47,911 nucleotides of DNA, from positions 1 through 47,911 of the forward strand of contig JALOTF010000020.1 of NCBI GenBank assembly GCA_025458025.1, given 5' to 3'. Below the pieces are notes generated by a model that was not told where the DNA came from, made no database searches, and worked only from the letters and a program-made list of their open reading frames with translations. This stretch comes from Beijerinckiaceae bacterium. GTDB lineage: Bacteria; Pseudomonadota; Alphaproteobacteria; Rhizobiales; Beijerinckiaceae. Of this stretch, positions 1-47,911 are shown piece after piece. The translations under genes and the position numbers were made by a program. How positions within the stretch are numbered: position 1 is the stretch's first letter; each line of letters begins with the position of its first letter.

Positions 1-951
1 CGCGAACCCAGTCTTTTCGTTTCGATCGGCGGCGGCATTCTGAAGATCACGGAGATCGGCCCCAACGAGGCCAAAGCCACGACGCTTGTGGCCCCCAAAC
101 CCGGCTCGATCATCACGGAATGGTCGGTACTCACCCTGCGCGTGCCGGAAACGAACCGCCGCGTGAATGACAGCGTGAGCGCATGGCTCGAAACGCTGGC
201 GCAGCGCGGCCTCACGGAACAGGCCTTCAACGCGCGCTTCTTCCAGAATGGCGACAGCCGCGAGCCGGAACTCGCGGGCATTCGGGGTGCGCTGATCGGC
301 TCCGCGCTGACCTTGCTGGTCACGCTGCTGCTCTGCGTGCCGATCGGGGTGGCGGCGGCGATTTACCTCGAGGAATTCGCCCCGAAGAACCGCTTCACGG
401 ACCTTCTGGAAGTCAACATCAACAACCTCGCAGCCGTGCCCTCCATCGTGTTCGGCCTGCTGGGTCTCGCGGTGTTCCTGAACGCGTTCGATCTGCCGCG
501 CTCCGCGCCCCTGGTCGGCGGCCTCGTGCTGGCGCTGCTGGTGCTGCCGACGATCATCATCGCGAGCCGGGCCGCCTTGCGGGCGGTGCCGCCTTCCATC
601 AAGGAAGCGGCCCTTGGCATCGGAGCCTCGCATCAGCAGGCGGTGTTCCACCATGTGCTGCCGCTCGCCATGCCCGGCATTATGACCGGCACCATCATCG
701 GCATGGCCCATGCGCTGGGTGAAACCGCGCCGCTACTGATGATCGGCATGGTCGCGTTCATCGTCGATATTCCCGGCGCGATCACCGAGGCGGCAACCGT
801 GCTGCCGGTGCAGATCTTCCTGTGGTCGGATTTGCCGGAACTCGCCTTCCAGTCCCGCACGGCTGGCGCGATCATCGTGCTGCTCGGCTTCCTGCTCGTG
901 ATGAACGCGGCTGCGGTCATCCTGCGGCGGATGTTCGAGCGCCGCTGGTGA
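1..951 (+). CDS. pstA: Phosphate ABC transporter permease PstA (5' end missing)
   Basis: Inner-membrane permease of the high-affinity phosphate importer PstSCAB. The frame is open to the left edge of the window, so the gene is partial; an in-frame GTG at 88 is not needed as a start. The visible part has a soluble N-terminal stretch of about 90 residues and then five to six hydrophobic segments. The permease-ATPase coupling loop is clear near position 600 (EAALGIGAS, then VLPLAMPGI). The long soluble N-terminal part fits the alphaproteobacterial PstA form, which carries an extra N-terminal domain. pstB starts 37 bp downstream in the same direction. PstS, PstC and any PhoR would lie to the left, outside the window. 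The family call is firm; the true start is unknown. Confidence 0.95.
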
Positions 952-988
952 TCCGGATTTTCCCTTTCCTGCGTTTCGAGGACGCCCC

Positions 989-1795
989 ATGAACGAGACT
1001 GCCACCATCGCCACCCCGCCCCAGACGGCGGAAGGCCCGCGCCCCAAGATCACCGCGCGGAACGTCAACGTGCATTACGGCGAGAAGCATGCGCTGAAGG
1101 ATGTCTCCGTCGATGTGCCGGAAAAGGGCGTGATGGCCTTCATCGGCCCCTCGGGCTGCGGCAAATCCACCTTCCTGCGCTGCATCAACCGCATGAATGA
1201 CACGATTTCCATCTGCCGCGTTTCGGGTGATCTGCGCATCGACGGGCGTGACATCTATGAGGCCGGCCTCGATCCCGTGCTGCTGCGCGCGCGCGTCGGC
1301 ATGGTGTTCCAGAAGCCGAACCCGTTTCCAAAATCGATCTACGAGAATGTGGCCTATGGCCCGCGCCTGCATGGCCTCGGCAACACCAAGGCGGAACTCG
1401 ATGAAATTGTCGAAGGGGCCCTGCGCAAGGCGAGCCTTTTCGAGGAGGTGAAGGACCGGCTGAAGGACTCGGGCACCTCGCTCTCCGGTGGTCAGCAGCA
1501 GCGCCTCTGCATCGCGCGTGCGATTGCCGTGCGCCCCGAAGTGATCTTGATGGACGAGCCCTGCTCGGCGCTTGATCCCATCGCCACGGCGAAGATCGAG
1601 GAACTGATCGACGAACTGCGCTCGAATTTCACGATCGTCATCGTCACGCATTCCATGCAGCAGGCCGCGCGCGTGTCGCAGCGCACGGCCTTCTTCCATC
1701 TCGGAAAGCTGATCGAGGATGGCGTTACCGACCAGATCTTCATGAACCCGCGCCACGAGCTGACGCGCAACTACATCACCGGCCGCTTCGGCTGA
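989..1795 (+). CDS. pstB: Phosphate ABC transporter ATP-binding protein PstB
   Basis: Cytoplasmic ATPase that powers phosphate import through PstCA. The 268-residue protein has Walker [10 protein letters not shown] at residues 53-61, the signature LSGGQQQR at 165-172 and Walker B VILMDE at 185-190. The N-terminal 20 residues are a poorly conserved, Pro/Thr-rich lead-in. Length and motif spacing are normal for PstB. The ATG at 989 is preceded by GAGGA at 978-982. It lies 37 bp after pstA and 17 bp before phoU, as expected for a pst-pho operon. Nothing unusual is seen. Confidence 0.97.
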
Positions 1796-1812
1796 TCGGA
1801 CGGGAGAGCCCC

Positions 1813-2526
1813 ATGAATAATCACACCGTCAAGGCATTCGACGAGGAACTCGGCGTTCTCTCGAGCAAGATCAACGAGATGGGCGGCATCGCGGAAGCCA
1901 TGCTGGTGGAATCCATCGAAGCACTGGTCAAGGGCGACAAGGCCCGCGCCGAGGAGGTCATCCGGCAGGACAAGGCGCTCGATGCCCTCCAGCAGGAGAT
2001 CGAGGATCTCGCGGTGGTCTTCATCGCGAAGCGCCAGCCCATGGCAAACGACCTTCGCCACGTGATGGGCACCGTGCGCATCGCCGGGGATATCGAACGC
2101 ATCGGCGATCTGTTCAAGAACATCGGCAAGCGCGTGCGCGCGATGGATGCCGCGATGGTTGGAACGCGCACGCTTTCCGGCATCCAGAACATGGCGCGCA
2201 TGGTGCAAGGCCAGCTGAAGCTCGTGCTCGACAGCTTCTCGCAGAACCGTCCTGATCTCGCTCGTGAGGTCTGGCTGCATGATGGCGAGATCGACGCGCT
2301 GCACAACTCGCTGTTCCGCGAATTGCTGACCTACATGATGGAAGACCCCCGCGCGATCACCTATTGCGCGCATCTTCTTTTCATCGCCAAGAATGTCGAG
2401 CGCGTGGGCGACCATGCCACGAACATCGCCGAGACGGTGCACCTGATCGAGACCGGCGAGCCGCTCGCGGGGCCGCGCCCCAAGGCGGATGACACGCATT
2501 ACACCAAGGGCCTGAAGGCGGAGTGA
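1813..2526 (+). CDS. phoU: Phosphate signalling regulator PhoU
   Basis: Cytoplasmic negative regulator linking the Pst transporter to the PhoR/PhoB system and restraining phosphate uptake. The 237-residue protein is all-helical in character and shows the two tandem PhoU repeats, each with the acidic metal-binding pattern (around VMGTVRIAGDIERIGD in the first repeat and IAKNVERVGDHATNIAE in the second). The ATG at 1813 follows a GGGAGAG ribosome-binding site. phoB starts 4 bp after the stop codon, so the two are very likely co-translated. Length is standard for the family. Confidence 0.97.
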   Translation: MNNHTVKAFDEELGVLSSKINEMGGIAEAMLVESIEALVKGDKARAEEVIRQDKALDALQQEIEDLAVVFIAKRQPMANDLRHVMGTVRIAGDIERIGDLFKNIGKRVRAMDAAMVGTRTLSGIQNMARMVQGQLKLVLDSFSQNRPDLAREVWLHDGEIDALHNSLFRELLTYMMEDPRAITYCAHLLFIAKNVERVGDHATNIAETVHLIETGEPLAGPRPKADDTHYTKGLKAE

Positions 2527-2530
2527 CGCC

Positions 2531-3226
2531 ATGGCCCTGCGTGTGCTGATCGCCGAGGACGAGGAAGCGCTGGCGGTTCTCCTGCGCTATAACCTCGAGG
2601 CGGAAGGTTTTGCCGTGGAGCATGTCGCGCGCGGCGACGAAGCCGATCTGCGCCTCCGGGAAGACCCGCCGGATCTCCTGGTGCTCGACTGGATGATGCC
2701 CGGCCTCTCCGGCATCGAGATCTGCCGGCGGCTGCGTTCCCGGAAGGAAACCGCGCGCCTGCCGGTCATCATACTCACCGCGCGCGGCGAGGAGACAGAC
2801 CGCGTACGCGGCCTCGAAACCGGGGCGGATGATTACATCGTGAAGCCCTTCTCCGTGCCGGAACTGATGGCACGCGTGAGCGCTCTCCTCCGGCGGACCA
2901 AGCCCGATCACCTCGCGGATCGGCTGGAAATCGGCGATCTGCTGGTGGATCGGCGCGCCAAGCGCGTGCATCGCGCCGGCAAGGAACTTCATCTCGGCCC
3001 CACGGAATTCCGCCTGCTGGAATTCCTGATGCAGAATCCGGGGCGCGTTTACGCGCGTAGCCAGTTGCTGGACAGTGTCTGGGGTCGCGACGCCTATATC
3101 GACGAGCGCACGGTGGATGTGCATGTCGGCCGCCTGCGCAAGGCCGTGACACGGCGCGGCCAGAAGGACCCGATCCGCACGGTGCGCGGCACGGGCTACG
3201 CCTTCGACGAAACCTTCGGCGGATAA
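2531..3226 (+). CDS. phoB: Phosphate-regulon response regulator PhoB
   Basis: OmpR/PhoB-family response regulator that activates phosphate-starvation genes after phosphorylation by PhoR. The 231-residue protein has a receiver domain at about 1-120, with the acidic pair at 10-11, phospho-acceptor D53 in VLDWMMPG and a KPF motif, followed by a winged-helix DNA-binding domain at about 130-229 ending RTVRGTGYAF. The ribosome-binding GGAG lies inside the end of phoU. A hairpin 18 bp after the stop ends the operon. No phoR lies next to it on this side; it may precede pstS outside the window. Confidence 0.96.
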   Translation: MALRVLIAEDEEALAVLLRYNLEAEGFAVEHVARGDEADLRLREDPPDLLVLDWMMPGLSGIEICRRLRSRKETARLPVIILTARGEETDRVRGLETGADDYIVKPFSVPELMARVSALLRRTKPDHLADRLEIGDLLVDRRAKRVHRAGKELHLGPTEFRLLEFLMQNPGRVYARSQLLDSVWGRDAYIDERTVDVHVGRLRKAVTRRGQKDPIRTVRGTGYAFDETFGG

Positions 3227-3239
3227 GGCGTTCGACAGC

Positions 3240-3261
3240 AAAAAGGGGGCTCGCGCCCCCT
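3240..3261 (-). terminator. Intrinsic terminator between phoB and gcrA, strongest for gcrA
   Basis: A perfect 7-bp stem (AGGGGGC/GCCCCCT) with a 4-nt loop occupies 3244-3261. Read on the minus strand it is followed at once by TTTTT (complement of A3240-3244), so it is a textbook terminator for gcrA. Read on the plus strand the tail is only ATTTCC, so it would end the phoB transcript less efficiently. It lies in the 63-bp gap between the two convergent genes. Confidence 0.75.
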
Positions 3262-3289
3262 GATTTCCGTTCCAGACTTTGGTGAGCCC

Positions 3290-3775
3290 TCAGCCGGCGC
3301 GGCGGCGATCGTTCTGCGGCTGGTAGGCCACGCGACAATGCGCGTCGCAATACACCTTGCCGTTGCCGGAATCCGCGCCGCAATAGGCGAAATTGCCGTC
3401 AAGTGGGTCACCCATCGGCCATTTGCACAGGCCCTCGCGCAGCTCCATGATGGAGATGCGGCGCGACAGCGGGATCATCACAACTTCCGCCGGCTTCTGG
3501 ACGACTTCGACCTCGGTTTCGACCATCTCGATCACCGCCAGATTACCGCGTGTGGTTGCCACGGGAATGCGCACCGGCTTCACCGCCTGCTTCACCCGCG
3601 GACGGGCCACTGTCGCCGGTTTTGATTTTGCCCGGCCCGAAAGGCCCAGGCGATGCACCTTGCCGATGACCGCGTTGCGCGTGACGCCACCAAGCTCTGC
3701 TGCGATCTGGCTGGCACTCAACCCGTCCGACCACAGCTTTTTCAGCCGTTCGATACGACCGTCATCCCAAGACAT
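3290..3775 (-). CDS. gcrA: Cell-cycle regulator GcrA
   Basis: GcrA is an alphaproteobacterial transcription factor that binds sigma70 holoenzyme and acts at promoters carrying CcrM-methylated GANTC sites. The 161-residue protein starts with the hallmark SWDDGRIERLKKLW and a helix-turn-helix (ASQIAAELGGVTRNAVIGKVHRLGL, residues about 20-45). A basic linker follows, then the conserved C-terminal sigma-binding block with four cysteines (CKWPMGDP, YCG, YCDAHC). The ATG at 3775 is preceded by a strong AGGAGG 6 nt upstream. A GANTC site (GAATC, 3800-3804) lies in its leader, and a 7-bp hairpin sits at 3813-3838. It converges with phoB. Confidence 0.95.
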   Translation of the reverse strand: MSWDDGRIERLKKLWSDGLSASQIAAELGGVTRNAVIGKVHRLGLSGRAKSKPATVARPRVKQAVKPVRIPVATTRGNLAVIEMVETEVEVVQKPAEVVMIPLSRRISIMELREGLCKWPMGDPLDGNFAYCGADSGNGKVYCDAHCRVAYQPQNDRRRAG

Positions 3776-4217
3776 TCCTGCCTCCTCGCCTTCCGGGACG
3801 AATCCCCAACCGACCTCGCGATTGCCGCTTTGCGAGGTGACGGAAACTCCGCCGCACGTGACTGATACTCAGAACCGGACGGGACAGGAGCCTGAGCGCA
3901 AGCGCCGCTCTCCCCGTCTGTTGATGGCCTTACACTAGACGCTTCCGGGCCTCTTTGTTGAGCACCCGCAGGCCCAAGATCACCGTTTTCAACAGCGATC
4001 TGCCACAACCAGCGTCGTGGCTCTGAGCTTCCACCGTCCCGCAACGTCCTGAGGCGGGCCGGCCAATCGCCTCAGCATATGGGTGCGAATCTTGACTTTT
4101 CAAGGGAAATCACCGAGACAACGACAGCGGAAAGCCGCCCTTGCCGGGCGGCGTTCTTTTTTCCGCCAAAGCCTTCCATCGTTACTTCAGGAGAGAGGAC
4201 CTCCGGTCAGGACCGCC
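3776..4217. other. Structured intergenic region between gcrA and argD; possible small RNA or leader
   Basis: No convincing protein gene lies here. It holds the divergent control regions of gcrA and argD and is unusually rich in foldable segments. The gcrA leader hairpin ACCTCGC/GCGAGGT is at 3813-3838. GGGCCT (3948-3953) pairs with AGGCCC further on. TGAGGCG pairs with CGCCTCA around 4050-4078. CTTGA/TCAAG at about 4091-4104 is followed by a strong terminator at 4134-4164. The series of stems ending in a terminator suggests a stable RNA of about 200 nt on the plus strand, or a long argD leader. I cannot match it to a known RNA family by eye. GAATC sites occur at 3800 and near 4086. Confidence 0.4.
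4134..4164 (+). terminator. Strong intrinsic terminator upstream of argD (possible attenuator)
   Basis: GCCGCCC at 4134-4140 and GGGCGGC at 4146-4152 form a perfect 7-bp stem with a 5-nt loop, followed by GTTCTTTTTTCC. It reads towards argD and lies 54 bp before the argD start. It must therefore either end an upstream small RNA or act as a conditional attenuator in the argD leader. gcrA points away, so it does not end any annotated gene. Confidence 0.7.
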
Positions 4218-5462
4218 ATGAACACTTCCCCGAAAAACGCCCCGAGCGGCGTCTCCAAGGCCGAACCGAACACGCCATCGGCATTGCTGCCGACTTATGC
4301 GCGCGCGGAACTCGCCTTCGAGCGAGGGAGCGGAGCGTGGCTGACTTCGACCGATGGTCGACGCTACCTCGATTTCGCGGCGGGCATCGCGGTGAATGTC
4401 GCGGGCCATGCGCATCCGCATCTCGTGCAGGCGCTCACTGAGCAGGCCGGCAAGCTCTGGCATGTCTCGAATGTGTATCGCATTCCCGAGGGTGAGCGGC
4501 TCGCCAAGCGCCTGACGGATCTCACTTTCGCGGATGTGGTGTTCTTCACCAATTCCGGTGCGGAAGCGCTTGAATGCGCAATCAAGATGGCGCGGAAGTA
4601 CCACGCGGCGAACGGCAACCCCGAGCGCTACCGCCTCATCACGTTCGAGGGCGCCTTCCATGGCCGCACCTTGGCCACCATCGCGGCGGGCGGGCAGAAG
4701 AAATATCTCGAAGGCTTCGGCCCGCCGGTCGAAGGCTTTGATCAGGTGCCCTTCGGTGATCACAAGGCGCTTGAAGCCGCCATTGGTCCCGAAACCGCGG
4801 GCATCCTCATCGAGCCGGTGCAGGGCGAAGGCGGCGTACGCCCGGTGCCGCCGCAATGCTTGCGCGGCCTGCGGGAACTCTGCGACAAGCACGGCATCCT
4901 GCTCGTGCTCGATGAAGTGCAGAGCGGTGTGGGCCGTTCTGGCAAGCTTTTCGCGCATGAATGGTCGGGCGTCACGCCGGATATCATGGCCGTGGCGAAG
5001 GGCATTGGCGGCGGCTTCCCCATGGGAGCCTGCCTTGCCACGCGCGAAGCGGGCAAGGGCATGGTCGCGGGCACGCATGGTTCCACCTATGGCGGCAATC
5101 CGCTCGCCATGGCTGTGGGCAATGCGGTGCTCGATGTCATCACCGCGCCAGGCTTCCTCGAGAATGTGCAGCAGATGTCGCTGCGCCTTTCGCAGCGCCT
5201 CGCGGAGCTGAAGGATCGCTTCCCCGGTGTCATCGCCGAGGTGCGTGGCTCCGGCCTGCTGATGGGCCTCAAGATGCAGGTGCCGAACACGGAATTCGTG
5301 GCAGCACTCCGCAACGAGGGTCTGCTGACGGTGGGTGCGGGCGACAACGTGGTGCGTCTCCTGCCGCCGCTCATCATCGGTGAGGACGAGGTGCGAACCG
5401 CGACCGAGGCCATCGAGCGTGCGGCCGCCGCCTTCGCGCAGAAATCGAGCAACGCGGCCTGA
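4218..5462 (+). CDS. argD: Acetylornithine transaminase ArgD
   Basis: Class III PLP-dependent aminotransferase that converts N-acetylglutamate semialdehyde to N-acetylornithine in arginine synthesis, and often doubles as succinyldiaminopimelate transaminase. The 414-residue protein has SGAEA at 113-117, the PLP-ring Asp in LDEVQ (D232) and the Schiff-base lysine K261 in AKGIGGG. The reading frame is open to 4083, but conserved sequence starts soon after the ATG at 4218 ([16 protein letters not shown] at residue 22 on), so the upstream part is untranslated leader. argF follows 58 bp downstream across a hairpin, making an arginine operon. Confidence 0.95.
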
Positions 5463-5475
5463 GGGCCAGCGTCCG

Positions 5476-5512
5476 GGCCCCCGTTCCACGCGGGGGCCGT
5501 TCTTTCCTTTTC
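5476..5512 (+). terminator. Hairpin with T-rich tail between argD and argF
   Basis: GGCCCCCG (5476-5483) and CGGGGGCC (5491-5498) form a perfect 8-bp stem with a 7-nt loop, followed by GTTCTTTCCTTTTC. It has the form of an intrinsic terminator but sits only 8 bp before the argF start codon. It may cut argF transcription relative to argD or protect the argD message. No separate argF promoter is obvious. Confidence 0.6.
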
Positions 5513-5520
5513 GTGATCCC

Positions 5521-6462
5521 ATGAACAGTTCCAAGCTTCCCGCCGGCTACCGGCATTTCATTGATCTTTCCGATCTCGATTCCGCTACCATCCGCGCGCT
5601 GGTGGAGCAGGCGAAGGCCCTGAAGGCCCGCCGCCGCAACCCGCGCGACATGGATAAAATCCTCAAAGGCAAGAAGATCGCGATGATCTTCGAACAGCCC
5701 TCGATGCGCACCCGCATGAGCTTCGATGTCGGAATCCGTGAACTCGGCGGCCAGTCGATCATGGTCACCGGCAAGGAGATCGAGCTTGGCGAACGTGAGA
5801 CCATCGCCGACACCGCGCGCGTGCTCTCGCGCTATGTCGATGGCATCATGATCCGCATCCTCAATCACGGACAGCTGAAGGAGCTCGCGGAATACGCGAC
5901 CGTTCCCGTGATCAACGGGCTGACAAAAACCTCGCATCCCTGCCAGGTGATGGCGGATGTCCTCACCTTCGAGGAGCATCGCGGGCCGATCGCCGGGCGC
6001 ACGATCGCCTGGACTGGCGACATGAACAACGTGCTGCGCTCGTGGATTCACGCCGCCGCGCGCCTTGGTTTCGCGATGAAGATTGCCACACCGGCGGAAC
6101 TCTCCCCGCCGGATGATCTCATCCAGTGGGGCCGGGAGAACGGCGCGAAGCTGACCCTGCTGCGCGACCCCAACGAGGCCGTGAAGGGCGCGGATTGCGT
6201 TGTCACGGATAGCTGGGTCTCGCTGGGTGATACCGATGGCGGCCGCCGCCACAACCTGCTCAAACCCTATCAGGTGAACAGCCGCCTGATGGCGGAAGCG
6301 CCCGAGGCGGTCTTCATGCATTGCCTGCCGGCTAAACGCGGTGAGGAAGTCACCAACGAGGTGATCGACGGCCCGCAATCCGTGGTGTTCGACGAGGCCG
6401 AGAACCGCCTGCACGCGCAGAAAAGCGTGCTCGCCTGGTGCTACGGCGCGAGCCTTGCCTGA
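5521..6462 (+). CDS. argF: Ornithine carbamoyltransferase ArgF
   Basis: Cytoplasmic enzyme that forms citrulline from ornithine and carbamoyl phosphate in arginine synthesis. The 313-residue protein carries the carbamoyl-phosphate motif SMRTR (61-65), HPCQ (139-142), the ornithine-binding DSWVSLG and the catalytic [10 protein letters not shown]. The ATG at 5521 was chosen because the upstream open frame runs through the argD end and the hairpin. The stop overlaps the hslO start as TGATG, so the two are translationally coupled. Length is normal. Confidence 0.96.
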
Positions 6463-7442
6463 TGGGAGAGGGCCAGCCCTTTTCCCTGCCGCTCGGCTCG
6501 GATGATATCGTCCTGCCCTTCCGGGTGGAGGCGCTGGATACGCGCGGCCGCTCGGTACGACTGGGGCATGTACTCGACGAGATCCTCGCGCGCCATGCCT
6601 ATCCGGCCAAGGTCGAGCGCCTGCTGTCGCAGGCCATCGTGCTGACGGCGCTGATGGGGTCCTCGCTGAAATTCGATGGTCGCTTCCAGCTCCAGACCAA
6701 GAGCGAGGGCCCGGTTTCCATGCTCGTCGTGGATTTCTCCACGCCGGCGGATATGCGCGCCTATGCGCGGTTCGATGAAGAGGCTGTAGCGAAGCTGCCG
6801 GCCAATGCCAGCGATGCGGATCTGCTTGGGCAGGGCTATCTCGGCTTCACCATCGAGCAGGCTGCCTTGCAATCTCGCTATCAAGGCATCGTGAGCCTTG
6901 AAGGGCAGGGGCTTGAGGCAGCAGCGATGCAGTATTTCAAGCAATCCGAACAAATTCCCTCCGTTGTGCGCCTCGCGGTCGCCGAGGAGCAGGTGATGAT
7001 CGGCGGAACGCGCCGCCATCGCTGGCGTGCGGGTGGTATTCTCGCGCAGTTCCTGCCGGCGGCTCCCGAACGCATGCGCGTGGCGGATCTCGATCCCGGT
7101 GACGCACCCGCGGGCACGCCGAAGCAGGAAGTGGCCGAGGACGATGCCTGGGTGGAGGCGCGCAGCCTCGTCGAGACCACCGAGGATCTCGAACTCGTAG
7201 ACCCCGATCTCGGTCTCGACCGGTTGCTCTACCGGCTCTTCAATGAGCGCGGCGTAACCGTGCAGAATCCGCTGATGATTGTCGATCAATGCCGCTGCTC
7301 GGAGACCAAGATCCGCCAGATGCTCGCGCAATTCTCGGCCGAGGATCTCTCGGATATGCGCGAAGAAGATGGTCAGATTGGCATCACCTGCGAATTCTGC
7401 TCGCGGAAATACCGGCTTAATCTGGCATCAAGCGCTCAGTGA
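6462..7442 (+). CDS. hslO: Redox-regulated chaperone Hsp33
   Basis: Holdase chaperone that is switched on by oxidation: zinc is lost from four cysteines and disulphides form. The 326-residue protein shows the Hsp33 core and a C-terminal zinc switch with C277-x-C279 and C310-x-x-C313. The ATG at 6462 shares a base with the argF stop (TGATG). An argF-hslO pair is a known arrangement in alphaproteobacteria. The last 7 bp overlap the convergent apaG. A normal, complete family member. Confidence 0.94.
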   Translation: MGEGQPFSLPLGSDDIVLPFRVEALDTRGRSVRLGHVLDEILARHAYPAKVERLLSQAIVLTALMGSSLKFDGRFQLQTKSEGPVSMLVVDFSTPADMRAYARFDEEAVAKLPANASDADLLGQGYLGFTIEQAALQSRYQGIVSLEGQGLEAAAMQYFKQSEQIPSVVRLAVAEEQVMIGGTRRHRWRAGGILAQFLPAAPERMRVADLDPGDAPAGTPKQEVAEDDAWVEARSLVETTEDLELVDPDLGLDRLLYRLFNERGVTVQNPLMIVDQCRCSETKIRQMLAQFSAEDLSDMREEDGQIGITCEFCSRKYRLNLASSAQ

Positions 7443-7828
7443 ACGACCCGCCGGGCATCCGGCATGTCGAGCGAGAAGGCCGGAATTTCCACGAGCAGGC
7501 TGCGGCCATCGCTGGCGACCATCTCGTAGCGGCCGACCATCACGCCCTGGCTGGTATGGAGTGGGCAGCCCGACGAGTAATTGAAGCTCTCACCGGGTTT
7601 CAGGATCGGCTGTTCGCCCACCACGCCGGGCCCGCGCACATGCTCGACATGGCCATTGGCATCGGTGATCTGCCACTGGCGCGCGCGCAGCTGCACCGTC
7701 AACTCACCCAGATTGCGGATGCGGATGGCATAGGACCAGAAATAATTGCCCTCGTCCGGGTTCGAGCGCTCAGGCTCGAAAGCGGGATGGACGATAACCT
7801 CGATGCCTTCGGTAACCGCGCGATACAC
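7436..7828 (-). CDS. apaG: ApaG-domain protein
   Basis: Small beta-sandwich protein of the ApaG family, also called DUF525; its cellular function is not settled, though in some bacteria it is tied to cobalt/magnesium resistance and to apaH. The 130 residues include the family core NYFWSYAIRIRNLG, RHW-like RARQWQITDANG, the GVVGEQPILKPGESFNYSSGC block and MVGRYEM. Translation starts at GTG (7828), 10 nt after GAAGGAG on the minus strand. It is monocistronic, converging with hslO (7-bp overlap) and divergent from dcd. Confidence 0.93.
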   Translation of the reverse strand: MYRAVTEGIEVIVHPAFEPERSNPDEGNYFWSYAIRIRNLGELTVQLRARQWQITDANGHVEHVRGPGVVGEQPILKPGESFNYSSGCPLHTSQGVMVGRYEMVASDGRSLLVEIPAFSLDMPDARRVVH

Positions 7829-7977
7829 GGGTGATTTGCTCCTTCACATGGCGGGCAGGCTTGCAAGATGGCGGCAGCCGCGCCGCACGTCAACGAAATC
7901 CGTGGACAATCCCGCCCTTGCGTTGCGGCACTCCGCCGCTTCCTTTAGCCGTGTTGGGCCTCACATGGGAGAGCCTT

Positions 7978-9108
7978 TTGGCGGCGCAGGCCTTGGCGAG
8001 CAACGCGGTTCCGGTAGCGGCCTTTCGGGCCGGCATCTTTTCCGACGGGATGATCGAGACGCTCCTCGCCGAGGGCGCCATCCGTCCCGCCTTGCCGCTT
8101 GCCGAAGGGCAGGTGCAGCCCGCGAGCCTCGATCTGCGGCTGGGCAAGCGTGCCTGGCGCATTCGCGCGAGCTTCCTGCCGGGGAAGAACGGCACGGTGG
8201 CTGAACGGATCGCCCATTACGCTCTTCATGAAATCGACCTCACGCCGGGCGCGGTGCTGGAAACCGGCTGCGTGTATATCGCGGAGGTGTTGGAAGACCT
8301 CGCCCTGCCAGGACAGGTTTCGGCCAGCGCGAACCCCAAGAGTTCCACCGGCCGGCTCGACGTCTTCACGCGCGTCATCGTCGATCAGGCCTCGGCCTTC
8401 GACCAGATCACGCCGGGCTATGCCGGGCCGGTTTTCGCCGAAATCTCGCCGCGCACCTTCCCGGTGCTGGTGCGCACGGGGTCGCGCCTGTCGCAGATCC
8501 GCTTCCGCCGTGGTGAAGCACGGGTGGATGATCGCGCCTTGCTGGCGCTCCACAACCGCTCGCGTCTTGTGGATCAGGATACGGCCCTCATCCAGGATGG
8601 CGTGGCGCTTTCGGTCGATCTCTCGGGATTTGATGCGCATGGCCTCGTCGGCTATCGCGGCAAGCGGCATACCGGCCTCGTGGATGTCGATAAGCCCGGC
8701 GCCTATCGCAAGGCGGAATACTGGGAGCCGATCTTCCTCTCGGGCCGCCGTGAACTCATCCTCGATCCCAACGAGTTCTACATCCTCGCCTCGAAGGAAG
8801 CTGTGCATGTCCCGCCGGATCATGCGGCGGAAATGGTGCCGTTTGATGCGCAGGTGGGCGAGTTTCGCGTGCATTACGCGGGCTTTTTCGATCCCGGTTT
8901 CGGCCATGCCGAGGCGGGCGGGGCCGGCGCGCGCGGCGTGCTGGAGGTGCGCTCGCGCGATGTGCCCTTCATCCTCGAAGACGGGCAGGTCGTGGGTCGC
9001 CTGATCTATGAGCGCATGGCGGAAATGCCGCGCGCCCTTTATGGCCGCGAGAAAGCCTCGAACTATCAGGCGCAAGGCCTGAAGCTCTCGAAGCATTTCA
9101 TCGACTAG
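7978..9108 (+). CDS. dcd: 2'-Deoxycytidine 5'-triphosphate deaminase, long form
   Basis: Deaminates dCTP to dUTP for thymidylate synthesis. This is the long form (about 370 residues) found in alphaproteobacteria, with two dUTPase-like halves; the first has GQVQPASLDLRLG and SASANPKSSTGRLDVFTRVI, the second EPIFLSGRRELILDPNEFYILAS. The frame opens at 7831, but the family normally starts just before the FSDGMIETLLAEGAI segment. I chose TTG 7978, which has GGGAGAG 6 nt upstream and gives 376 residues. GTG 7951 is the alternative. The stop codon shares a CTAG with the stop of the convergent channel gene. Function is clear; the exact start is not. Confidence 0.88.
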   Translation: MAAQALASNAVPVAAFRAGIFSDGMIETLLAEGAIRPALPLAEGQVQPASLDLRLGKRAWRIRASFLPGKNGTVAERIAHYALHEIDLTPGAVLETGCVYIAEVLEDLALPGQVSASANPKSSTGRLDVFTRVIVDQASAFDQITPGYAGPVFAEISPRTFPVLVRTGSRLSQIRFRRGEARVDDRALLALHNRSRLVDQDTALIQDGVALSVDLSGFDAHGLVGYRGKRHTGLVDVDKPGAYRKAEYWEPIFLSGRRELILDPNEFYILASKEAVHVPPDHAAEMVPFDAQVGEFRVHYAGFFDPGFGHAEAGGAGARGVLEVRSRDVPFILEDGQVVGRLIYERMAEMPRALYGREKASNYQAQGLKLSKHFID

Positions 9109-9893
9109 GCGGAACGCTCCCGCCGCAATTGGGCGATTTCCGCGCGCAACGCCCGCAATTCCTCCGCCACCTGCGCCATCTCGCGCGGATCATGCAGCAG
9201 CGTGCGCGGATCGGATGCGTTCTTCTCGTCATCCAGCGCGCTGACCACGACACCGATGAAAAGGTTCAGCATCATGAAAGCCGAGAACAGGATGAAGGTC
9301 ACGATGTAGATCATCGCGTAGGCATGCTTCTCCATCAGGGGCTTGGCGATGCCACCCGACCAGTCATCGAAGGTCATGATCTGGAACAAAGTGTACGTCG
9401 TGGCGCTGAGCGAACCGAACTGCTCCGGCGAGGTTCCCCCGAAGAGCTTCGTGCCCATCACGGCATAAACGTAATAGATGAGCGTCGTCAGCAGGATGAT
9501 CGACCCCATGCCGGGGATCGCGCCAATCAGCCCGCTCACCACCCGCTTCAGCGAGGGAATGGCGGTGACGAGGCGCAACAGGCGCAGCACGCGCAAGGAA
9601 CGCAGCACCGAGAGCGCGCCCGTGGCGGGCAGCAATGCGATGCCGATGACAATCGTATCAAAGATATTCCACGGGTCGCGAAAGAAAGCGCCGCGACGGA
9701 CGATCAGCCGTGCCAGCAATTCCGCCACGAAGATCCAGAGGAACATCGCATCGAGCGCATGGAGCAGAGGGCCATAGCTCGCCATCACGGTCGGGCTGGT
9801 TTCAAGCCCGAGGGTGATGGCGTTCAGCACGATGAGCACCACCACGACCCGCTCGGTAAGGGGGTGGTCGACGAGAGTTTTCAGGATCTTCAT
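9105..9893 (-). CDS. Voltage-gated cation channel of the NavBac type with an Asp-Asp filter
   Basis: One-domain, six-helix ion channel expected to work as a tetramer in the inner membrane. In the 262-residue protein S4 has four arginines at three-residue spacing (R98, R101, R104, R107), so the voltage sensor looks intact. The pore loop reads TFDDWSG at 174-180. NavAb has TLESWSM here, so both the Glu and the following Ser are Asp. S6 ends in MLNLFIGVVVSALDDE. A C-terminal coiled coil (about 235-260) fits the known tetramerisation bundle. The ATG at 9893 was chosen over an upstream 31-residue polar extension. It overlaps dcd by 4 bp, tail to tail. Sodium or calcium selectivity cannot be decided from sequence. 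Confidence 0.85.
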   Translation of the reverse strand: MKILKTLVDHPLTERVVVVLIVLNAITLGLETSPTVMASYGPLLHALDAMFLWIFVAELLARLIVRRGAFFRDPWNIFDTIVIGIALLPATGALSVLRSLRVLRLLRLVTAIPSLKRVVSGLIGAIPGMGSIILLTTLIYYVYAVMGTKLFGGTSPEQFGSLSATTYTLFQIMTFDDWSGGIAKPLMEKHAYAMIYIVTFILFSAFMMLNLFIGVVVSALDDEKNASDPRTLLHDPREMAQVAEELRALRAEIAQLRRERSA

Positions 9894-10041
9894 GGGGCTG
9901 CCCCGCTTCCATGGCTGTCGCAGCCTAGTTAGGCGTTGCGGCAGCTGTGTCGAGCCTTTGGCTTCGCGTTTCCCCAGCAGAAACACGAACCTCGCCTTCT
10001 CGCTTGAAATCCACCGGCCTCCCGGCCTATGAGAGCGCAGC

Positions 10042-10115
10042 GCGGGTATGATGTAATGGTAGCCTGTCAGCTTCCCAAGCTGAACGCGCGGGTTCGATTC
10101 CCGCTACCCGCTCCA
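10042..10115 (+). tRNA. tRNA-Gly (anticodon CCC)
   Basis: A complete cloverleaf: acceptor stem GCGGGTA/TACCCGC, D-arm with AATGGTAGC, anticodon stem TCAGC/GCTGA with loop TTCCCAA (anticodon CCC), T-arm CGGG-TTCGATT-CCCG, discriminator T and an encoded CCA at 10113-10115. It lies in the gap between the channel gene and the carboxymuconolactone-decarboxylase-like gene. I saw no second copy of its 3' end in the window, so there is no sign that it served as an integration site. Confidence 0.95.
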
Positions 10116-10258
10116 GCCAATATCCCCTCACGCCTCTCTCCTTTGCCGGAATTTGCGCGGCTAGCGACGCAGCGCTTTGCTGGGTATGTCTCGCGTTGAC
10201 AGCCGAGGGAAACGCGATCCACTGTTTCACGCAACATCCAGCATGGCAGGAGAGACCG

Positions 10259-10642
10259 GTGGCAGAGAGTGATCAATTCGAAAAAGGGCTGAAGGTTCGT
10301 CGGCAGGTGCTGGGCTCGGATTACGTCGATGGCTCTATCGCCCGCGCCGACGATTTCATGATGGCTTTCCAGCGCATCACCACCGAATGGTGCTGGGGCT
10401 ATGCGTGGACCCGGCCCGGCCTCGACCTGAAGACCCGCTCGATGCTCAATCTCGCGATGCTCACTGCCATGGGGAAGCCGAACGAATTGAAGCTGCACGT
10501 CAGGGGCGCGCTCACCAATGGCGTCACCGTAGATGAGATCAAGGAAATCCTGCTCCACGCCACGGTCTATGCCGGTGTTCCCGCCGGGCTGGATGCCTTC
10601 AAGGCCGCCCATGAGGTGCTGAAGGCGGAAGGGGCGATCTGA
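10259..10642 (+). CDS. Carboxymuconolactone decarboxylase family protein
   Basis: Small helical protein of the AhpD/PcaC fold. The 127 residues align along the length of 4-carboxymuconolactone decarboxylase (RRQVLGSDYVDGS, TRSMLNLAMLTAMG, ELKLHVRGALTNGVT, ILLHATVYAGVPAGLDA). No CxxC of the AhpD type is present, so a decarboxylase or related role is likelier than peroxidase reduction. The start is GTG 10259, 5 nt after AGGAGAG. No other protocatechuate-pathway gene is in the window. It converges with the CitE-like gene and may process a lactone intermediate, but that is speculation. Confidence 0.85.
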   Translation: MAESDQFEKGLKVRRQVLGSDYVDGSIARADDFMMAFQRITTEWCWGYAWTRPGLDLKTRSMLNLAMLTAMGKPNELKLHVRGALTNGVTVDEIKEILLHATVYAGVPAGLDAFKAAHEVLKAEGAI

Positions 10643-10664
10643 GCATACCACCTGTGGCCGTGGC

Positions 10665-11465
10665 TCAGGCCGCGGGACGCGACGCCGCCCGCGCCAGAAT
10701 GGAACGGGCGCGCAGACGCACCGGCTCATCCACCATCGCGCCATCCACGGCCACCGCGCCCTCGCCGGATGCGAGGATGCGCTCTGCCCAGGTGATGTCC
10801 GTCGGCGAGGGCATGAAGCCTTCGATGGCCGGCGCGACCTGTTTGGGGTGAATGCAGAGCTTGCCCATGAAACCGAGTGAACGGGCATGCCGCGCGTCGT
10901 CGGTCACCAGTGCGGGTTGGTCGATGGCGGTCGTCACGCCATCAATCGGTGGCGTGAGCCCTGCCAGCCGCGAGGCCAGCACCAATTCCGAACGGGCCGC
11001 CAGCAACGCCTCGCGCGTATGTTCGCAGCCGAGATCAGCGCAATAATCGATCGAACCGAAGGCGAGGCGGAAGACGCCTTGCGTCGCGGCAATCTCGCGC
11101 GCATCCGCCAGCCCGCGCGCGCTTTCAACCAGCGCGATGACGCGGATTCCTGCCTTCATGGCTGCTGTGCAGGCCTGGCTGAGGCCGGGATTCGCTTCCG
11201 CTTTCGGCAGCATGATCGCGTGGATCTTCAGCGCGGTCGCCGCTGCGAGATCCGTTTCGTGCCAAGGCGAGCCGGGTGCATTCACCCGCACGATGACAGG
11301 GAGAGCTGTGAACGAAGCATCCAGCGCTGCGCGCGCAATCTCCTTGCGATCGGGTGCGACGGCATCCTCGAGGTCGAGGATGACCGCATCCGCGCCCGAG
11401 GCCGCCGCCTTGGCGAAACGCTCCGGGCGATCGGCGGGCACGAACAGGGGCGCGATGCATTCCAT
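10665..11465 (-). CDS. HpcH/HpaI aldolase, CitE-type acyl-CoA lyase (candidate citramalyl-CoA lyase)
   Basis: Mg-dependent TIM-barrel lyase of the CitE/malyl-CoA lyase family, which cleaves a beta-hydroxy diacyl-CoA to acetyl-CoA and a 2-oxo acid. In the 266-residue protein I see DLED (31-34), the CoA/substrate arginine R60 in RVNAP, LPKAE (86-90), and metal ligands E114 and D140 (FGSIDYCADLG). GKLCIHPKQV is typical near the C-terminus. It is the last gene of the 14-gene run, 71 bp after the Bug-type receptor gene. With a MaoC-like hydratase and CaiB transferase nearby, citramalyl-CoA (to acetyl-CoA and pyruvate) is the best guess. Malyl-CoA lyase activity is the alternative. Confidence 0.82.
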   Translation of the reverse strand: MECIAPLFVPADRPERFAKAAASGADAVILDLEDAVAPDRKEIARAALDASFTALPVIVRVNAPGSPWHETDLAAATALKIHAIMLPKAEANPGLSQACTAAMKAGIRVIALVESARGLADAREIAATQGVFRLAFGSIDYCADLGCEHTREALLAARSELVLASRLAGLTPPIDGVTTAIDQPALVTDDARHARSLGFMGKLCIHPKQVAPAIEGFMPSPTDITWAERILASGEGAVAVDGAMVDEPVRLRARSILARAASRPAA

Positions 11466-11536
11466 GGCTCAACTCGGGGAAGGAGGGGAGAGAAGGGCGA
11501 CCACAAGCCCTGGGCAAGCGGCCGCCCGGTTTCGCG

Positions 11537-12520
11537 TCACTCGATGCGCACGCCGGCAGCCTGGATGATGGGCGTCCAGCGCGCGATTTCAGAGGCGATG
11601 AAGGCGCGCAGGCCATTCGGGGTCTGCTGCTCGGCGGTGGGAATTTCCGCACCGATCTCCGTGAGCTTGGCCTTCAGGGTGGCATCATTCAGCGCCGCAC
11701 GTAGCGCGCCGTTCAGCTTTTCGATCGCAGCCGGCGGGGCATCCTTGTGCGTGAACATAGCGTTCCACACGATGACCTTGAAATCCGGCACGCCGGCTTC
11801 CGTGCTGGTCGGCACATCCGGCAGCAGGGCGGCGCGCTGGTCCTGCGCGATGGCGAGCGTCTTAATGGTGGCGGCGCGAGTCTGCGGCGCCACGTTCACG
11901 CCCTGGTCGCAGAGGTAATCGACCTTGCCGCCGACGAGATCGTTCATCGCCGGCGCGGTGCCGCGATAGGGGATGCCCGCGACCTTCACCCCGATCACCG
12001 AGTGGAAGAGCAGGCAGGTGGTGTGGCTCACGGAGCCCACGCCTGCATGCGCGTTGTTGGCGGTGGCCTGATTAGCCTTCAGCCAGGTCACGAGTTCGCG
12101 CAGCGTGTTGGCGGGGTGGTCCTTCCGCACATTCACGAAGATCGGGTTCGTGTTGACGAGGCCGATATGCGCGAAATCTTCCACCGGGCGATAGCGCAGG
12201 TTGGGGTTGAGCGACACGGCGGCAGCATGCGTGCCGGTATGGCCGATCAGGATCGTGTGGCCATCCGAGGCACCGGCCATCAGGCGCTGGCCCGCCAACG
12301 TGCCGGCCGCGCCCACCGCGTTCTCGATGATCACCGGCTGGCCAAGCGTGCGGCTCATATGCTCACCGATGAGACGACCCACCACGTCGGTCGGGCCACC
12401 AGCCGCGAAGGGGATGAGCATGGTGATGGGCTTGGTGGGGAAGTTCTGCGCCGCGGCAATGCCCGCGGACAGCGCAAGGGCCGCGAGGCCCGCCAGCAGA
12501 GGCCTGATTTGTAGTCTCAT
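11537..12520 (-). CDS. Bug-family (tripartite tricarboxylate transporter) substrate-binding protein, orphan
   Basis: Periplasmic receptor of the TctC/Bug family, which binds carboxylates for TctAB permeases. The 327-residue protein has a signal peptide (cleavage near residue 24, IAAA-QNF) and the family blocks YPTKPI-like FPTKPITMLIPFAAGGPTD, PVIIENAVGAAG and VPTSTEAGVPDF. No tctA or tctB gene is in the window. Lone Bug proteins are common in Betaproteobacteria and Hyphomicrobiales and may share permeases encoded elsewhere or act as sensors. It sits inside the catabolic operon between the acyl-CoA dehydrogenase and lyase genes, pointing to an acidic ligand. Confidence 0.9.
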   Translation of the reverse strand: MRLQIRPLLAGLAALALSAGIAAAQNFPTKPITMLIPFAAGGPTDVVGRLIGEHMSRTLGQPVIIENAVGAAGTLAGQRLMAGASDGHTILIGHTGTHAAAVSLNPNLRYRPVEDFAHIGLVNTNPIFVNVRKDHPANTLRELVTWLKANQATANNAHAGVGSVSHTTCLLFHSVIGVKVAGIPYRGTAPAMNDLVGGKVDYLCDQGVNVAPQTRAATIKTLAIAQDQRAALLPDVPTSTEAGVPDFKVIVWNAMFTHKDAPPAAIEKLNGALRAALNDATLKAKLTEIGAEIPTAEQQTPNGLRAFIASEIARWTPIIQAAGVRIE

Positions 12521-12561
12521 CGTTTTCTCCCTGTTTTCGGTCTGATTGTTCTTGTTTTTGC

Positions 12562-13725
12562 TCAGAATGACCTCGGCAAACCGAGGATATGCTCGGCGAC
12601 GTAGGACAGGATCAGGTTCGTCGAGATCGGCGCGACCTGATAGAGCCTCGTTTCGCGGAACTTGCGTTCGACATCATATTCGCACGCAAAGCCGAAGCCG
12701 CCATGGAACTGGATGCAGGCATTCGCCGCCTCCCAACTCGCCTTGGCGGCGAGATACTTGGACATGTTCGCCTGCGCGCCGCAGGGCTGGTGCGCATCAT
12801 AGAGCCGGCAGGCCTCGAAGCGCATGAGGTTCGCGGCCTCCACCTCGATGAAGCTCTCGGCGATGGGGAATTGCACGCCCTGGTTCTGGCCGATGGGACG
12901 GCCAAACACGATCCGCTCCTTGGTGTAGGCCGTCACCTTGTCGATGAACCAGTAGCCATCACCGATGCATTCCGCCGCGATCAGCACGCGCTCGGCATTG
13001 AGGCCGGTGAGGATATACTTGAAGCCCTGGCCCTCTTCCCCGATGAGGTTCTCAGCCGGAATCTCCAGATTGTCGAAGAACAGCTCATTCGTCTCGTGAT
13101 TGACCATGTTGAGGATGGGCCGTACCTCCAGCCCCTTGCCGATGGCCTCGCGCAGATCGACGAGGAAGATCGACATGCCCTCGCTCTTCTTCTTGACCTG
13201 ATCGAGCGGGGTTGTGCGCGCGAGCAGGATCATCAGGTCCGAATGCTGGATGCGGGAAATCCACACCTTCTGGCCGTTGATGACGTAGCGATCGCCCTTC
13301 TTGACGGCGGTGGTCTTGATCTTGGTGGTGTCGGTGCCGGTAGTCGGCTCCGTCACGCCCATGGATTGCAGGCGGAGTTCGCCGCTCGCGATCTTCGGCA
13401 GGTAGAATTTCCGCTGCGCTTCCGAACCATGCCGGATGAGCGTGCCCATATTGTACATCTGGCCGTGGCAGGCACCGGAATTGCCGCCCGCGCGGTTGAT
13501 CTCCTCCATGATGACGCTCGCCTCGGTGAGGCCGAGGCCCGAGCCGCCATACTCCTCGGGGATGAGCGCGGCCATCCAGCCGGCCTTGGTGAGGGCATCG
13601 ACGAATTCCTCGGGGTAGCCGCGTTTCTCATCGATCTTGCGGTGATATTCGGCGGGAAATTGGGCGCAAAGATCGCGCACCGCCTCGCGGATTTCGGGGA
13701 AGAGTTCGGCACCAACATTCTGCAT
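12562..13725 (-). CDS. Acyl-CoA dehydrogenase
   Basis: FAD-dependent alpha,beta-dehydrogenase of acyl-CoA thioesters. The 387-residue protein has the N-terminal helical domain, the SMGVTEPTTGTD flavin-binding block (121-132), VINGQKVWIS and the C-terminal IQFHGGFGF (338-346). The canonical catalytic Glu of the MCAD type is absent: the equivalent place reads YQVAPIST. A Glu is present at 245 in GLNAERVLIA, the place used by isovaleryl-CoA and long-chain enzymes. Start ATG 13725 was chosen because upstream sequence of the open frame is unlike the family. The gene is 23 bp downstream of the MaoC-like gene. A methylsuccinyl-CoA-type substrate fits the neighbourhood but is inferred. Confidence 0.9.
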   Translation of the reverse strand: MQNVGAELFPEIREAVRDLCAQFPAEYHRKIDEKRGYPEEFVDALTKAGWMAALIPEEYGGSGLGLTEASVIMEEINRAGGNSGACHGQMYNMGTLIRHGSEAQRKFYLPKIASGELRLQSMGVTEPTTGTDTTKIKTTAVKKGDRYVINGQKVWISRIQHSDLMILLARTTPLDQVKKKSEGMSIFLVDLREAIGKGLEVRPILNMVNHETNELFFDNLEIPAENLIGEEGQGFKYILTGLNAERVLIAAECIGDGYWFIDKVTAYTKERIVFGRPIGQNQGVQFPIAESFIEVEAANLMRFEACRLYDAHQPCGAQANMSKYLAAKASWEAANACIQFHGGFGFACEYDVERKFRETRLYQVAPISTNLILSYVAEHILGLPRSF

Positions 13726-13748
13726 GGTCTTGTCTTTCTTCGTCGGGT

Positions 13749-14597
13749 TCAGGCGAATTCCGCCATGCCTTCCATCGTCAGCGCGCCGGATTTCTCGGCC
13801 CAGAGCTGCGCCTTTCCCGGTTCGGCCAGCCGGCCATGCACCGCGAAGGGATCGATGTGGAAGGTTGGCGCAACCGCGCGGAATGAGAAGGTCTTCAAGC
13901 TGACCTCCGGTTTCGCCCGCCGCAGGCCGTCGAGCAGCAGGGTGGCGATCAACGGCCCGTGCACGATGAGGCCGGGATAGCCTTCCTCGTTCGTTACGTA
14001 ATCGAGATCGTAGTGGATGCGGTGCGAGTTGAAGGTGAGCGCCGAATAGCGAAAGAGCAGCACCGCATCCGGATGGATGGGGAAGCTCCATTCCGCACCG
14101 GCAGGCGGGGCGACGGGCGGAGGCGGGGGCGCACCGGGCGCGGCGGCCTCGCGATAGACGATATCGTGCTCTTCCTCGATGGCCGGGCCATTCTCGCCGG
14201 AAATCTCGTGCCGCACGGTGACGAAGACGAGATCGCCGCTCTTGCCGGCCTTGTGCGTGATGCTTTTCACGGTGGAGACGCGGCTCCCCTTCTCACCGAT
14301 CAGCAGCGGCATCAGGAATACGAAGCGGCTGCCCGCCCACATCCGGCGCGGCAGCGGCACGGGCGGCAGGAAACCGCCGCGCGTGGGGTGGCCATCCGGT
14401 CCCGCTTCCTTCAGCGGGCTGATGGGCAGGAAATGCAACCAATGCCAGAGCGGCGGCAGGGCCGAGCCCTCGGCATAGGCCGGATCTTCGCGGTTCAGCG
14501 TGGCCGCGAGCGCGTTGGAGGGGAAAGCCGCGAGGCGTTCCTCACGCGTCTCGCTGCGGCCGATCCACTGGCGGAGATGGTCGAGATCAAGGCTCAT
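13749..14597 (-). CDS. MaoC-like/FAS1-type acyl-CoA hydratase (candidate itaconyl-CoA or mesaconyl-C4-CoA hydratase)
   Basis: Double-hotdog hydratase of the HTD2/FAS1-like dehydratase type. The 282 residues have an N-terminal hotdog (WHWLHFLP at 51-58, PLPRRMWAGSRF), a proline-rich linker at 153-166 and a catalytic C-terminal hotdog with NSHRIHYDLDYV (190-201) and GLIVHGPL (209-216). This architecture is shared with the 3-methylfumaryl/mesaconyl-C4-CoA hydratase of the 3-hydroxypropionate bicycle and with itaconyl-CoA hydratase of Pseudomonas. It is preceded 12 bp upstream by the MmgE/PrpD gene. Hydration to citramalyl-CoA, feeding the CitE-type lyase, is the natural inference. Confidence 0.83.
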   Translation of the reverse strand: MSLDLDHLRQWIGRSETREERLAAFPSNALAATLNREDPAYAEGSALPPLWHWLHFLPISPLKEAGPDGHPTRGGFLPPVPLPRRMWAGSRFVFLMPLLIGEKGSRVSTVKSITHKAGKSGDLVFVTVRHEISGENGPAIEEEHDIVYREAAAPGAPPPPPVAPPAGAEWSFPIHPDAVLLFRYSALTFNSHRIHYDLDYVTNEEGYPGLIVHGPLIATLLLDGLRRAKPEVSLKTFSFRAVAPTFHIDPFAVHGRLAEPGKAQLWAEKSGALTMEGMAEFA

Positions 14598-14609
14598 GGG
14601 ATGCTCGGT

Positions 14610-15974
14610 TCAGGTGGTCCGGGGCGTCGCGAGGCACGCGAGGCTCGTCGCGAATTCGCGCGCGGATTGCCGGGCGATGCCTTCATCCAGCGTGATCACA
14701 ACGCGGGCTGACGCATCCGGCAGGAGGGCCCGCACCTTCGCGGCGATCTTCGCGCGGCGCTCGGGAAGGGGGATCGGCGCATCGAGATCGACAAAGGTTT
14801 CGAGTGTGGTGCCATCGGCCATGTCAAGCCGGACCTGCGCGGCAGTATCGCTGATGCTCCCGTCACCGGTGACGGTCACGCGGTCACGCAGGGGCAGAAG
14901 GTCGGCACGGGCGCAGGTCTCCGACGAGAAGACATCGAGCGCGCCGGTATCCATGCCAGAAAGCGCCATGGCGCTGGTGAGGCGGTAGGAGAATTTAGCC
15001 TCCAGCCCCGTCTCTGGTGCCGGGATATCACACACGCGCAGCCAGCGCGGATTGACCCGTAGGTTGACGCCTTTCACGCGCTCAAGGCTGAATTCCGGGC
15101 GCTGGCGCAACTGGTTCAGCGCTTCCAGAGTCGCGTGCGTGCCATGGCAGCAGGCATGGAATTTGTGCTGCACGGCCTCGAACCAGAACGCCGTGCCGAG
15201 GCCCGCGAGCGACGCTTCGAGATCACGGCATTCGCCCGCATGCGTCTCCGCGAAGCCTTGCAGGCATTCGATGCCATCGGGCCGCGAGATGAACCCGCCC
15301 GCTGCGAGCAAAGCAGCTTCCACGCCGTTGGAGGCGGCAATGCCGGCATTGAAGGGCTTGCCCATCGTGCCGAATTGCGATTTCAGCCCGGAGGCGCGCG
15401 TCGCGGTGACGCCGAGCGCATGCTGCATCCGCTCCTGCGAGAGGCCCAGCAATCGCCCCGCCGCCACGCATGCGCCGAAAGCACCGGCGGTCGCGGTCTG
15501 GTGGAAGCCGTGATTGTAATGCCCCGTGCCGAGCCAATGGCCGATGCGGCTGGCCGCTTCCATGCCAATCAGCGCGGCTTCGAGGAAGGCCGCACCGCTC
15601 ACATCCTGCCGCTCGGCCATGGCGAGCGCGGCGGGGAAAATCGCCACGCTGGGATGGCCGACATTCGCGAAATGCGTGTCATCGTAATCGAGGGCATGAG
15701 ACAGCGCGCCATGGGCGAGAGCTGCCGCGCGGGCCGGCACTTTGCGTTCAAGGCCCAGCACGGTTGCCTGCGCGTTGCCGGCTTCCTCCGCAACCATTGC
15801 GCGGACGATGCGCGCGACCGGCTCATCGAGCCCGGCCAAGGCGACTGCGGCCCAATCCATGAGCGAGAGTCGCGCGACGGCAAGCGCCGAGGGCGGGATG
15901 TCTCGCGCGGGGCCTACCCCGAAAGCAGCAACGCGCGAGGTGATCGAGCCGGAATCCATACGAATGCCGTCCAT
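14610..15974 (-). CDS. MmgE/PrpD family protein (cis-aconitate decarboxylase/methylcitrate dehydratase superfamily)
   Basis: The family contains 2-methylcitrate dehydratase (PrpD), cis-aconitate decarboxylase and related enzymes acting on tricarboxylates. In the 454-residue protein I see ALDYDDTHFANVGHP (94-108), GHYNHGFHQTAT (151-162), GKPFNAG (205-211) and FHACCHGTH (272-280), which carry the His, Asp and Lys positions used by cis-aconitate decarboxylase. These residues are shared across the family, so they do not fix the reaction. The ATG at 15974 lies one base after the fumarase stop (TGAGATG). An MmgE/PrpD gene is also part of the Pseudomonas itaconate cluster, where its role is not clear. 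Confidence 0.87.
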   Translation of the reverse strand: MDGIRMDSGSITSRVAAFGVGPARDIPPSALAVARLSLMDWAAVALAGLDEPVARIVRAMVAEEAGNAQATVLGLERKVPARAAALAHGALSHALDYDDTHFANVGHPSVAIFPAALAMAERQDVSGAAFLEAALIGMEAASRIGHWLGTGHYNHGFHQTATAGAFGACVAAGRLLGLSQERMQHALGVTATRASGLKSQFGTMGKPFNAGIAASNGVEAALLAAGGFISRPDGIECLQGFAETHAGECRDLEASLAGLGTAFWFEAVQHKFHACCHGTHATLEALNQLRQRPEFSLERVKGVNLRVNPRWLRVCDIPAPETGLEAKFSYRLTSAMALSGMDTGALDVFSSETCARADLLPLRDRVTVTGDGSISDTAAQVRLDMADGTTLETFVDLDAPIPLPERRAKIAAKVRALLPDASARVVITLDEGIARQSAREFATSLACLATPRTT

Positions 15975-15975
15975 C

Positions 15976-17472
15976 TCAGCCCGCCTTTCGCCACATCGCG
16001 GGGCCGAGCGTGTGAACCGAAGCGCCTGTCGCATCGACCGCGACCGTCACCGGCATGTCTTCGACGATGAATTCGTGAATTGCCTCCATCCCAAGATCCT
16101 CGAAGGCGAGGACGCGCGCGGATTTGATCGCCTTGGAGACGAGATAGGCCGCGCCGCCGACCGCGATCAGATAGGCCGCGCCGTGACCGCGGATGGCCTC
16201 GATGGCCTCGGGGCCACGCTCGGCCTTGCCGACCATCACCAGCAGGCCTGTTTCGGCGAGCATGGTCTCGGTGAAGCGATCCATGCGGGTGGAAGTAGTC
16301 GGGCCAGCGGGGCCAACAGCCTCACCCGCGATGGGATCAACCGGGCCGACATAATAGATCGCGCGGTTGGTGAAATCGACCGGCAGCTTCTCGCCGGAAG
16401 CGAGCATTTTCGCCATGCGGGCATGGGCGGCATCCCGGCCCGTGAGCAGCCGGCCCGAGAGCAGCAGTGTTTCGCCCGCTTTCCAGGTGGCGACTTCGGC
16501 GCGCGTGAGATGATCAAGATCGACCTTTCGCAGGCGGGAATCCGTTGTCTCGAGGATCACCTCCGGCCAGAGCCTGAGGTCCGGCGGGGCGAGCCGCACC
16601 GGGCCGGAGCCATCGAGCGTGAAATGCGCGTGCCGGTCTGCCGCGCATTGCGGCACGATGCCCACGGGTTTCGATGCGGCGTGGGTCGCGAAGGTTTCGA
16701 TCTTCACATCAAGCACGGTGGTGAGCCCGCCAAGGCCCTGCGCGCCGATGCCGAGCGCATTCACCTTGTCGCAGATATCGATGCGCATTTCCTCGAGCTT
16801 CGATTGCGGCCCGCGACGCTTCAGCTCCGGCATGTCGATGGGCGAAAGCAGCGCGTGCTTCGCCATGCCCAAAGCCTTTTCGGGCGAGCCGCCGATGCCG
16901 ATGCCGAGCAGCCCCGGCGGGCACCAGCCCGCGCCCATGCTTTCGACCGATTTCAGCACCCAGCCGACAATGTCATCCGAGGGTTCGAGGGCCGCGAATT
17001 TTGCCTTGTTCTCCGAGCCGCCGCCCTTCGCCGCGACATGCACCTCGATCTTGTCGCCCGCGACCAGCTCGACATGCAGCAAGGCCGGGCTGTTGTCGCG
17101 CGTGTTCTTGCGGGCAAAGATCGGGTCATCCACCATGGAGGCGCGCAGCGGATTGGCTTCCGCCTGCCAGGCTTTCCGCACAGCCTCGTTCACGATCTCC
17201 TGCATCGAGCGGTTGCTCTCGATGTGCGCGCCCATGCCGACCTTCATGAAGATCTGCGCCGAGCCGGTATCTTGGCAGATCGGTCGTTTGCCGAGCGCTG
17301 CCATCCGCGAATTGACAAGAATCTGCGCCATGGCGTTGCGCGCCGCCGGGCTTTCCTCCCGCGCATAGGCCGCAGCCAGCGCCTCGATGTAATCGGGCGG
17401 GTGGAAATACGAGATGTATTGCAGGGCATCTGCAATGCTCTCGATCAGGTCGTCCTCGCGGATGATTGCCAT
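15976..17472 (-). CDS. Class I fumarate hydratase (candidate mesaconase)
   Basis: Iron-sulphur hydro-lyase of the class I fumarase type with alpha and beta parts fused in 498 residues. The [4Fe-4S] cysteines are C66 (ICQDTG), C184 (GWCPPG) and C276 (PQCAADRH). The C-terminal beta part has the expected GPAGPTTSTRMD and GKAERG. Class I fumarases of Burkholderia type are known to hydrate mesaconate to (S)-citramalate as well as fumarate. Its place inside the diacid cluster, 9 bp after the alcohol dehydrogenase gene and 1 bp before the MmgE/PrpD gene, favours a dedicated catabolic role over the housekeeping TCA step. Substrate preference cannot be read from sequence. Confidence 0.88.
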   Translation of the reverse strand: MAIIREDDLIESIADALQYISYFHPPDYIEALAAAYAREESPAARNAMAQILVNSRMAALGKRPICQDTGSAQIFMKVGMGAHIESNRSMQEIVNEAVRKAWQAEANPLRASMVDDPIFARKNTRDNSPALLHVELVAGDKIEVHVAAKGGGSENKAKFAALEPSDDIVGWVLKSVESMGAGWCPPGLLGIGIGGSPEKALGMAKHALLSPIDMPELKRRGPQSKLEEMRIDICDKVNALGIGAQGLGGLTTVLDVKIETFATHAASKPVGIVPQCAADRHAHFTLDGSGPVRLAPPDLRLWPEVILETTDSRLRKVDLDHLTRAEVATWKAGETLLLSGRLLTGRDAAHARMAKMLASGEKLPVDFTNRAIYYVGPVDPIAGEAVGPAGPTTSTRMDRFTETMLAETGLLVMVGKAERGPEAIEAIRGHGAAYLIAVGGAAYLVSKAIKSARVLAFEDLGMEAIHEFIVEDMPVTVAVDATGASVHTLGPAMWRKAG

Positions 17473-17481
17473 GGCGCGCCC

Positions 17482-18612
17482 TCAGCCGTGCATGGTGATG
17501 ACGTGGCGGATCACCTCGCCGCGATCCAGTCGGTCAAAGGCCTCGTTGATGCCCTCCAGCGGTCCTGTGGAGGAGAGGAGCTTGTCCACCGGCAGCTTGC
17601 CTGCCTTGAACAGCGCGATGTAGCGCGGGATATCGCGGCTCGGCACGCAGGAGCCCATATAGCCCCCCATCACGATCCGCTCCTCGGCAACAAGGCTCAC
17701 GGCGGGCACGGCGAATTGCGTCGCTGGTGCGGGCAGACCGCCCGTGGCGGTGATGCCGCCGCGCCGCGTGATGGCATAGGCCGTTTCAAAAGCTTTCGCT
17801 GCGCCCGCGAGTTCAATCGCGTGGTCCACGCCGCCCTTCGTGAGGGCACGCACCTGCGCCACGAGATCGGGATCGGAGGCGAGGAAACCATCGGTCGCGC
17901 CGAGGTCTTTCGCGATTGTGAGCTTCGCGGGGTTAAGGTCAATCGCGATGATCCGCTCAGCGCCACTAGCGACCGCCCCAAGCACGGCCGAGAGCCCGAC
18001 GCCGCCAAGCCCGATGACCGCCACGCTCTGGCCCGGCCGCACCTTGCAGGTGTTCATCACCGTGCCGACGCCGGTCATCACCGCGCAGCCAAAAAGCGCC
18101 GCATGGGTGAGCGACACATCCGGGTCGATCTTTACGATCGAACGGCGATGCACCACGGAATATTCCGAGAAGGCGCAGACCCCGCAATGGTGGTTCAGCG
18201 AACCATCATCGCAGGTAAAGCGCCGCCCGCCACCGAGCAGGGTTCCCGCGACATTCGCCGCATTGCCCGGCTCGCAGAGGGCCGCGCGGCCTTCCGCGCA
18301 GAAGCCGCAGGTGCCGCAGGTCGGCACGAAACTCATCACCACGGGATCACCGCGCTTCAGGTCATCGACGCCCGCGCCGACCTCCTCGACCACTGCCGAG
18401 GCTTCGTGCCCCAACGCCACGGGCAGCGGCCGTGGCCGATCGCCGTTGATGCCCGAGAGATCGGAATGACACACCCCCGCCGCCGCGATCCGCACCAGCA
18501 CCTCGCCCGGGCCCGGTGGCGCCAGCGTCACGGTCTCGATGGAGAGCGGACGCGATTGCGCATAGGGCCGGGGCAGGCCGGACTGGCGGAGAATGGCGGA
18601 GCGAATCTTCAC
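17482..18612 (-). CDS. Zinc-dependent alcohol dehydrogenase
   Basis: Medium-chain NAD(P)-dependent alcohol dehydrogenase. The 376-residue protein keeps catalytic zinc ligands C48 (GVCHSD) and H69-E70 (GHE), the four structural-zinc cysteines C99, C102, C105 and C113, and the Rossmann loop GLGGVG. The pattern is closest to class III-like and aryl/acyclic alcohol dehydrogenases. It would oxidise a primary alcohol to an aldehyde for the aldehyde dehydrogenase encoded two genes upstream. Spacing to the SDR gene is 29 bp and to the fumarase gene 9 bp, so it is within the operon. Confidence 0.9.
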   Translation of the reverse strand: MKIRSAILRQSGLPRPYAQSRPLSIETVTLAPPGPGEVLVRIAAAGVCHSDLSGINGDRPRPLPVALGHEASAVVEEVGAGVDDLKRGDPVVMSFVPTCGTCGFCAEGRAALCEPGNAANVAGTLLGGGRRFTCDDGSLNHHCGVCAFSEYSVVHRRSIVKIDPDVSLTHAALFGCAVMTGVGTVMNTCKVRPGQSVAVIGLGGVGLSAVLGAVASGAERIIAIDLNPAKLTIAKDLGATDGFLASDPDLVAQVRALTKGGVDHAIELAGAAKAFETAYAITRRGGITATGGLPAPATQFAVPAVSLVAEERIVMGGYMGSCVPSRDIPRYIALFKAGKLPVDKLLSSTGPLEGINEAFDRLDRGEVIRHVITMHG

Positions 18613-18641
18613 GGGGCTTGTATCCTGTCTTTTTGTTGCGG

Positions 18642-19394
18642 TCAGATCGTGCGGCCGCCATCGACCTCAAGAATGACGCCCGTGACGAACTCAGCTTCAT
18701 CCGAGGCGAGATAGAGGCAGGCATTGGCGATATCATCCGGCGTCGAGAGACGGCCGAGCGGGATGGTGCCAAGGAATTTCGCCCGGTTCTCCGGCGTATC
18801 CGGCATGCCCATGAACTGTTCCAGCAGGCCGGTCGCGCCCATCACCGGGGCCACGCAATTCACGCGGATCTTGTCCGGCGCGAGTTCCACGGCCATCGAG
18901 CGCGAGAGCAGGTTCACTGCCCCCTTGGTGGAGTTGTACCAGGTGAGGCCAGGGCGCGGGCGGATGCCGGCGGTCGAGCCGATGTTGATGATTACGCCGC
19001 CGCCTTTTGCCCGGTAATGCGGGATGATCGCGCGCGACATGTGGAACATCGCCTTCACGTTGATCGCGTAGACGCGATCGAATTCCTCTTCCGTCACCTC
19101 CATGATCGGCTTGTTGCGATGGCTCCAGCCGGCATTGTTCACGACGATATCAAGCCGCCCGCCGCCAAATTCCGCCGCGGTCTTCACGGCAGCTTCGGTC
19201 TCGGCCTGCGAGGTCACATCCGCCTTCACCGCGATGGCCGAAGCACCGATTTCCGAGGCGACGCGCTTGGCGCCTTCGAGATTGATATCCACCACCGCAA
19301 CCTTCGCGCCTTCGCGCGCATAGGTCTTCGCAATGCCTTCGCCGAACCCCGAACCCGCGCCGGTGATGAGGGCGGTCTTGCCTTTGAGACGCAT
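18642..19394 (-). CDS. Short-chain dehydrogenase/reductase
   Basis: Classical SDR oxidoreductase of 250 residues. The cofactor loop is TGAGSGFGEG (11-20), D36 after the second strand suggests NAD(H), NNAG is at 86-89 and the catalytic set is S140, Y153 and K157. ATG 19394 was chosen because AAGGAG lies 7 nt upstream; an in-frame TTG five codons earlier overlaps that site. Related sequences are annotated as 3-oxoacyl-ACP reductase or glucose dehydrogenase, but the context suggests an alcohol or hydroxy acid in the catabolic route. Substrate unknown. Confidence 0.9.
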   Translation of the reverse strand: MRLKGKTALITGAGSGFGEGIAKTYAREGAKVAVVDINLEGAKRVASEIGASAIAVKADVTSQAETEAAVKTAAEFGGGRLDIVVNNAGWSHRNKPIMEVTEEEFDRVYAINVKAMFHMSRAIIPHYRAKGGGVIINIGSTAGIRPRPGLTWYNSTKGAVNLLSRSMAVELAPDKIRVNCVAPVMGATGLLEQFMGMPDTPENRAKFLGTIPLGRLSTPDDIANACLYLASDEAEFVTGVILEVDGGRTI

Positions 19395-19450
19395 GGTCAA
19401 CTCCTTCAAATCCTGAGTGAATAAGCGGGGTGGGCTCCCGCTGTGCGAGT

Positions 19451-20914
19451 TCAGCCGTGTTTGACGACGAGGGTTTTCAGCGCGCCGAATTCATAGAGCG
19501 CCTCGAAGCCCTTCTCGCGGCCATGGCCGGATTTCTTCATGCCGCCGAAGGGCAGTTCGATGCCGCCGCCCGCGCCATAGCCGTTCACGAAGAGCTGGCC
19601 GGCGCGCACCTTGCGGGCCACGCGGATCGCGCGGTTGCAATCGCCCGACCAGACGCCCGCGACGAGGCCGTAATCCGTGCCATTGGCGAGGCGCAGCGCG
19701 TCTTCCTCATTGTCGAAGGGCATGGCCGCGAGCACGGGGCCGAACACTTCGAGCTGTGCGAGTTCGGAAGCCGGGTTTACCTCGTGGTAGATCGTGGGCT
19801 GCACATAGAAGCCATCGGCGGGCGTGTTGCTGGCGATCTGGCCCTGCGCGAGAATGCGCGCACCATCGCGTTCCGCCCGCTGGAGCATCGCGCCGATGCG
19901 GTTCTTCTGGCCGGCGCTGATCACCGGGCCGAGATCGAGATCCATCTCCGGCGTGCCGGCACGGATCTGCTCGAAGCGAAGCTTGAGATCCGCCATGAAC
20001 TTGTCCCAGATGCGCCGTTCCACCAGCACGCGGGAACCCGCCGAGCAGGTCTGCCCGGCATTCTGCACGATCGCCCCAGCCACAGATTGCACGGCTGCTG
20101 CGAGATCGGCATCGCCGAACACGATCTGCGGAGATTTGCCGCCGAGTTCGAGCGTGCAGCCGATATGGTTCTTCGCCGCCGCGATCTGGATCAGCGTGCC
20201 GACTTCCGGGCTACCCGTGAACGAGATGAAATCGATCCCGCGATGGTTGGAGAGCGCGGCACCCGCTTCTTCGCCGAGGCCGGGCACCACGTTGATCGCG
20301 CCATCGGGGAAGCCCGCTTCCGCCGCGAGTTCCGCGAGGCGCAAAGGCACCATGCAGGCCTCCTCCGCCGGTTTGATGACGGTGGCGTTGCCCATGGCGA
20401 GGGCCGGGGCGACCGTGCGGCCGAACATCTGGCCGGGATAGTTCCACGGGATGATATGCGCCGTGACACCCAGCGGCTCATAGAGCGTGTTGACAAGAAA
20501 CCCTTCCATAAAGGGAATGGTGTCGCCATGCACCTTGTCAGCCGCACCGCCGTAGTATTCGAAATAGCGGCTCACGGCGACGACATCGGCGCGGGCCTGC
20601 TTCAGCGGCTTGCCGGTATCGCGCGCTTCGAGCAGCGCGAGTTCCTCGAAATTGTCATCCACGAGGCGCGACAGGCGCATCAGCAGGCGACCCCGCTCGG
20701 TGGCACTCAGGCGGCCCCATGCGCCGGTCTCCAGAGCGGCGCGCGCGGCGGCCACCGCGAGGTCGATATCCTCGGCATTGCCCGCGGCGATGGCCGCGAA
20801 GGGCTGGCCATCCGCAGGTGCAATCATCGGGATCGACTTGCCGGATTTCGAGGGCTGCCAGCGGTTGTTGATGAAGACGCCCTTGGCGGCTTCCGTGCGC
20901 AGGATCTGGTTCAT
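19451..20914 (-). CDS. Aldehyde dehydrogenase family protein
   Basis: NAD(P)-dependent aldehyde dehydrogenase of 487 residues. The oxyanion Asn is in PWNYP (N158), the cofactor loop is FTGSPEVG (232-239), the general base E256 is in LELGGKSP and the nucleophile C290 in GQTCSAGSR. Near the end is the usual LPFGGMKKSGHGRE. Its ATG overlaps the livF stop by 4 bp (ATGA), which physically joins the importer genes to the catabolic genes. It is likely to oxidise a semialdehyde or aldehyde to the acid that is then activated with CoA. The precise substrate is unknown. Confidence 0.92.
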   Translation of the reverse strand: MNQILRTEAAKGVFINNRWQPSKSGKSIPMIAPADGQPFAAIAAGNAEDIDLAVAAARAALETGAWGRLSATERGRLLMRLSRLVDDNFEELALLEARDTGKPLKQARADVVAVSRYFEYYGGAADKVHGDTIPFMEGFLVNTLYEPLGVTAHIIPWNYPGQMFGRTVAPALAMGNATVIKPAEEACMVPLRLAELAAEAGFPDGAINVVPGLGEEAGAALSNHRGIDFISFTGSPEVGTLIQIAAAKNHIGCTLELGGKSPQIVFGDADLAAAVQSVAGAIVQNAGQTCSAGSRVLVERRIWDKFMADLKLRFEQIRAGTPEMDLDLGPVISAGQKNRIGAMLQRAERDGARILAQGQIASNTPADGFYVQPTIYHEVNPASELAQLEVFGPVLAAMPFDNEEDALRLANGTDYGLVAGVWSGDCNRAIRVARKVRAGQLFVNGYGAGGGIELPFGGMKKSGHGREKGFEALYEFGALKTLVVKHG

Positions 20915-21630
20915 GTCCGGTCTCCGGTATGGCTGGCCGCCGGAGCAGCCATGATGTGTGAAGCCCCGTCGCGTTTCTTCGTGGAAAGGATCTCGCCGCG
21001 CTCGATGGTGAGTGTGGTGTCGGCGAAGGCTTCCAGCAGCTTGGGGTTGGATTCGGTGATGAGGATGGCGATATCCGGGTCATGCGCGCGCAAGCGCCGC
21101 AAAGCCTCGGCGTAACGCTGGGCGAGCACCGGCGCGAGTCCCTGGAAGGGCTCATCCAGGATCACGAATTTCGTGCCGAGCATCAGCGCGCGGCCAAGGG
21201 CCACCATCTTGCCCTGCCCGCCCGAAACCGAGCCCGCGGGGCGCGGCGCGAGTTCCTTCAGTTCCGGCATCACCATATAGGCGCGTTCGAGCCGCCGCGC
21301 GGTTTCCGCCGCCGAGAGCTTGCCCACACGCGCGGGCAGCAGCACGTTTTCCTCCACCGTGAAGGCGGAGAAGAGCCGGCGATCCTCCGGCGCATAGCCG
21401 ATGCCTAGGCCGGGGCGCAGATGCGGCGGCACCTTCGCAAGGTTCTCAGCGTTGAAGGTGAGTCCACCGGTCATCTCGGTGAAGCCCATGATGGTGCGGA
21501 CGGTTGTGGTCTTCCCCGCGCCGTTATGGCCGATCAGCGCGCAGGTCGCGCCATGCGCGATGGTGAAGCTCAGCTGGCGCAGCACATGCACGCCGGCGAT
21601 CGTGACATTGACCTTGTCGAAGCTCAGCAT
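20911..21630 (-). CDS. livF: Branched-chain-type ABC transporter ATPase LivF
   Basis: Second ATPase of a HAAT (LIV-type) importer. The 239-residue protein has Walker A GHNGAGKT (34-41), signature VSGGQ (135-139) and Walker B VILDEP (156-161). The last 25 residues are an alanine-rich tail not needed for the fold. It starts 3 bp after livG and its stop overlaps the aldehyde dehydrogenase start (ATGA). Substrate is set by the binding protein encoded at 24405-25712, not by this subunit; a carboxylate linked to the adjacent catabolic genes is likelier than leucine. Confidence 0.93.
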   Translation of the reverse strand: MLSFDKVNVTIAGVHVLRQLSFTIAHGATCALIGHNGAGKTTTVRTIMGFTEMTGGLTFNAENLAKVPPHLRPGLGIGYAPEDRRLFSAFTVEENVLLPARVGKLSAAETARRLERAYMVMPELKELAPRPAGSVSGGQGKMVALGRALMLGTKFVILDEPFQGLAPVLAQRYAEALRRLRAHDPDIAILITESNPKLLEAFADTTLTIERGEILSTKKRDGASHIMAAPAASHTGDRT

Positions 21631-21633
21631 GGC

Positions 21634-22377
21634 TCAGATCCCGATCACATGCGCGCGGACTTCCGCGTTCTGCAGCACTTCCGAGGGCGGGCCCACGATC
21701 TGGATCTTGCCCGAACTCCACACCGCCACGCGCGAAGCGTAGCGCTCCACCATCTCCATGTCGTGCTCGACGAAGACGGAGCTGACCTTCTGCTGCTTCA
21801 GCGCGTTGGTGAGGATATCCATGATCCCCATCTTCTCTGCCGAGGCTACACCCGAGGTGGGCTCGTCCATCAGCAGAACGCGCGGCTTCAGGGCCAGAGC
21901 AAGCGCGATATCCACGAGCTTGCGCTGCCCCTCGGGCAGTTCGAACGTGCGACGATCGGCGAAAGCGCGTACGCCGACGAGATCGAGCAGGGCTTCCATC
22001 TCTGCGCGCTCCGGCAGGTCCATCAGACGGCGAAAGCCCGTCATCTGCCCGGTGCGGGCGGCGGCGCTCATCAGCATGTTTTCCATCACCGTCTGCTCGA
22101 GAAAGAGCTGCGGGATCTGGAAGGCACGCGCCACGCCCAGCTTGGTGATGGTGCGCGGGGGCAGGGCCGTGATGTCCTTGCCGAGGAAGCTCACACTGCC
22201 CGCCTGTGGCCGGAGATAGCCGGTCGTCATGTTGAGGAAGGTGGTTTTGCCCGCCCCGTTCGGGCCGATGATCGCGAGGTTCTCACCTTCGAGCACGTCG
22301 AGGTCGATGCCATCGGCAGCGATCACACCACCGAAGCGGATTTTCAGCCCGCGGGCGGAGATAAGAACATTACTCAT
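21634..22377 (-). CDS. livG: Branched-chain-type ABC transporter ATPase LivG
   Basis: First ATPase of the LIV-type importer. The 247-residue protein has Walker A GPNGAGKT (38-45) and Walker B VLLMDEP (167-173). The signature motif reads LPEGQRK (147-153), a departure from the common LSGGQ or LSYGQ, with the conserved Gly and Gln kept. Its ATG overlaps the livM stop by 4 bp (ATGA), so translation is coupled. It belongs to the same operon as the permeases and the aldehyde dehydrogenase. Confidence 0.93.
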   Translation of the reverse strand: MSNVLISARGLKIRFGGVIAADGIDLDVLEGENLAIIGPNGAGKTTFLNMTTGYLRPQAGSVSFLGKDITALPPRTITKLGVARAFQIPQLFLEQTVMENMLMSAAARTGQMTGFRRLMDLPERAEMEALLDLVGVRAFADRRTFELPEGQRKLVDIALALALKPRVLLMDEPTSGVASAEKMGIMDILTNALKQQKVSSVFVEHDMEMVERYASRVAVWSSGKIQIVGPPSEVLQNAEVRAHVIGI

Positions 22378-23327
22378 CGTTTGCCCTCCGATGCCGCGCC
22401 GCGCTTGAGGAGGCCGATGAGCCCCGACGGTGCGAACATGATGATCACGATGAGCACCACGCCGAGGATGAGCTGCCAGGCATTGGCGAGTTTGGCCGCA
22501 GCGAGGAAGCGCACGATCTCGAACATCGCGGCACCCGCGAAGGCACCCGCCGCATTGGCTGTGCCGCCGAGGATCGCGATAAAGACGAACTCGCCGGATT
22601 TGGTCCAGAAGGCGAATTCCGGCGTCGCGATCTGCTGCGCGACCGTCACGAGTGCACCACCGAGGCCACCAAGGAAGGCCGAGATGATGTAGCCGATCAG
22701 CAGCACCTTGCGGGCGGAGACGCCGAGATATTCAAGGCGTGTCTCGTTCGTTTTTATCGCCTTGAGCATGTGGCCCAAGGGTGAATCGAGGTAGCGCTGC
22801 ACGGCGAAGCTCGCGACCAGCGCCAGCGCCAGCGTGATGTAGAGCAGCAGATACTGGAAGGTCTCCGGCGGAAACGCCATGCCGGCGATAGTGGGCCGCG
22901 CCACGCGAATGCCATCCGCACCATTGGTGAAGTGGTAGAGCTTCTCCAGCAGCGACCACAGCACCATCGAGAATGCGAGGTTGAGCATACCGAAGAAGAT
23001 CTCGCGGTAGCGCACCACGAAAACGCCCACCAGCGCACCGACCAGGGTCGCCACGACCGGTGCGATCACGATGTAGAGCAGCAGGTCGCCCGTACCGAGA
23101 TACTTGCCCCAGAAGGCGACCGAATAGGCCCCGAGACCGAAGAACATCGCGTGGCCGAAGGAGACCTGCCCCGCCTGCAGCAGGATGATGATGCCGAGCA
23201 CCACGATGCCCTTGGCGAGAATGAGCGTCACGAGCGTCGTCCAGCTCGGCAGCAGCGCAGGCACGATGATCGAGGCAGCAATCGCGATGGCGATCAGCAC
23301 CCGATGAAGGTTCGAGAGGCGCGCCAT
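22374..23327 (-). CDS. livM: Branched-chain-type ABC transporter permease LivM
   Basis: Membrane permease of the LIV-type importer, 317 residues with about eight to ten transmembrane helices. Typical blocks are LQAGQVSFGHAMFFGLGAY, NLAFSMV and AIKTNETRLEYLGV (the ATPase-facing loop). The open frame extends to 24281, but that extension is a shadow of livH. The ATG at 23327 shares one base with the livH stop (TGATG) and gives the normal length. It is coupled to livG by an ATGA overlap. Confidence 0.93.
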   Translation of the reverse strand: MARLSNLHRVLIAIAIAASIIVPALLPSWTTLVTLILAKGIVVLGIIILLQAGQVSFGHAMFFGLGAYSVAFWGKYLGTGDLLLYIVIAPVVATLVGALVGVFVVRYREIFFGMLNLAFSMVLWSLLEKLYHFTNGADGIRVARPTIAGMAFPPETFQYLLLYITLALALVASFAVQRYLDSPLGHMLKAIKTNETRLEYLGVSARKVLLIGYIISAFLGGLGGALVTVAQQIATPEFAFWTKSGEFVFIAILGGTANAAGAFAGAAMFEIVRFLAAAKLANAWQLILGVVLIVIIMFAPSGLIGLLKRGAASEGKR

Positions 23328-24226
23328 CAGATCTTCCTCACCTTGTTGACGCCGAACAGCCCCATGGGCCGGACGAGTAGCACGATGACCATGATCAGGT
23401 AGGGCACCAGCACCTCCAGCTCCGGCTGGATGTAGATGACGAAGGCGCGGGCCAAGCCGATCATCAGGGCGGTCACTGCTGCGCCCTCGATCTGGCCGAG
23501 GCCGGCGGTCGCCGCGACCGCGAAGGACAGCACGATCATGTCCGTGCCCATGCCCGGCACCAGCGATGTCGTGGGCGAGGCCAGCGCACCGCCCAGAGCC
23601 GCCAGGGTCGCGCCGATGATGAAGGTGATGAGAAACACGTTCCGCGCATTGATGCCGATGGCGGTCGCGGCCTCGCGATCCTCGGTCACCGCGAGGATCA
23701 CCGCGCCGGAGAGAGTGTGCCGCAGGAAATAGCGCAGGCCGATCAGCGTCCCCAAGGCTACCAGCGGCAGCAGGATCACCTGATACGAGGTGTAGGTGAC
23801 GCCGAGCAGCGAGACATTCGGCAGCAGCCGCACGGGTTCTGCCGCGAAGATCGGCTGCACGCCCCAGATCAGCCTTTGCAGGTTGTCCATGATCATGAAG
23901 ACCGCAAAGGTGATGAGCAGTTGCAGCACCTCCTCGCGGCCATAGACCGGGCGCAGCAGGAAGGTTTCGAGAAGCCCGCCCACGAACACGCCGATGATCA
24001 GCGCCGCGATGAGCAGGGCGGGAAAGGTGAGCCAGGGCGAGATGGGGGCGACCAGCAGGCTGATCGTCGCGGCCATGTAGGCGCCATAGGCATAGAGCGA
24101 GCCATGCGCGACATTCACAACGCGCAGCACGCCGAAGATGAGGCTCAGCCCCACCGAGACCAGAAACACGAGGGCGGCGTAGCTCAGCCCATCGAGAATG
24201 GCCAGAATGGCAATGGTCGAATCCAT
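23327..24226 (-). CDS. livH: Branched-chain-type ABC transporter permease LivH
   Basis: Membrane permease of the LIV-type importer, 299 residues with about eight transmembrane helices. Recognised by GLSYAALVFLVSVGLSLIFGVLRVVNVAHGS-type N-terminal sequence, AVTEDREAATAIGIN (cytoplasmic coupling loop) and the end FGVNKVRKI. Start ATG 24226. The gap to the binding-protein gene is 178 bp and holds a perfect 12-bp hairpin, which suggests lower expression of the permease genes than of the receptor. The stop overlaps the livM start by one base. Confidence 0.93.
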   Translation of the reverse strand: MDSTIAILAILDGLSYAALVFLVSVGLSLIFGVLRVVNVAHGSLYAYGAYMAATISLLVAPISPWLTFPALLIAALIIGVFVGGLLETFLLRPVYGREEVLQLLITFAVFMIMDNLQRLIWGVQPIFAAEPVRLLPNVSLLGVTYTSYQVILLPLVALGTLIGLRYFLRHTLSGAVILAVTEDREAATAIGINARNVFLITFIIGATLAALGGALASPTTSLVPGMGTDMIVLSFAVAATAGLGQIEGAAVTALMIGLARAFVIYIQPELEVLVPYLIMVIVLLVRPMGLFGVNKVRKI

Positions 24227-24349
24227 CGGAAGTCCCTGCCGGCTTCACGCGGGCATCGCGCGGGCATGCCCGGCGGCCCATTGGTCCTTCGGTGCCTGTT
24301 TGTCAGGCGAACCGGATACCGCTTCATCCCGGTTGGTCGGAGCGGTTGG

Positions 24350-24387
24350 GAAAATGCGTGGGCAGGAGGGAGAGATCCTGCCCACGC
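24350..24387 (-). terminator. 12-bp perfect hairpin between binding-protein and permease genes
   Basis: GCGTGGGCAGGA (24356-24367) pairs perfectly with TCCTGCCCACGC (24376-24387) around an 8-nt loop. Read on the minus strand it is followed by ATTTTCCC, so it looks like a leaky intrinsic terminator. It begins 17 bp after the binding-protein stop codon. Such hairpins after ABC receptor genes usually stabilise the receptor message and reduce read-through into the permease genes. Confidence 0.65.
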
Positions 24388-24404
24388 GAAGCGACGGCCG
24401 GGAG

Positions 24405-25712
24405 TTAGCCGCCGTGTTTGAAGGTCGGCACGTTCATCTTGTAGAAATCGGCCGGCAGCGTCTTAAGCCAATCCACCGACTTCTGGCCCGGCGGCGTGGT
24501 GATGCTCTTCGGCTCGAACAGCATCATGTTGTCGAGCACCATGAAGTTATGCGCCGGGTCGGCCTTGGTCACGCCGACCAGCTGCGCCTCGAGGCCCTGA
24601 TTGTCCTCGGCACGCATGGTGATCGGACGGCCCCAGCCCTTGAATTCGAGGCCCGAGGCGGCATCCACCACCTGCTCGCGGGTCGGCCACTTGCCGCCAT
24701 TGGTCTTGATCGCCTTCTCATAGGCGCCCTGCAGGGCCGAGAAAGCCTGCTGCATGTGGTAGACCGAGTAGATCGGCCAGGCACCGGTCTTGGCGCGGAA
24801 CGCCTCGTTGAAGGCCTTGAAGGCCGGGTCGTTCTTCATTTCCGGGTGCAGGAACCAATGGTCGCCGCGAGCACCCACGATCAGCCCTTCCGGCAGATCC
24901 TTGCCGAGGCGCTGCAGCGAGGTTTCGCCGATACCCAGCACGAAAGTGCTCTGGCGCAGAAGGCCACGCTGGCCCGCCTGACGAACGAGCGTGTCGAGGT
25001 CACCGCCCCAGCTCGTGGTCAGCACGACATCCGGACGAAGCGCCATCAGGCGGGAGATTTCGGTCGAGTAATCCGGTGCGCCGAATTTCGGGAAGAGTTC
25101 GGCCACGATCTTCACATCCGGCTTCATCTGCTTCAGCGCGGTGGAGAAGATCTCCCAGCTCTCGCGGCCCCAGGCATAATCCTGGTTCACGACGGCGATG
25201 GTCTTGAAATCCGGCTTGGTCTTCAGGAGGTAGATCAGAACCGCCAGCATTTCCGGCGTCGCATTGGCCTGCGAGCGGAAATTGTAGCGATACTTCTTGG
25301 CTTCGAGGATCGAGGCCGCACCGCAATCCCACATGAAGTTCATCATCTTCAGGTCTTCGGCGAGCGGGGCCAGCTGCTGGCAGCTGCCCGAGGAGATCGC
25401 CGAGAAGGTCACGTCCACCTTCTCATCCTGCACGAGGCGGCGGAAATTCGAGACGAGAGCCTCGCCGCCGGCACCCTCATCGATGAAGCTCAGCGTCACC
25501 GGCACGCCGCCGATGCCACCCTTCTTGTTGATCTCTTCGGCGATCATCTCGGCCGCAGCCTTGGCCGGCACGCCGAAGACCGAGGCCGGGCCCGACAGGA
25601 AGGTCGCGATGCCGACCTTGACTTCCTTGGGCTTGTCCTGCGCGAAAGCCGGGCCGGCCATCAGGCCCGCGGCGCCCAGCAAGGCGCCCATCCATGTCCT
25701 GCGATTGATCAC
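24405..25712 (-). CDS. LIV-type ABC transporter substrate-binding protein
   Basis: Periplasmic receptor of the type I (Leu/Ile/Val-binding-like) family, 435 residues. The N-terminus has an RR pair (NRRTWMGALLGAAG) before a hydrophobic stretch and an AFA-Q cleavage site near residue 24, so Tat export is possible though the motif is not perfect. The mature part begins KEVKVGIATFLSGPASVFG and shows the two-lobed family pattern. Translation starts at GTG 25712 after GGGGAGG. It is the first gene of the 14-gene run. The ligand is unknown; context suggests the catabolic substrate rather than a branched amino acid. Confidence 0.9.
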   Translation of the reverse strand: MINRRTWMGALLGAAGLMAGPAFAQDKPKEVKVGIATFLSGPASVFGVPAKAAAEMIAEEINKKGGIGGVPVTLSFIDEGAGGEALVSNFRRLVQDEKVDVTFSAISSGSCQQLAPLAEDLKMMNFMWDCGAASILEAKKYRYNFRSQANATPEMLAVLIYLLKTKPDFKTIAVVNQDYAWGRESWEIFSTALKQMKPDVKIVAELFPKFGAPDYSTEISRLMALRPDVVLTTSWGGDLDTLVRQAGQRGLLRQSTFVLGIGETSLQRLGKDLPEGLIVGARGDHWFLHPEMKNDPAFKAFNEAFRAKTGAWPIYSVYHMQQAFSALQGAYEKAIKTNGGKWPTREQVVDAASGLEFKGWGRPITMRAEDNQGLEAQLVGVTKADPAHNFMVLDNMMLFEPKSITTPPGQKSVDWLKTLPADFYKMNVPTFKHGG

Positions 25713-25869
25713 GTAATCCTCCCCTGATGTCTTTTCTTCCGGCTTCCATGAGCCGGTGACGCCCGGAAGCGTTAGCCGGACCGTGCGGGTCGGGGCGAGC
25801 GCCAGCGGGATCAGGGGAGGTTAGTCCTCGGTCAGCATCAACGAAAACCGTCATTCACGATGCCAGCTT

Positions 25870-25882
25870 TCGGAATTTCCGA
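25870..25882. promoter_or_regulatory. 13-bp inverted repeat at the head of the transporter-catabolic operon
   Basis: TCGGAA-T-TTCCGA is a perfect palindrome lying 5 bp beyond the lysR stop and about 160 bp before the binding-protein start. It may be a regulator half of the operon promoter. Its half-site TTCCGA resembles, but does not equal, the TTCGGC half-site of the dyad between lysR and the CoA-transferase gene. It has no T-tract on the minus strand, so it is not a terminator of lysR. No clear -35/-10 pair was identified. Confidence 0.3.
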
Positions 25883-25886
25883 TATC

Positions 25887-26795
25887 TCAGGTTGAGCGCT
25901 GCATCGCCTGACTCTCGGCCGCGATCTCGTTCAGGAGCTTCTGGGTCGGGGGGCTCACCGGGCGATCCAGCGGGTAACACACAACAAGATTGCGCATCGC
26001 CCATTCATCGGTGAAGCGCACGACATTGACTTCCGAATCCCGTACACCCGGCGGAATGGTGTTGAGCGGCAGCACCGCCACGCCTGCGCCGGCGGCCACC
26101 ATGCGGCAGACGCTCTCGAAGCTGCGCAGGCGCAGACGGATATTGATGCTGCGGCCCAGCCGCGCCGCATGGGTGAGGAGGAAGGTGTTGATCGCCGAGT
26201 GACGATCAAGCCCGATGAACCGCTCCGAGGTGATGTTTTCGAACGCGACGGATCGCGCCTGGCCGAGAGGATGCCCGATCGGCGTGATCAGCACCAGTTG
26301 ATCCACCCGGAACAGGGTTGCGGCAAGGCCATCGAGATTGGCGGTTCCCGCGCAGATGCCGATATCCGCGTCGCCGGCCCTGAGCGCCGAGGCAATGACC
26401 TCCGAGGTTTCTTCCTCAAGGTCGATCACGATTTCCGGGTGCCGCGCGAGGAAAGAGGCGAGGACATCAGGCAGGAAGCTCGAAATCGCGGTAGAATTGG
26501 CCTTCAGGCGAATGGTGCCGGAAATCCGGCCCTTCCAGTTCGCCACCGCGCCATCGAGCCGCTCGGTCTGCAGCACCACGGCGCGTGCGAGGGCCGCGAA
26601 TTCGAGCCCGTCCTGCGTGGGTCGCGATCCCCGCGCGGAGCGGGTGAGAAGCTGCACGCCCGCGCGCTGTTCCAGCGTCTTGATGCGTTCCGAAAGGGCC
26701 GAGACCGAGATGTTCGCGTGGCGTGCTGCGGGCGCGATGCCCCCGCGCTCGACGGCCTGAATGAAGAGGCGGAGATCCACGAGATCGTAATGCAC
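25887..26795 (-). CDS. LysR-family transcriptional regulator
   Basis: DNA-binding regulator of 302 residues with an N-terminal winged helix-turn-helix (DLRLFIQAVERGGIAPAA, then ISVSALSERIKTLE, about residues 7-45) and a periplasmic-binding-like effector domain. It starts at GTG 26795. It lies directly upstream of the 14-gene run in the same direction and is divergent from the CaiB-type gene, the usual place for a regulator of both. The P. aeruginosa itaconate cluster is likewise controlled by a LysR protein. The effector is probably a pathway acid or CoA ester, by inference. Confidence 0.92.
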   Translation of the reverse strand: MHYDLVDLRLFIQAVERGGIAPAARHANISVSALSERIKTLEQRAGVQLLTRSARGSRPTQDGLEFAALARAVVLQTERLDGAVANWKGRISGTIRLKANSTAISSFLPDVLASFLARHPEIVIDLEEETSEVIASALRAGDADIGICAGTANLDGLAATLFRVDQLVLITPIGHPLGQARSVAFENITSERFIGLDRHSAINTFLLTHAARLGRSINIRLRLRSFESVCRMVAAGAGVAVLPLNTIPPGVRDSEVNVVRFTDEWAMRNLVVCYPLDRPVSPPTQKLLNEIAAESQAMQRST

Positions 26796-26807
26796 AGCAT
26801 TCGCCTT

Positions 26808-26829
26808 TGCCGAAAGAAGACATTCGGCA
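26808..26829. promoter_or_regulatory. Candidate LysR operator between lysR and the CoA-transferase gene
   Basis: TGCCGAA, 8 bp, then TTCGGCA: perfect 7-bp arms in the 98-bp divergent gap. The arms contain the T-N11-A type spacing expected of LysR sites. It lies 12 bp from the lysR GTG, so binding would also repress lysR itself, and 64 bp before the CoA-transferase ATG, where it could act as an activator site. This is the only strong dyad in the gap. Confidence 0.55.
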
Positions 26830-26893
26830 TTCCGTCTACACCTGAGACCCTGTTTCCCGCTACCCTTGCCGCAAAGTCAGGAGAAACGCCCCC

Positions 26894-28036
26894 ATGGTTC
26901 GCCCGCTCGACGGTTTGCTGGTCGTCTCGCTCGAACAGGCCATCGCCGCCCCCTATTGCACGCGGATGCTCGCGGATAATGGCGCGCGGGTCATCAAGAT
27001 CGAGCGGCCCGATGGCGGCGATTTCGCCCGAGCATACGACACCCGGGCGCGCGGGCTTTCGAGCCATTTCGTCTGGACCAACCGCTCGAAGGAGAGCGTG
27101 ACGCTCGATGTGAAGAGCGAATTCGGTCGCAATGCGCTCGAAACGCTGGTTTCGAAAGCGGATGTCCTTGTGCAGAACCTCGCGCCCGGCGCGCTGGATC
27201 GCCTCGGCTTTGGCGCAGCGGCGATGCGCGCGCGTTTTCCCCGGCTCATCCATTGCTCGATCTCCGGCTACGGCGAAGGCGGGCCCTACAGCGACCGCAA
27301 GGCCTATGATCTGCTGATTCAAGCCGAGGCAGGGTTCCTCTCGATCACGGGATCGCAAAGCGAGATGGCGAAAGCAGGCGTATCCATCGCGGATATCGCG
27401 GCGGGGCAGGCAGCCTATGGCGCGGTGCTCAACGCCATCATCCGGCGGGGACGCACGGGCGAGGGCGACATCATCGACATTTCCATGCTGGAGGCGATGG
27501 TCGAGTGGATGGGTTTCCCGCTTTATTACGCGATGGATGGCGCGGCTTCGCCGCCGCGCGCCGGCGCGGGCCATGCCACGATTTACCCCTATGGCCCGTT
27601 CGAGACGGCTGATGGCGTCGTGCTGTTCGGCCTGCAAAACGACCGGGAATGGGATCAGTTCGCAACCATCGTGCTCGAACGGCCGGATCTTGCAGGCGAT
27701 GCGCGCTGCAAGGGCAATGCGGGCCGTGCCGCCAACAAGCCTTTCCTCGAAGGGATCATCAACCCGGTCCTGAAAGGCCTGACATCGGAAGTCGTTCTGC
27801 GCCGGCTGGAAGCGGCGGGTATCGGCAATGCACGTGTGAACACGCTGGCCGATGTCTGGGGTCATCCGCAATTGCAATCGCGCGCGCGGTGGGTGGAGGT
27901 CGCGAGCGAGAAGGGCGCGATCCCCAATATCCGCCCGATTTCCGGCCAGGGTTGGGAGCCGCGCATGGAGCCGATCCCCGCTTTGGGCGAGCATACGGAC
28001 GCTGTGCTCAATGAATTCGGCCTCTCCCCGGTCTGA
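26894..28036 (+). CDS. CaiB/BaiF-type (family III) CoA transferase
   Basis: Transfers CoA between carboxylic acids, typically from succinyl-CoA, by way of an aspartyl-CoA enzyme intermediate. The 380-residue protein has the family start PLDGLLVVSLEQAIAAPYCTRMLADNGARVIKIE and the catalytic Asp D139 in KAYDLLIQAEAG. The ATG at 26894 follows CAGGAGA. It is divergent from lysR and apparently monocistronic. In the context of the hydratase and lyase genes it is the likely activating step (for example itaconate, mesaconate or methylsuccinate CoA transferase). The known itaconate CoA transferase of P. aeruginosa is of this family. Substrate not proven. Confidence 0.9.
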   Translation: MVRPLDGLLVVSLEQAIAAPYCTRMLADNGARVIKIERPDGGDFARAYDTRARGLSSHFVWTNRSKESVTLDVKSEFGRNALETLVSKADVLVQNLAPGALDRLGFGAAAMRARFPRLIHCSISGYGEGGPYSDRKAYDLLIQAEAGFLSITGSQSEMAKAGVSIADIAAGQAAYGAVLNAIIRRGRTGEGDIIDISMLEAMVEWMGFPLYYAMDGAASPPRAGAGHATIYPYGPFETADGVVLFGLQNDREWDQFATIVLERPDLAGDARCKGNAGRAANKPFLEGIINPVLKGLTSEVVLRRLEAAGIGNARVNTLADVWGHPQLQSRARWVEVASEKGAIPNIRPISGQGWEPRMEPIPALGEHTDAVLNEFGLSPV

Positions 28037-28164
28037 GTGCGAGCATCGCAGCTGCGGGCAAGGCCTGTTTGGGTGCAATCGCGCCTGACTTGACCCGTTT
28101 GCTGATCGGGAATACCCGATTGGGGGCACGGATGCCCTGCCGGGCAGCACCACGCGAGGCTCGC

Positions 28165-28332
28165 ATGTCAGCTTCCGATCCCTCGAGCGAAGGACGCATC
28201 ACGCGGACGGATCGTGCTGTGTGGGGCGCCGGCCTTGTCGTGGTGATGGGCCTCGCTGTCGCGCTCTGGTCTCAGGCTGGCCGGGAGGTTTTCTCCGCCA
28301 TGATGACCGGCTTGCTTGCGCTCTGCTTCTGA
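28165..28332 (+). CDS. Small predicted membrane protein
   Basis: A 55-residue open frame with ATG 28165 and GAGG about 7 nt upstream. It has a polar N-terminus (SASDPSSEGRITRTDRA), one hydrophobic helix (WGAGLVVVMGLAVALW) and a second weakly hydrophobic end. The last 61 bp overlap the 3' end of the convergent glycosyltransferase gene. The open frame extends up to 28069, but that part is unlike coding sequence. I do not recognise a family. It could be an accessory subunit for the nearby glycosyltransferase or chance; codon use is compatible with a real gene. Confidence 0.4.
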   Translation: MSASDPSSEGRITRTDRAVWGAGLVVVMGLAVALWSQAGREVFSAMMTGLLALCF

Positions 28333-30245
28333 GCCCCGGCGTCACGTAAGGCGCCCAATCCACCCGCGCGCTTCATCAGGCCATGCGGTGTCTTCCGCCA
28401 CAGGAACGGATTGCGCGTGAGTTCGAACAACGCGCGCCACGCAGCCACGGAAATCAGGATGTAGATCGCCGGTGCAAGCAGCATGGCTGGTGCCAGGTGC
28501 AGAGATCGCCGCTCCGTCAGTGCGATGAGCGGCGGCATCGTTTCGAGTAGAACGGCCGCTGCGAGGCTCGCCGCGACCAGCGCATCGGAGAGCAAGATGA
28601 GGCTGTGTCCCTCAAAAAACGGCAGGCCCATATAAAGGCGCATCCCCAGCGAAAGCAGGCAGAGTGGCAAACCCAGCGCGCCAAGAACCACGGACAGGCC
28701 TGTGAAACTGATCGCCAGCATACGGAAAGGACCAAGTTCACCGAGAAGGTCGCGCGGCATTCGTGCCTGCACGATCAGCGTCTGCATCCAGCCCTTCATC
28801 CAGCGTGTGCGCTGGTTCAGCCAGGGGCGAAGCGTTGCCGGCAATTCCTCCCAGGTGGTCGAGGGGAGATCCTCGATCCGGTGGCCAAGCCGGGCGAGGC
28901 GGATGCCGAGATCGGCGTCCTCCGTGAGGTTCCACGCATCCCACGCGCCCACGCGCCGCAACGCTTCCGTGCGGAAATGGTTGGAGGTTCCGCCCAATGG
29001 CACCGGCCAGCCGAGGCGGGCCGCGCCCGCCTTCACCGTGTCGAACAAGGCCGCGTAATCCACCGCAAAACGGCATGCGAGCAGGCTGTCATAGGCATTG
29101 GCCACCGCGAGCCGCGCCTGAAGGCAGGTGACCAGCGGCCCCGCGACGGCGAAGGCCGCTGCCGCGCGCTTCAACTGGTCCGGGTCTGGCGCATCCTCGG
29201 CATCATAAACCACCAGCAACGTGCCCGTGGCGAACGGTAACCCGGCATTCAGCGCGCGCGGCTTGGTGCGCGGCTCGCCCGGGGGCACTTCAAGAATAAG
29301 GATACTGCCGGGAAGTTCGGAGCGCCGCGCACGGAGCGCATCCCGGGTTTCCGTGTCATCGGCCTCGATCAGCAGCAGGATTTCGAGCCTGTCACGAGGG
29401 TAATCGAGCCGGGCCAGATGTTCCAGCAGCATGTCGATCATCCCCGCTTCGCGATAGAGCGGCACGAGGATCGTGTAGGCCGGCAGCTTTGCTTCTGGCA
29501 GGGGCGGCGGCTCGGGCCGAGGCCTCCGGCTTGCCAGCGCCGAGATCACAGCCGTCATTGCGCCACCGATCAGCAGGGGCGCGAGGAGCAGCGGCACAAC
29601 CGTCATCAGCAGCACCGGGAAGGCGATGACCAGACCGAGCAGCGTGACAACCGCGAGCAGCAGCGCCAGCACCAGAGGACCGCGCATCCAGGGTTGCATG
29701 GCCTGCGGCCAACGCGCTGAAAAGCGCGGCGGCAATGTGTTGGCGGCGCGCTGAGCAATACCGTCCCCATGCGCGCGGATCAGTGCGTTGCAAAGGCTCT
29801 GGCGGCTCACAAGGGCCACGCGACCTGCCGGCGCGATCATCCGCCCCTCGGCCATCGCGCGGATCAGCGCCCCGTTTGGCGCGAGGATGCGCAAACCCGC
29901 CCGTCCGCGCTCCGCCGCACGATAGGAGCGCAGGCGCAGGCTCTCGCTGAGGCTCGTGTCCGAATCCGCCGGCGGCGCTTCATCGAGAAACACAAGATTC
30001 AGCCGCGCTGCGACCTCGCGCAGCAGCGTTTCCTCGTTCAGCCAGCCTTCGTGGAGGCCAAGATCGATGATGTCCGAACCCATTTCTTTGGCGCGGGCGG
30101 CCTCCTCCAGAAGGCGATCGCGCGTGAGGCCACAGGCCAGCAGTGCTTCGGAGAGGCGGAAAGTCGGTCGCCGAACAAGCGTCCTCTCACCCTGGAGACG
30201 AGCCTCTTCCTGGCCATATCTTGCAAGCGGGAAGGGCTTATTCAT
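28272..30245 (-). CDS. GT2-family membrane glycosyltransferase with N-terminal GspE_N/MshEN-like domain
   Basis: Processive-type glycosyltransferase of 657 residues. Residues about 28-90 (FRLSEALLACGLTRDRLLEE, GLHEGWLNEETLL, LNLVFLD) look like the MshEN/GspE_N fold that in other proteins binds cyclic di-GMP. Transmembrane helices lie at about 190-235. The cytoplasmic GT2 domain has D348 and D351 in YDAEDAPD, TED (441-443) and QRTRW (478-482), the full catalytic set of cellulose-synthase-like enzymes. Three or more helices follow. No partner export or polysaccharide genes are adjacent. It probably makes or exports a surface glycan under second-messenger control; the sugar is unknown. Confidence 0.85.
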   Translation of the reverse strand: MNKPFPLARYGQEEARLQGERTLVRRPTFRLSEALLACGLTRDRLLEEAARAKEMGSDIIDLGLHEGWLNEETLLREVAARLNLVFLDEAPPADSDTSLSESLRLRSYRAAERGRAGLRILAPNGALIRAMAEGRMIAPAGRVALVSRQSLCNALIRAHGDGIAQRAANTLPPRFSARWPQAMQPWMRGPLVLALLLAVVTLLGLVIAFPVLLMTVVPLLLAPLLIGGAMTAVISALASRRPRPEPPPLPEAKLPAYTILVPLYREAGMIDMLLEHLARLDYPRDRLEILLLIEADDTETRDALRARRSELPGSILILEVPPGEPRTKPRALNAGLPFATGTLLVVYDAEDAPDPDQLKRAAAAFAVAGPLVTCLQARLAVANAYDSLLACRFAVDYAALFDTVKAGAARLGWPVPLGGTSNHFRTEALRRVGAWDAWNLTEDADLGIRLARLGHRIEDLPSTTWEELPATLRPWLNQRTRWMKGWMQTLIVQARMPRDLLGELGPFRMLAISFTGLSVVLGALGLPLCLLSLGMRLYMGLPFFEGHSLILLSDALVAASLAAAVLLETMPPLIALTERRSLHLAPAMLLAPAIYILISVAAWRALFELTRNPFLWRKTPHGLMKRAGGLGALRDAGAQKQSASKPVIMAEKTSRPA

Positions 30246-30274
30246 GCGGGCACAGCCTTCGCGAGCGGCAACAC

Positions 30275-30303
30275 AGGAAAGGCCGCGCCAGAGGTAATGT
30301 CAA
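30275..30303 (-). promoter_or_regulatory. Possible sigma70 promoter of the glycosyltransferase gene
   Basis: On the minus strand TTGACA (30303-30298) is a perfect -35 hexamer, followed after 17 bp by TTTCCT, a weak -10. It would start transcription about 25-30 bp before the ATG at 30245. The -10 is poor, so this is tentative. Confidence 0.3.
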
Positions 30304-30428
30304 CAAAATCAGACACAAAAAGTGACGCCGATTTGCGACACTCATGGGGCTCGCCCGAAGTTTGCGCCATAGGGTAAGGACAGGTTCATTTTTTGGGCTG
30401 GATTTTTCGCCGGAAAAGCGTTATTCCA

Positions 30429-30480
30429 TATACTCACTTTGAGTATAAACATATCCTGCTTATGCTCATGATGAGCTTAA
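30429..30480. promoter_or_regulatory. Tandem NadQ-type operators upstream of nadA
   Basis: Two related dyads lie 42-93 bp before the nadA ATG. The first, 30429-30447, is TATACTCA-CTT-TGAGTATA, perfect. The second, 30460-30480, is TTATGCTCA-TGA-TGAGCTTAA with one mismatch. Their centres are 32 bp apart, about three helix turns, so two dimers would bind the same face. A shorter TGAGTCTCA palindrome follows at 30482-30490. NadQ is a predicted NAD-biosynthesis repressor of alphaproteobacteria acting before nadABC genes; assignment to it rests on context and general motif shape. Confidence 0.65.
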
Positions 30481-30521
30481 TTGAGTCTCAGGGGCGGCGG
30501 CGCCCGGGAAGGATCACGAGG

Positions 30522-31589
30522 ATGACCAGCGTTCAGCTTCCGGAAAACACTCCGGCGCCGAGCCGCAATGTGGAGCGGGACATCCTTCCGCGGCCCGACC
30601 TCACCTACACCCCGGAGGTGGCGGCGGAGACGGCGCATCTCTACGAGCGTGTGAAGCATATCGTGCCAAGCGTCGAATGGCCGTTTCACGCGCCCTATGT
30701 CGCTGCCATCAACCGCCTGAAGAAGCAGCGGAATGCAGTGATTCTCGCCCATAACTACCAGACGCCAGAGATTTACAACTGCGTGGCCGATGTGGTGGGC
30801 GACAGCCTTCAGCTCGCCAAGATGGCCGCGAAGCTCGATGCCAAGATCATCGTGCAGGGCGGCGTGCATTTCATGGCCGAGACCTCGAAGCTGCTCAGCC
30901 CCGAGAAGATGGTGCTCATCCCCGATCTGAAGGCGGGCTGCTCGCTTGCTTCCTCGATCACGGGCGCGGATATCCGCCGCCTGCGCGAGGCCTATCCCGG
31001 CGTGCCGGTGGTGGCCTATGTGAACACGAGCGCCGAGGTGAAGGCCGAGGTCGATATCTGCTGCACCTCCGCCAATGCCGTTCAGGTGGTGGAGAGCCTC
31101 GGCGTGGATCGCGTGCTCTTCGTGCCAGACCAGTATCTCGCGAAATACGTGCAGTCCAAGACCAAGGTGAAGATCATCGCCTGGCACGGCGCCTGCGAGG
31201 TGCATGAGCGCTTCACCGGCGAGGAACTGCGCCGCTATCGCGAGGCTGATCCCACCATCCGCATCATCGCGCACCCGGAATGCCCGCCGGATGTGATCGC
31301 CGAGGCCGATTTCACCGGTTCTACCGCCGGCATGATCGATTACGCCAAGGCGCAGCATGGCGGGAAGGTGCTGCTCGTTACCGAATGCTCGATGGCCGAC
31401 AACGTCGCGGCCTCGGCGCGGGATGTCGAGTTCGTGCGGCCCTGCAACCTCTGCCCGCATATGAAGCGCATCACGCTGCCGAAGATCCTCGACAGCCTGC
31501 TGAACCTTGAGCATCAGGTCGAGATCGAGCCGGAGCTTGCCGCCCGCGCCCGCCGCTCCGTGGAGCGGATGGTGAACCTCACGCAGTGA
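30522..31589 (+). CDS. nadA: Quinolinate synthase NadA
   Basis: Condenses iminoaspartate with dihydroxyacetone phosphate to quinolinate in NAD synthesis. In the 355-residue protein the [4Fe-4S] ligands are C140 (KAGCSLAS), C225 (WHGACEVH) and C311 in the CNLCPHMK block. NVHFMAE-like [11 protein letters not shown] and AHPECPP are also typical. The open frame starts at 30393, but that stretch covers the tandem operators, so ATG 30522 is the likely start (GAGG just upstream). nadB follows 116 bp downstream across a palindromic repeat. It is a single complete copy. Confidence 0.95.
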
Positions 31590-31602
31590 GGCGCGCATCC
31601 GT

Positions 31603-31694
31603 GTCATTCCCGACCGAGCTTTGGCTGCGGGCGGGAATCCATCCGCAATCTGAACATGGATTCCCGTCCGCGCATCCTGCGCGCCGGGAATGAC
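31603..31694. repeat. BIME-like palindromic intergenic element between nadA and nadB
   Basis: A 92-bp element of nested inverted repeats. The outer arms are GTCATTCCCG (31603-31612) and CGGGAATGAC (31685-31694). The inner arms are CGGGAATCCAT (31632-31642) and ATGGATTCCCG (31656-31666). All arms share the core ATTCCCG, so the RNA can fold either as one long hairpin or as two side-by-side hairpins. Elements built on TCATTCCCG/CGGGAATGA are widely dispersed in some alphaproteobacterial genomes. No second copy was seen in this window. Confidence 0.75.
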
Positions 31695-31705
31695 GGACGG
31701 AGACA

Positions 31706-33226
31706 ATGCCCTCCATTCTCATCATCGGCGGTGGCCTTGCGGGTCTTTTCACAGCGCTGAAGCTCGCGCCCTTGCCTTGCACTGTGTTGACGCCGGTGCC
31801 ACTTGGCGAGGGCGCATCCTCTGCTTGGGCACAAGGAGGTGTCGCTGCCGCCATCGGCGAGGGCGACAGCATCGAAAGCCATGTGCAGGATACGCTCGTC
31901 GCCGGCGCGGGCCTTTGCGACGAGACCATGGTGCGCCTGATGGTCTCGGAAGCGTCCGAGCGCATCCTCGACCTGCTCGAATTCGGCGTGCCCTTCGATC
32001 GCGATCTCGGGGGGAAGCTTGTGCAGAGCCGTGAGGCCGCGCATTCTCACAATCGCGTGGTGCGCGTGCGCGGCGACATGGCCGGCAAGAAGATCATGGA
32101 GGCGCTGATCGCCGCCGTCCGCCACACGCCCTCCATTCGCGTGATCGAAGGGGCCGAGGCGACGGAGCTTCTCACCGGCCCGGATGGCGCGATGATCGGT
32201 GCGCGCGCCGTGAAGGATGGCCGCACGCTGCGCCTTGAGGCGAGTCATGTCGTGCTGGCCACGGGCGGGGCCGGGCAGGTTTTCGCCGTCACCACCAACC
32301 CAAAGGAAGCCTGGGGCTCCGGCCTCGCCATGGCCTATCAGGCCGGAGCGCGCCTCGTGAACATGGAATTCGTGCAGTTCCACCCCACCGCGCTCGATAT
32401 CGGGCGTGATCCCGCGCCGCTCGCGACCGAAGCCCTGCGCGGCGAGGGCGCAAAGCTCGTCGACAAATCCGGTGAGCGCTTCATGCTGAAGCTCCATCGG
32501 GATGCCGAGCTCGCCCCGCGCGATGTGGTGGCGCGAGGTGTGTTCGCGTCCATCCAGTCCGGGAATGGTGCGTTTCTCGATTGCCGCGAGGTCATCGGCG
32601 CAAAATTCCCGGAGATGTTCCCGACGGTCTACGCCGCCTGCATCGCAGCGGGCATCGATCCCGTGCATGGGCTGATCCCCATCGCGCCGGCCGCGCATTA
32701 CCATATGGGTGGCGTCGCGGTGGATGCGGATGGCGCCGCAATCGGCGTATCAGGGCTCTACGCAGTGGGTGAGGTCGCGCATACCGGCGTCCACGGCGCG
32801 AACCGTCTCGCGTCCAACTCGCTGCTCGAAGCGGTGGTGTTCGGGGCGCGCGTGGCGGATGCCTTACGCGGGGTGAAGGCAGGCGCTGTCGAAATGCAGG
32901 ACGATGGCCCTGCGCATCCTACTCCTGCTGATGACGCCGCGATCTTTCAGGGCATCCGCAATCTCATGCAGGCGAAATGCGCGGTTCTGCGTGATGCCGA
33001 CGGCCTGCGATCGGCACGGGCGGACATCATGCCCCATCGGGAGCGCATCGGCCATGCCGGCGCTCTAGCGCGTATCGCGAGTTTGATGGTGGAAGCTGCG
33101 CTCTGGCGGGAGGAGAGCCGGGGCGGGCATTGCCGCACGGATTTCCCTGAGAGCTGGCCGGACAAGGTCTGGTCGACCGTGCACCGGGGCCGGGGGCTTC
33201 TCTCCGAGCACGTTCGCACCGTCTGA
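31706..33226 (+). CDS. nadB: L-aspartate oxidase NadB
   Basis: FAD enzyme that oxidises aspartate to iminoaspartate for NadA. The 506-residue protein begins with the FAD dinucleotide loop IIGGGLAGL (6-14). It then has SSAWAQGGVAAAIG, the family block HSHNRVVRVRGD, GGAGQVFAVTTNP, EFVQFHPTAL and, near the end of the FAD domain, HGANRLASNSLLEAVVFG. The C-terminal helical domain ends SEHVRTV. The usual third gene, nadC, does not follow; a hairpin and an opposing gene come next. Complete and normal in length. Confidence 0.95.
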   Translation: MPSILIIGGGLAGLFTALKLAPLPCTVLTPVPLGEGASSAWAQGGVAAAIGEGDSIESHVQDTLVAGAGLCDETMVRLMVSEASERILDLLEFGVPFDRDLGGKLVQSREAAHSHNRVVRVRGDMAGKKIMEALIAAVRHTPSIRVIEGAEATELLTGPDGAMIGARAVKDGRTLRLEASHVVLATGGAGQVFAVTTNPKEAWGSGLAMAYQAGARLVNMEFVQFHPTALDIGRDPAPLATEALRGEGAKLVDKSGERFMLKLHRDAELAPRDVVARGVFASIQSGNGAFLDCREVIGAKFPEMFPTVYAACIAAGIDPVHGLIPIAPAAHYHMGGVAVDADGAAIGVSGLYAVGEVAHTGVHGANRLASNSLLEAVVFGARVADALRGVKAGAVEMQDDGPAHPTPADDAAIFQGIRNLMQAKCAVLRDADGLRSARADIMPHRERIGHAGALARIASLMVEAALWREESRGGHCRTDFPESWPDKVWSTVHRGRGLLSEHVRTV

Positions 33227-33234
33227 AAACAGGA

Positions 33235-33266
33235 ACGGGTGCGCCGTCTCCCTCCGACGCACCCGT
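33235..33266 (+). terminator. Hairpin after nadB
   Basis: ACGGGTGCG (33235-33243) pairs perfectly with CGCACCCGT (33258-33266) around a 14-nt loop, starting 8 bp after the nadB stop. Only TTT follows a few bases later, so it may be a weak or factor-assisted terminator rather than a classical one. Confidence 0.5.
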
Positions 33267-33325
33267 CGCGTTTGGCGGGATCAACCGCCGCACTGCTCCT
33301 GAATTCTATCTATGCTCTTCTTTTC

Positions 33326-33370
33326 GCATGCTTTTCGCGATGAACCGGATTCCGTTTCACCGCAGCATGC
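33326..33370. repeat. Palindromic intergenic element, divergent copy
   Basis: GCATGC at 33326-33331 and 33365-33370 bound an imperfect palindrome with a central CCGGATTCCG. Its reverse complement contains GGAATCCGGTTC, related to the TTCCGGTTCGCG core of the element at 43010-43053. It abuts exactly the stop codon of the repeat-protein gene at 33371. It probably belongs to a dispersed small palindrome family of Hyphomicrobiales and may act as that gene's terminator. Confidence 0.5.
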
Positions 33371-33937
33371 TCAGTGCAGGCGCTGCCAGCTCGAACCACC
33401 GGGGCTCACCATCACATGGCGGTGGCGGGTTGCATATTCGGCCGGCACATGGTGATGCTTCACATAGCCCGGTTCCACCATCACCGTGCGCTCACGATGG
33501 CCATAAACCGCCGGAATGTCCTCGTAAACCGCGCGGGCCGGAGAAATCTGCACCTGGCGATGCTGCACGGCATATTGCGCCGGAACAGTCACCCAGCAGC
33601 CGACCTCGCGACCCCAGCTGTCCCGTGTCACCTGCCACACCTTGCGGGCCGGGGCGACCATCACCTGCTCGGCCACGGTGCCATATTGCGCGGGGATGAT
33701 CCGCTCTACGCGATGCGCGGGCCGCACCACCACCTTTTCCATCTGCGTGGCATAAACCGGTGGCACATGGCGCGCATAGGTCTGCGCCGGGCGAACCTTC
33801 ACGGTCTCGGCGACGACGCCATAGGTCGGCGGATGATCGACCCGCTGGTAGCATTGCGAGCCATAGCAGCCGCCGCCGGCCTGGGCCGAGGCGAGCCCAG
33901 CGAGGGCGAAGACGGAAGCAAGAGCGAAACGACGCAT
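33371..33937 (-). CDS. Secreted protein of six short PxxY repeats, unknown function
   Basis: A 188-residue protein with a signal peptide (MRRFALASVFALAGLASAQA) and no recognised domain. The mature part is made of about six imperfect repeats of roughly 23 residues. Each starts near P-x-x-Y (PPTYG, PPVYA, PAQYG, PAQYA, PAVYG, PAEYA) and continues to a V-x-V-x-P-A/G block. Two cysteines lie near the mature N-terminus (GCYGSQCYQ) and one in the third repeat, which carries a 12-residue insert. Start ATG 33937 was chosen over an upstream in-frame start because of the signal peptide. It is rich in His, Arg, Tyr and Val, suggesting a beta-rich envelope protein. Confidence 0.75.
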   Translation of the reverse strand: MRRFALASVFALAGLASAQAGGGCYGSQCYQRVDHPPTYGVVAETVKVRPAQTYARHVPPVYATQMEKVVVRPAHRVERIIPAQYGTVAEQVMVAPARKVWQVTRDSWGREVGCWVTVPAQYAVQHRQVQISPARAVYEDIPAVYGHRERTVMVEPGYVKHHHVPAEYATRHRHVMVSPGGSSWQRLH

Positions 33938-34059
33938 CGGAAGATCCTTCGAGCGAGAAATCATGGCTCGATCAGGCCTTGCGGTGTCCGTAATTTCAAC
34001 AAACGCAGAGGGTTAACGCGAAGTGAATTCGCGGGCAGGGTTAAGCGGCAGGGTGAATC

Positions 34060-35202
34060 TCAGGTCTGGCCGGGGCGAAGCTTGTAGAAGATGTGCCGAC
34101 CGATGCGATCCGTGCGCTTCAGCTTCCGCGACCAGTAGGGCGCCACGTAATCCGCATGGTAATGCGTGGAAGCGCCGACGGCCGGCAGGTAGGTTTGACC
34201 CTTCAGAACCTCTTCCGCCACGCGGGTCGCCACGGCCCAGCTATCGGGTTCGCGGATGACCAGCGCCTTGCCTTCGCATGCGAAGGTGAATTGGCACGCC
34301 TTGTAGCGATGGCGGTTCTGGTAGACCACCCCGCAGATGGAGGTGGGGTAGAGCCCGCTTTTCGCGCGGTTGATCACCACTTGCGCCACGGCAGCCTGCC
34401 CGGTTTCGGGCTCGGAGCGCGCTTCGAAATACACGGCCTCGGCGAGGCATTTGGCTTCGCGGCGTCGCGTTTCAGGGTCAGCAAGGTCGAGATTCGGCAG
34501 CGAAAGCGCCACAGTCGGTTGGTGCAGCAGGCCTTGTGTGGCCGGTTGGATGGAGGGGATGCGCAGGGTCGAGACCATGATGATCTCGGGCTCCACCGGC
34601 GCGGGCGTGACAGAGGCGAGGGCCGTCGCGCGGCTCACCGGCGGGGTCGTGCCATCGGGGCGCGAGAGGGTCAGCGCCGCGCGGCTGGGGCCCGAGGGCG
34701 TGAGGCCCGCTGCGCCGAAGGCCGGCGTGCGCCCGCCGAAGGTCGAGAGCCGCGCCGTGAGCAGCTTGCTCGCGCGGTGGAGGTTAATCGCGGGGTCAAG
34801 CCGCTGACCCGGCAGCAAGGTGCGGTTTTCGAGGAACAGCAGCGGCTGGCCCGGTAGTGTCGGCACGCGATCGGCGCGCGCAAGATCCACCTTGCGGATA
34901 TGGGTCGAGAGTTGCTCCTGCGCGCTTTCCGGTTCGTGGAAACGCGCGATCCGCTCCTCAATACTCATTGTCAGCGGCGAGAGGCGTGGGGGTGTAAGCG
35001 TGAGCCGCGACGGCTCGATCATCGTGGTGCGACGAAACTCGATATCCGGCACATGCAGGTTCAGGCCGGCGGTCGCGGTGGTGGAAACGAGGGCCGCCGC
35101 CGCAAGGCCCCAGGTCGCGACCACGGAGGCGCAGAGGCGCATCGTCCGGCGTCGCCGCTGGTAGCGCTCTCGTTCCTCGGCGATGCTCTGGGCGAAACCC
35201 AT
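34060..35202 (-). CDS. SleB-type cell wall hydrolase (membrane-anchored)
   Basis: Peptidoglycan hydrolase of the Hydrolase_2/SleB family. The 380-residue protein has a basic N-terminus, one transmembrane helix at about 22-45, a long low-complexity Pro/Thr/Leu-rich linker to about 245 and a C-terminal catalytic domain. The likely catalytic Glu is E260 in CLAEAVYFEARSE. The domain continues with AVAQVVINRAKSG, CGVVYQ, CQFTFACEG and THYHADYVAPYW. In alphaproteobacteria these proteins act as lytic enzymes in wall growth; spores are not implied. It has its own promoter region and is not linked to the ppdK gene upstream. Confidence 0.9.
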   Translation of the reverse strand: MGFAQSIAEERERYQRRRRTMRLCASVVATWGLAAAALVSTTATAGLNLHVPDIEFRRTTMIEPSRLTLTPPRLSPLTMSIEERIARFHEPESAQEQLSTHIRKVDLARADRVPTLPGQPLLFLENRTLLPGQRLDPAINLHRASKLLTARLSTFGGRTPAFGAAGLTPSGPSRAALTLSRPDGTTPPVSRATALASVTPAPVEPEIIMVSTLRIPSIQPATQGLLHQPTVALSLPNLDLADPETRRREAKCLAEAVYFEARSEPETGQAAVAQVVINRAKSGLYPTSICGVVYQNRHRYKACQFTFACEGKALVIREPDSWAVATRVAEEVLKGQTYLPAVGASTHYHADYVAPYWSRKLKRTDRIGRHIFYKLRPGQT

Positions 35203-35305
35203 ATCGCGACCTCGATCCCACTGCGGACCGGGCCAGAAAACATCATTTTCGGTTCAGGAAGGCTTAGAAAGCAAGGTTAACTGCCTGCTTTTTAACCAAA
35301 CAGGC

Positions 35306-35328
35306 GGGCGTGCCGGAGCGGCACGCCC
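35306..35328 (-). terminator. Terminator hairpin after ppdK
   Basis: GGGCGTGCC (35306-35314) and GGCACGCCC (35320-35328) form a perfect 9-bp stem with a 5-nt loop, 15 bp after the ppdK stop on the minus strand. The following minus-strand bases include TTTGGTT, a moderate U-tract. Confidence 0.65.
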
Positions 35329-35343
35329 ATCGTTAATCTCGCC

Positions 35344-37992
35344 TTACCCTTCGGCCTTCGTCACCTTGCCGAGCGCAGCCTGCGCGGCCGCAAGCCGGGC
35401 GATGGGCACGCGGAAGGGCGAGCAGGAGACGTAATCGAGCCCCACACTCTCGCAGAAGGCGATGGAGGCCGGGTCGCCACCATGCTCGCCGCAGAGGCCG
35501 AGCTTGAGGTTGGCGCGCGCGGCCTTGCCGCGTTCCACGGCCAGCTTCACGAGTTCGCCCACGCCTTCCTGATCCAGCGTCACGAACGGATCTTCCGCGA
35601 GGATGCCGCGGGCCTTGTAGGAGCCGAGGAAGTTGCCGGCGTCATCGCGGCTGATGCCAAGCGTCGTCTGCGTGAGGTCGTTCGTGCCAAAGGAGAAGAA
35701 CTCCGCCGCACCCGCGATCTCGCCGGCGCGCAGGGCCGCGCGCGGCAATTCGATCATCGTGCCGACCTGATAGGGCACGGTGACGCCCGTTTCTTTCGCG
35801 ACTTCCGCCGCCATGGCATCGATGCGCGCCTTCACGAGGTCGAGTTCCGGCTTGGTCATCACCAGCGGAACCATCACCTCGGGGGTCACCATCGCGCCGG
35901 TGCGTTTTTCCACCTCGACCGCCGCCTCGAAAATCGCGCGGGCCTGCATCTCGGCGATTTCCGGATAGGCGACCGCAAGGCGGCAGCCACGGAAACCAAG
36001 CATGGGGTTCGATTCGCGCAGTTCCAGCGCACGGATGCGCAGCTTTTCCGCGGAAGCGCCCATGGCTTCCGCCACTTCCTGAATTTCGCGCGGCTCGTGC
36101 GGCAGGAACTCATGCAAAGGCGGATCGAGCAGGCGGATCGTGACGGGCAGGCCCTTCATGATCTCGAACAGCTCGATGAAGTCCGAACGCTGCATCGGCA
36201 GAAGTTTCGCGAGTGCGGCGCGCCGGCCCTTCTCGTCATCCGCGAGGATCATCTCGCGCATGGCGATGATGCGCTCGCCCTCGAAGAACATGTGCTCCGT
36301 GCGGCAGAGGCCGATGCCTTCCGCGCCAAATTTCACGGCTGTGCGGGCATCAAGCGGTGTTTCCGCATTGGTGCGGATCTTGAGGCGACGCGCCTTGTCC
36401 GCCCATTCCATGAGGAGCATGGCGATCTCGCCCACGAGAACCTGCCCGTTGCCGCCATCGATGGTGATGAAATCACCGCGCTTCAGCGTTTTCCCGGCAC
36501 AGCTCATCGTGCCCGCAGCCATGTCGATACGGATCGTGCCCGCACCGGAGACGCAAGGCTTGCCCATGCCGCGCGCCACCACCGCCGCGTGGCTGGTCAT
36601 GCCGCCGCGCGTGGTGAGAATGCCTTCGGCGGCGTGCATGCCGTGGATATCCTCCGGCGAGGTTTCCACGCGCACGAGAATGCATTTGCGCTTGGCTTTC
36701 TTGGCCTCTTCCGCCTCTTCCGAGGTGAAGACGATCTCGCCCGTCGCAGCACCCGGCGAGGCGGGCAGGCCGGTTGCGAATTGCAGGCGGGTCGCCTTGG
36801 GGTCGATGGTCGGGTGCAAGAGCTGGTCCAGCGAAGCAGGATCGACGCGCTTTACGGCTTCTTCCTGCGAAATCAGCCCCTCATTCGCGAGATCGACCGC
36901 GATGCGGAGCGCGGCCTTGGCCGTGCGCTTGCCGTTGCGGGTCTGGAGCATCCAGAGCTTGCCGCGCTCGATCGTGAATTCGAGATCCTGCATGTCGCGG
37001 TAATGGTTCTCGAGCAGGCCGTAGATGCGCACGAGTTCCTTGTAGGCCTCGGGCATGGCTGCTTCGAGCGAGGGCTTGGTGGAGCCAGCCGCGATGCGCG
37101 CGGCTTCCGTGATGTCCTGCGGCGTGCGAATGCCCGCCACCACATCCTCGCCCTGCGCATTGATGAGGAACTCGCCGTAAAGCTCCTTCGTGCCGGTCGA
37201 GGGGTTGCGGGTGAAGGCGACGCCCGTGGCCGAGGTGTCGCCCATATTGCCGAACACCATGGCCTGCACGTTCACGGCTGTGCCCCAGCTTTCGGGGATG
37301 GAATGCAGGTCGCGATACTTGATTGCGCGGGCATTCATCCACGAGCCAAAAACCGCACCGATAGCACCCCAGAGCTGCTCGTAAGGGTCCTGCGGGAAGG
37401 GCTTGCCGAGGTTTTCCTGAACGCAGGCCTTGAAGGAGACGATGATCGCCTTCCAGTCCTCTGCGGTCATCTCGGTGTCGAGCGTATAGCCCTTGTGGTC
37501 CTTGTATTCCTCGAGGATGTCCTCGAAATTGTGGTGCTCCAGCTCCAGAACCACGTTGGAATACATGGTGATGAAGCGACGGTAGCTGTCATAGGCGAAG
37601 CGCGGATTGTTGGAGAGCTTCGCGACCGCTTCCACGGTCTCGTCGTTCAGGCCAAGGTTCAGCACGGTGTCCATCATGCCCGGCATCGAGGCGCGGGCAC
37701 CGGAGCGCACGGAAACAAGCAGCGGGTTTTCCTTGTCGCCGAAGCCGCGACCGGAGAGCTTGCCGACATGCTTCAACGCGGCGTCGACCTGCTGTGCCAA
37801 ATCGAGCGGATATTTGTTGTCATGCGCATAGAACCAGGTGCAGACCTCGGTGGAGATGGTGAAGCCCGGCGGTACCGGCAGCCCGAGGCTGCACATTTCG
37901 GCCAAGTTGGCACCCTTGCCCCCGAGGAGGTTGCGCAAGGAGGCGTTGCCTTCCGCCTGGCCATCGCCAAACGTGTAAACCCACTTCGTCAT
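35344..37992 (-). CDS. ppdK: Pyruvate, phosphate dikinase
   Basis: Interconverts pyruvate, ATP and phosphate with PEP, AMP and pyrophosphate; important for gluconeogenesis from pyruvate or acetate. The 882-residue protein has the ATP-grasp domain (GGKGANLAEM at 24-33, SVRSGARASMPGMMDT at 94-109), the swivelling phosphohistidine domain with H468 in GGMTSHAAVVARG next to the regulatory T466, and the C-terminal PEP barrel (GLCGEHGGDP, SCSPFRVP). ATG 37992 gives the standard length; the open frame to 38241 is leader. A single gene. It could support growth on the C2/C3 products of the catabolic cluster, though the two are far apart. Confidence 0.97.
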   Translation of the reverse strand: MTKWVYTFGDGQAEGNASLRNLLGGKGANLAEMCSLGLPVPPGFTISTEVCTWFYAHDNKYPLDLAQQVDAALKHVGKLSGRGFGDKENPLLVSVRSGARASMPGMMDTVLNLGLNDETVEAVAKLSNNPRFAYDSYRRFITMYSNVVLELEHHNFEDILEEYKDHKGYTLDTEMTAEDWKAIIVSFKACVQENLGKPFPQDPYEQLWGAIGAVFGSWMNARAIKYRDLHSIPESWGTAVNVQAMVFGNMGDTSATGVAFTRNPSTGTKELYGEFLINAQGEDVVAGIRTPQDITEAARIAAGSTKPSLEAAMPEAYKELVRIYGLLENHYRDMQDLEFTIERGKLWMLQTRNGKRTAKAALRIAVDLANEGLISQEEAVKRVDPASLDQLLHPTIDPKATRLQFATGLPASPGAATGEIVFTSEEAEEAKKAKRKCILVRVETSPEDIHGMHAAEGILTTRGGMTSHAAVVARGMGKPCVSGAGTIRIDMAAGTMSCAGKTLKRGDFITIDGGNGQVLVGEIAMLLMEWADKARRLKIRTNAETPLDARTAVKFGAEGIGLCRTEHMFFEGERIIAMREMILADDEKGRRAALAKLLPMQRSDFIELFEIMKGLPVTIRLLDPPLHEFLPHEPREIQEVAEAMGASAEKLRIRALELRESNPMLGFRGCRLAVAYPEIAEMQARAIFEAAVEVEKRTGAMVTPEVMVPLVMTKPELDLVKARIDAMAAEVAKETGVTVPYQVGTMIELPRAALRAGEIAGAAEFFSFGTNDLTQTTLGISRDDAGNFLGSYKARGILAEDPFVTLDQEGVGELVKLAVERGKAARANLKLGLCGEHGGDPASIAFCESVGLDYVSCSPFRVPIARLAAAQAALGKVTKAEG

Positions 37993-38120
37993 CCCAGTGC
38001 CACTCCCGCAGTCACAGATCGAGGCCTTGCCTTCGCAATTGCGAAGGGTGTGCCGTCGCTTTGTCGCAAATGTCTCAGGAAGGCAACCGTTGCGATTGCC
38101 TTGTGCCATCCGCAAATGGC

Positions 38121-39053
38121 ATGACCGACATGAACAAAAGCCGAGCAATAAACCCAATGCACCGCATGTTCCCTCGGTTCCCGCCAGGCTTATGCCGGTC
38201 ATCGCCGGAAGCGCTGTTGCTTGGGCTGGTTTTCGCGGCATGCACGCTCCTCGGCGCTCCCGTAAAAGTGAGCGCGCAAGGCGAGCAAAAAATCCGGATT
38301 CCGGTCTTCATCGATCCCGAGCGGCGGGTGGAGCGGCGCTTGGGCCCTCGCATCACCAGCATCCGCTTCGTGACGGAGGATGATTATCCGCCCTTCAACT
38401 TTGCGGGAGCGGATGGCCAGTTGCAGGGGTTTAACATCGATCTTGCGCGCGCGATCTGCGCGGAAATCGATGCGCAATGCACCATCCAGCCGCGCCGCTG
38501 GGATCTCCTCCTGCCCGCGCTCGATGCCAACGAGGCGGATGCCGTGATCGCCTCGCACCGGATCGACAATGATCTGCGCCGGCGTTTCGAGGTGTCGCTG
38601 CCGGTCTATCGCGTGCCCGCCCGCTTCGTGGGCCGGAAGGATGGACCGGTTCAGGCGACCGATGCGGCGGCGCTTCAGGGCCGGAGCATTGCGGTCGTCG
38701 GCGGCTCGCGCCACGAGGCCTATCTCAACGCGCTGTTTCCCGCTGTGCGGATCGAGCGCTTTCCCAATGCCGAGCGTGCGCTGGAAGCGATGCGCCGCCA
38801 GCAGGTGGATCTCGCCTTCGCCGATGCCATCGCCATGGCATTCTGGCTCAATGGCTCGGAATCGCTCGATTGCTGCGCTTTTATCGGAGGTCCTTATGCC
38901 GAAAGCCGCTATTTCGGCGAGGGTGCGGGCATAGTCATGCGCAAGGGGAATGGCGCGCTCAGGCAGGCGATCGATGATGCGCTGACCCGCATCAGCCGCG
39001 ATGGCCGTTTCGCGCGGCTCTATCTGAAGCACTTTCCGGTGCCGTTCTACTGA
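38121..39053 (+). CDS. Periplasmic amino-acid-type (SBP_bac_3) binding protein, orphan
   Basis: Extracellular solute-binding protein of family 3. After a basic start and hydrophobic export segment (LLLGLVFAACTLLGAP) the mature part has ITSIRFVTEDDYPPFNFAGADGQLQGFNIDLARAICAEI, the typical polar amino-acid receptor block, and AVVGGSRHEAYL. No ABC permease or ATPase gene is adjacent, so it may be a lone receptor or a sensor. Several starts are possible (38070, 38121, 38130, 38166), none with a good ribosome-binding site; I took 38121. It is divergent from ppdK and ends in a hairpin before lysK. Confidence 0.75.
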   Translation: MTDMNKSRAINPMHRMFPRFPPGLCRSSPEALLLGLVFAACTLLGAPVKVSAQGEQKIRIPVFIDPERRVERRLGPRITSIRFVTEDDYPPFNFAGADGQLQGFNIDLARAICAEIDAQCTIQPRRWDLLLPALDANEADAVIASHRIDNDLRRRFEVSLPVYRVPARFVGRKDGPVQATDAAALQGRSIAVVGGSRHEAYLNALFPAVRIERFPNAERALEAMRRQQVDLAFADAIAMAFWLNGSESLDCCAFIGGPYAESRYFGEGAGIVMRKGNGALRQAIDDALTRISRDGRFARLYLKHFPVPFY

Positions 39054-39089
39054 GTGCCGATCCGCTCCGTGGTTGACGGTTTGGCGCGC

Positions 39090-39116
39090 GAGCCGTAACC
39101 AACCGGCTCCCTTTTT
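39090..39116 (+). terminator. Intrinsic terminator between the binding-protein gene and lysK
   Basis: GAGCCG (39090-39095) and CGGCTC (39104-39109) form a 6-bp stem with an 8-nt loop followed by CCTTTTT. It lies 37 bp after the binding-protein stop and 18 bp before the lysK ATG, so the lysK promoter or leader must overlap it. Confidence 0.5.
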
Positions 39117-39134
39117 CCCGGAAAACTCCAGACC

Positions 39135-40841
39135 ATGACCGATCTTTCCCGTTTTCGCGACGCTGCTCAGACCTCCAATGCCTGGCCTTTCGAAGAGGCC
39201 CGCAAGCTGGTCGCGCGCGTGAAAAAATCGGGCAAGAAGCATGTGCTGTTCGAAACGGGCTATGGCCCCTCGGGCCTGCCGCATATCGGCACCTTTGGCG
39301 AGGTTGCACGCACGACGATGGTGCGCCGCGCTTTCGAGGCGCTGACGGGCGGGGAAATCCCGACACGGCTCATCTGCTTTTCGGATGACATGGACGGCAT
39401 GCGCAAGATCCCGGACAACGTGCCGGATCGCGCGTTCCTCGAACCGCATATCCAGAAGCCGCTGACCTCTGTGCCGAACCCCTTCGGCGGGGATTACGAG
39501 AGCTTCGGGCATCACAACAACGCGATGCTCCGCCGGTTTCTCGATACCTTCGGCTTCGAATACGAGTTCATGAGCGCCACCGAATGCTACCGCAACGGCA
39601 CGTTCGATGCCGTGCTGCTGCGCGCGGCCGAGCGCTACCAGGCAATCATGGATGTGATGCTGCCCACGCTCGGTGCGGAGCGGCAGGCGACCTATTCGCC
39701 CTTCCTGCCGATCTCGCCGAAGACCGGCCGCGTGCTCTACGTGCCGATGAGGCATGTCGATGCGAAGGCCGGCACCATCACCTTCCTCGACGAAGATGGC
39801 ACGGAAACAACGCTGCCTGTCACCGGTGGTGCCGTGAAGCTGCAATGGAAGCCGGATTTCGGCATGCGTTGGGCGGCTCTCGATGTCGATTTCGAGATGT
39901 TCGGCAAGGACCATCAGACCAATGCCGGCGTTTACGACCGCATCTGCGCGATTCTCGGCGGCATTCCGCCGGAGCATTACGTCTATGAGCTGTTCCTCGA
40001 CGATCAGGGCCAGAAGATTTCGAAGTCCAAGGGCAATGGCCTGACGATCGATGAATGGCTGACCTATGCTTCGCCCGAGAGCCTCGCGCTCTACATGTTC
40101 CATAAGCCGCGCGAGGCGAAGCGGCTCTATTTTGATGTCATCCCCCGTGCGGTGGATGAATATCTCCAGTTCCTCGATGCCTATCCCCGGCAGGATGCGA
40201 AGAACCAGCTCGGCAATCCGGTCTGGCACATCCATGGCGGCAACCCGCCGGCACCGGAGCGGCTTGGCAAGGATGGCGAGAATGCACCATCCGAGAAGGT
40301 TTCGTTCTCGCTGCTCATGAACCTTGTGGCCGTGGCCAATGCCGAGGAGAAGAGCGTGCTCTGGGGCTTCCTGAAGCGCTATGCGCCCTCGGCCTCGCCC
40401 GAGAGCCATCCGCGCCTTGATGCGCTCGTCGGCTATGCGATCCGCTATTTCGAAGATTTCGTGAAGCCGAAGAAGGCCTATCGCCTCGCGGATGACGTGG
40501 AGGCCGCGGCTCTCTCGACGCTCGCGGACAAGCTCGCCGCCATGCCTGCCGATGCAACCGCAGAAGCCATTCAGGAAGTGGCCTATGATGTGGCCCGCGC
40601 GGTGCAGCGCTATCAGGATTTCGCGGCGAAGGGCGCCACGCCCGAGCGCCCCGGCGTTTCGAATGCGTGGTTCGCAGCACTCTACAATGTGCTGCTCGGC
40701 GAGGAGCGCGGCCCGCGCTTCGGCTCCTTCACGGCGATCTACGGTGTGGAGAACACGGTGTCGCTCATCCGCAAGGCGGTGGCCGGCGATCTCGTCGCCG
40801 CGCATCAGGCCTTCCTGAAATCACGCGGGATTACTGGCTGA
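39135..40841 (+). CDS. lysK: Lysyl-tRNA synthetase, class I
   Basis: Charges tRNA-Lys. This is the class I (archaeal-type) LysRS that alphaproteobacteria use in place of the common class II enzyme. The 568-residue protein has the HIGH-like motif HIGT (50-53) in [13 protein letters not shown] and the KMSKS-like motif KISKS (294-298). The C-terminal part is the helical anticodon-binding domain of the class I type. The ATG at 39135 is near-consensus in context. No class II lysS appears in the window. The last 11 bp overlap the convergent repressor gene. Confidence 0.95.
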
Positions 40842-41448
40842 CCCAGAGAATGCGCGCGAGAAGGCGGATATCCTTCGTCTTCCGCGCCGGCAGATCCTCG
40901 CCCGCAAGGCTGCGCAGACGAACCTGAGCGGGCGTTTCAACCCCGAACTCGCCCAAGATTATCGTGCCATCGTTCGCGAGCAGCAGCACGCGGTCTCCCC
41001 GCCGGCGTGGCGCGCTGGGCGAGACGATCACCACGTCGCCCTGCTTGTATGCCGGTGCGAAGCCGTTGCAGGCCAGCCCGATGGCGAAGGCATCGCCGCG
41101 CAGGCCTTGCAGCGGTGCGATCTTGTCCCAGCCCGTGCCCTGCGGCTTGCCCTCGGCATCAAAAGCCTCGGCGTCGAGATGATCGGAAAACAGGAACGGC
41201 AGTTGTGCCGGTCCGTTTTCGTTGGTGACGATGGCGAGGAAATCATCCACGCCGACGCCGGTCGCCGCGAGGATCTTCGCAATGGATTCCGTGGAGGGCC
41301 AGCGCGGATTGCCATCGGCGCTTTGCCGCTTTGAGCGGTTGAAGGTGGTCGCGTCGAGCCCCGCCCGCTTCGCCAGCGCCGATGGGGTGAGCCCATGCCG
41401 TCGAGCAAGCGTGTCGATGGCCGTCCAGATCTGCGTATGGGTCAACAT
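40831..41448 (-). CDS. XRE/S24-like repressor lacking the catalytic dyad
   Basis: A 205-residue transcriptional regulator with an N-terminal helix-turn-helix ([22 protein letters not shown], about 20-41) and a C-terminal LexA/CI S24 fold (about 115-200, [40 protein letters not shown]). At the place of the LexA catalytic Ser the sequence reads ACNGF, with Asn at 128, and no Lys follows in [11 protein letters not shown]. Self-cleavage is therefore unlikely, and the domain probably only dimerises or senses a ligand. It has a [15 protein letters not shown] segment typical of alphaproteobacterial members. Divergent from the DUF952-pyrD pair. Targets unknown. Confidence 0.82.
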
Positions 41449-41588
41449 GCCGCAGCATTCTGCACGAAATTATTGCTGCTCGCGAGAGGCTTGCACCCAT
41501 AAGCTGTGGTTTTGGCGTAAAAATTGCGCTTTTCAGCGGCAAAGCAAGCGCCTAATGCTCGCGCGCCCCGCCCGACGGAGTCTGCCGC

Positions 41589-41936
41589 ATGGCGCTTCTC
41601 TTCAAGATTCTCTCCCGCCCCGAATGGGGGGCCTTCCGGCAATCCGGGCGATTCGCTGGTTCGGCGGTGGATATCAGGGATGGTTTCATCCATTTTTCTT
41701 ATGCCCATCAGCTCGCTGAAACCGCCCGCCGGCATTTCGCGAACCAGCCGGATCTGGTGCTCTTCGCGGTGGCCCGCGAGGCCGTGGCGCATGATCTGCG
41801 GGATGAAGTTTCGCGCGGCGGCGATCTCTTTCCACATCTCTTTGCCGAAGTTTCCTTCACGGATGTGCTCTGGATGAAGCCGCTTCAGCAGGATTACCAG
41901 GGTTTTCCCATTCTCCCCGCCTTCGAGGAGGCCTGA
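41589..41936 (+). CDS. DUF952 family protein
   Basis: A 115-residue protein of the DUF952 family, whose fold is related to ADP-ribosyl/glutathione-type transfer folds but whose function is not established. Recognised by FKILSRPEW, the signature GFIHFSYAHQL (32-42), LVLFAVA and HLFAEVSFTDVLW. The gene ends one base before the pyrD ATG, and the pyrD ribosome-binding site (GAGGAGG) is within its last codons, so the two are co-transcribed. Pairing of DUF952 with pyrD is seen in other alphaproteobacteria; the reason is unknown. Confidence 0.88.
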   Translation: MALLFKILSRPEWGAFRQSGRFAGSAVDIRDGFIHFSYAHQLAETARRHFANQPDLVLFAVAREAVAHDLRDEVSRGGDLFPHLFAEVSFTDVLWMKPLQQDYQGFPILPAFEEA

Positions 41937-41937
41937 C

Positions 41938-43002
41938 ATGTTCGCCCGCGCCTTTCCGCTCCTGCGTCCGCTGATCGGCTCGATCGACGCTGAACAGGCG
42001 CATGAACTCGCGGTCCGCGCGCTGGAGATCATGCCGTTGCCGACCTGTGGCCCGGATGATCCGCGCCTCGAGATGGAGGTGTTCGGCCTGAAGTTCCCTA
42101 ACCCCGTAGGCATGGCCGCGGGGTTCGACAAGGATGGTCGCGTGCCCGACCCGGTGTTGCGGCTCGGCTTCGGTTTCGTGGAAATCGGCGGCGTCACGCG
42201 CAATCCGCAGCCGGGCAATCCGCGCCCGCGTGTGTTCCGCCTCCAGCCGGATGACGCTGTGATCAACCGCTACGGGCTGAATTCCGCCGGCATGAATGCC
42301 GTGAAGGCGCGGCTTGAAAAGCGGCGCGGCAAGGGCATTCTCGGCATCAACCTCGGTGCCAACAAAGACAGCACGGATCGCATCGGCGATTACGTTTCGC
42401 TGATCGAGACTCTCGGCGCGCATGCGGATTTCGTGACGCTCAACATTTCCTCGCCGAACACACCCGGCCTGCGGGACCTTCAGGGCCGCGCTTTTCTGGA
42501 GGAATTGCTGGATCGCTCGCTGGAGGCGCGCGCTAGGGCGGGTCTTTCCACACGCATCCTGCTGAAAATCGCGCCGGATCTCGATGATCTGCAGCTCGAT
42601 GACATCGTGGAGGTGGCGCGCAGCCATCGCATTGATGGCATGATCGTTTCCAACACCACGATTGCCCGCGCCGGCCTGAAGGACAAGGCGCAGGCGCAGG
42701 AGGCTGGTGGCCTTTCCGGCAAGCCGCTGTTCCGGCCCTCCACCGTGAAGCTCGCGAAAACCTGGCTGCGCGTGGAAGGCCAGTTCCCGCTGATCGGCGT
42801 GGGCGGCATTGCGAGCGGGGCCGATGCGCTCGCGAAGATCGAGGCCGGCGCGAGCCTCGTGCAGCTCTACACGGCGTTGATCTATCAGGGCCCGGCTTTG
42901 CTGCAGGAGATCAAGCAGACCCTCGCAGCGGCCGCACCACCGGAGGGGCTTTCGGCCATTGTTGGCCGCGCCGCGCGCGACTGGGCAAGCTCGGCCTGCT
43001 GA
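41938..43002 (+). CDS. pyrD: Dihydroorotate dehydrogenase, class 2 (quinone-linked)
   Basis: Membrane-associated FMN enzyme that oxidises dihydroorotate to orotate in pyrimidine synthesis, passing electrons to quinone. The 354-residue protein has the N-terminal helical quinone/membrane domain (AFPLLRPLIGSIDAEQAHELA), NPVGMAAGFDKDG, the FMN-binding NLGANKDS and the class 2 active-site block TLNISSPNTPGLRDLQ with its catalytic Ser. VGGIASGADALAKIEAGASLVQLYTALIYQGP closes the phosphate site. Length and domain order are normal. Confidence 0.96.
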   Translation: MFARAFPLLRPLIGSIDAEQAHELAVRALEIMPLPTCGPDDPRLEMEVFGLKFPNPVGMAAGFDKDGRVPDPVLRLGFGFVEIGGVTRNPQPGNPRPRVFRLQPDDAVINRYGLNSAGMNAVKARLEKRRGKGILGINLGANKDSTDRIGDYVSLIETLGAHADFVTLNISSPNTPGLRDLQGRAFLEELLDRSLEARARAGLSTRILLKIAPDLDDLQLDDIVEVARSHRIDGMIVSNTTIARAGLKDKAQAQEAGGLSGKPLFRPSTVKLAKTWLRVEGQFPLIGVGGIASGADALAKIEAGASLVQLYTALIYQGPALLQEIKQTLAAAAPPEGLSAIVGRAARDWASSAC

Positions 43003-43009
43003 GCCAAAA

Positions 43010-43053
43010 GCATTTTCAAGCGAAGTGGCTTCCGGTTCGCGTGAAGAAAATGC
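43010..43053. repeat. Palindromic intergenic element after pyrD
   Basis: GCATTTTC (43010-43017) pairs with GAAAATGC (43046-43053), and inside them GCGAA (43020-43024) pairs with TTCGC (43036-43040). The element fills most of the 64-bp gap between convergent pyrD and the response-regulator gene. Sequences of the form GCATTTTC-AAGCGAAGTGG-CCGGTTCGCGTGAAGAAAATGC are, to my knowledge, dispersed in Hyphomicrobiales genomes. It may end transcripts from both sides. Confidence 0.65.
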
Positions 43054-43066
43054 AAATAAGAAAGGC

Positions 43067-43741
43067 TTAAGCCGGAAGCTCGATCTTCGAGGCGGCAATC
43101 ACCGCCTGCGTGCGGCTTTCGACGCCGAGCTTCATCAGGATCGCTGAGACATGCGCCTTCACGGTCGCCTCGGAGACCGAAAGCTCATAGGCGATCTGCT
43201 TGTTGAGAAGCCCTTCGGAAAGCATGGTCAGCACGCGCATCTGCTGCGGCGTGAGGCTCGCGAGCCGGCGCACGAGATCTGCGGTTTCTTTGTCCGCGCC
43301 AACATCGAGTCGGATATGCGGAGGCGTCCACTGTCCGCCGCCGATCACGGTGGCGATTGCGCCATGCATGGTTTCGATGGAGGAGGTCTTGGGGATGTAG
43401 CCTGAGGCACCGAATTCGATGCAGGTACGGATGGTCGCCGGGTCCTCAATGCCCGACACGACAATCACCGGCACGGAGGGATGCTGTGAACGCAGGAAAG
43501 TGAGGCCCGAAAAGCCGTTCACACCGGGCATCTTGAGGTCGAGAAGAACCAGATCCACTTCCGGCTCGGCGGCAATCGCGGCGGTTGCCTCCTCCAGCGT
43601 ACCCGCCTCAATGACATGCAGATGGCGAAAGATGCCATTCACCGCCTGGCGCAGCGCACCCCGAAACAGCGGGTGATCATCCGCGATGATGATCGTGCCG
43701 CGCCCGTCGACCGAAAGAGGTGTGGAGAGGCCTGCCGACAT
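43067..43741 (-). CDS. LuxR/FixJ-family response regulator, orphan
   Basis: A 224-residue regulator with a receiver domain at about 15-130 (IIADDHPLFR, phospho-acceptor D68 in LLDLKMPG, SGIED, conserved K in GYIPKTSS). A C-terminal LuxR-type helix-turn-helix follows at about 155-220 (LTPQQMRVLTMLSEGLLNKQIAYELSVSEATVKAHVSAILMKLGV). ATG 43741 has GGGGGAAA upstream. No histidine kinase is adjacent; the divergent neighbour at 43932 is a membrane protein without kinase motifs. The signal and targets are unknown. Confidence 0.92.
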   Translation of the reverse strand: MSAGLSTPLSVDGRGTIIIADDHPLFRGALRQAVNGIFRHLHVIEAGTLEEATAAIAAEPEVDLVLLDLKMPGVNGFSGLTFLRSQHPSVPVIVVSGIEDPATIRTCIEFGASGYIPKTSSIETMHGAIATVIGGGQWTPPHIRLDVGADKETADLVRRLASLTPQQMRVLTMLSEGLLNKQIAYELSVSEATVKAHVSAILMKLGVESRTQAVIAASKIELPA

Positions 43742-43931
43742 TCCATTTCCCCCGATAGAATGTTGATTGTTGTTTTGCCAAGCCTAGCATGCCCCCCGCG
43801 CCAGCACCATGATCCGATCGAATTACCGACGGGGTGCGACATTCTGTCAGATTTGGCGGGCTGGCAGGCTGCTCCGCGTTTGACAGCCGCCACCGCCACG
43901 GCGACAAAGCGGATGGGCGAAGGGCGGCTCC

Positions 43932-45410
43932 ATGGTTTCGATCCTCGTTTTTTCCATCACGACGGCCGGCCTGCTTGTGCTCATGCTGGGCGAGCGACTG
44001 GGGCTGCCTGCGCCACTGGGCGTTCTGGCGTTACAGGCCCTGCTCGCGCTCGCCTGCGGCTTGCTGATCCTGTTCTCTGCCACGAATCGGCTTGATCCCT
44101 ATCTGGCTGAAGCGCCAAGGGCACGGGGCTTTGGCCGCGTGGCGCGGCTGGCCTTGCTGCTCTTCGCCGGCCTGATGAGCAGTGGAGGACTCGCTTTGGA
44201 TCAGCCGGCCCGCGTCGCCTTGCTGCTTGCCGGCTATGCCATGGGAACGCTGCTGCTTTTCCCACGAGAAGCCGGGTTCGGTGCTGGCCCCGCTGCCGGT
44301 TTGCGCGCCGGCGGCATTTTTCGCCGCGTGGCCGTGGCGGGGCTGGCGCTGGTGCTGTTCATCCTCTGGCTGCCGCAGGTTCTCTCGCTCTTCGCTGCAG
44401 CTCTTCAGCGGGAGCCCGGCACCCTGCGCAGCGTGGTGATGGCCGGGCTGGCGCTGGGTGTCGCCGTGGGCGGCGCGGTGGGGCTGTCGCGGCTCGCCCG
44501 CGCCATCCTTCTGCTCGGGCTCGTCTTCGCGTTGGTCCCGCTGGGCCTCGCGGCGACGATCGAGCGCAGCTTCCCGCTCGAAAGCCTGCGCGGCACGGTC
44601 GAGGGGGTTATGCGCGAGGTTTCCGTGCTGCTGCCCTCCGGTGCGTGGCGGCAGGGCCTGCCGGATCTCCTCGCAGGTTTCGCCATCGGCGCGCTGGGAT
44701 CAGCCCAGCGAACCCATCGCGAGCCCATTTCAACGAGCCTGCTGATTGCGATTCTCGCGCCTGTCCTGGCTATCATCGGGGCCTTGCTGGTGATGGTGGA
44801 GGTCGTGCGCCTGCATGGCCTGATCATCAGCCAGATCGCCGATCAGCCGCCGGCGCGCTGGCCGCTTTTCGTATTCGACGAGGCGATTCGCGGCTGGTTG
44901 AGCGTGTGCGGGGAAGCGCCCCGCGATGTGCTCGATGCCTTCCGAGCCTGCCGCGCGCGGGGACTTTCGGGCGGCTTCCTGGCTTCGGAAATCCGGCTCG
45001 ATCCCACTTTGCTCGGCCCCGCTGTGGCCGCCTCGCGCGGATTGCCCGTCGTGCTCGGCGCGGGCTGGATGCTCGCGGCACCTTTGGCCTGCCTGATTGC
45101 GATGGGCCTGCTTCTGCATGGTGCGGCGGTGCTGATCAGCGAAACCGTGCTCTATCGCCGGTCGGGCGAGAAGGCCTTGCGCTCCACCCGTCTGCTGCTC
45201 GCGCGGCTTTGCGTGCTGGCGCCCATGGTGGCCCTGTTCCTGCTGCCGGCCGAGGCACGGCTAGATGCTCGCCTCGCGCTCTGGCTGATGCTCGGCTGCG
45301 CGAGCCTCATCCTCGTGGCGCGGCTGGCGGATGCGCTGAGGGCTGGCGTGATCGCCTTGCAATCACGTGCGCCGCGCATTCTGCTTACGCCTTCCGCAGA
45401 AGCGACCTGA
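43932..45410 (+). CDS. Polytopic membrane protein of unknown function, faintly AGCS-like
   Basis: A 492-residue protein with about ten to twelve hydrophobic segments spread along its length and no cytoplasmic domain. I do not recognise a family with confidence. The stretch GFAIGALGSAQRTHREPISTSLLIAILAPVLAIIGALLVMV (split at about residues 252-290) resembles the GMGSAP region and following helix of sodium:alanine (AGCS) symporters, but the other family signatures are absent. If related, it is a degenerate or repurposed relative. It is divergent from the orphan response-regulator gene, which may sense through or control it. Its end overlaps the ligase gene by 26 bp. Confidence 0.6.
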   Translation: MVSILVFSITTAGLLVLMLGERLGLPAPLGVLALQALLALACGLLILFSATNRLDPYLAEAPRARGFGRVARLALLLFAGLMSSGGLALDQPARVALLLAGYAMGTLLLFPREAGFGAGPAAGLRAGGIFRRVAVAGLALVLFILWLPQVLSLFAAALQREPGTLRSVVMAGLALGVAVGGAVGLSRLARAILLLGLVFALVPLGLAATIERSFPLESLRGTVEGVMREVSVLLPSGAWRQGLPDLLAGFAIGALGSAQRTHREPISTSLLIAILAPVLAIIGALLVMVEVVRLHGLIISQIADQPPARWPLFVFDEAIRGWLSVCGEAPRDVLDAFRACRARGLSGGFLASEIRLDPTLLGPAVAASRGLPVVLGAGWMLAAPLACLIAMGLLLHGAAVLISETVLYRRSGEKALRSTRLLLARLCVLAPMVALFLLPAEARLDARLALWLMLGCASLILVARLADALRAGVIALQSRAPRILLTPSAEAT

Positions 45411-46986
45411 GCGTTTCGATCCGGTCCGCCTCCCCCGGTTTCTTGTCGTTGCGGATGCGGTTGATGCGCGGAAAGCGCATCGCAAGGCCCGAGCGATGGC
45501 GGGTCGATTCCTGCAGCCCTTCGAAGGCGATTTCCAGCACGAGGCCAGAATCCGGCTCATGCACCACCTCGCGCACCGGCCCGAAACGGTCGGTGGTGTT
45601 CTGCCGCACGAAGCGATCAAGGCCCTTCAGTTCCTCGTCGGTGAAACCGAAATAGGCCTTGCCCACTGGCACGAGCTTGTCGGCATCCCACACCCCGAAA
45701 GTGAAATCCGAATAGAAGCTTGAGCGCTTCCCGTGCCCGCGCTGGGCATACATCATCACGCAATCCGCGATCATCGGATCGCGCTTCCACTTGTACCAGA
45801 AACCCTTGGGCCGGCCCGCGAGATAGGGGCTGTCGAGCCTTTTCAGCATCACGCCCTCGATGGCCGGATTTTCCGCCGATTGCGCGCGCTTCTCGGCGAG
45901 ATCGTCCCAGTTCGCGAATGGCACAGCGGGCGAGAGCATGAGGCGCGGATGCGCTTTCGCCTCCACCAAAGCCTCCAGCTTTTCGCGCCGCACGGGCAAG
46001 GGAAGCGAACGCAAATCCTCCCCGGCGATCTGCAACAGGTCATAGGCCATCAGCGCGACGGGGGAACCGCGCAGCATCGCGGCCGAGACGACCTTGCGAT
46101 TGAGCCGTTGTTGCAGGTCCGAGAAGGTCGCGACCACCCCATCACGGGCCACCACCAGTTCCCCGTCGATCACCGCATCCTCCGGCAGCGCCTCGATGAG
46201 ATCGGGGAACGCGGTGGTGATGTCATCACCGCTGCGCGAGAAAAGCCGCACTTCGGTGCGCAAATCCGCCTGCCGCGTCGTTGCCTGAATACGGATGCCG
46301 TCCCATTTCCATTCGGCATGAAAATCCGCGGGGTTCAGCGTCTCGAAATCCTGATCCTCGATCGGATGCGCGAGCATCGGCGAGCGGAAGGTGAGCGCGG
46401 CGGAAGGGTCGGGCCTCGGCCCGCGCCCCTCCAGCCAAGCGAAGAGATCGGTATAGGGCGGCTCGACCCCATGCCAGACCTCCTCGATCTCCTCCACGGG
46501 CTGGCCCGAAAATTCCGCCAACGCCTGCCGCGCGAGCAGCGCCGACACACCCACGCGCAAGCCACCGGTGATGAGCTTCAGCAGCGCCCAGCGCCCGGTT
46601 TCGTCGAGTTCATCGAGCCATTTCGCGATCAGCGTCGGCCCCTCGCGGCGGCTCGCGGCGAGGAGCGTGGAAACTACCTCGGCGAGATGCAGTGGCGCGT
46701 TGTTGCCGGTGAATTGCGCAGGCCAGATCAGCGCGATAGTCTCGGAAAGATCGCCCACGAAATCATAGGAGAGGCCGAAGAGCACCGGGTCCACCCGCTC
46801 GGCCACCAGCGCGCGCAGCATGGCGGGTTTCACGGCGGGAATATCCAGCGCACCACACAGGGCTGCAAGCGCATAGCCGCGATCAGGGTCAGGCGCCTCG
46901 CGCAAATAGCGCACGATGTGCCGCAGCTTTTCATTGCGGCGCGGCTCATAGGAAAGGCGGTCGAGAAGCGCGGAGAAGGGCTTCAC
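45385..46986 (-). CDS. ATP-dependent DNA ligase
   Basis: Non-replicative bacterial DNA ligase of 533 residues. It has an N-terminal ligase DNA-binding domain (about 1-175), an adenylation domain with the nucleophile K227 in EWKWDGIRI, ELVV and EGVMLKRLDSPY motifs, and a C-terminal OB fold (about 410-530, DCVMMYAQRGHGKR, FSDFTFGVWD). Start GTG 46986 overlaps the exonuclease stop by 4 bp (GTGA), so the two are translated as a pair. Such ligases travel with an exonuclease and often a DEXH helicase. Essential replication ligation would be by NAD-dependent LigA elsewhere. Confidence 0.93.
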   Translation of the reverse strand: MKPFSALLDRLSYEPRRNEKLRHIVRYLREAPDPDRGYALAALCGALDIPAVKPAMLRALVAERVDPVLFGLSYDFVGDLSETIALIWPAQFTGNNAPLHLAEVVSTLLAASRREGPTLIAKWLDELDETGRWALLKLITGGLRVGVSALLARQALAEFSGQPVEEIEEVWHGVEPPYTDLFAWLEGRGPRPDPSAALTFRSPMLAHPIEDQDFETLNPADFHAEWKWDGIRIQATTRQADLRTEVRLFSRSGDDITTAFPDLIEALPEDAVIDGELVVARDGVVATFSDLQQRLNRKVVSAAMLRGSPVALMAYDLLQIAGEDLRSLPLPVRREKLEALVEAKAHPRLMLSPAVPFANWDDLAEKRAQSAENPAIEGVMLKRLDSPYLAGRPKGFWYKWKRDPMIADCVMMYAQRGHGKRSSFYSDFTFGVWDADKLVPVGKAYFGFTDEELKGLDRFVRQNTTDRFGPVREVVHEPDSGLVLEIAFEGLQESTRHRSGLAMRFPRINRIRNDKKPGEADRIETLRSLLRKA

Positions 46987-47911
46987 GCGGCATCCTCCGC
47001 CGCTTCTTCGCCAAAGCCCACGAGATGCAGGGGCTGCGCCGCAAGGCCCTGCCCGAGGCACCAATGCACCAGGGCATCCTCCTGCCCGTGGGTGACCCAG
47101 ATCTCGCTCGCGCCGGTGTCCAGAATCGTCTGGCGCAGGCTGTCCCAATCCGCGTGGTCGGAGATGACAAGCGGCAGTTCCACGCCCCGCTGACGGGCGC
47201 GGGCCCGCACGCGCATCCAGCCTGAAGCCGCGACCGTCAGCGGTTCTGCAAATCGCCGCGACCAGATATCCGAGAGGCTCGAAGGCGGGCAGATGAGAAT
47301 CTCGCCTGCGAGGCTGCCGCGCGGCAGGCCGGCCGCGCGCGCGATTGGCCCCAGCGCAATGCCCGCCTCCTCGTAATAGGCGGTCACCTTTTCCAGTGCG
47401 CCATGGAGATAAACCGGTCGATCATACCCCGCCTCGCGCAGGTGACGGATGAGGCGCTGCGCCTTACCCAGTGAGTAAGCGCCCACAAGATGCGCGCGAT
47501 GCGGGTTTTCTTCCAGCGAAGCCAGCAGCTTCCCCACCTCCTTGGCGGGATCGGGATGGCGAAAGACAGGTAGGCCAAAGGTCGCTTCCGTCACGAACAC
47601 ATCACACGGCACCACCTCGAACGACGCGGCGGTGGCATCCGGCTCGCGCTTGTAATCACCGGAGACGACGATGGTCAGCCCCTTCCACCGCAGCACGATC
47701 TGGCAGGAGCCGAGCACATGGCCAGCGGGAAAGAACGCGACCTCGACGCCCTTGATCGTAACCCACTCGCCGATTTTGGCTTCTTGCCGCGTCTCGCAGA
47801 AGCCTTCGCCGAGGCGCAAGGCCATGATGGCCAAGGTCTCACGGCTGGCCATCACAGCGCCATGGCCGGGGCGGGCATGGTCGGAATGCGCATGGGTGAT
47901 CAGCGCGCGCG
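46983..47911 (-). CDS. Ligase-associated DNA exonuclease (5' end missing)
   Basis: Metallo-beta-lactamase/beta-CASP nuclease of the family encoded next to bacterial ATP-dependent ligases. The frame runs off the right edge; visible near the edge is the metal-binding HAHSDHARPGH. Then come FFPAGHVLGSCQI, SGDYKREPD, VTEATFGLP, the beta-CASP helix region AYSLGKAQRLIRHL, ISDHADWDSL and WVTHGQED near the end. It overlaps the ligase start by 4 bp. The pair is thought to act in DNA repair. A GTG at 47855 is not the true start because conserved metal ligands lie before it. Confidence 0.92.
   Translation of the reverse strand, partial: RALITHAHSDHARPGHGAVMASRETLAIMALRLGEGFCETRQEAKIGEWVTIKGVEVAFFPAGHVLGSCQIVLRWKGLTIVVSGDYKREPDATAASFEVVPCDVFVTEATFGLPVFRHPDPAKEVGKLLASLEENPHRAHLVGAYSLGKAQRLIRHLREAGYDRPVYLHGALEKVTAYYEEAGIALGPIARAAGLPRGSLAGEILICPPSSLSDIWSRRFAEPLTVAASGWMRVRARARQRGVELPLVISDHADWDSLRQTILDTGASEIWVTHGQEDALVHWCLGQGLAAQPLHLVGFGEEAAEDAA

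Follow-up and report, generated by a model that had tools for sequence, protein, structure and literature searches.

The region at positions 10665-28036 of a 47,911-nucleotide stretch of Beijerinckiaceae DNA (contig JALOTF010000020.1; "the window" hereafter means this whole stretch) raises the question of whether genes for the breakdown of C5 dicarboxylic acids and an adjoining set of importer and oxidoreductase genes form one pathway and, if so, what compound enters it. An earlier note on this DNA had placed here a hydratase, acyl-CoA dehydrogenase, MmgE/PrpD protein, CitE-type lyase, CaiB-type CoA transferase and LysR regulator, as in the Pseudomonas aeruginosa itaconate cluster, together with a fumarase, an alcohol dehydrogenase (ADH), a short-chain dehydrogenase (SDR), an aldehyde dehydrogenase (ALDH), a LIV-type importer and a Bug receptor. 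Pfam and NCBIfam profile scans found all of these families in place.

Organization of the cluster

The features are as follows.
10042..10115, +, tRNA-Gly(CCC) (ARAGORN; Rfam)
10259..10642, +, PcaC-like carboxymuconolactone decarboxylase family protein (Pfam CMD 80.5 bits; TIGR02425 PcaC 143.6 bits, below the cut-off of 155.7)
10665..11465, -, CitE/HpcH-type C-C lyase, predicted (S)-citramalyl-CoA lyase (PF03328, 132.3 bits)
11537..12520, -, Bug/TctC periplasmic receptor (PF03401, 191.7 bits)
12562..13725, -, acyl-CoA dehydrogenase, predicted (RS)-methylsuccinyl-C4-CoA dehydrogenase, Mcd (Pfam; tree clade A)
13749..14597, -, FAS1_DH-region hydratase, predicted itaconyl-CoA/mesaconyl-C4-CoA hydratase, Ich (PF13452, 26.8 bits)
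14610..15974, -, MmgE/PrpD protein, predicted 1,4-dicarboxylate epimerase/isomerase (PF03972, 189.1 bits)
15976..17472, -, class I (Fe-S) fumarase, predicted mesaconase (Fumerase 308.4, Fumerase_C 268 bits)
17482..18612, -, zinc ADH, class I/III type (Pfam; 1hdy 255.8 bits)
18642..19409, -, SDR, TsaC-like (Pfam; 8sy8 TsaC 264.3 bits)
19451..20914, -, ALDH, cassette marker (PF00171, 510.6 bits)
20911..21630, -, LivF ATPase (Pfam ABC_tran)
21634..22377, -, LivG ATPase (Pfam ABC_tran)
22374..23327, -, LivM permease (BPD_transp_2, 91.5 bits)
23327..24226, -, LivH permease (BPD_transp_2, 108.1 bits)
24405..25712, -, LivK-type periplasmic receptor (Peripla_BP_6, 189.3 bits)
25887..26795, -, LysR regulator (HTH_1 and LysR_substrate)
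26894..28036, +, CaiB-type CoA transferase, predicted itaconate/(R)-methylsuccinate CoA transferase, Ict (PF02515, 339 bits)

From LivK to CitE the genes form a tight run of 14, to which LysR and the divergent CaiB gene are added. The spacing from LivH through CitE ranges from 4-bp overlaps to 71 bp, with the ALDH start overlapping the LivF stop as ATGA; the LivK-LivH gap is 178 bp. The PcaC-like gene is convergent with CitE, lies outside the range first proposed and is a possible accessory gene; of the loci scanned, L157, L168 and L244 contain relatives. The open reading frame at 10067-10888, which overlaps the tRNA, was rejected as a gene because it had no Pfam family match, and the apparent 635-aa permease at 22374-24281 resolved into two separate BPD_transp_2 proteins, LivM and LivH. 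Promoter and terminator scans gave no signal above chance.

The cluster occupies a variable-cargo site beside the tRNA-Gly(CCC) gene, as judged from stretches of nine genomes of the window's genus, which is that of Rhabdaerophilum sp. SD176 ("same genus" below); four of them have both flanks on one stretch. An integrative element was considered and rejected, as no further copy of the tRNA 3' end was found elsewhere in the window and Pfam showed no integrase in those window genes on which it was run.

The core enzymes

By sequence, the core is not new and is of the itaconate/methylsuccinate type characterized in 2025 (PMC12290011). The dehydrogenase and the CoA transferase group firmly with those of five-gene itaconate/methylsuccinate clusters, each in a clade A (37 rows, SH-aLRT 100, and 35 rows, SH-aLRT 97, on a long basal branch, respectively), in trees that hold no characterized Mcd or Ict. 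The hydratase appears to group with the same clusters more weakly. Its strong solved relatives are 8khg ("Itaconyl-CoA hydratase", E 1.8e-76) and 8huc ("MaoC_dehydrat_N domain-containing protein"), which score nearly equally. The match to 8khg assigns it to the P. aeruginosa type of itaconyl-CoA hydratase, with weaker support from the tree, whose deep joins are weak. There, the nine-row same-genus group of the window and the Burkholderiales rows share a 66-row node (support 81, drawn open), and 8khg, the sole characterized row, sits apart from the window on a long branch beside L161 and L180, which belong to a parallel set described below.

For CitE, the best solved relative is 8khl ("Probable acyl-CoA lyase beta chain") with 190.8 bits, against about 90 bits for malyl-CoA lyases, so a malyl-CoA lyase identity was rejected. 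The RipC_Ccl model gave 158.6 bits (cut-off 375), and node support for the lyase in the trees is moderate. Thus neither of the placements that the earlier note had named as fatal, a lyase among malyl-CoA lyases and a hydratase among unrelated clades, was observed, and its proposal of a P. aeruginosa/Cupriavidus necator-type core is supported. None of the cluster enzymes passes a curated NCBIfam cut-off that names a C5 substrate.

Methylsuccinyl-C4-CoA dehydrogenase and methylsuccinate isomerase (Msi) are the published roles of the dehydrogenase and the MmgE/PrpD protein in such clusters (PMC12290011). The window's MmgE/PrpD protein could not be equated with the known isomerase, since the tree, which contains no characterized Msi sequence, puts it outside the isomerase group, in a separate five-row group (SH-aLRT 100) 30-35% identical to the Burkholderiales rows. 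In an alignment inspected by eye, the residues named for the isomerase are kept except for a Glu to Asp change. The fumarase carries both the Fumerase and the Fumerase_C domain and scores above the cut-offs of TIGR00722 and TIGR00723, which makes it class I.

All trees were quick IQ-TREE runs with SH-aLRT support only, and several carry long-branch warnings. Near-duplicate loci, mostly Polynucleobacter, were left out by hand lists (26 loci for the hydratase, MmgE/PrpD and lyase trees, 29 for the CoA transferase and 34 for the dehydrogenase), and length and identity thresholds were applied for the ALDH and dehydrogenase trees, among others.

The importer and the oxidoreductases

The genes that look new are those of a front end, LivKHMGF, ALDH, SDR and ADH. 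The importer is a complete LIV/HAAT-type ABC system (Peripla_BP_6, two BPD_transp_2 and two ABC_tran proteins), with a LivK whose solved relatives are weak (best 64.9 bits) and do not indicate a ligand. The Bug/TctC receptor had no NCBIfam match and is the only tripartite tricarboxylate transporter component, as no TctA or TctB was found among the cluster genes scanned with Pfam. For the ADH, none of the 22 NCBIfam models listed reached its cut-off, and a class III/glutathione-dependent formaldehyde dehydrogenase was rejected (TIGR02818, 278.1 bits against a cut-off of 543.95). The closest solved relative of the SDR is the 4-formylbenzenesulfonate dehydrogenase TsaC (8sy8). The ALDH belongs to a 12-row clade (SH-aLRT 100) and serves as a marker of the cassette, the ALDH of the window being 57-91% identical to those of other cassettes. 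The ADH alone was discarded as a pathway marker: its type is common, with matches in at least 70 genomes, and hydratase and dehydrogenase lay near it in two of 20 ADH loci read (L160 and L161).

Recurrence in other genomes

Complete or partial copies of the cassette accompany the core in further genera, and also in a betaproteobacterium. Four same-genus loci (L021-L024) have the order CaiB'-ALDH-SDR-ADH-PrpD-hydratase-dehydrogenase. A Comamonadaceae MAG (L040) carries LysR-LivKHMGF-ALDH-SDR-ADH-Bug-hydratase-dehydrogenase, with ADH on the opposite strand. In L243, assigned to the betaproteobacterial side because it and G961 were placed as relatives next to the Comamonadaceae MAG, a single strand carries hydratase-dehydrogenase-CaiB-PrpD-CitE-LivHMGF-ALDH-SDR-LivK-ADH-LysR-Bug. 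The ALDH alone led to L252, where LysR-CaiB'-PrpD-ACAD'-hydratase'-CitE-ALDH is seen. This reappearance in other lineages suggests, as the earlier note had supposed, that importer and oxidoreductases are part of one system with the core.

A parallel, uncharacterized CoA transferase/dehydrogenase/hydratase set also exists, in which the CoA transferase and dehydrogenase fall in clades separate from those of the window. The cassette is joined to it in L180/L222 (without ADH) and L160 (without SDR). Clusters with this set (L160, L180/L222, L187, L252) have LysR, ALDH, CoA transferase, dehydrogenase and hydratase of the same families as the window, and some share LivKHMGF, SDR, PrpD and CitE. In certain of these clusters lactonase-like hydrolases or an iron ADH are present as well. 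Lactonase-like hydrolases occur in L222, L160 and L191, loci with the set or parts of it, and a lactonase-like MBL protein lies near ADH in three of 28 ADH-group loci; the window cluster contains no lactonase gene.

Leaving aside G000 and G829, the LivK group comprises 12 genomes; six have ALDH beside Liv and six have Liv without it. The hydratase lies within about 18 kb of LivK in four of the 12, where about 0.06 would be expected (P ~4e-7); two of these genomes, G034 and G027, were known to have hydratase near ALDH and Liv before the LivK searches recovered them, and the stretches read around the 12 genes spanned 6 to 27 kb per side, shorter at contig ends. The ALDH search gave three further genomes; in two of them, one of which was read from a 10.4-kb contig, no core accompanies the ALDH group. 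All genome-search tallies are lower bounds, given that part of the candidates was scored and E-value limits were strict; the ALDH of G027, known otherwise, is missing from the ALDH search matches. Counts over 105 loci pool finds from the hydratase, ADH and LivK queries, with the window among them, which makes their ADH/Liv associations selection-biased. In the same 105 hydratase loci TRAP and ALDH showed no significant relation (0/10 versus 6/95, p 1.0), and their mutual exclusion was dropped as statistical evidence.

Proposed pathway and alternatives

We favor, with a probability of roughly 0.55, one catabolic unit in which an imported branched C5 precursor is oxidized to a C5 diacid and cleaved to acetyl-CoA and pyruvate. 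The tight LivF-ALDH coupling, the recurrence of the cassette and the lactonase-like hydrolases of L222, L160 and L191 speak for it. Against it stand the lack of a lactonase gene in the window cluster, the rarity of lactonase-like MBL proteins near ADH, the placement of 8khg away from the window, and the Liv, ALDH and ADH groups that occur on their own. The core reactions are known from relatives (PMC12290011); for this organism we infer the activities, the front-end substrate, the importer cargo and the regulation. The LIV-type importer would take up not the free acid but a precursor of the branched dicarboxylic acid. This could be a primary alcohol, an aldehyde or a hydroxy acid of the sort that a gamma-lactone or methyl-branched 1,4-diol would yield. 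ADH and SDR would oxidize the alcohol group or groups and ALDH the aldehyde, giving methylsuccinate, itaconate or mesaconate. MmgE/PrpD may adjust stereochemistry at the acid stage, and the Ict-type CaiB would join the saturated and methylene acids to CoA. Methylsuccinyl-CoA would be dehydrogenated to mesaconyl-C4-CoA, the hydratase would form (S)-citramalyl-CoA, and CitE would split this into acetyl-CoA and pyruvate. Mesaconate could enter through the fumarase as (S)-citramalate, and LysR probably controls both the operon and the divergent CoA transferase.

A more tentative extension would make the cassette the entry part of an undescribed aerobic alpha- and betaproteobacterial pathway from branched C5 gamma-lactones or 1,4-diols to C5 diacids. 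This pathway would be an oxidative natural source of methylsuccinate or itaconate, and its CoA steps would exist in two forms with exchangeable parts. Examples would be alpha-methylene-gamma-butyrolactone via 4-hydroxy-2-methylenebutanoate to itaconate, and 2-methyl-1,4-butanediol to methylsuccinate. No C5 lactone or diol route was found in the literature searched for one.

The front end could instead feed a related dicarboxylate (another branched or C4/C6 acid, or a sulfonated analogue), and the CoA steps would then act on that homologue in place of methylsuccinate, itaconate or mesaconate. The resemblance of the SDR to TsaC would suit such a substrate, as would the pairing of the cassette with the parallel set and with an MmgE/PrpD protein outside the isomerase group. 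However, the window's dehydrogenase and CoA transferase lie in clade A, and the PrpD accompanying the cassette in L243 shares 71% identity with its counterpart in the five-gene cluster L079, making this reading unlikely. An ordinary scavenging operon for itaconate, methylsuccinate and mesaconate, with Liv importing the free acids themselves and ADH, SDR and ALDH being incidental or detoxifying, would agree with the published core, with the fumarase adding mesaconate as in the scheme of PMC12290011, and with L219, where CaiB' directly precedes Liv without ALDH. We regard it as improbable in view of the ALDH conserved across cassettes and of the same-genus loci that have core and fumarase without the cassette (that is, no ADH, SDR or ALDH at 55% identity or more), three of four of which have TRAP importers or parts (L025, L194 and L195; not L028). 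These three share hydratase, dehydrogenase, CoA transferase and fumarase with the window but have TRAP, or parts of it, in place of LIV, and the CoA transferase of L195 is of clade B rather than A.

The variable site next to the tRNA, and the occurrence of Liv, ADH and ALDH each without the core as well, would also allow two unrelated operons to have been joined there, with Liv-ALDH-SDR-ADH serving another substrate. The odds of this are low, as further genera and a betaproteobacterium show the same combination in a different gene order, L022 has the three oxidoreductase genes flanked by CaiB' on one side and PrpD-hydratase-dehydrogenase on the other, the core operon of L252 ends with ALDH, and LivK and hydratase are closer than chance predicts. 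The single catabolic unit fed by an oxidizable C5 precursor remains our preferred reading.

Comparison with known systems

The C. necator and P. aeruginosa clusters (Ich, Mcd, Msi, Ict, Ccl; PMC12290011, PMC9875883) likewise combine hydratase, dehydrogenase, CoA transferase, C-C lyase and an MmgE/PrpD gene, and that of C. necator has a TctC-type receptor gene close by, as the window has Bug/TctC. The window differs in its MmgE/PrpD outside the isomerase group, in the fumarase within the operon, in the added ADH, SDR and ALDH, and in its importer, which is of the LIV type; the one in P. aeruginosa is a branched short-chain dicarboxylate transporter. The earlier note's view that the combination is undescribed holds for the front end only, as far as our literature search reached, the core having been published. 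Its listing of the fumarase among the new genes does not stand, because class I fumarases are described as having mesaconase activity (Kronen et al. 2015, as described in PMC9875883 and PMC12290011), which explains its presence; it fits the mesaconate entry in the scheme of PMC12290011. As in that described mesaconate use, the window pairs an Fe-S fumarase with predicted Ict and Ccl functions, although its fumarase scores far below the cut-off of the E. coli FumA model (176.3 against 1105 bits) and the mesaconase role is predicted.

Genes for the isomerase and dehydrogenase of methylsuccinate are widespread, yet where this acid comes from in the environment had been unclear before gut bacteria were found to reduce itaconate (PMC12290011); PMC7118221 records a strain that failed to grow on methylsuccinate. 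A conserved alcohol- and aldehyde-oxidizing block with its own importer, linked to this degradation pathway in separate lineages, points to oxidized branched C5 compounds as a further source. The cassette names genes for this candidate source, and the comparison marks out a second, uncharacterized CoA transferase/dehydrogenase/hydratase set that swaps parts with the known one.

Gene organization and genomic site

The genome carrying the window is 3.29 Mb in size, and the window is its contig 6. A single minus-strand run descends from 25712 to 10665 and encodes LivK, LivH, LivM, LivG, LivF, an aldehyde dehydrogenase (ALDH), an SDR, an alcohol dehydrogenase (ADH), a class I fumarase, an MmgE/PrpD protein, a FAS1_DH-type hydratase, an acyl-CoA dehydrogenase, a Bug receptor and a CitE-type lyase. 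Spacing from LivH to CitE ranges from 4-bp overlaps to 71 bp, with an ATGA stop/start overlap common to LivF and ALDH, and 178 bp separate LivK from LivH. LysR lies upstream of the run on the same strand, with the CaiB CoA transferase gene divergent from it. This gene reading and the family matches across 10665-28036 bear out the coordinates and gene families of the earlier note, which had been drawn from the sequence by itself. Just beyond that range, between tRNA-Gly and CitE, lies one further gene:

10259-10642, convergent with CitE: PcaC-like carboxymuconolactone decarboxylase family gene

Among relatives of this gene, that in locus L168 adjoins ADH, that in L157 is ~7 kb away from ADH, and that in L244 is some kilobases off the cluster of genome G909.

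The cluster belongs to a site at 9105-30245 that has an ion-channel gene as one flank and a GT2 gene as the other, with tRNA-Gly(CCC) alongside. Elsewhere in the genus these conserved flanks enclose different genes (~3.9 kb in G002, ~5.2 kb in G008 and ~12.9 kb in G005), and in G003 they are ~0.4 kb apart, where the stretch examined showed no tRNA gene. The site is thus variable and the cluster is its cargo here, consistent with spread by transfer and also with two operons having been joined by chance.

Recurrence of the front end

The oxidising and importing front end (LivKHMGF with ALDH, SDR and ADH) is a recurring addition. Four genomes of the window's genus, Rhabdaerophilum sp. SD176 among them (L021-L024), have a run of seven genes encoding CaiB', ALDH, SDR, ADH, PrpD, hydratase and dehydrogenase, the prime marking a parallel version of the enzyme; its ALDH, SDR and ADH are 89-93% identical to those of the window. 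The L022 run is sited between pdxJ-side and lepB-rnc-era-side blocks, a different site from that of the window. Further away, a Comamonadaceae MAG (L040) encodes LysR-LivKHMGF-ALDH-SDR-ADH-Bug-hydratase-dehydrogenase at 31-79% identity (ALDH 59, SDR 69 and ADH 59, with ADH on the other strand), where the contig stops. The whole set except the fumarase is found on one strand in G909, a genome taken from among that MAG's relatives, in a different order (L243: hydratase, dehydrogenase, CaiB, PrpD, CitE, LivHMGF, ALDH, SDR, LivK, ADH, LysR, Bug); its PrpD is of the five-gene type, 71% identical to that of L079. In G961, LivKHMGF-ALDH-SDR is present, and 9 to 11 kb further along come ADH, hydratase, dehydrogenase and CaiB. 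G034 (L180/L222) and G027 (L160) carry a Liv-ALDH cassette next to CoA transferase, dehydrogenase and hydratase genes of a parallel set; ADH was not found in the G034 locus, nor SDR in the G027 locus. With ALDH as sole query, G1260 (L252) yielded an unbroken LysR-CaiB'-PrpD-ACAD'-hydratase'-CitE-ALDH.

Two side observations concern these neighborhoods. A trimethylamine methyltransferase (MTTB) family gene (L252:12604-14184) stands on the opposite strand and neighbors the six-gene CaiB'-ALDH operon. In another locus, LivKHMGF-ALDH-SDR is followed by a second, distantly related fumarase (L213:9010-10671), which is 32% identical to that of the window and has the E. coli FumA-type models as its nearest (694 bits, short of their cut-offs). 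The cassette is thus accompanied by two kinds of fumarase.

At the thresholds used, 7 of the 385 class genomes held LivK relatives, as did 5 of the 100 relatives and 3 of the 249 MAG relatives, index genomes counted. Among 12 LivK genomes, G000 and G829 being excluded, ALDH lies beside Liv in six (G384, G060, G034, G027, G909 and G961); the contig ends inside ALDH in G060 and ~3.6 kb past it in G384. The hydratase lies within ~18 kb in four (G034, G027, G909 and G961), all with ALDH beside Liv and two of them, G034 and G027, with neighborhoods already known before the count. The chance expectation is ~0.06 in 12 (P ~4e-7), built on 35 hydratase matches in 240.6 Mb and only a guide for other genomes, since the hydratase density was taken from the window's own order. 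The ALDH search added three genomes out of 357, one of which (G1260) has the core. Across 105 hydratase loci, a set that includes the window and loci fetched by ADH and LivK, ALDH occurs within 13 kb in 10, accompanied by SDR in 7, ADH in 8 and Liv in 5.

Two versions of the CoA steps

Both the CaiB tree and the dehydrogenase tree divide deeply in two: the five-gene clusters and the window make up clade A, and the other group is clade B. The hydratases of clade B loci are not gathered in a single group. Parts of the two versions are mixed: in L021-L024 and L195 the CoA transferase is of clade B, the dehydrogenase of clade A and the hydratase of the window's own group, and in L191 a dehydrogenase of clade A accompanies a CoA transferase of clade B. 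This mixing suggests that both versions would act on CoA esters that are identical or closely alike. CaiB is near by in 7 of the 12 LivK genomes, being clade B by tree in five (G384, G060, G034, G027 and G798) and clade A-like, by identity only, in G909 and G961. An uncharacterized CaiB'/ACAD'/hydratase group that parallels the itaconate/methylsuccinate one was observed with or without the ALDH/Liv cassette (L160, L179, L180, L183, L185, L187, L188 and L252).

Possible substrate of the front end

Four same-genus loci with core and fumarase (L025, L194, L195 and L028) showed no ADH, SDR or ALDH at 55% identity or above. A full DctPQM TRAP importer is encoded in L025 (Pfam) and relatives of its parts in L194 and L195; no TRAP parts were found in L028. 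These cassette-less loci make it more likely that the ALDH-coupled LIV importer carries something other than a free diacid. The clade B loci L222 and L160 encode a hydrolase of the metallo-beta-lactamase fold for which the AidB lactonase model is nearest (143.8 and 125.6 bits against a cut-off of 360); in one of the two its gene is part of the run, with CitE on one side and SDR on the other. A PcaD-like enol-lactonase relative is encoded in L191 (115.1 bits, short of the cut-off), and in L187 an iron ADH replaces the zinc ADH. These genes point to lactone or alcohol precursors. None of the lactonase-like hydrolases is present in the window, and the metallo-beta-lactamase type is near ADH in only 3 of 28 ADH loci. 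In L157 and L158, where the core is absent, a lactonase-like metallo-hydrolase 53% identical to that of L222 immediately precedes an ADH that shares 67% identity with the window's.

Core enzymes and known biochemistry

The MmgE/PrpD proteins of the window and of four same-genus operons make up a separate group (SH-aLRT 100), 30-35% identical to those of Burkholderiales. Of the isomerase residues named in PMC12290011 (His88, Glu91, His102, Tyr148, His152, Lys202 and Lys266), all are kept, as judged by eye from the alignment, except Glu91, replaced by Asp as in the iminodisuccinate epimerase of the same paper. The residues kept make it likely that the enzyme moves a proton on a 1,4-dicarboxylate, with methylsuccinate only a putative substrate.

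The hydratase has strong solved relatives in 8khg (itaconyl-CoA hydratase, E 1.8e-76) and, at nearly equal score, 8huc (domain name only). The nearest solved relative of the lyase is 8khl, "Probable acyl-CoA lyase beta chain", at 190.8 bits, well ahead of malyl-CoA lyases at ~90. In the trees, one clade unites the window's dehydrogenase with Burkholderiales five-gene cluster rows (SH-aLRT 100), and another does the same for the CoA transferase (SH-aLRT 97, with the window on a long basal branch). Support is lower for the hydratase: the 9 same-genus rows that include the window meet the Burkholderiales rows in a 66-row node (support 81, drawn open), and 8khg, itself a long branch, lies next to L161 and L180. 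PMC12290011 describes the five-gene itaconate/methylsuccinate degradation cluster (Ich, Mcd, Msi, Ict, Ccl) for C. necator and P. aeruginosa. Class I fumarases are described as mesaconases feeding the same pathway in PMC12290011 and PMC9875883. By homology, known biochemistry thus accounts for the fumarase as well as for the six-family core. The proposal of an expanded itaconate/C5-diacid cluster with its own importer thus stands in part: the core is predicted to be of the known itaconate/methylsuccinate kind and is not new, and any novelty lies in the front end, apparently undescribed in the literature searched.
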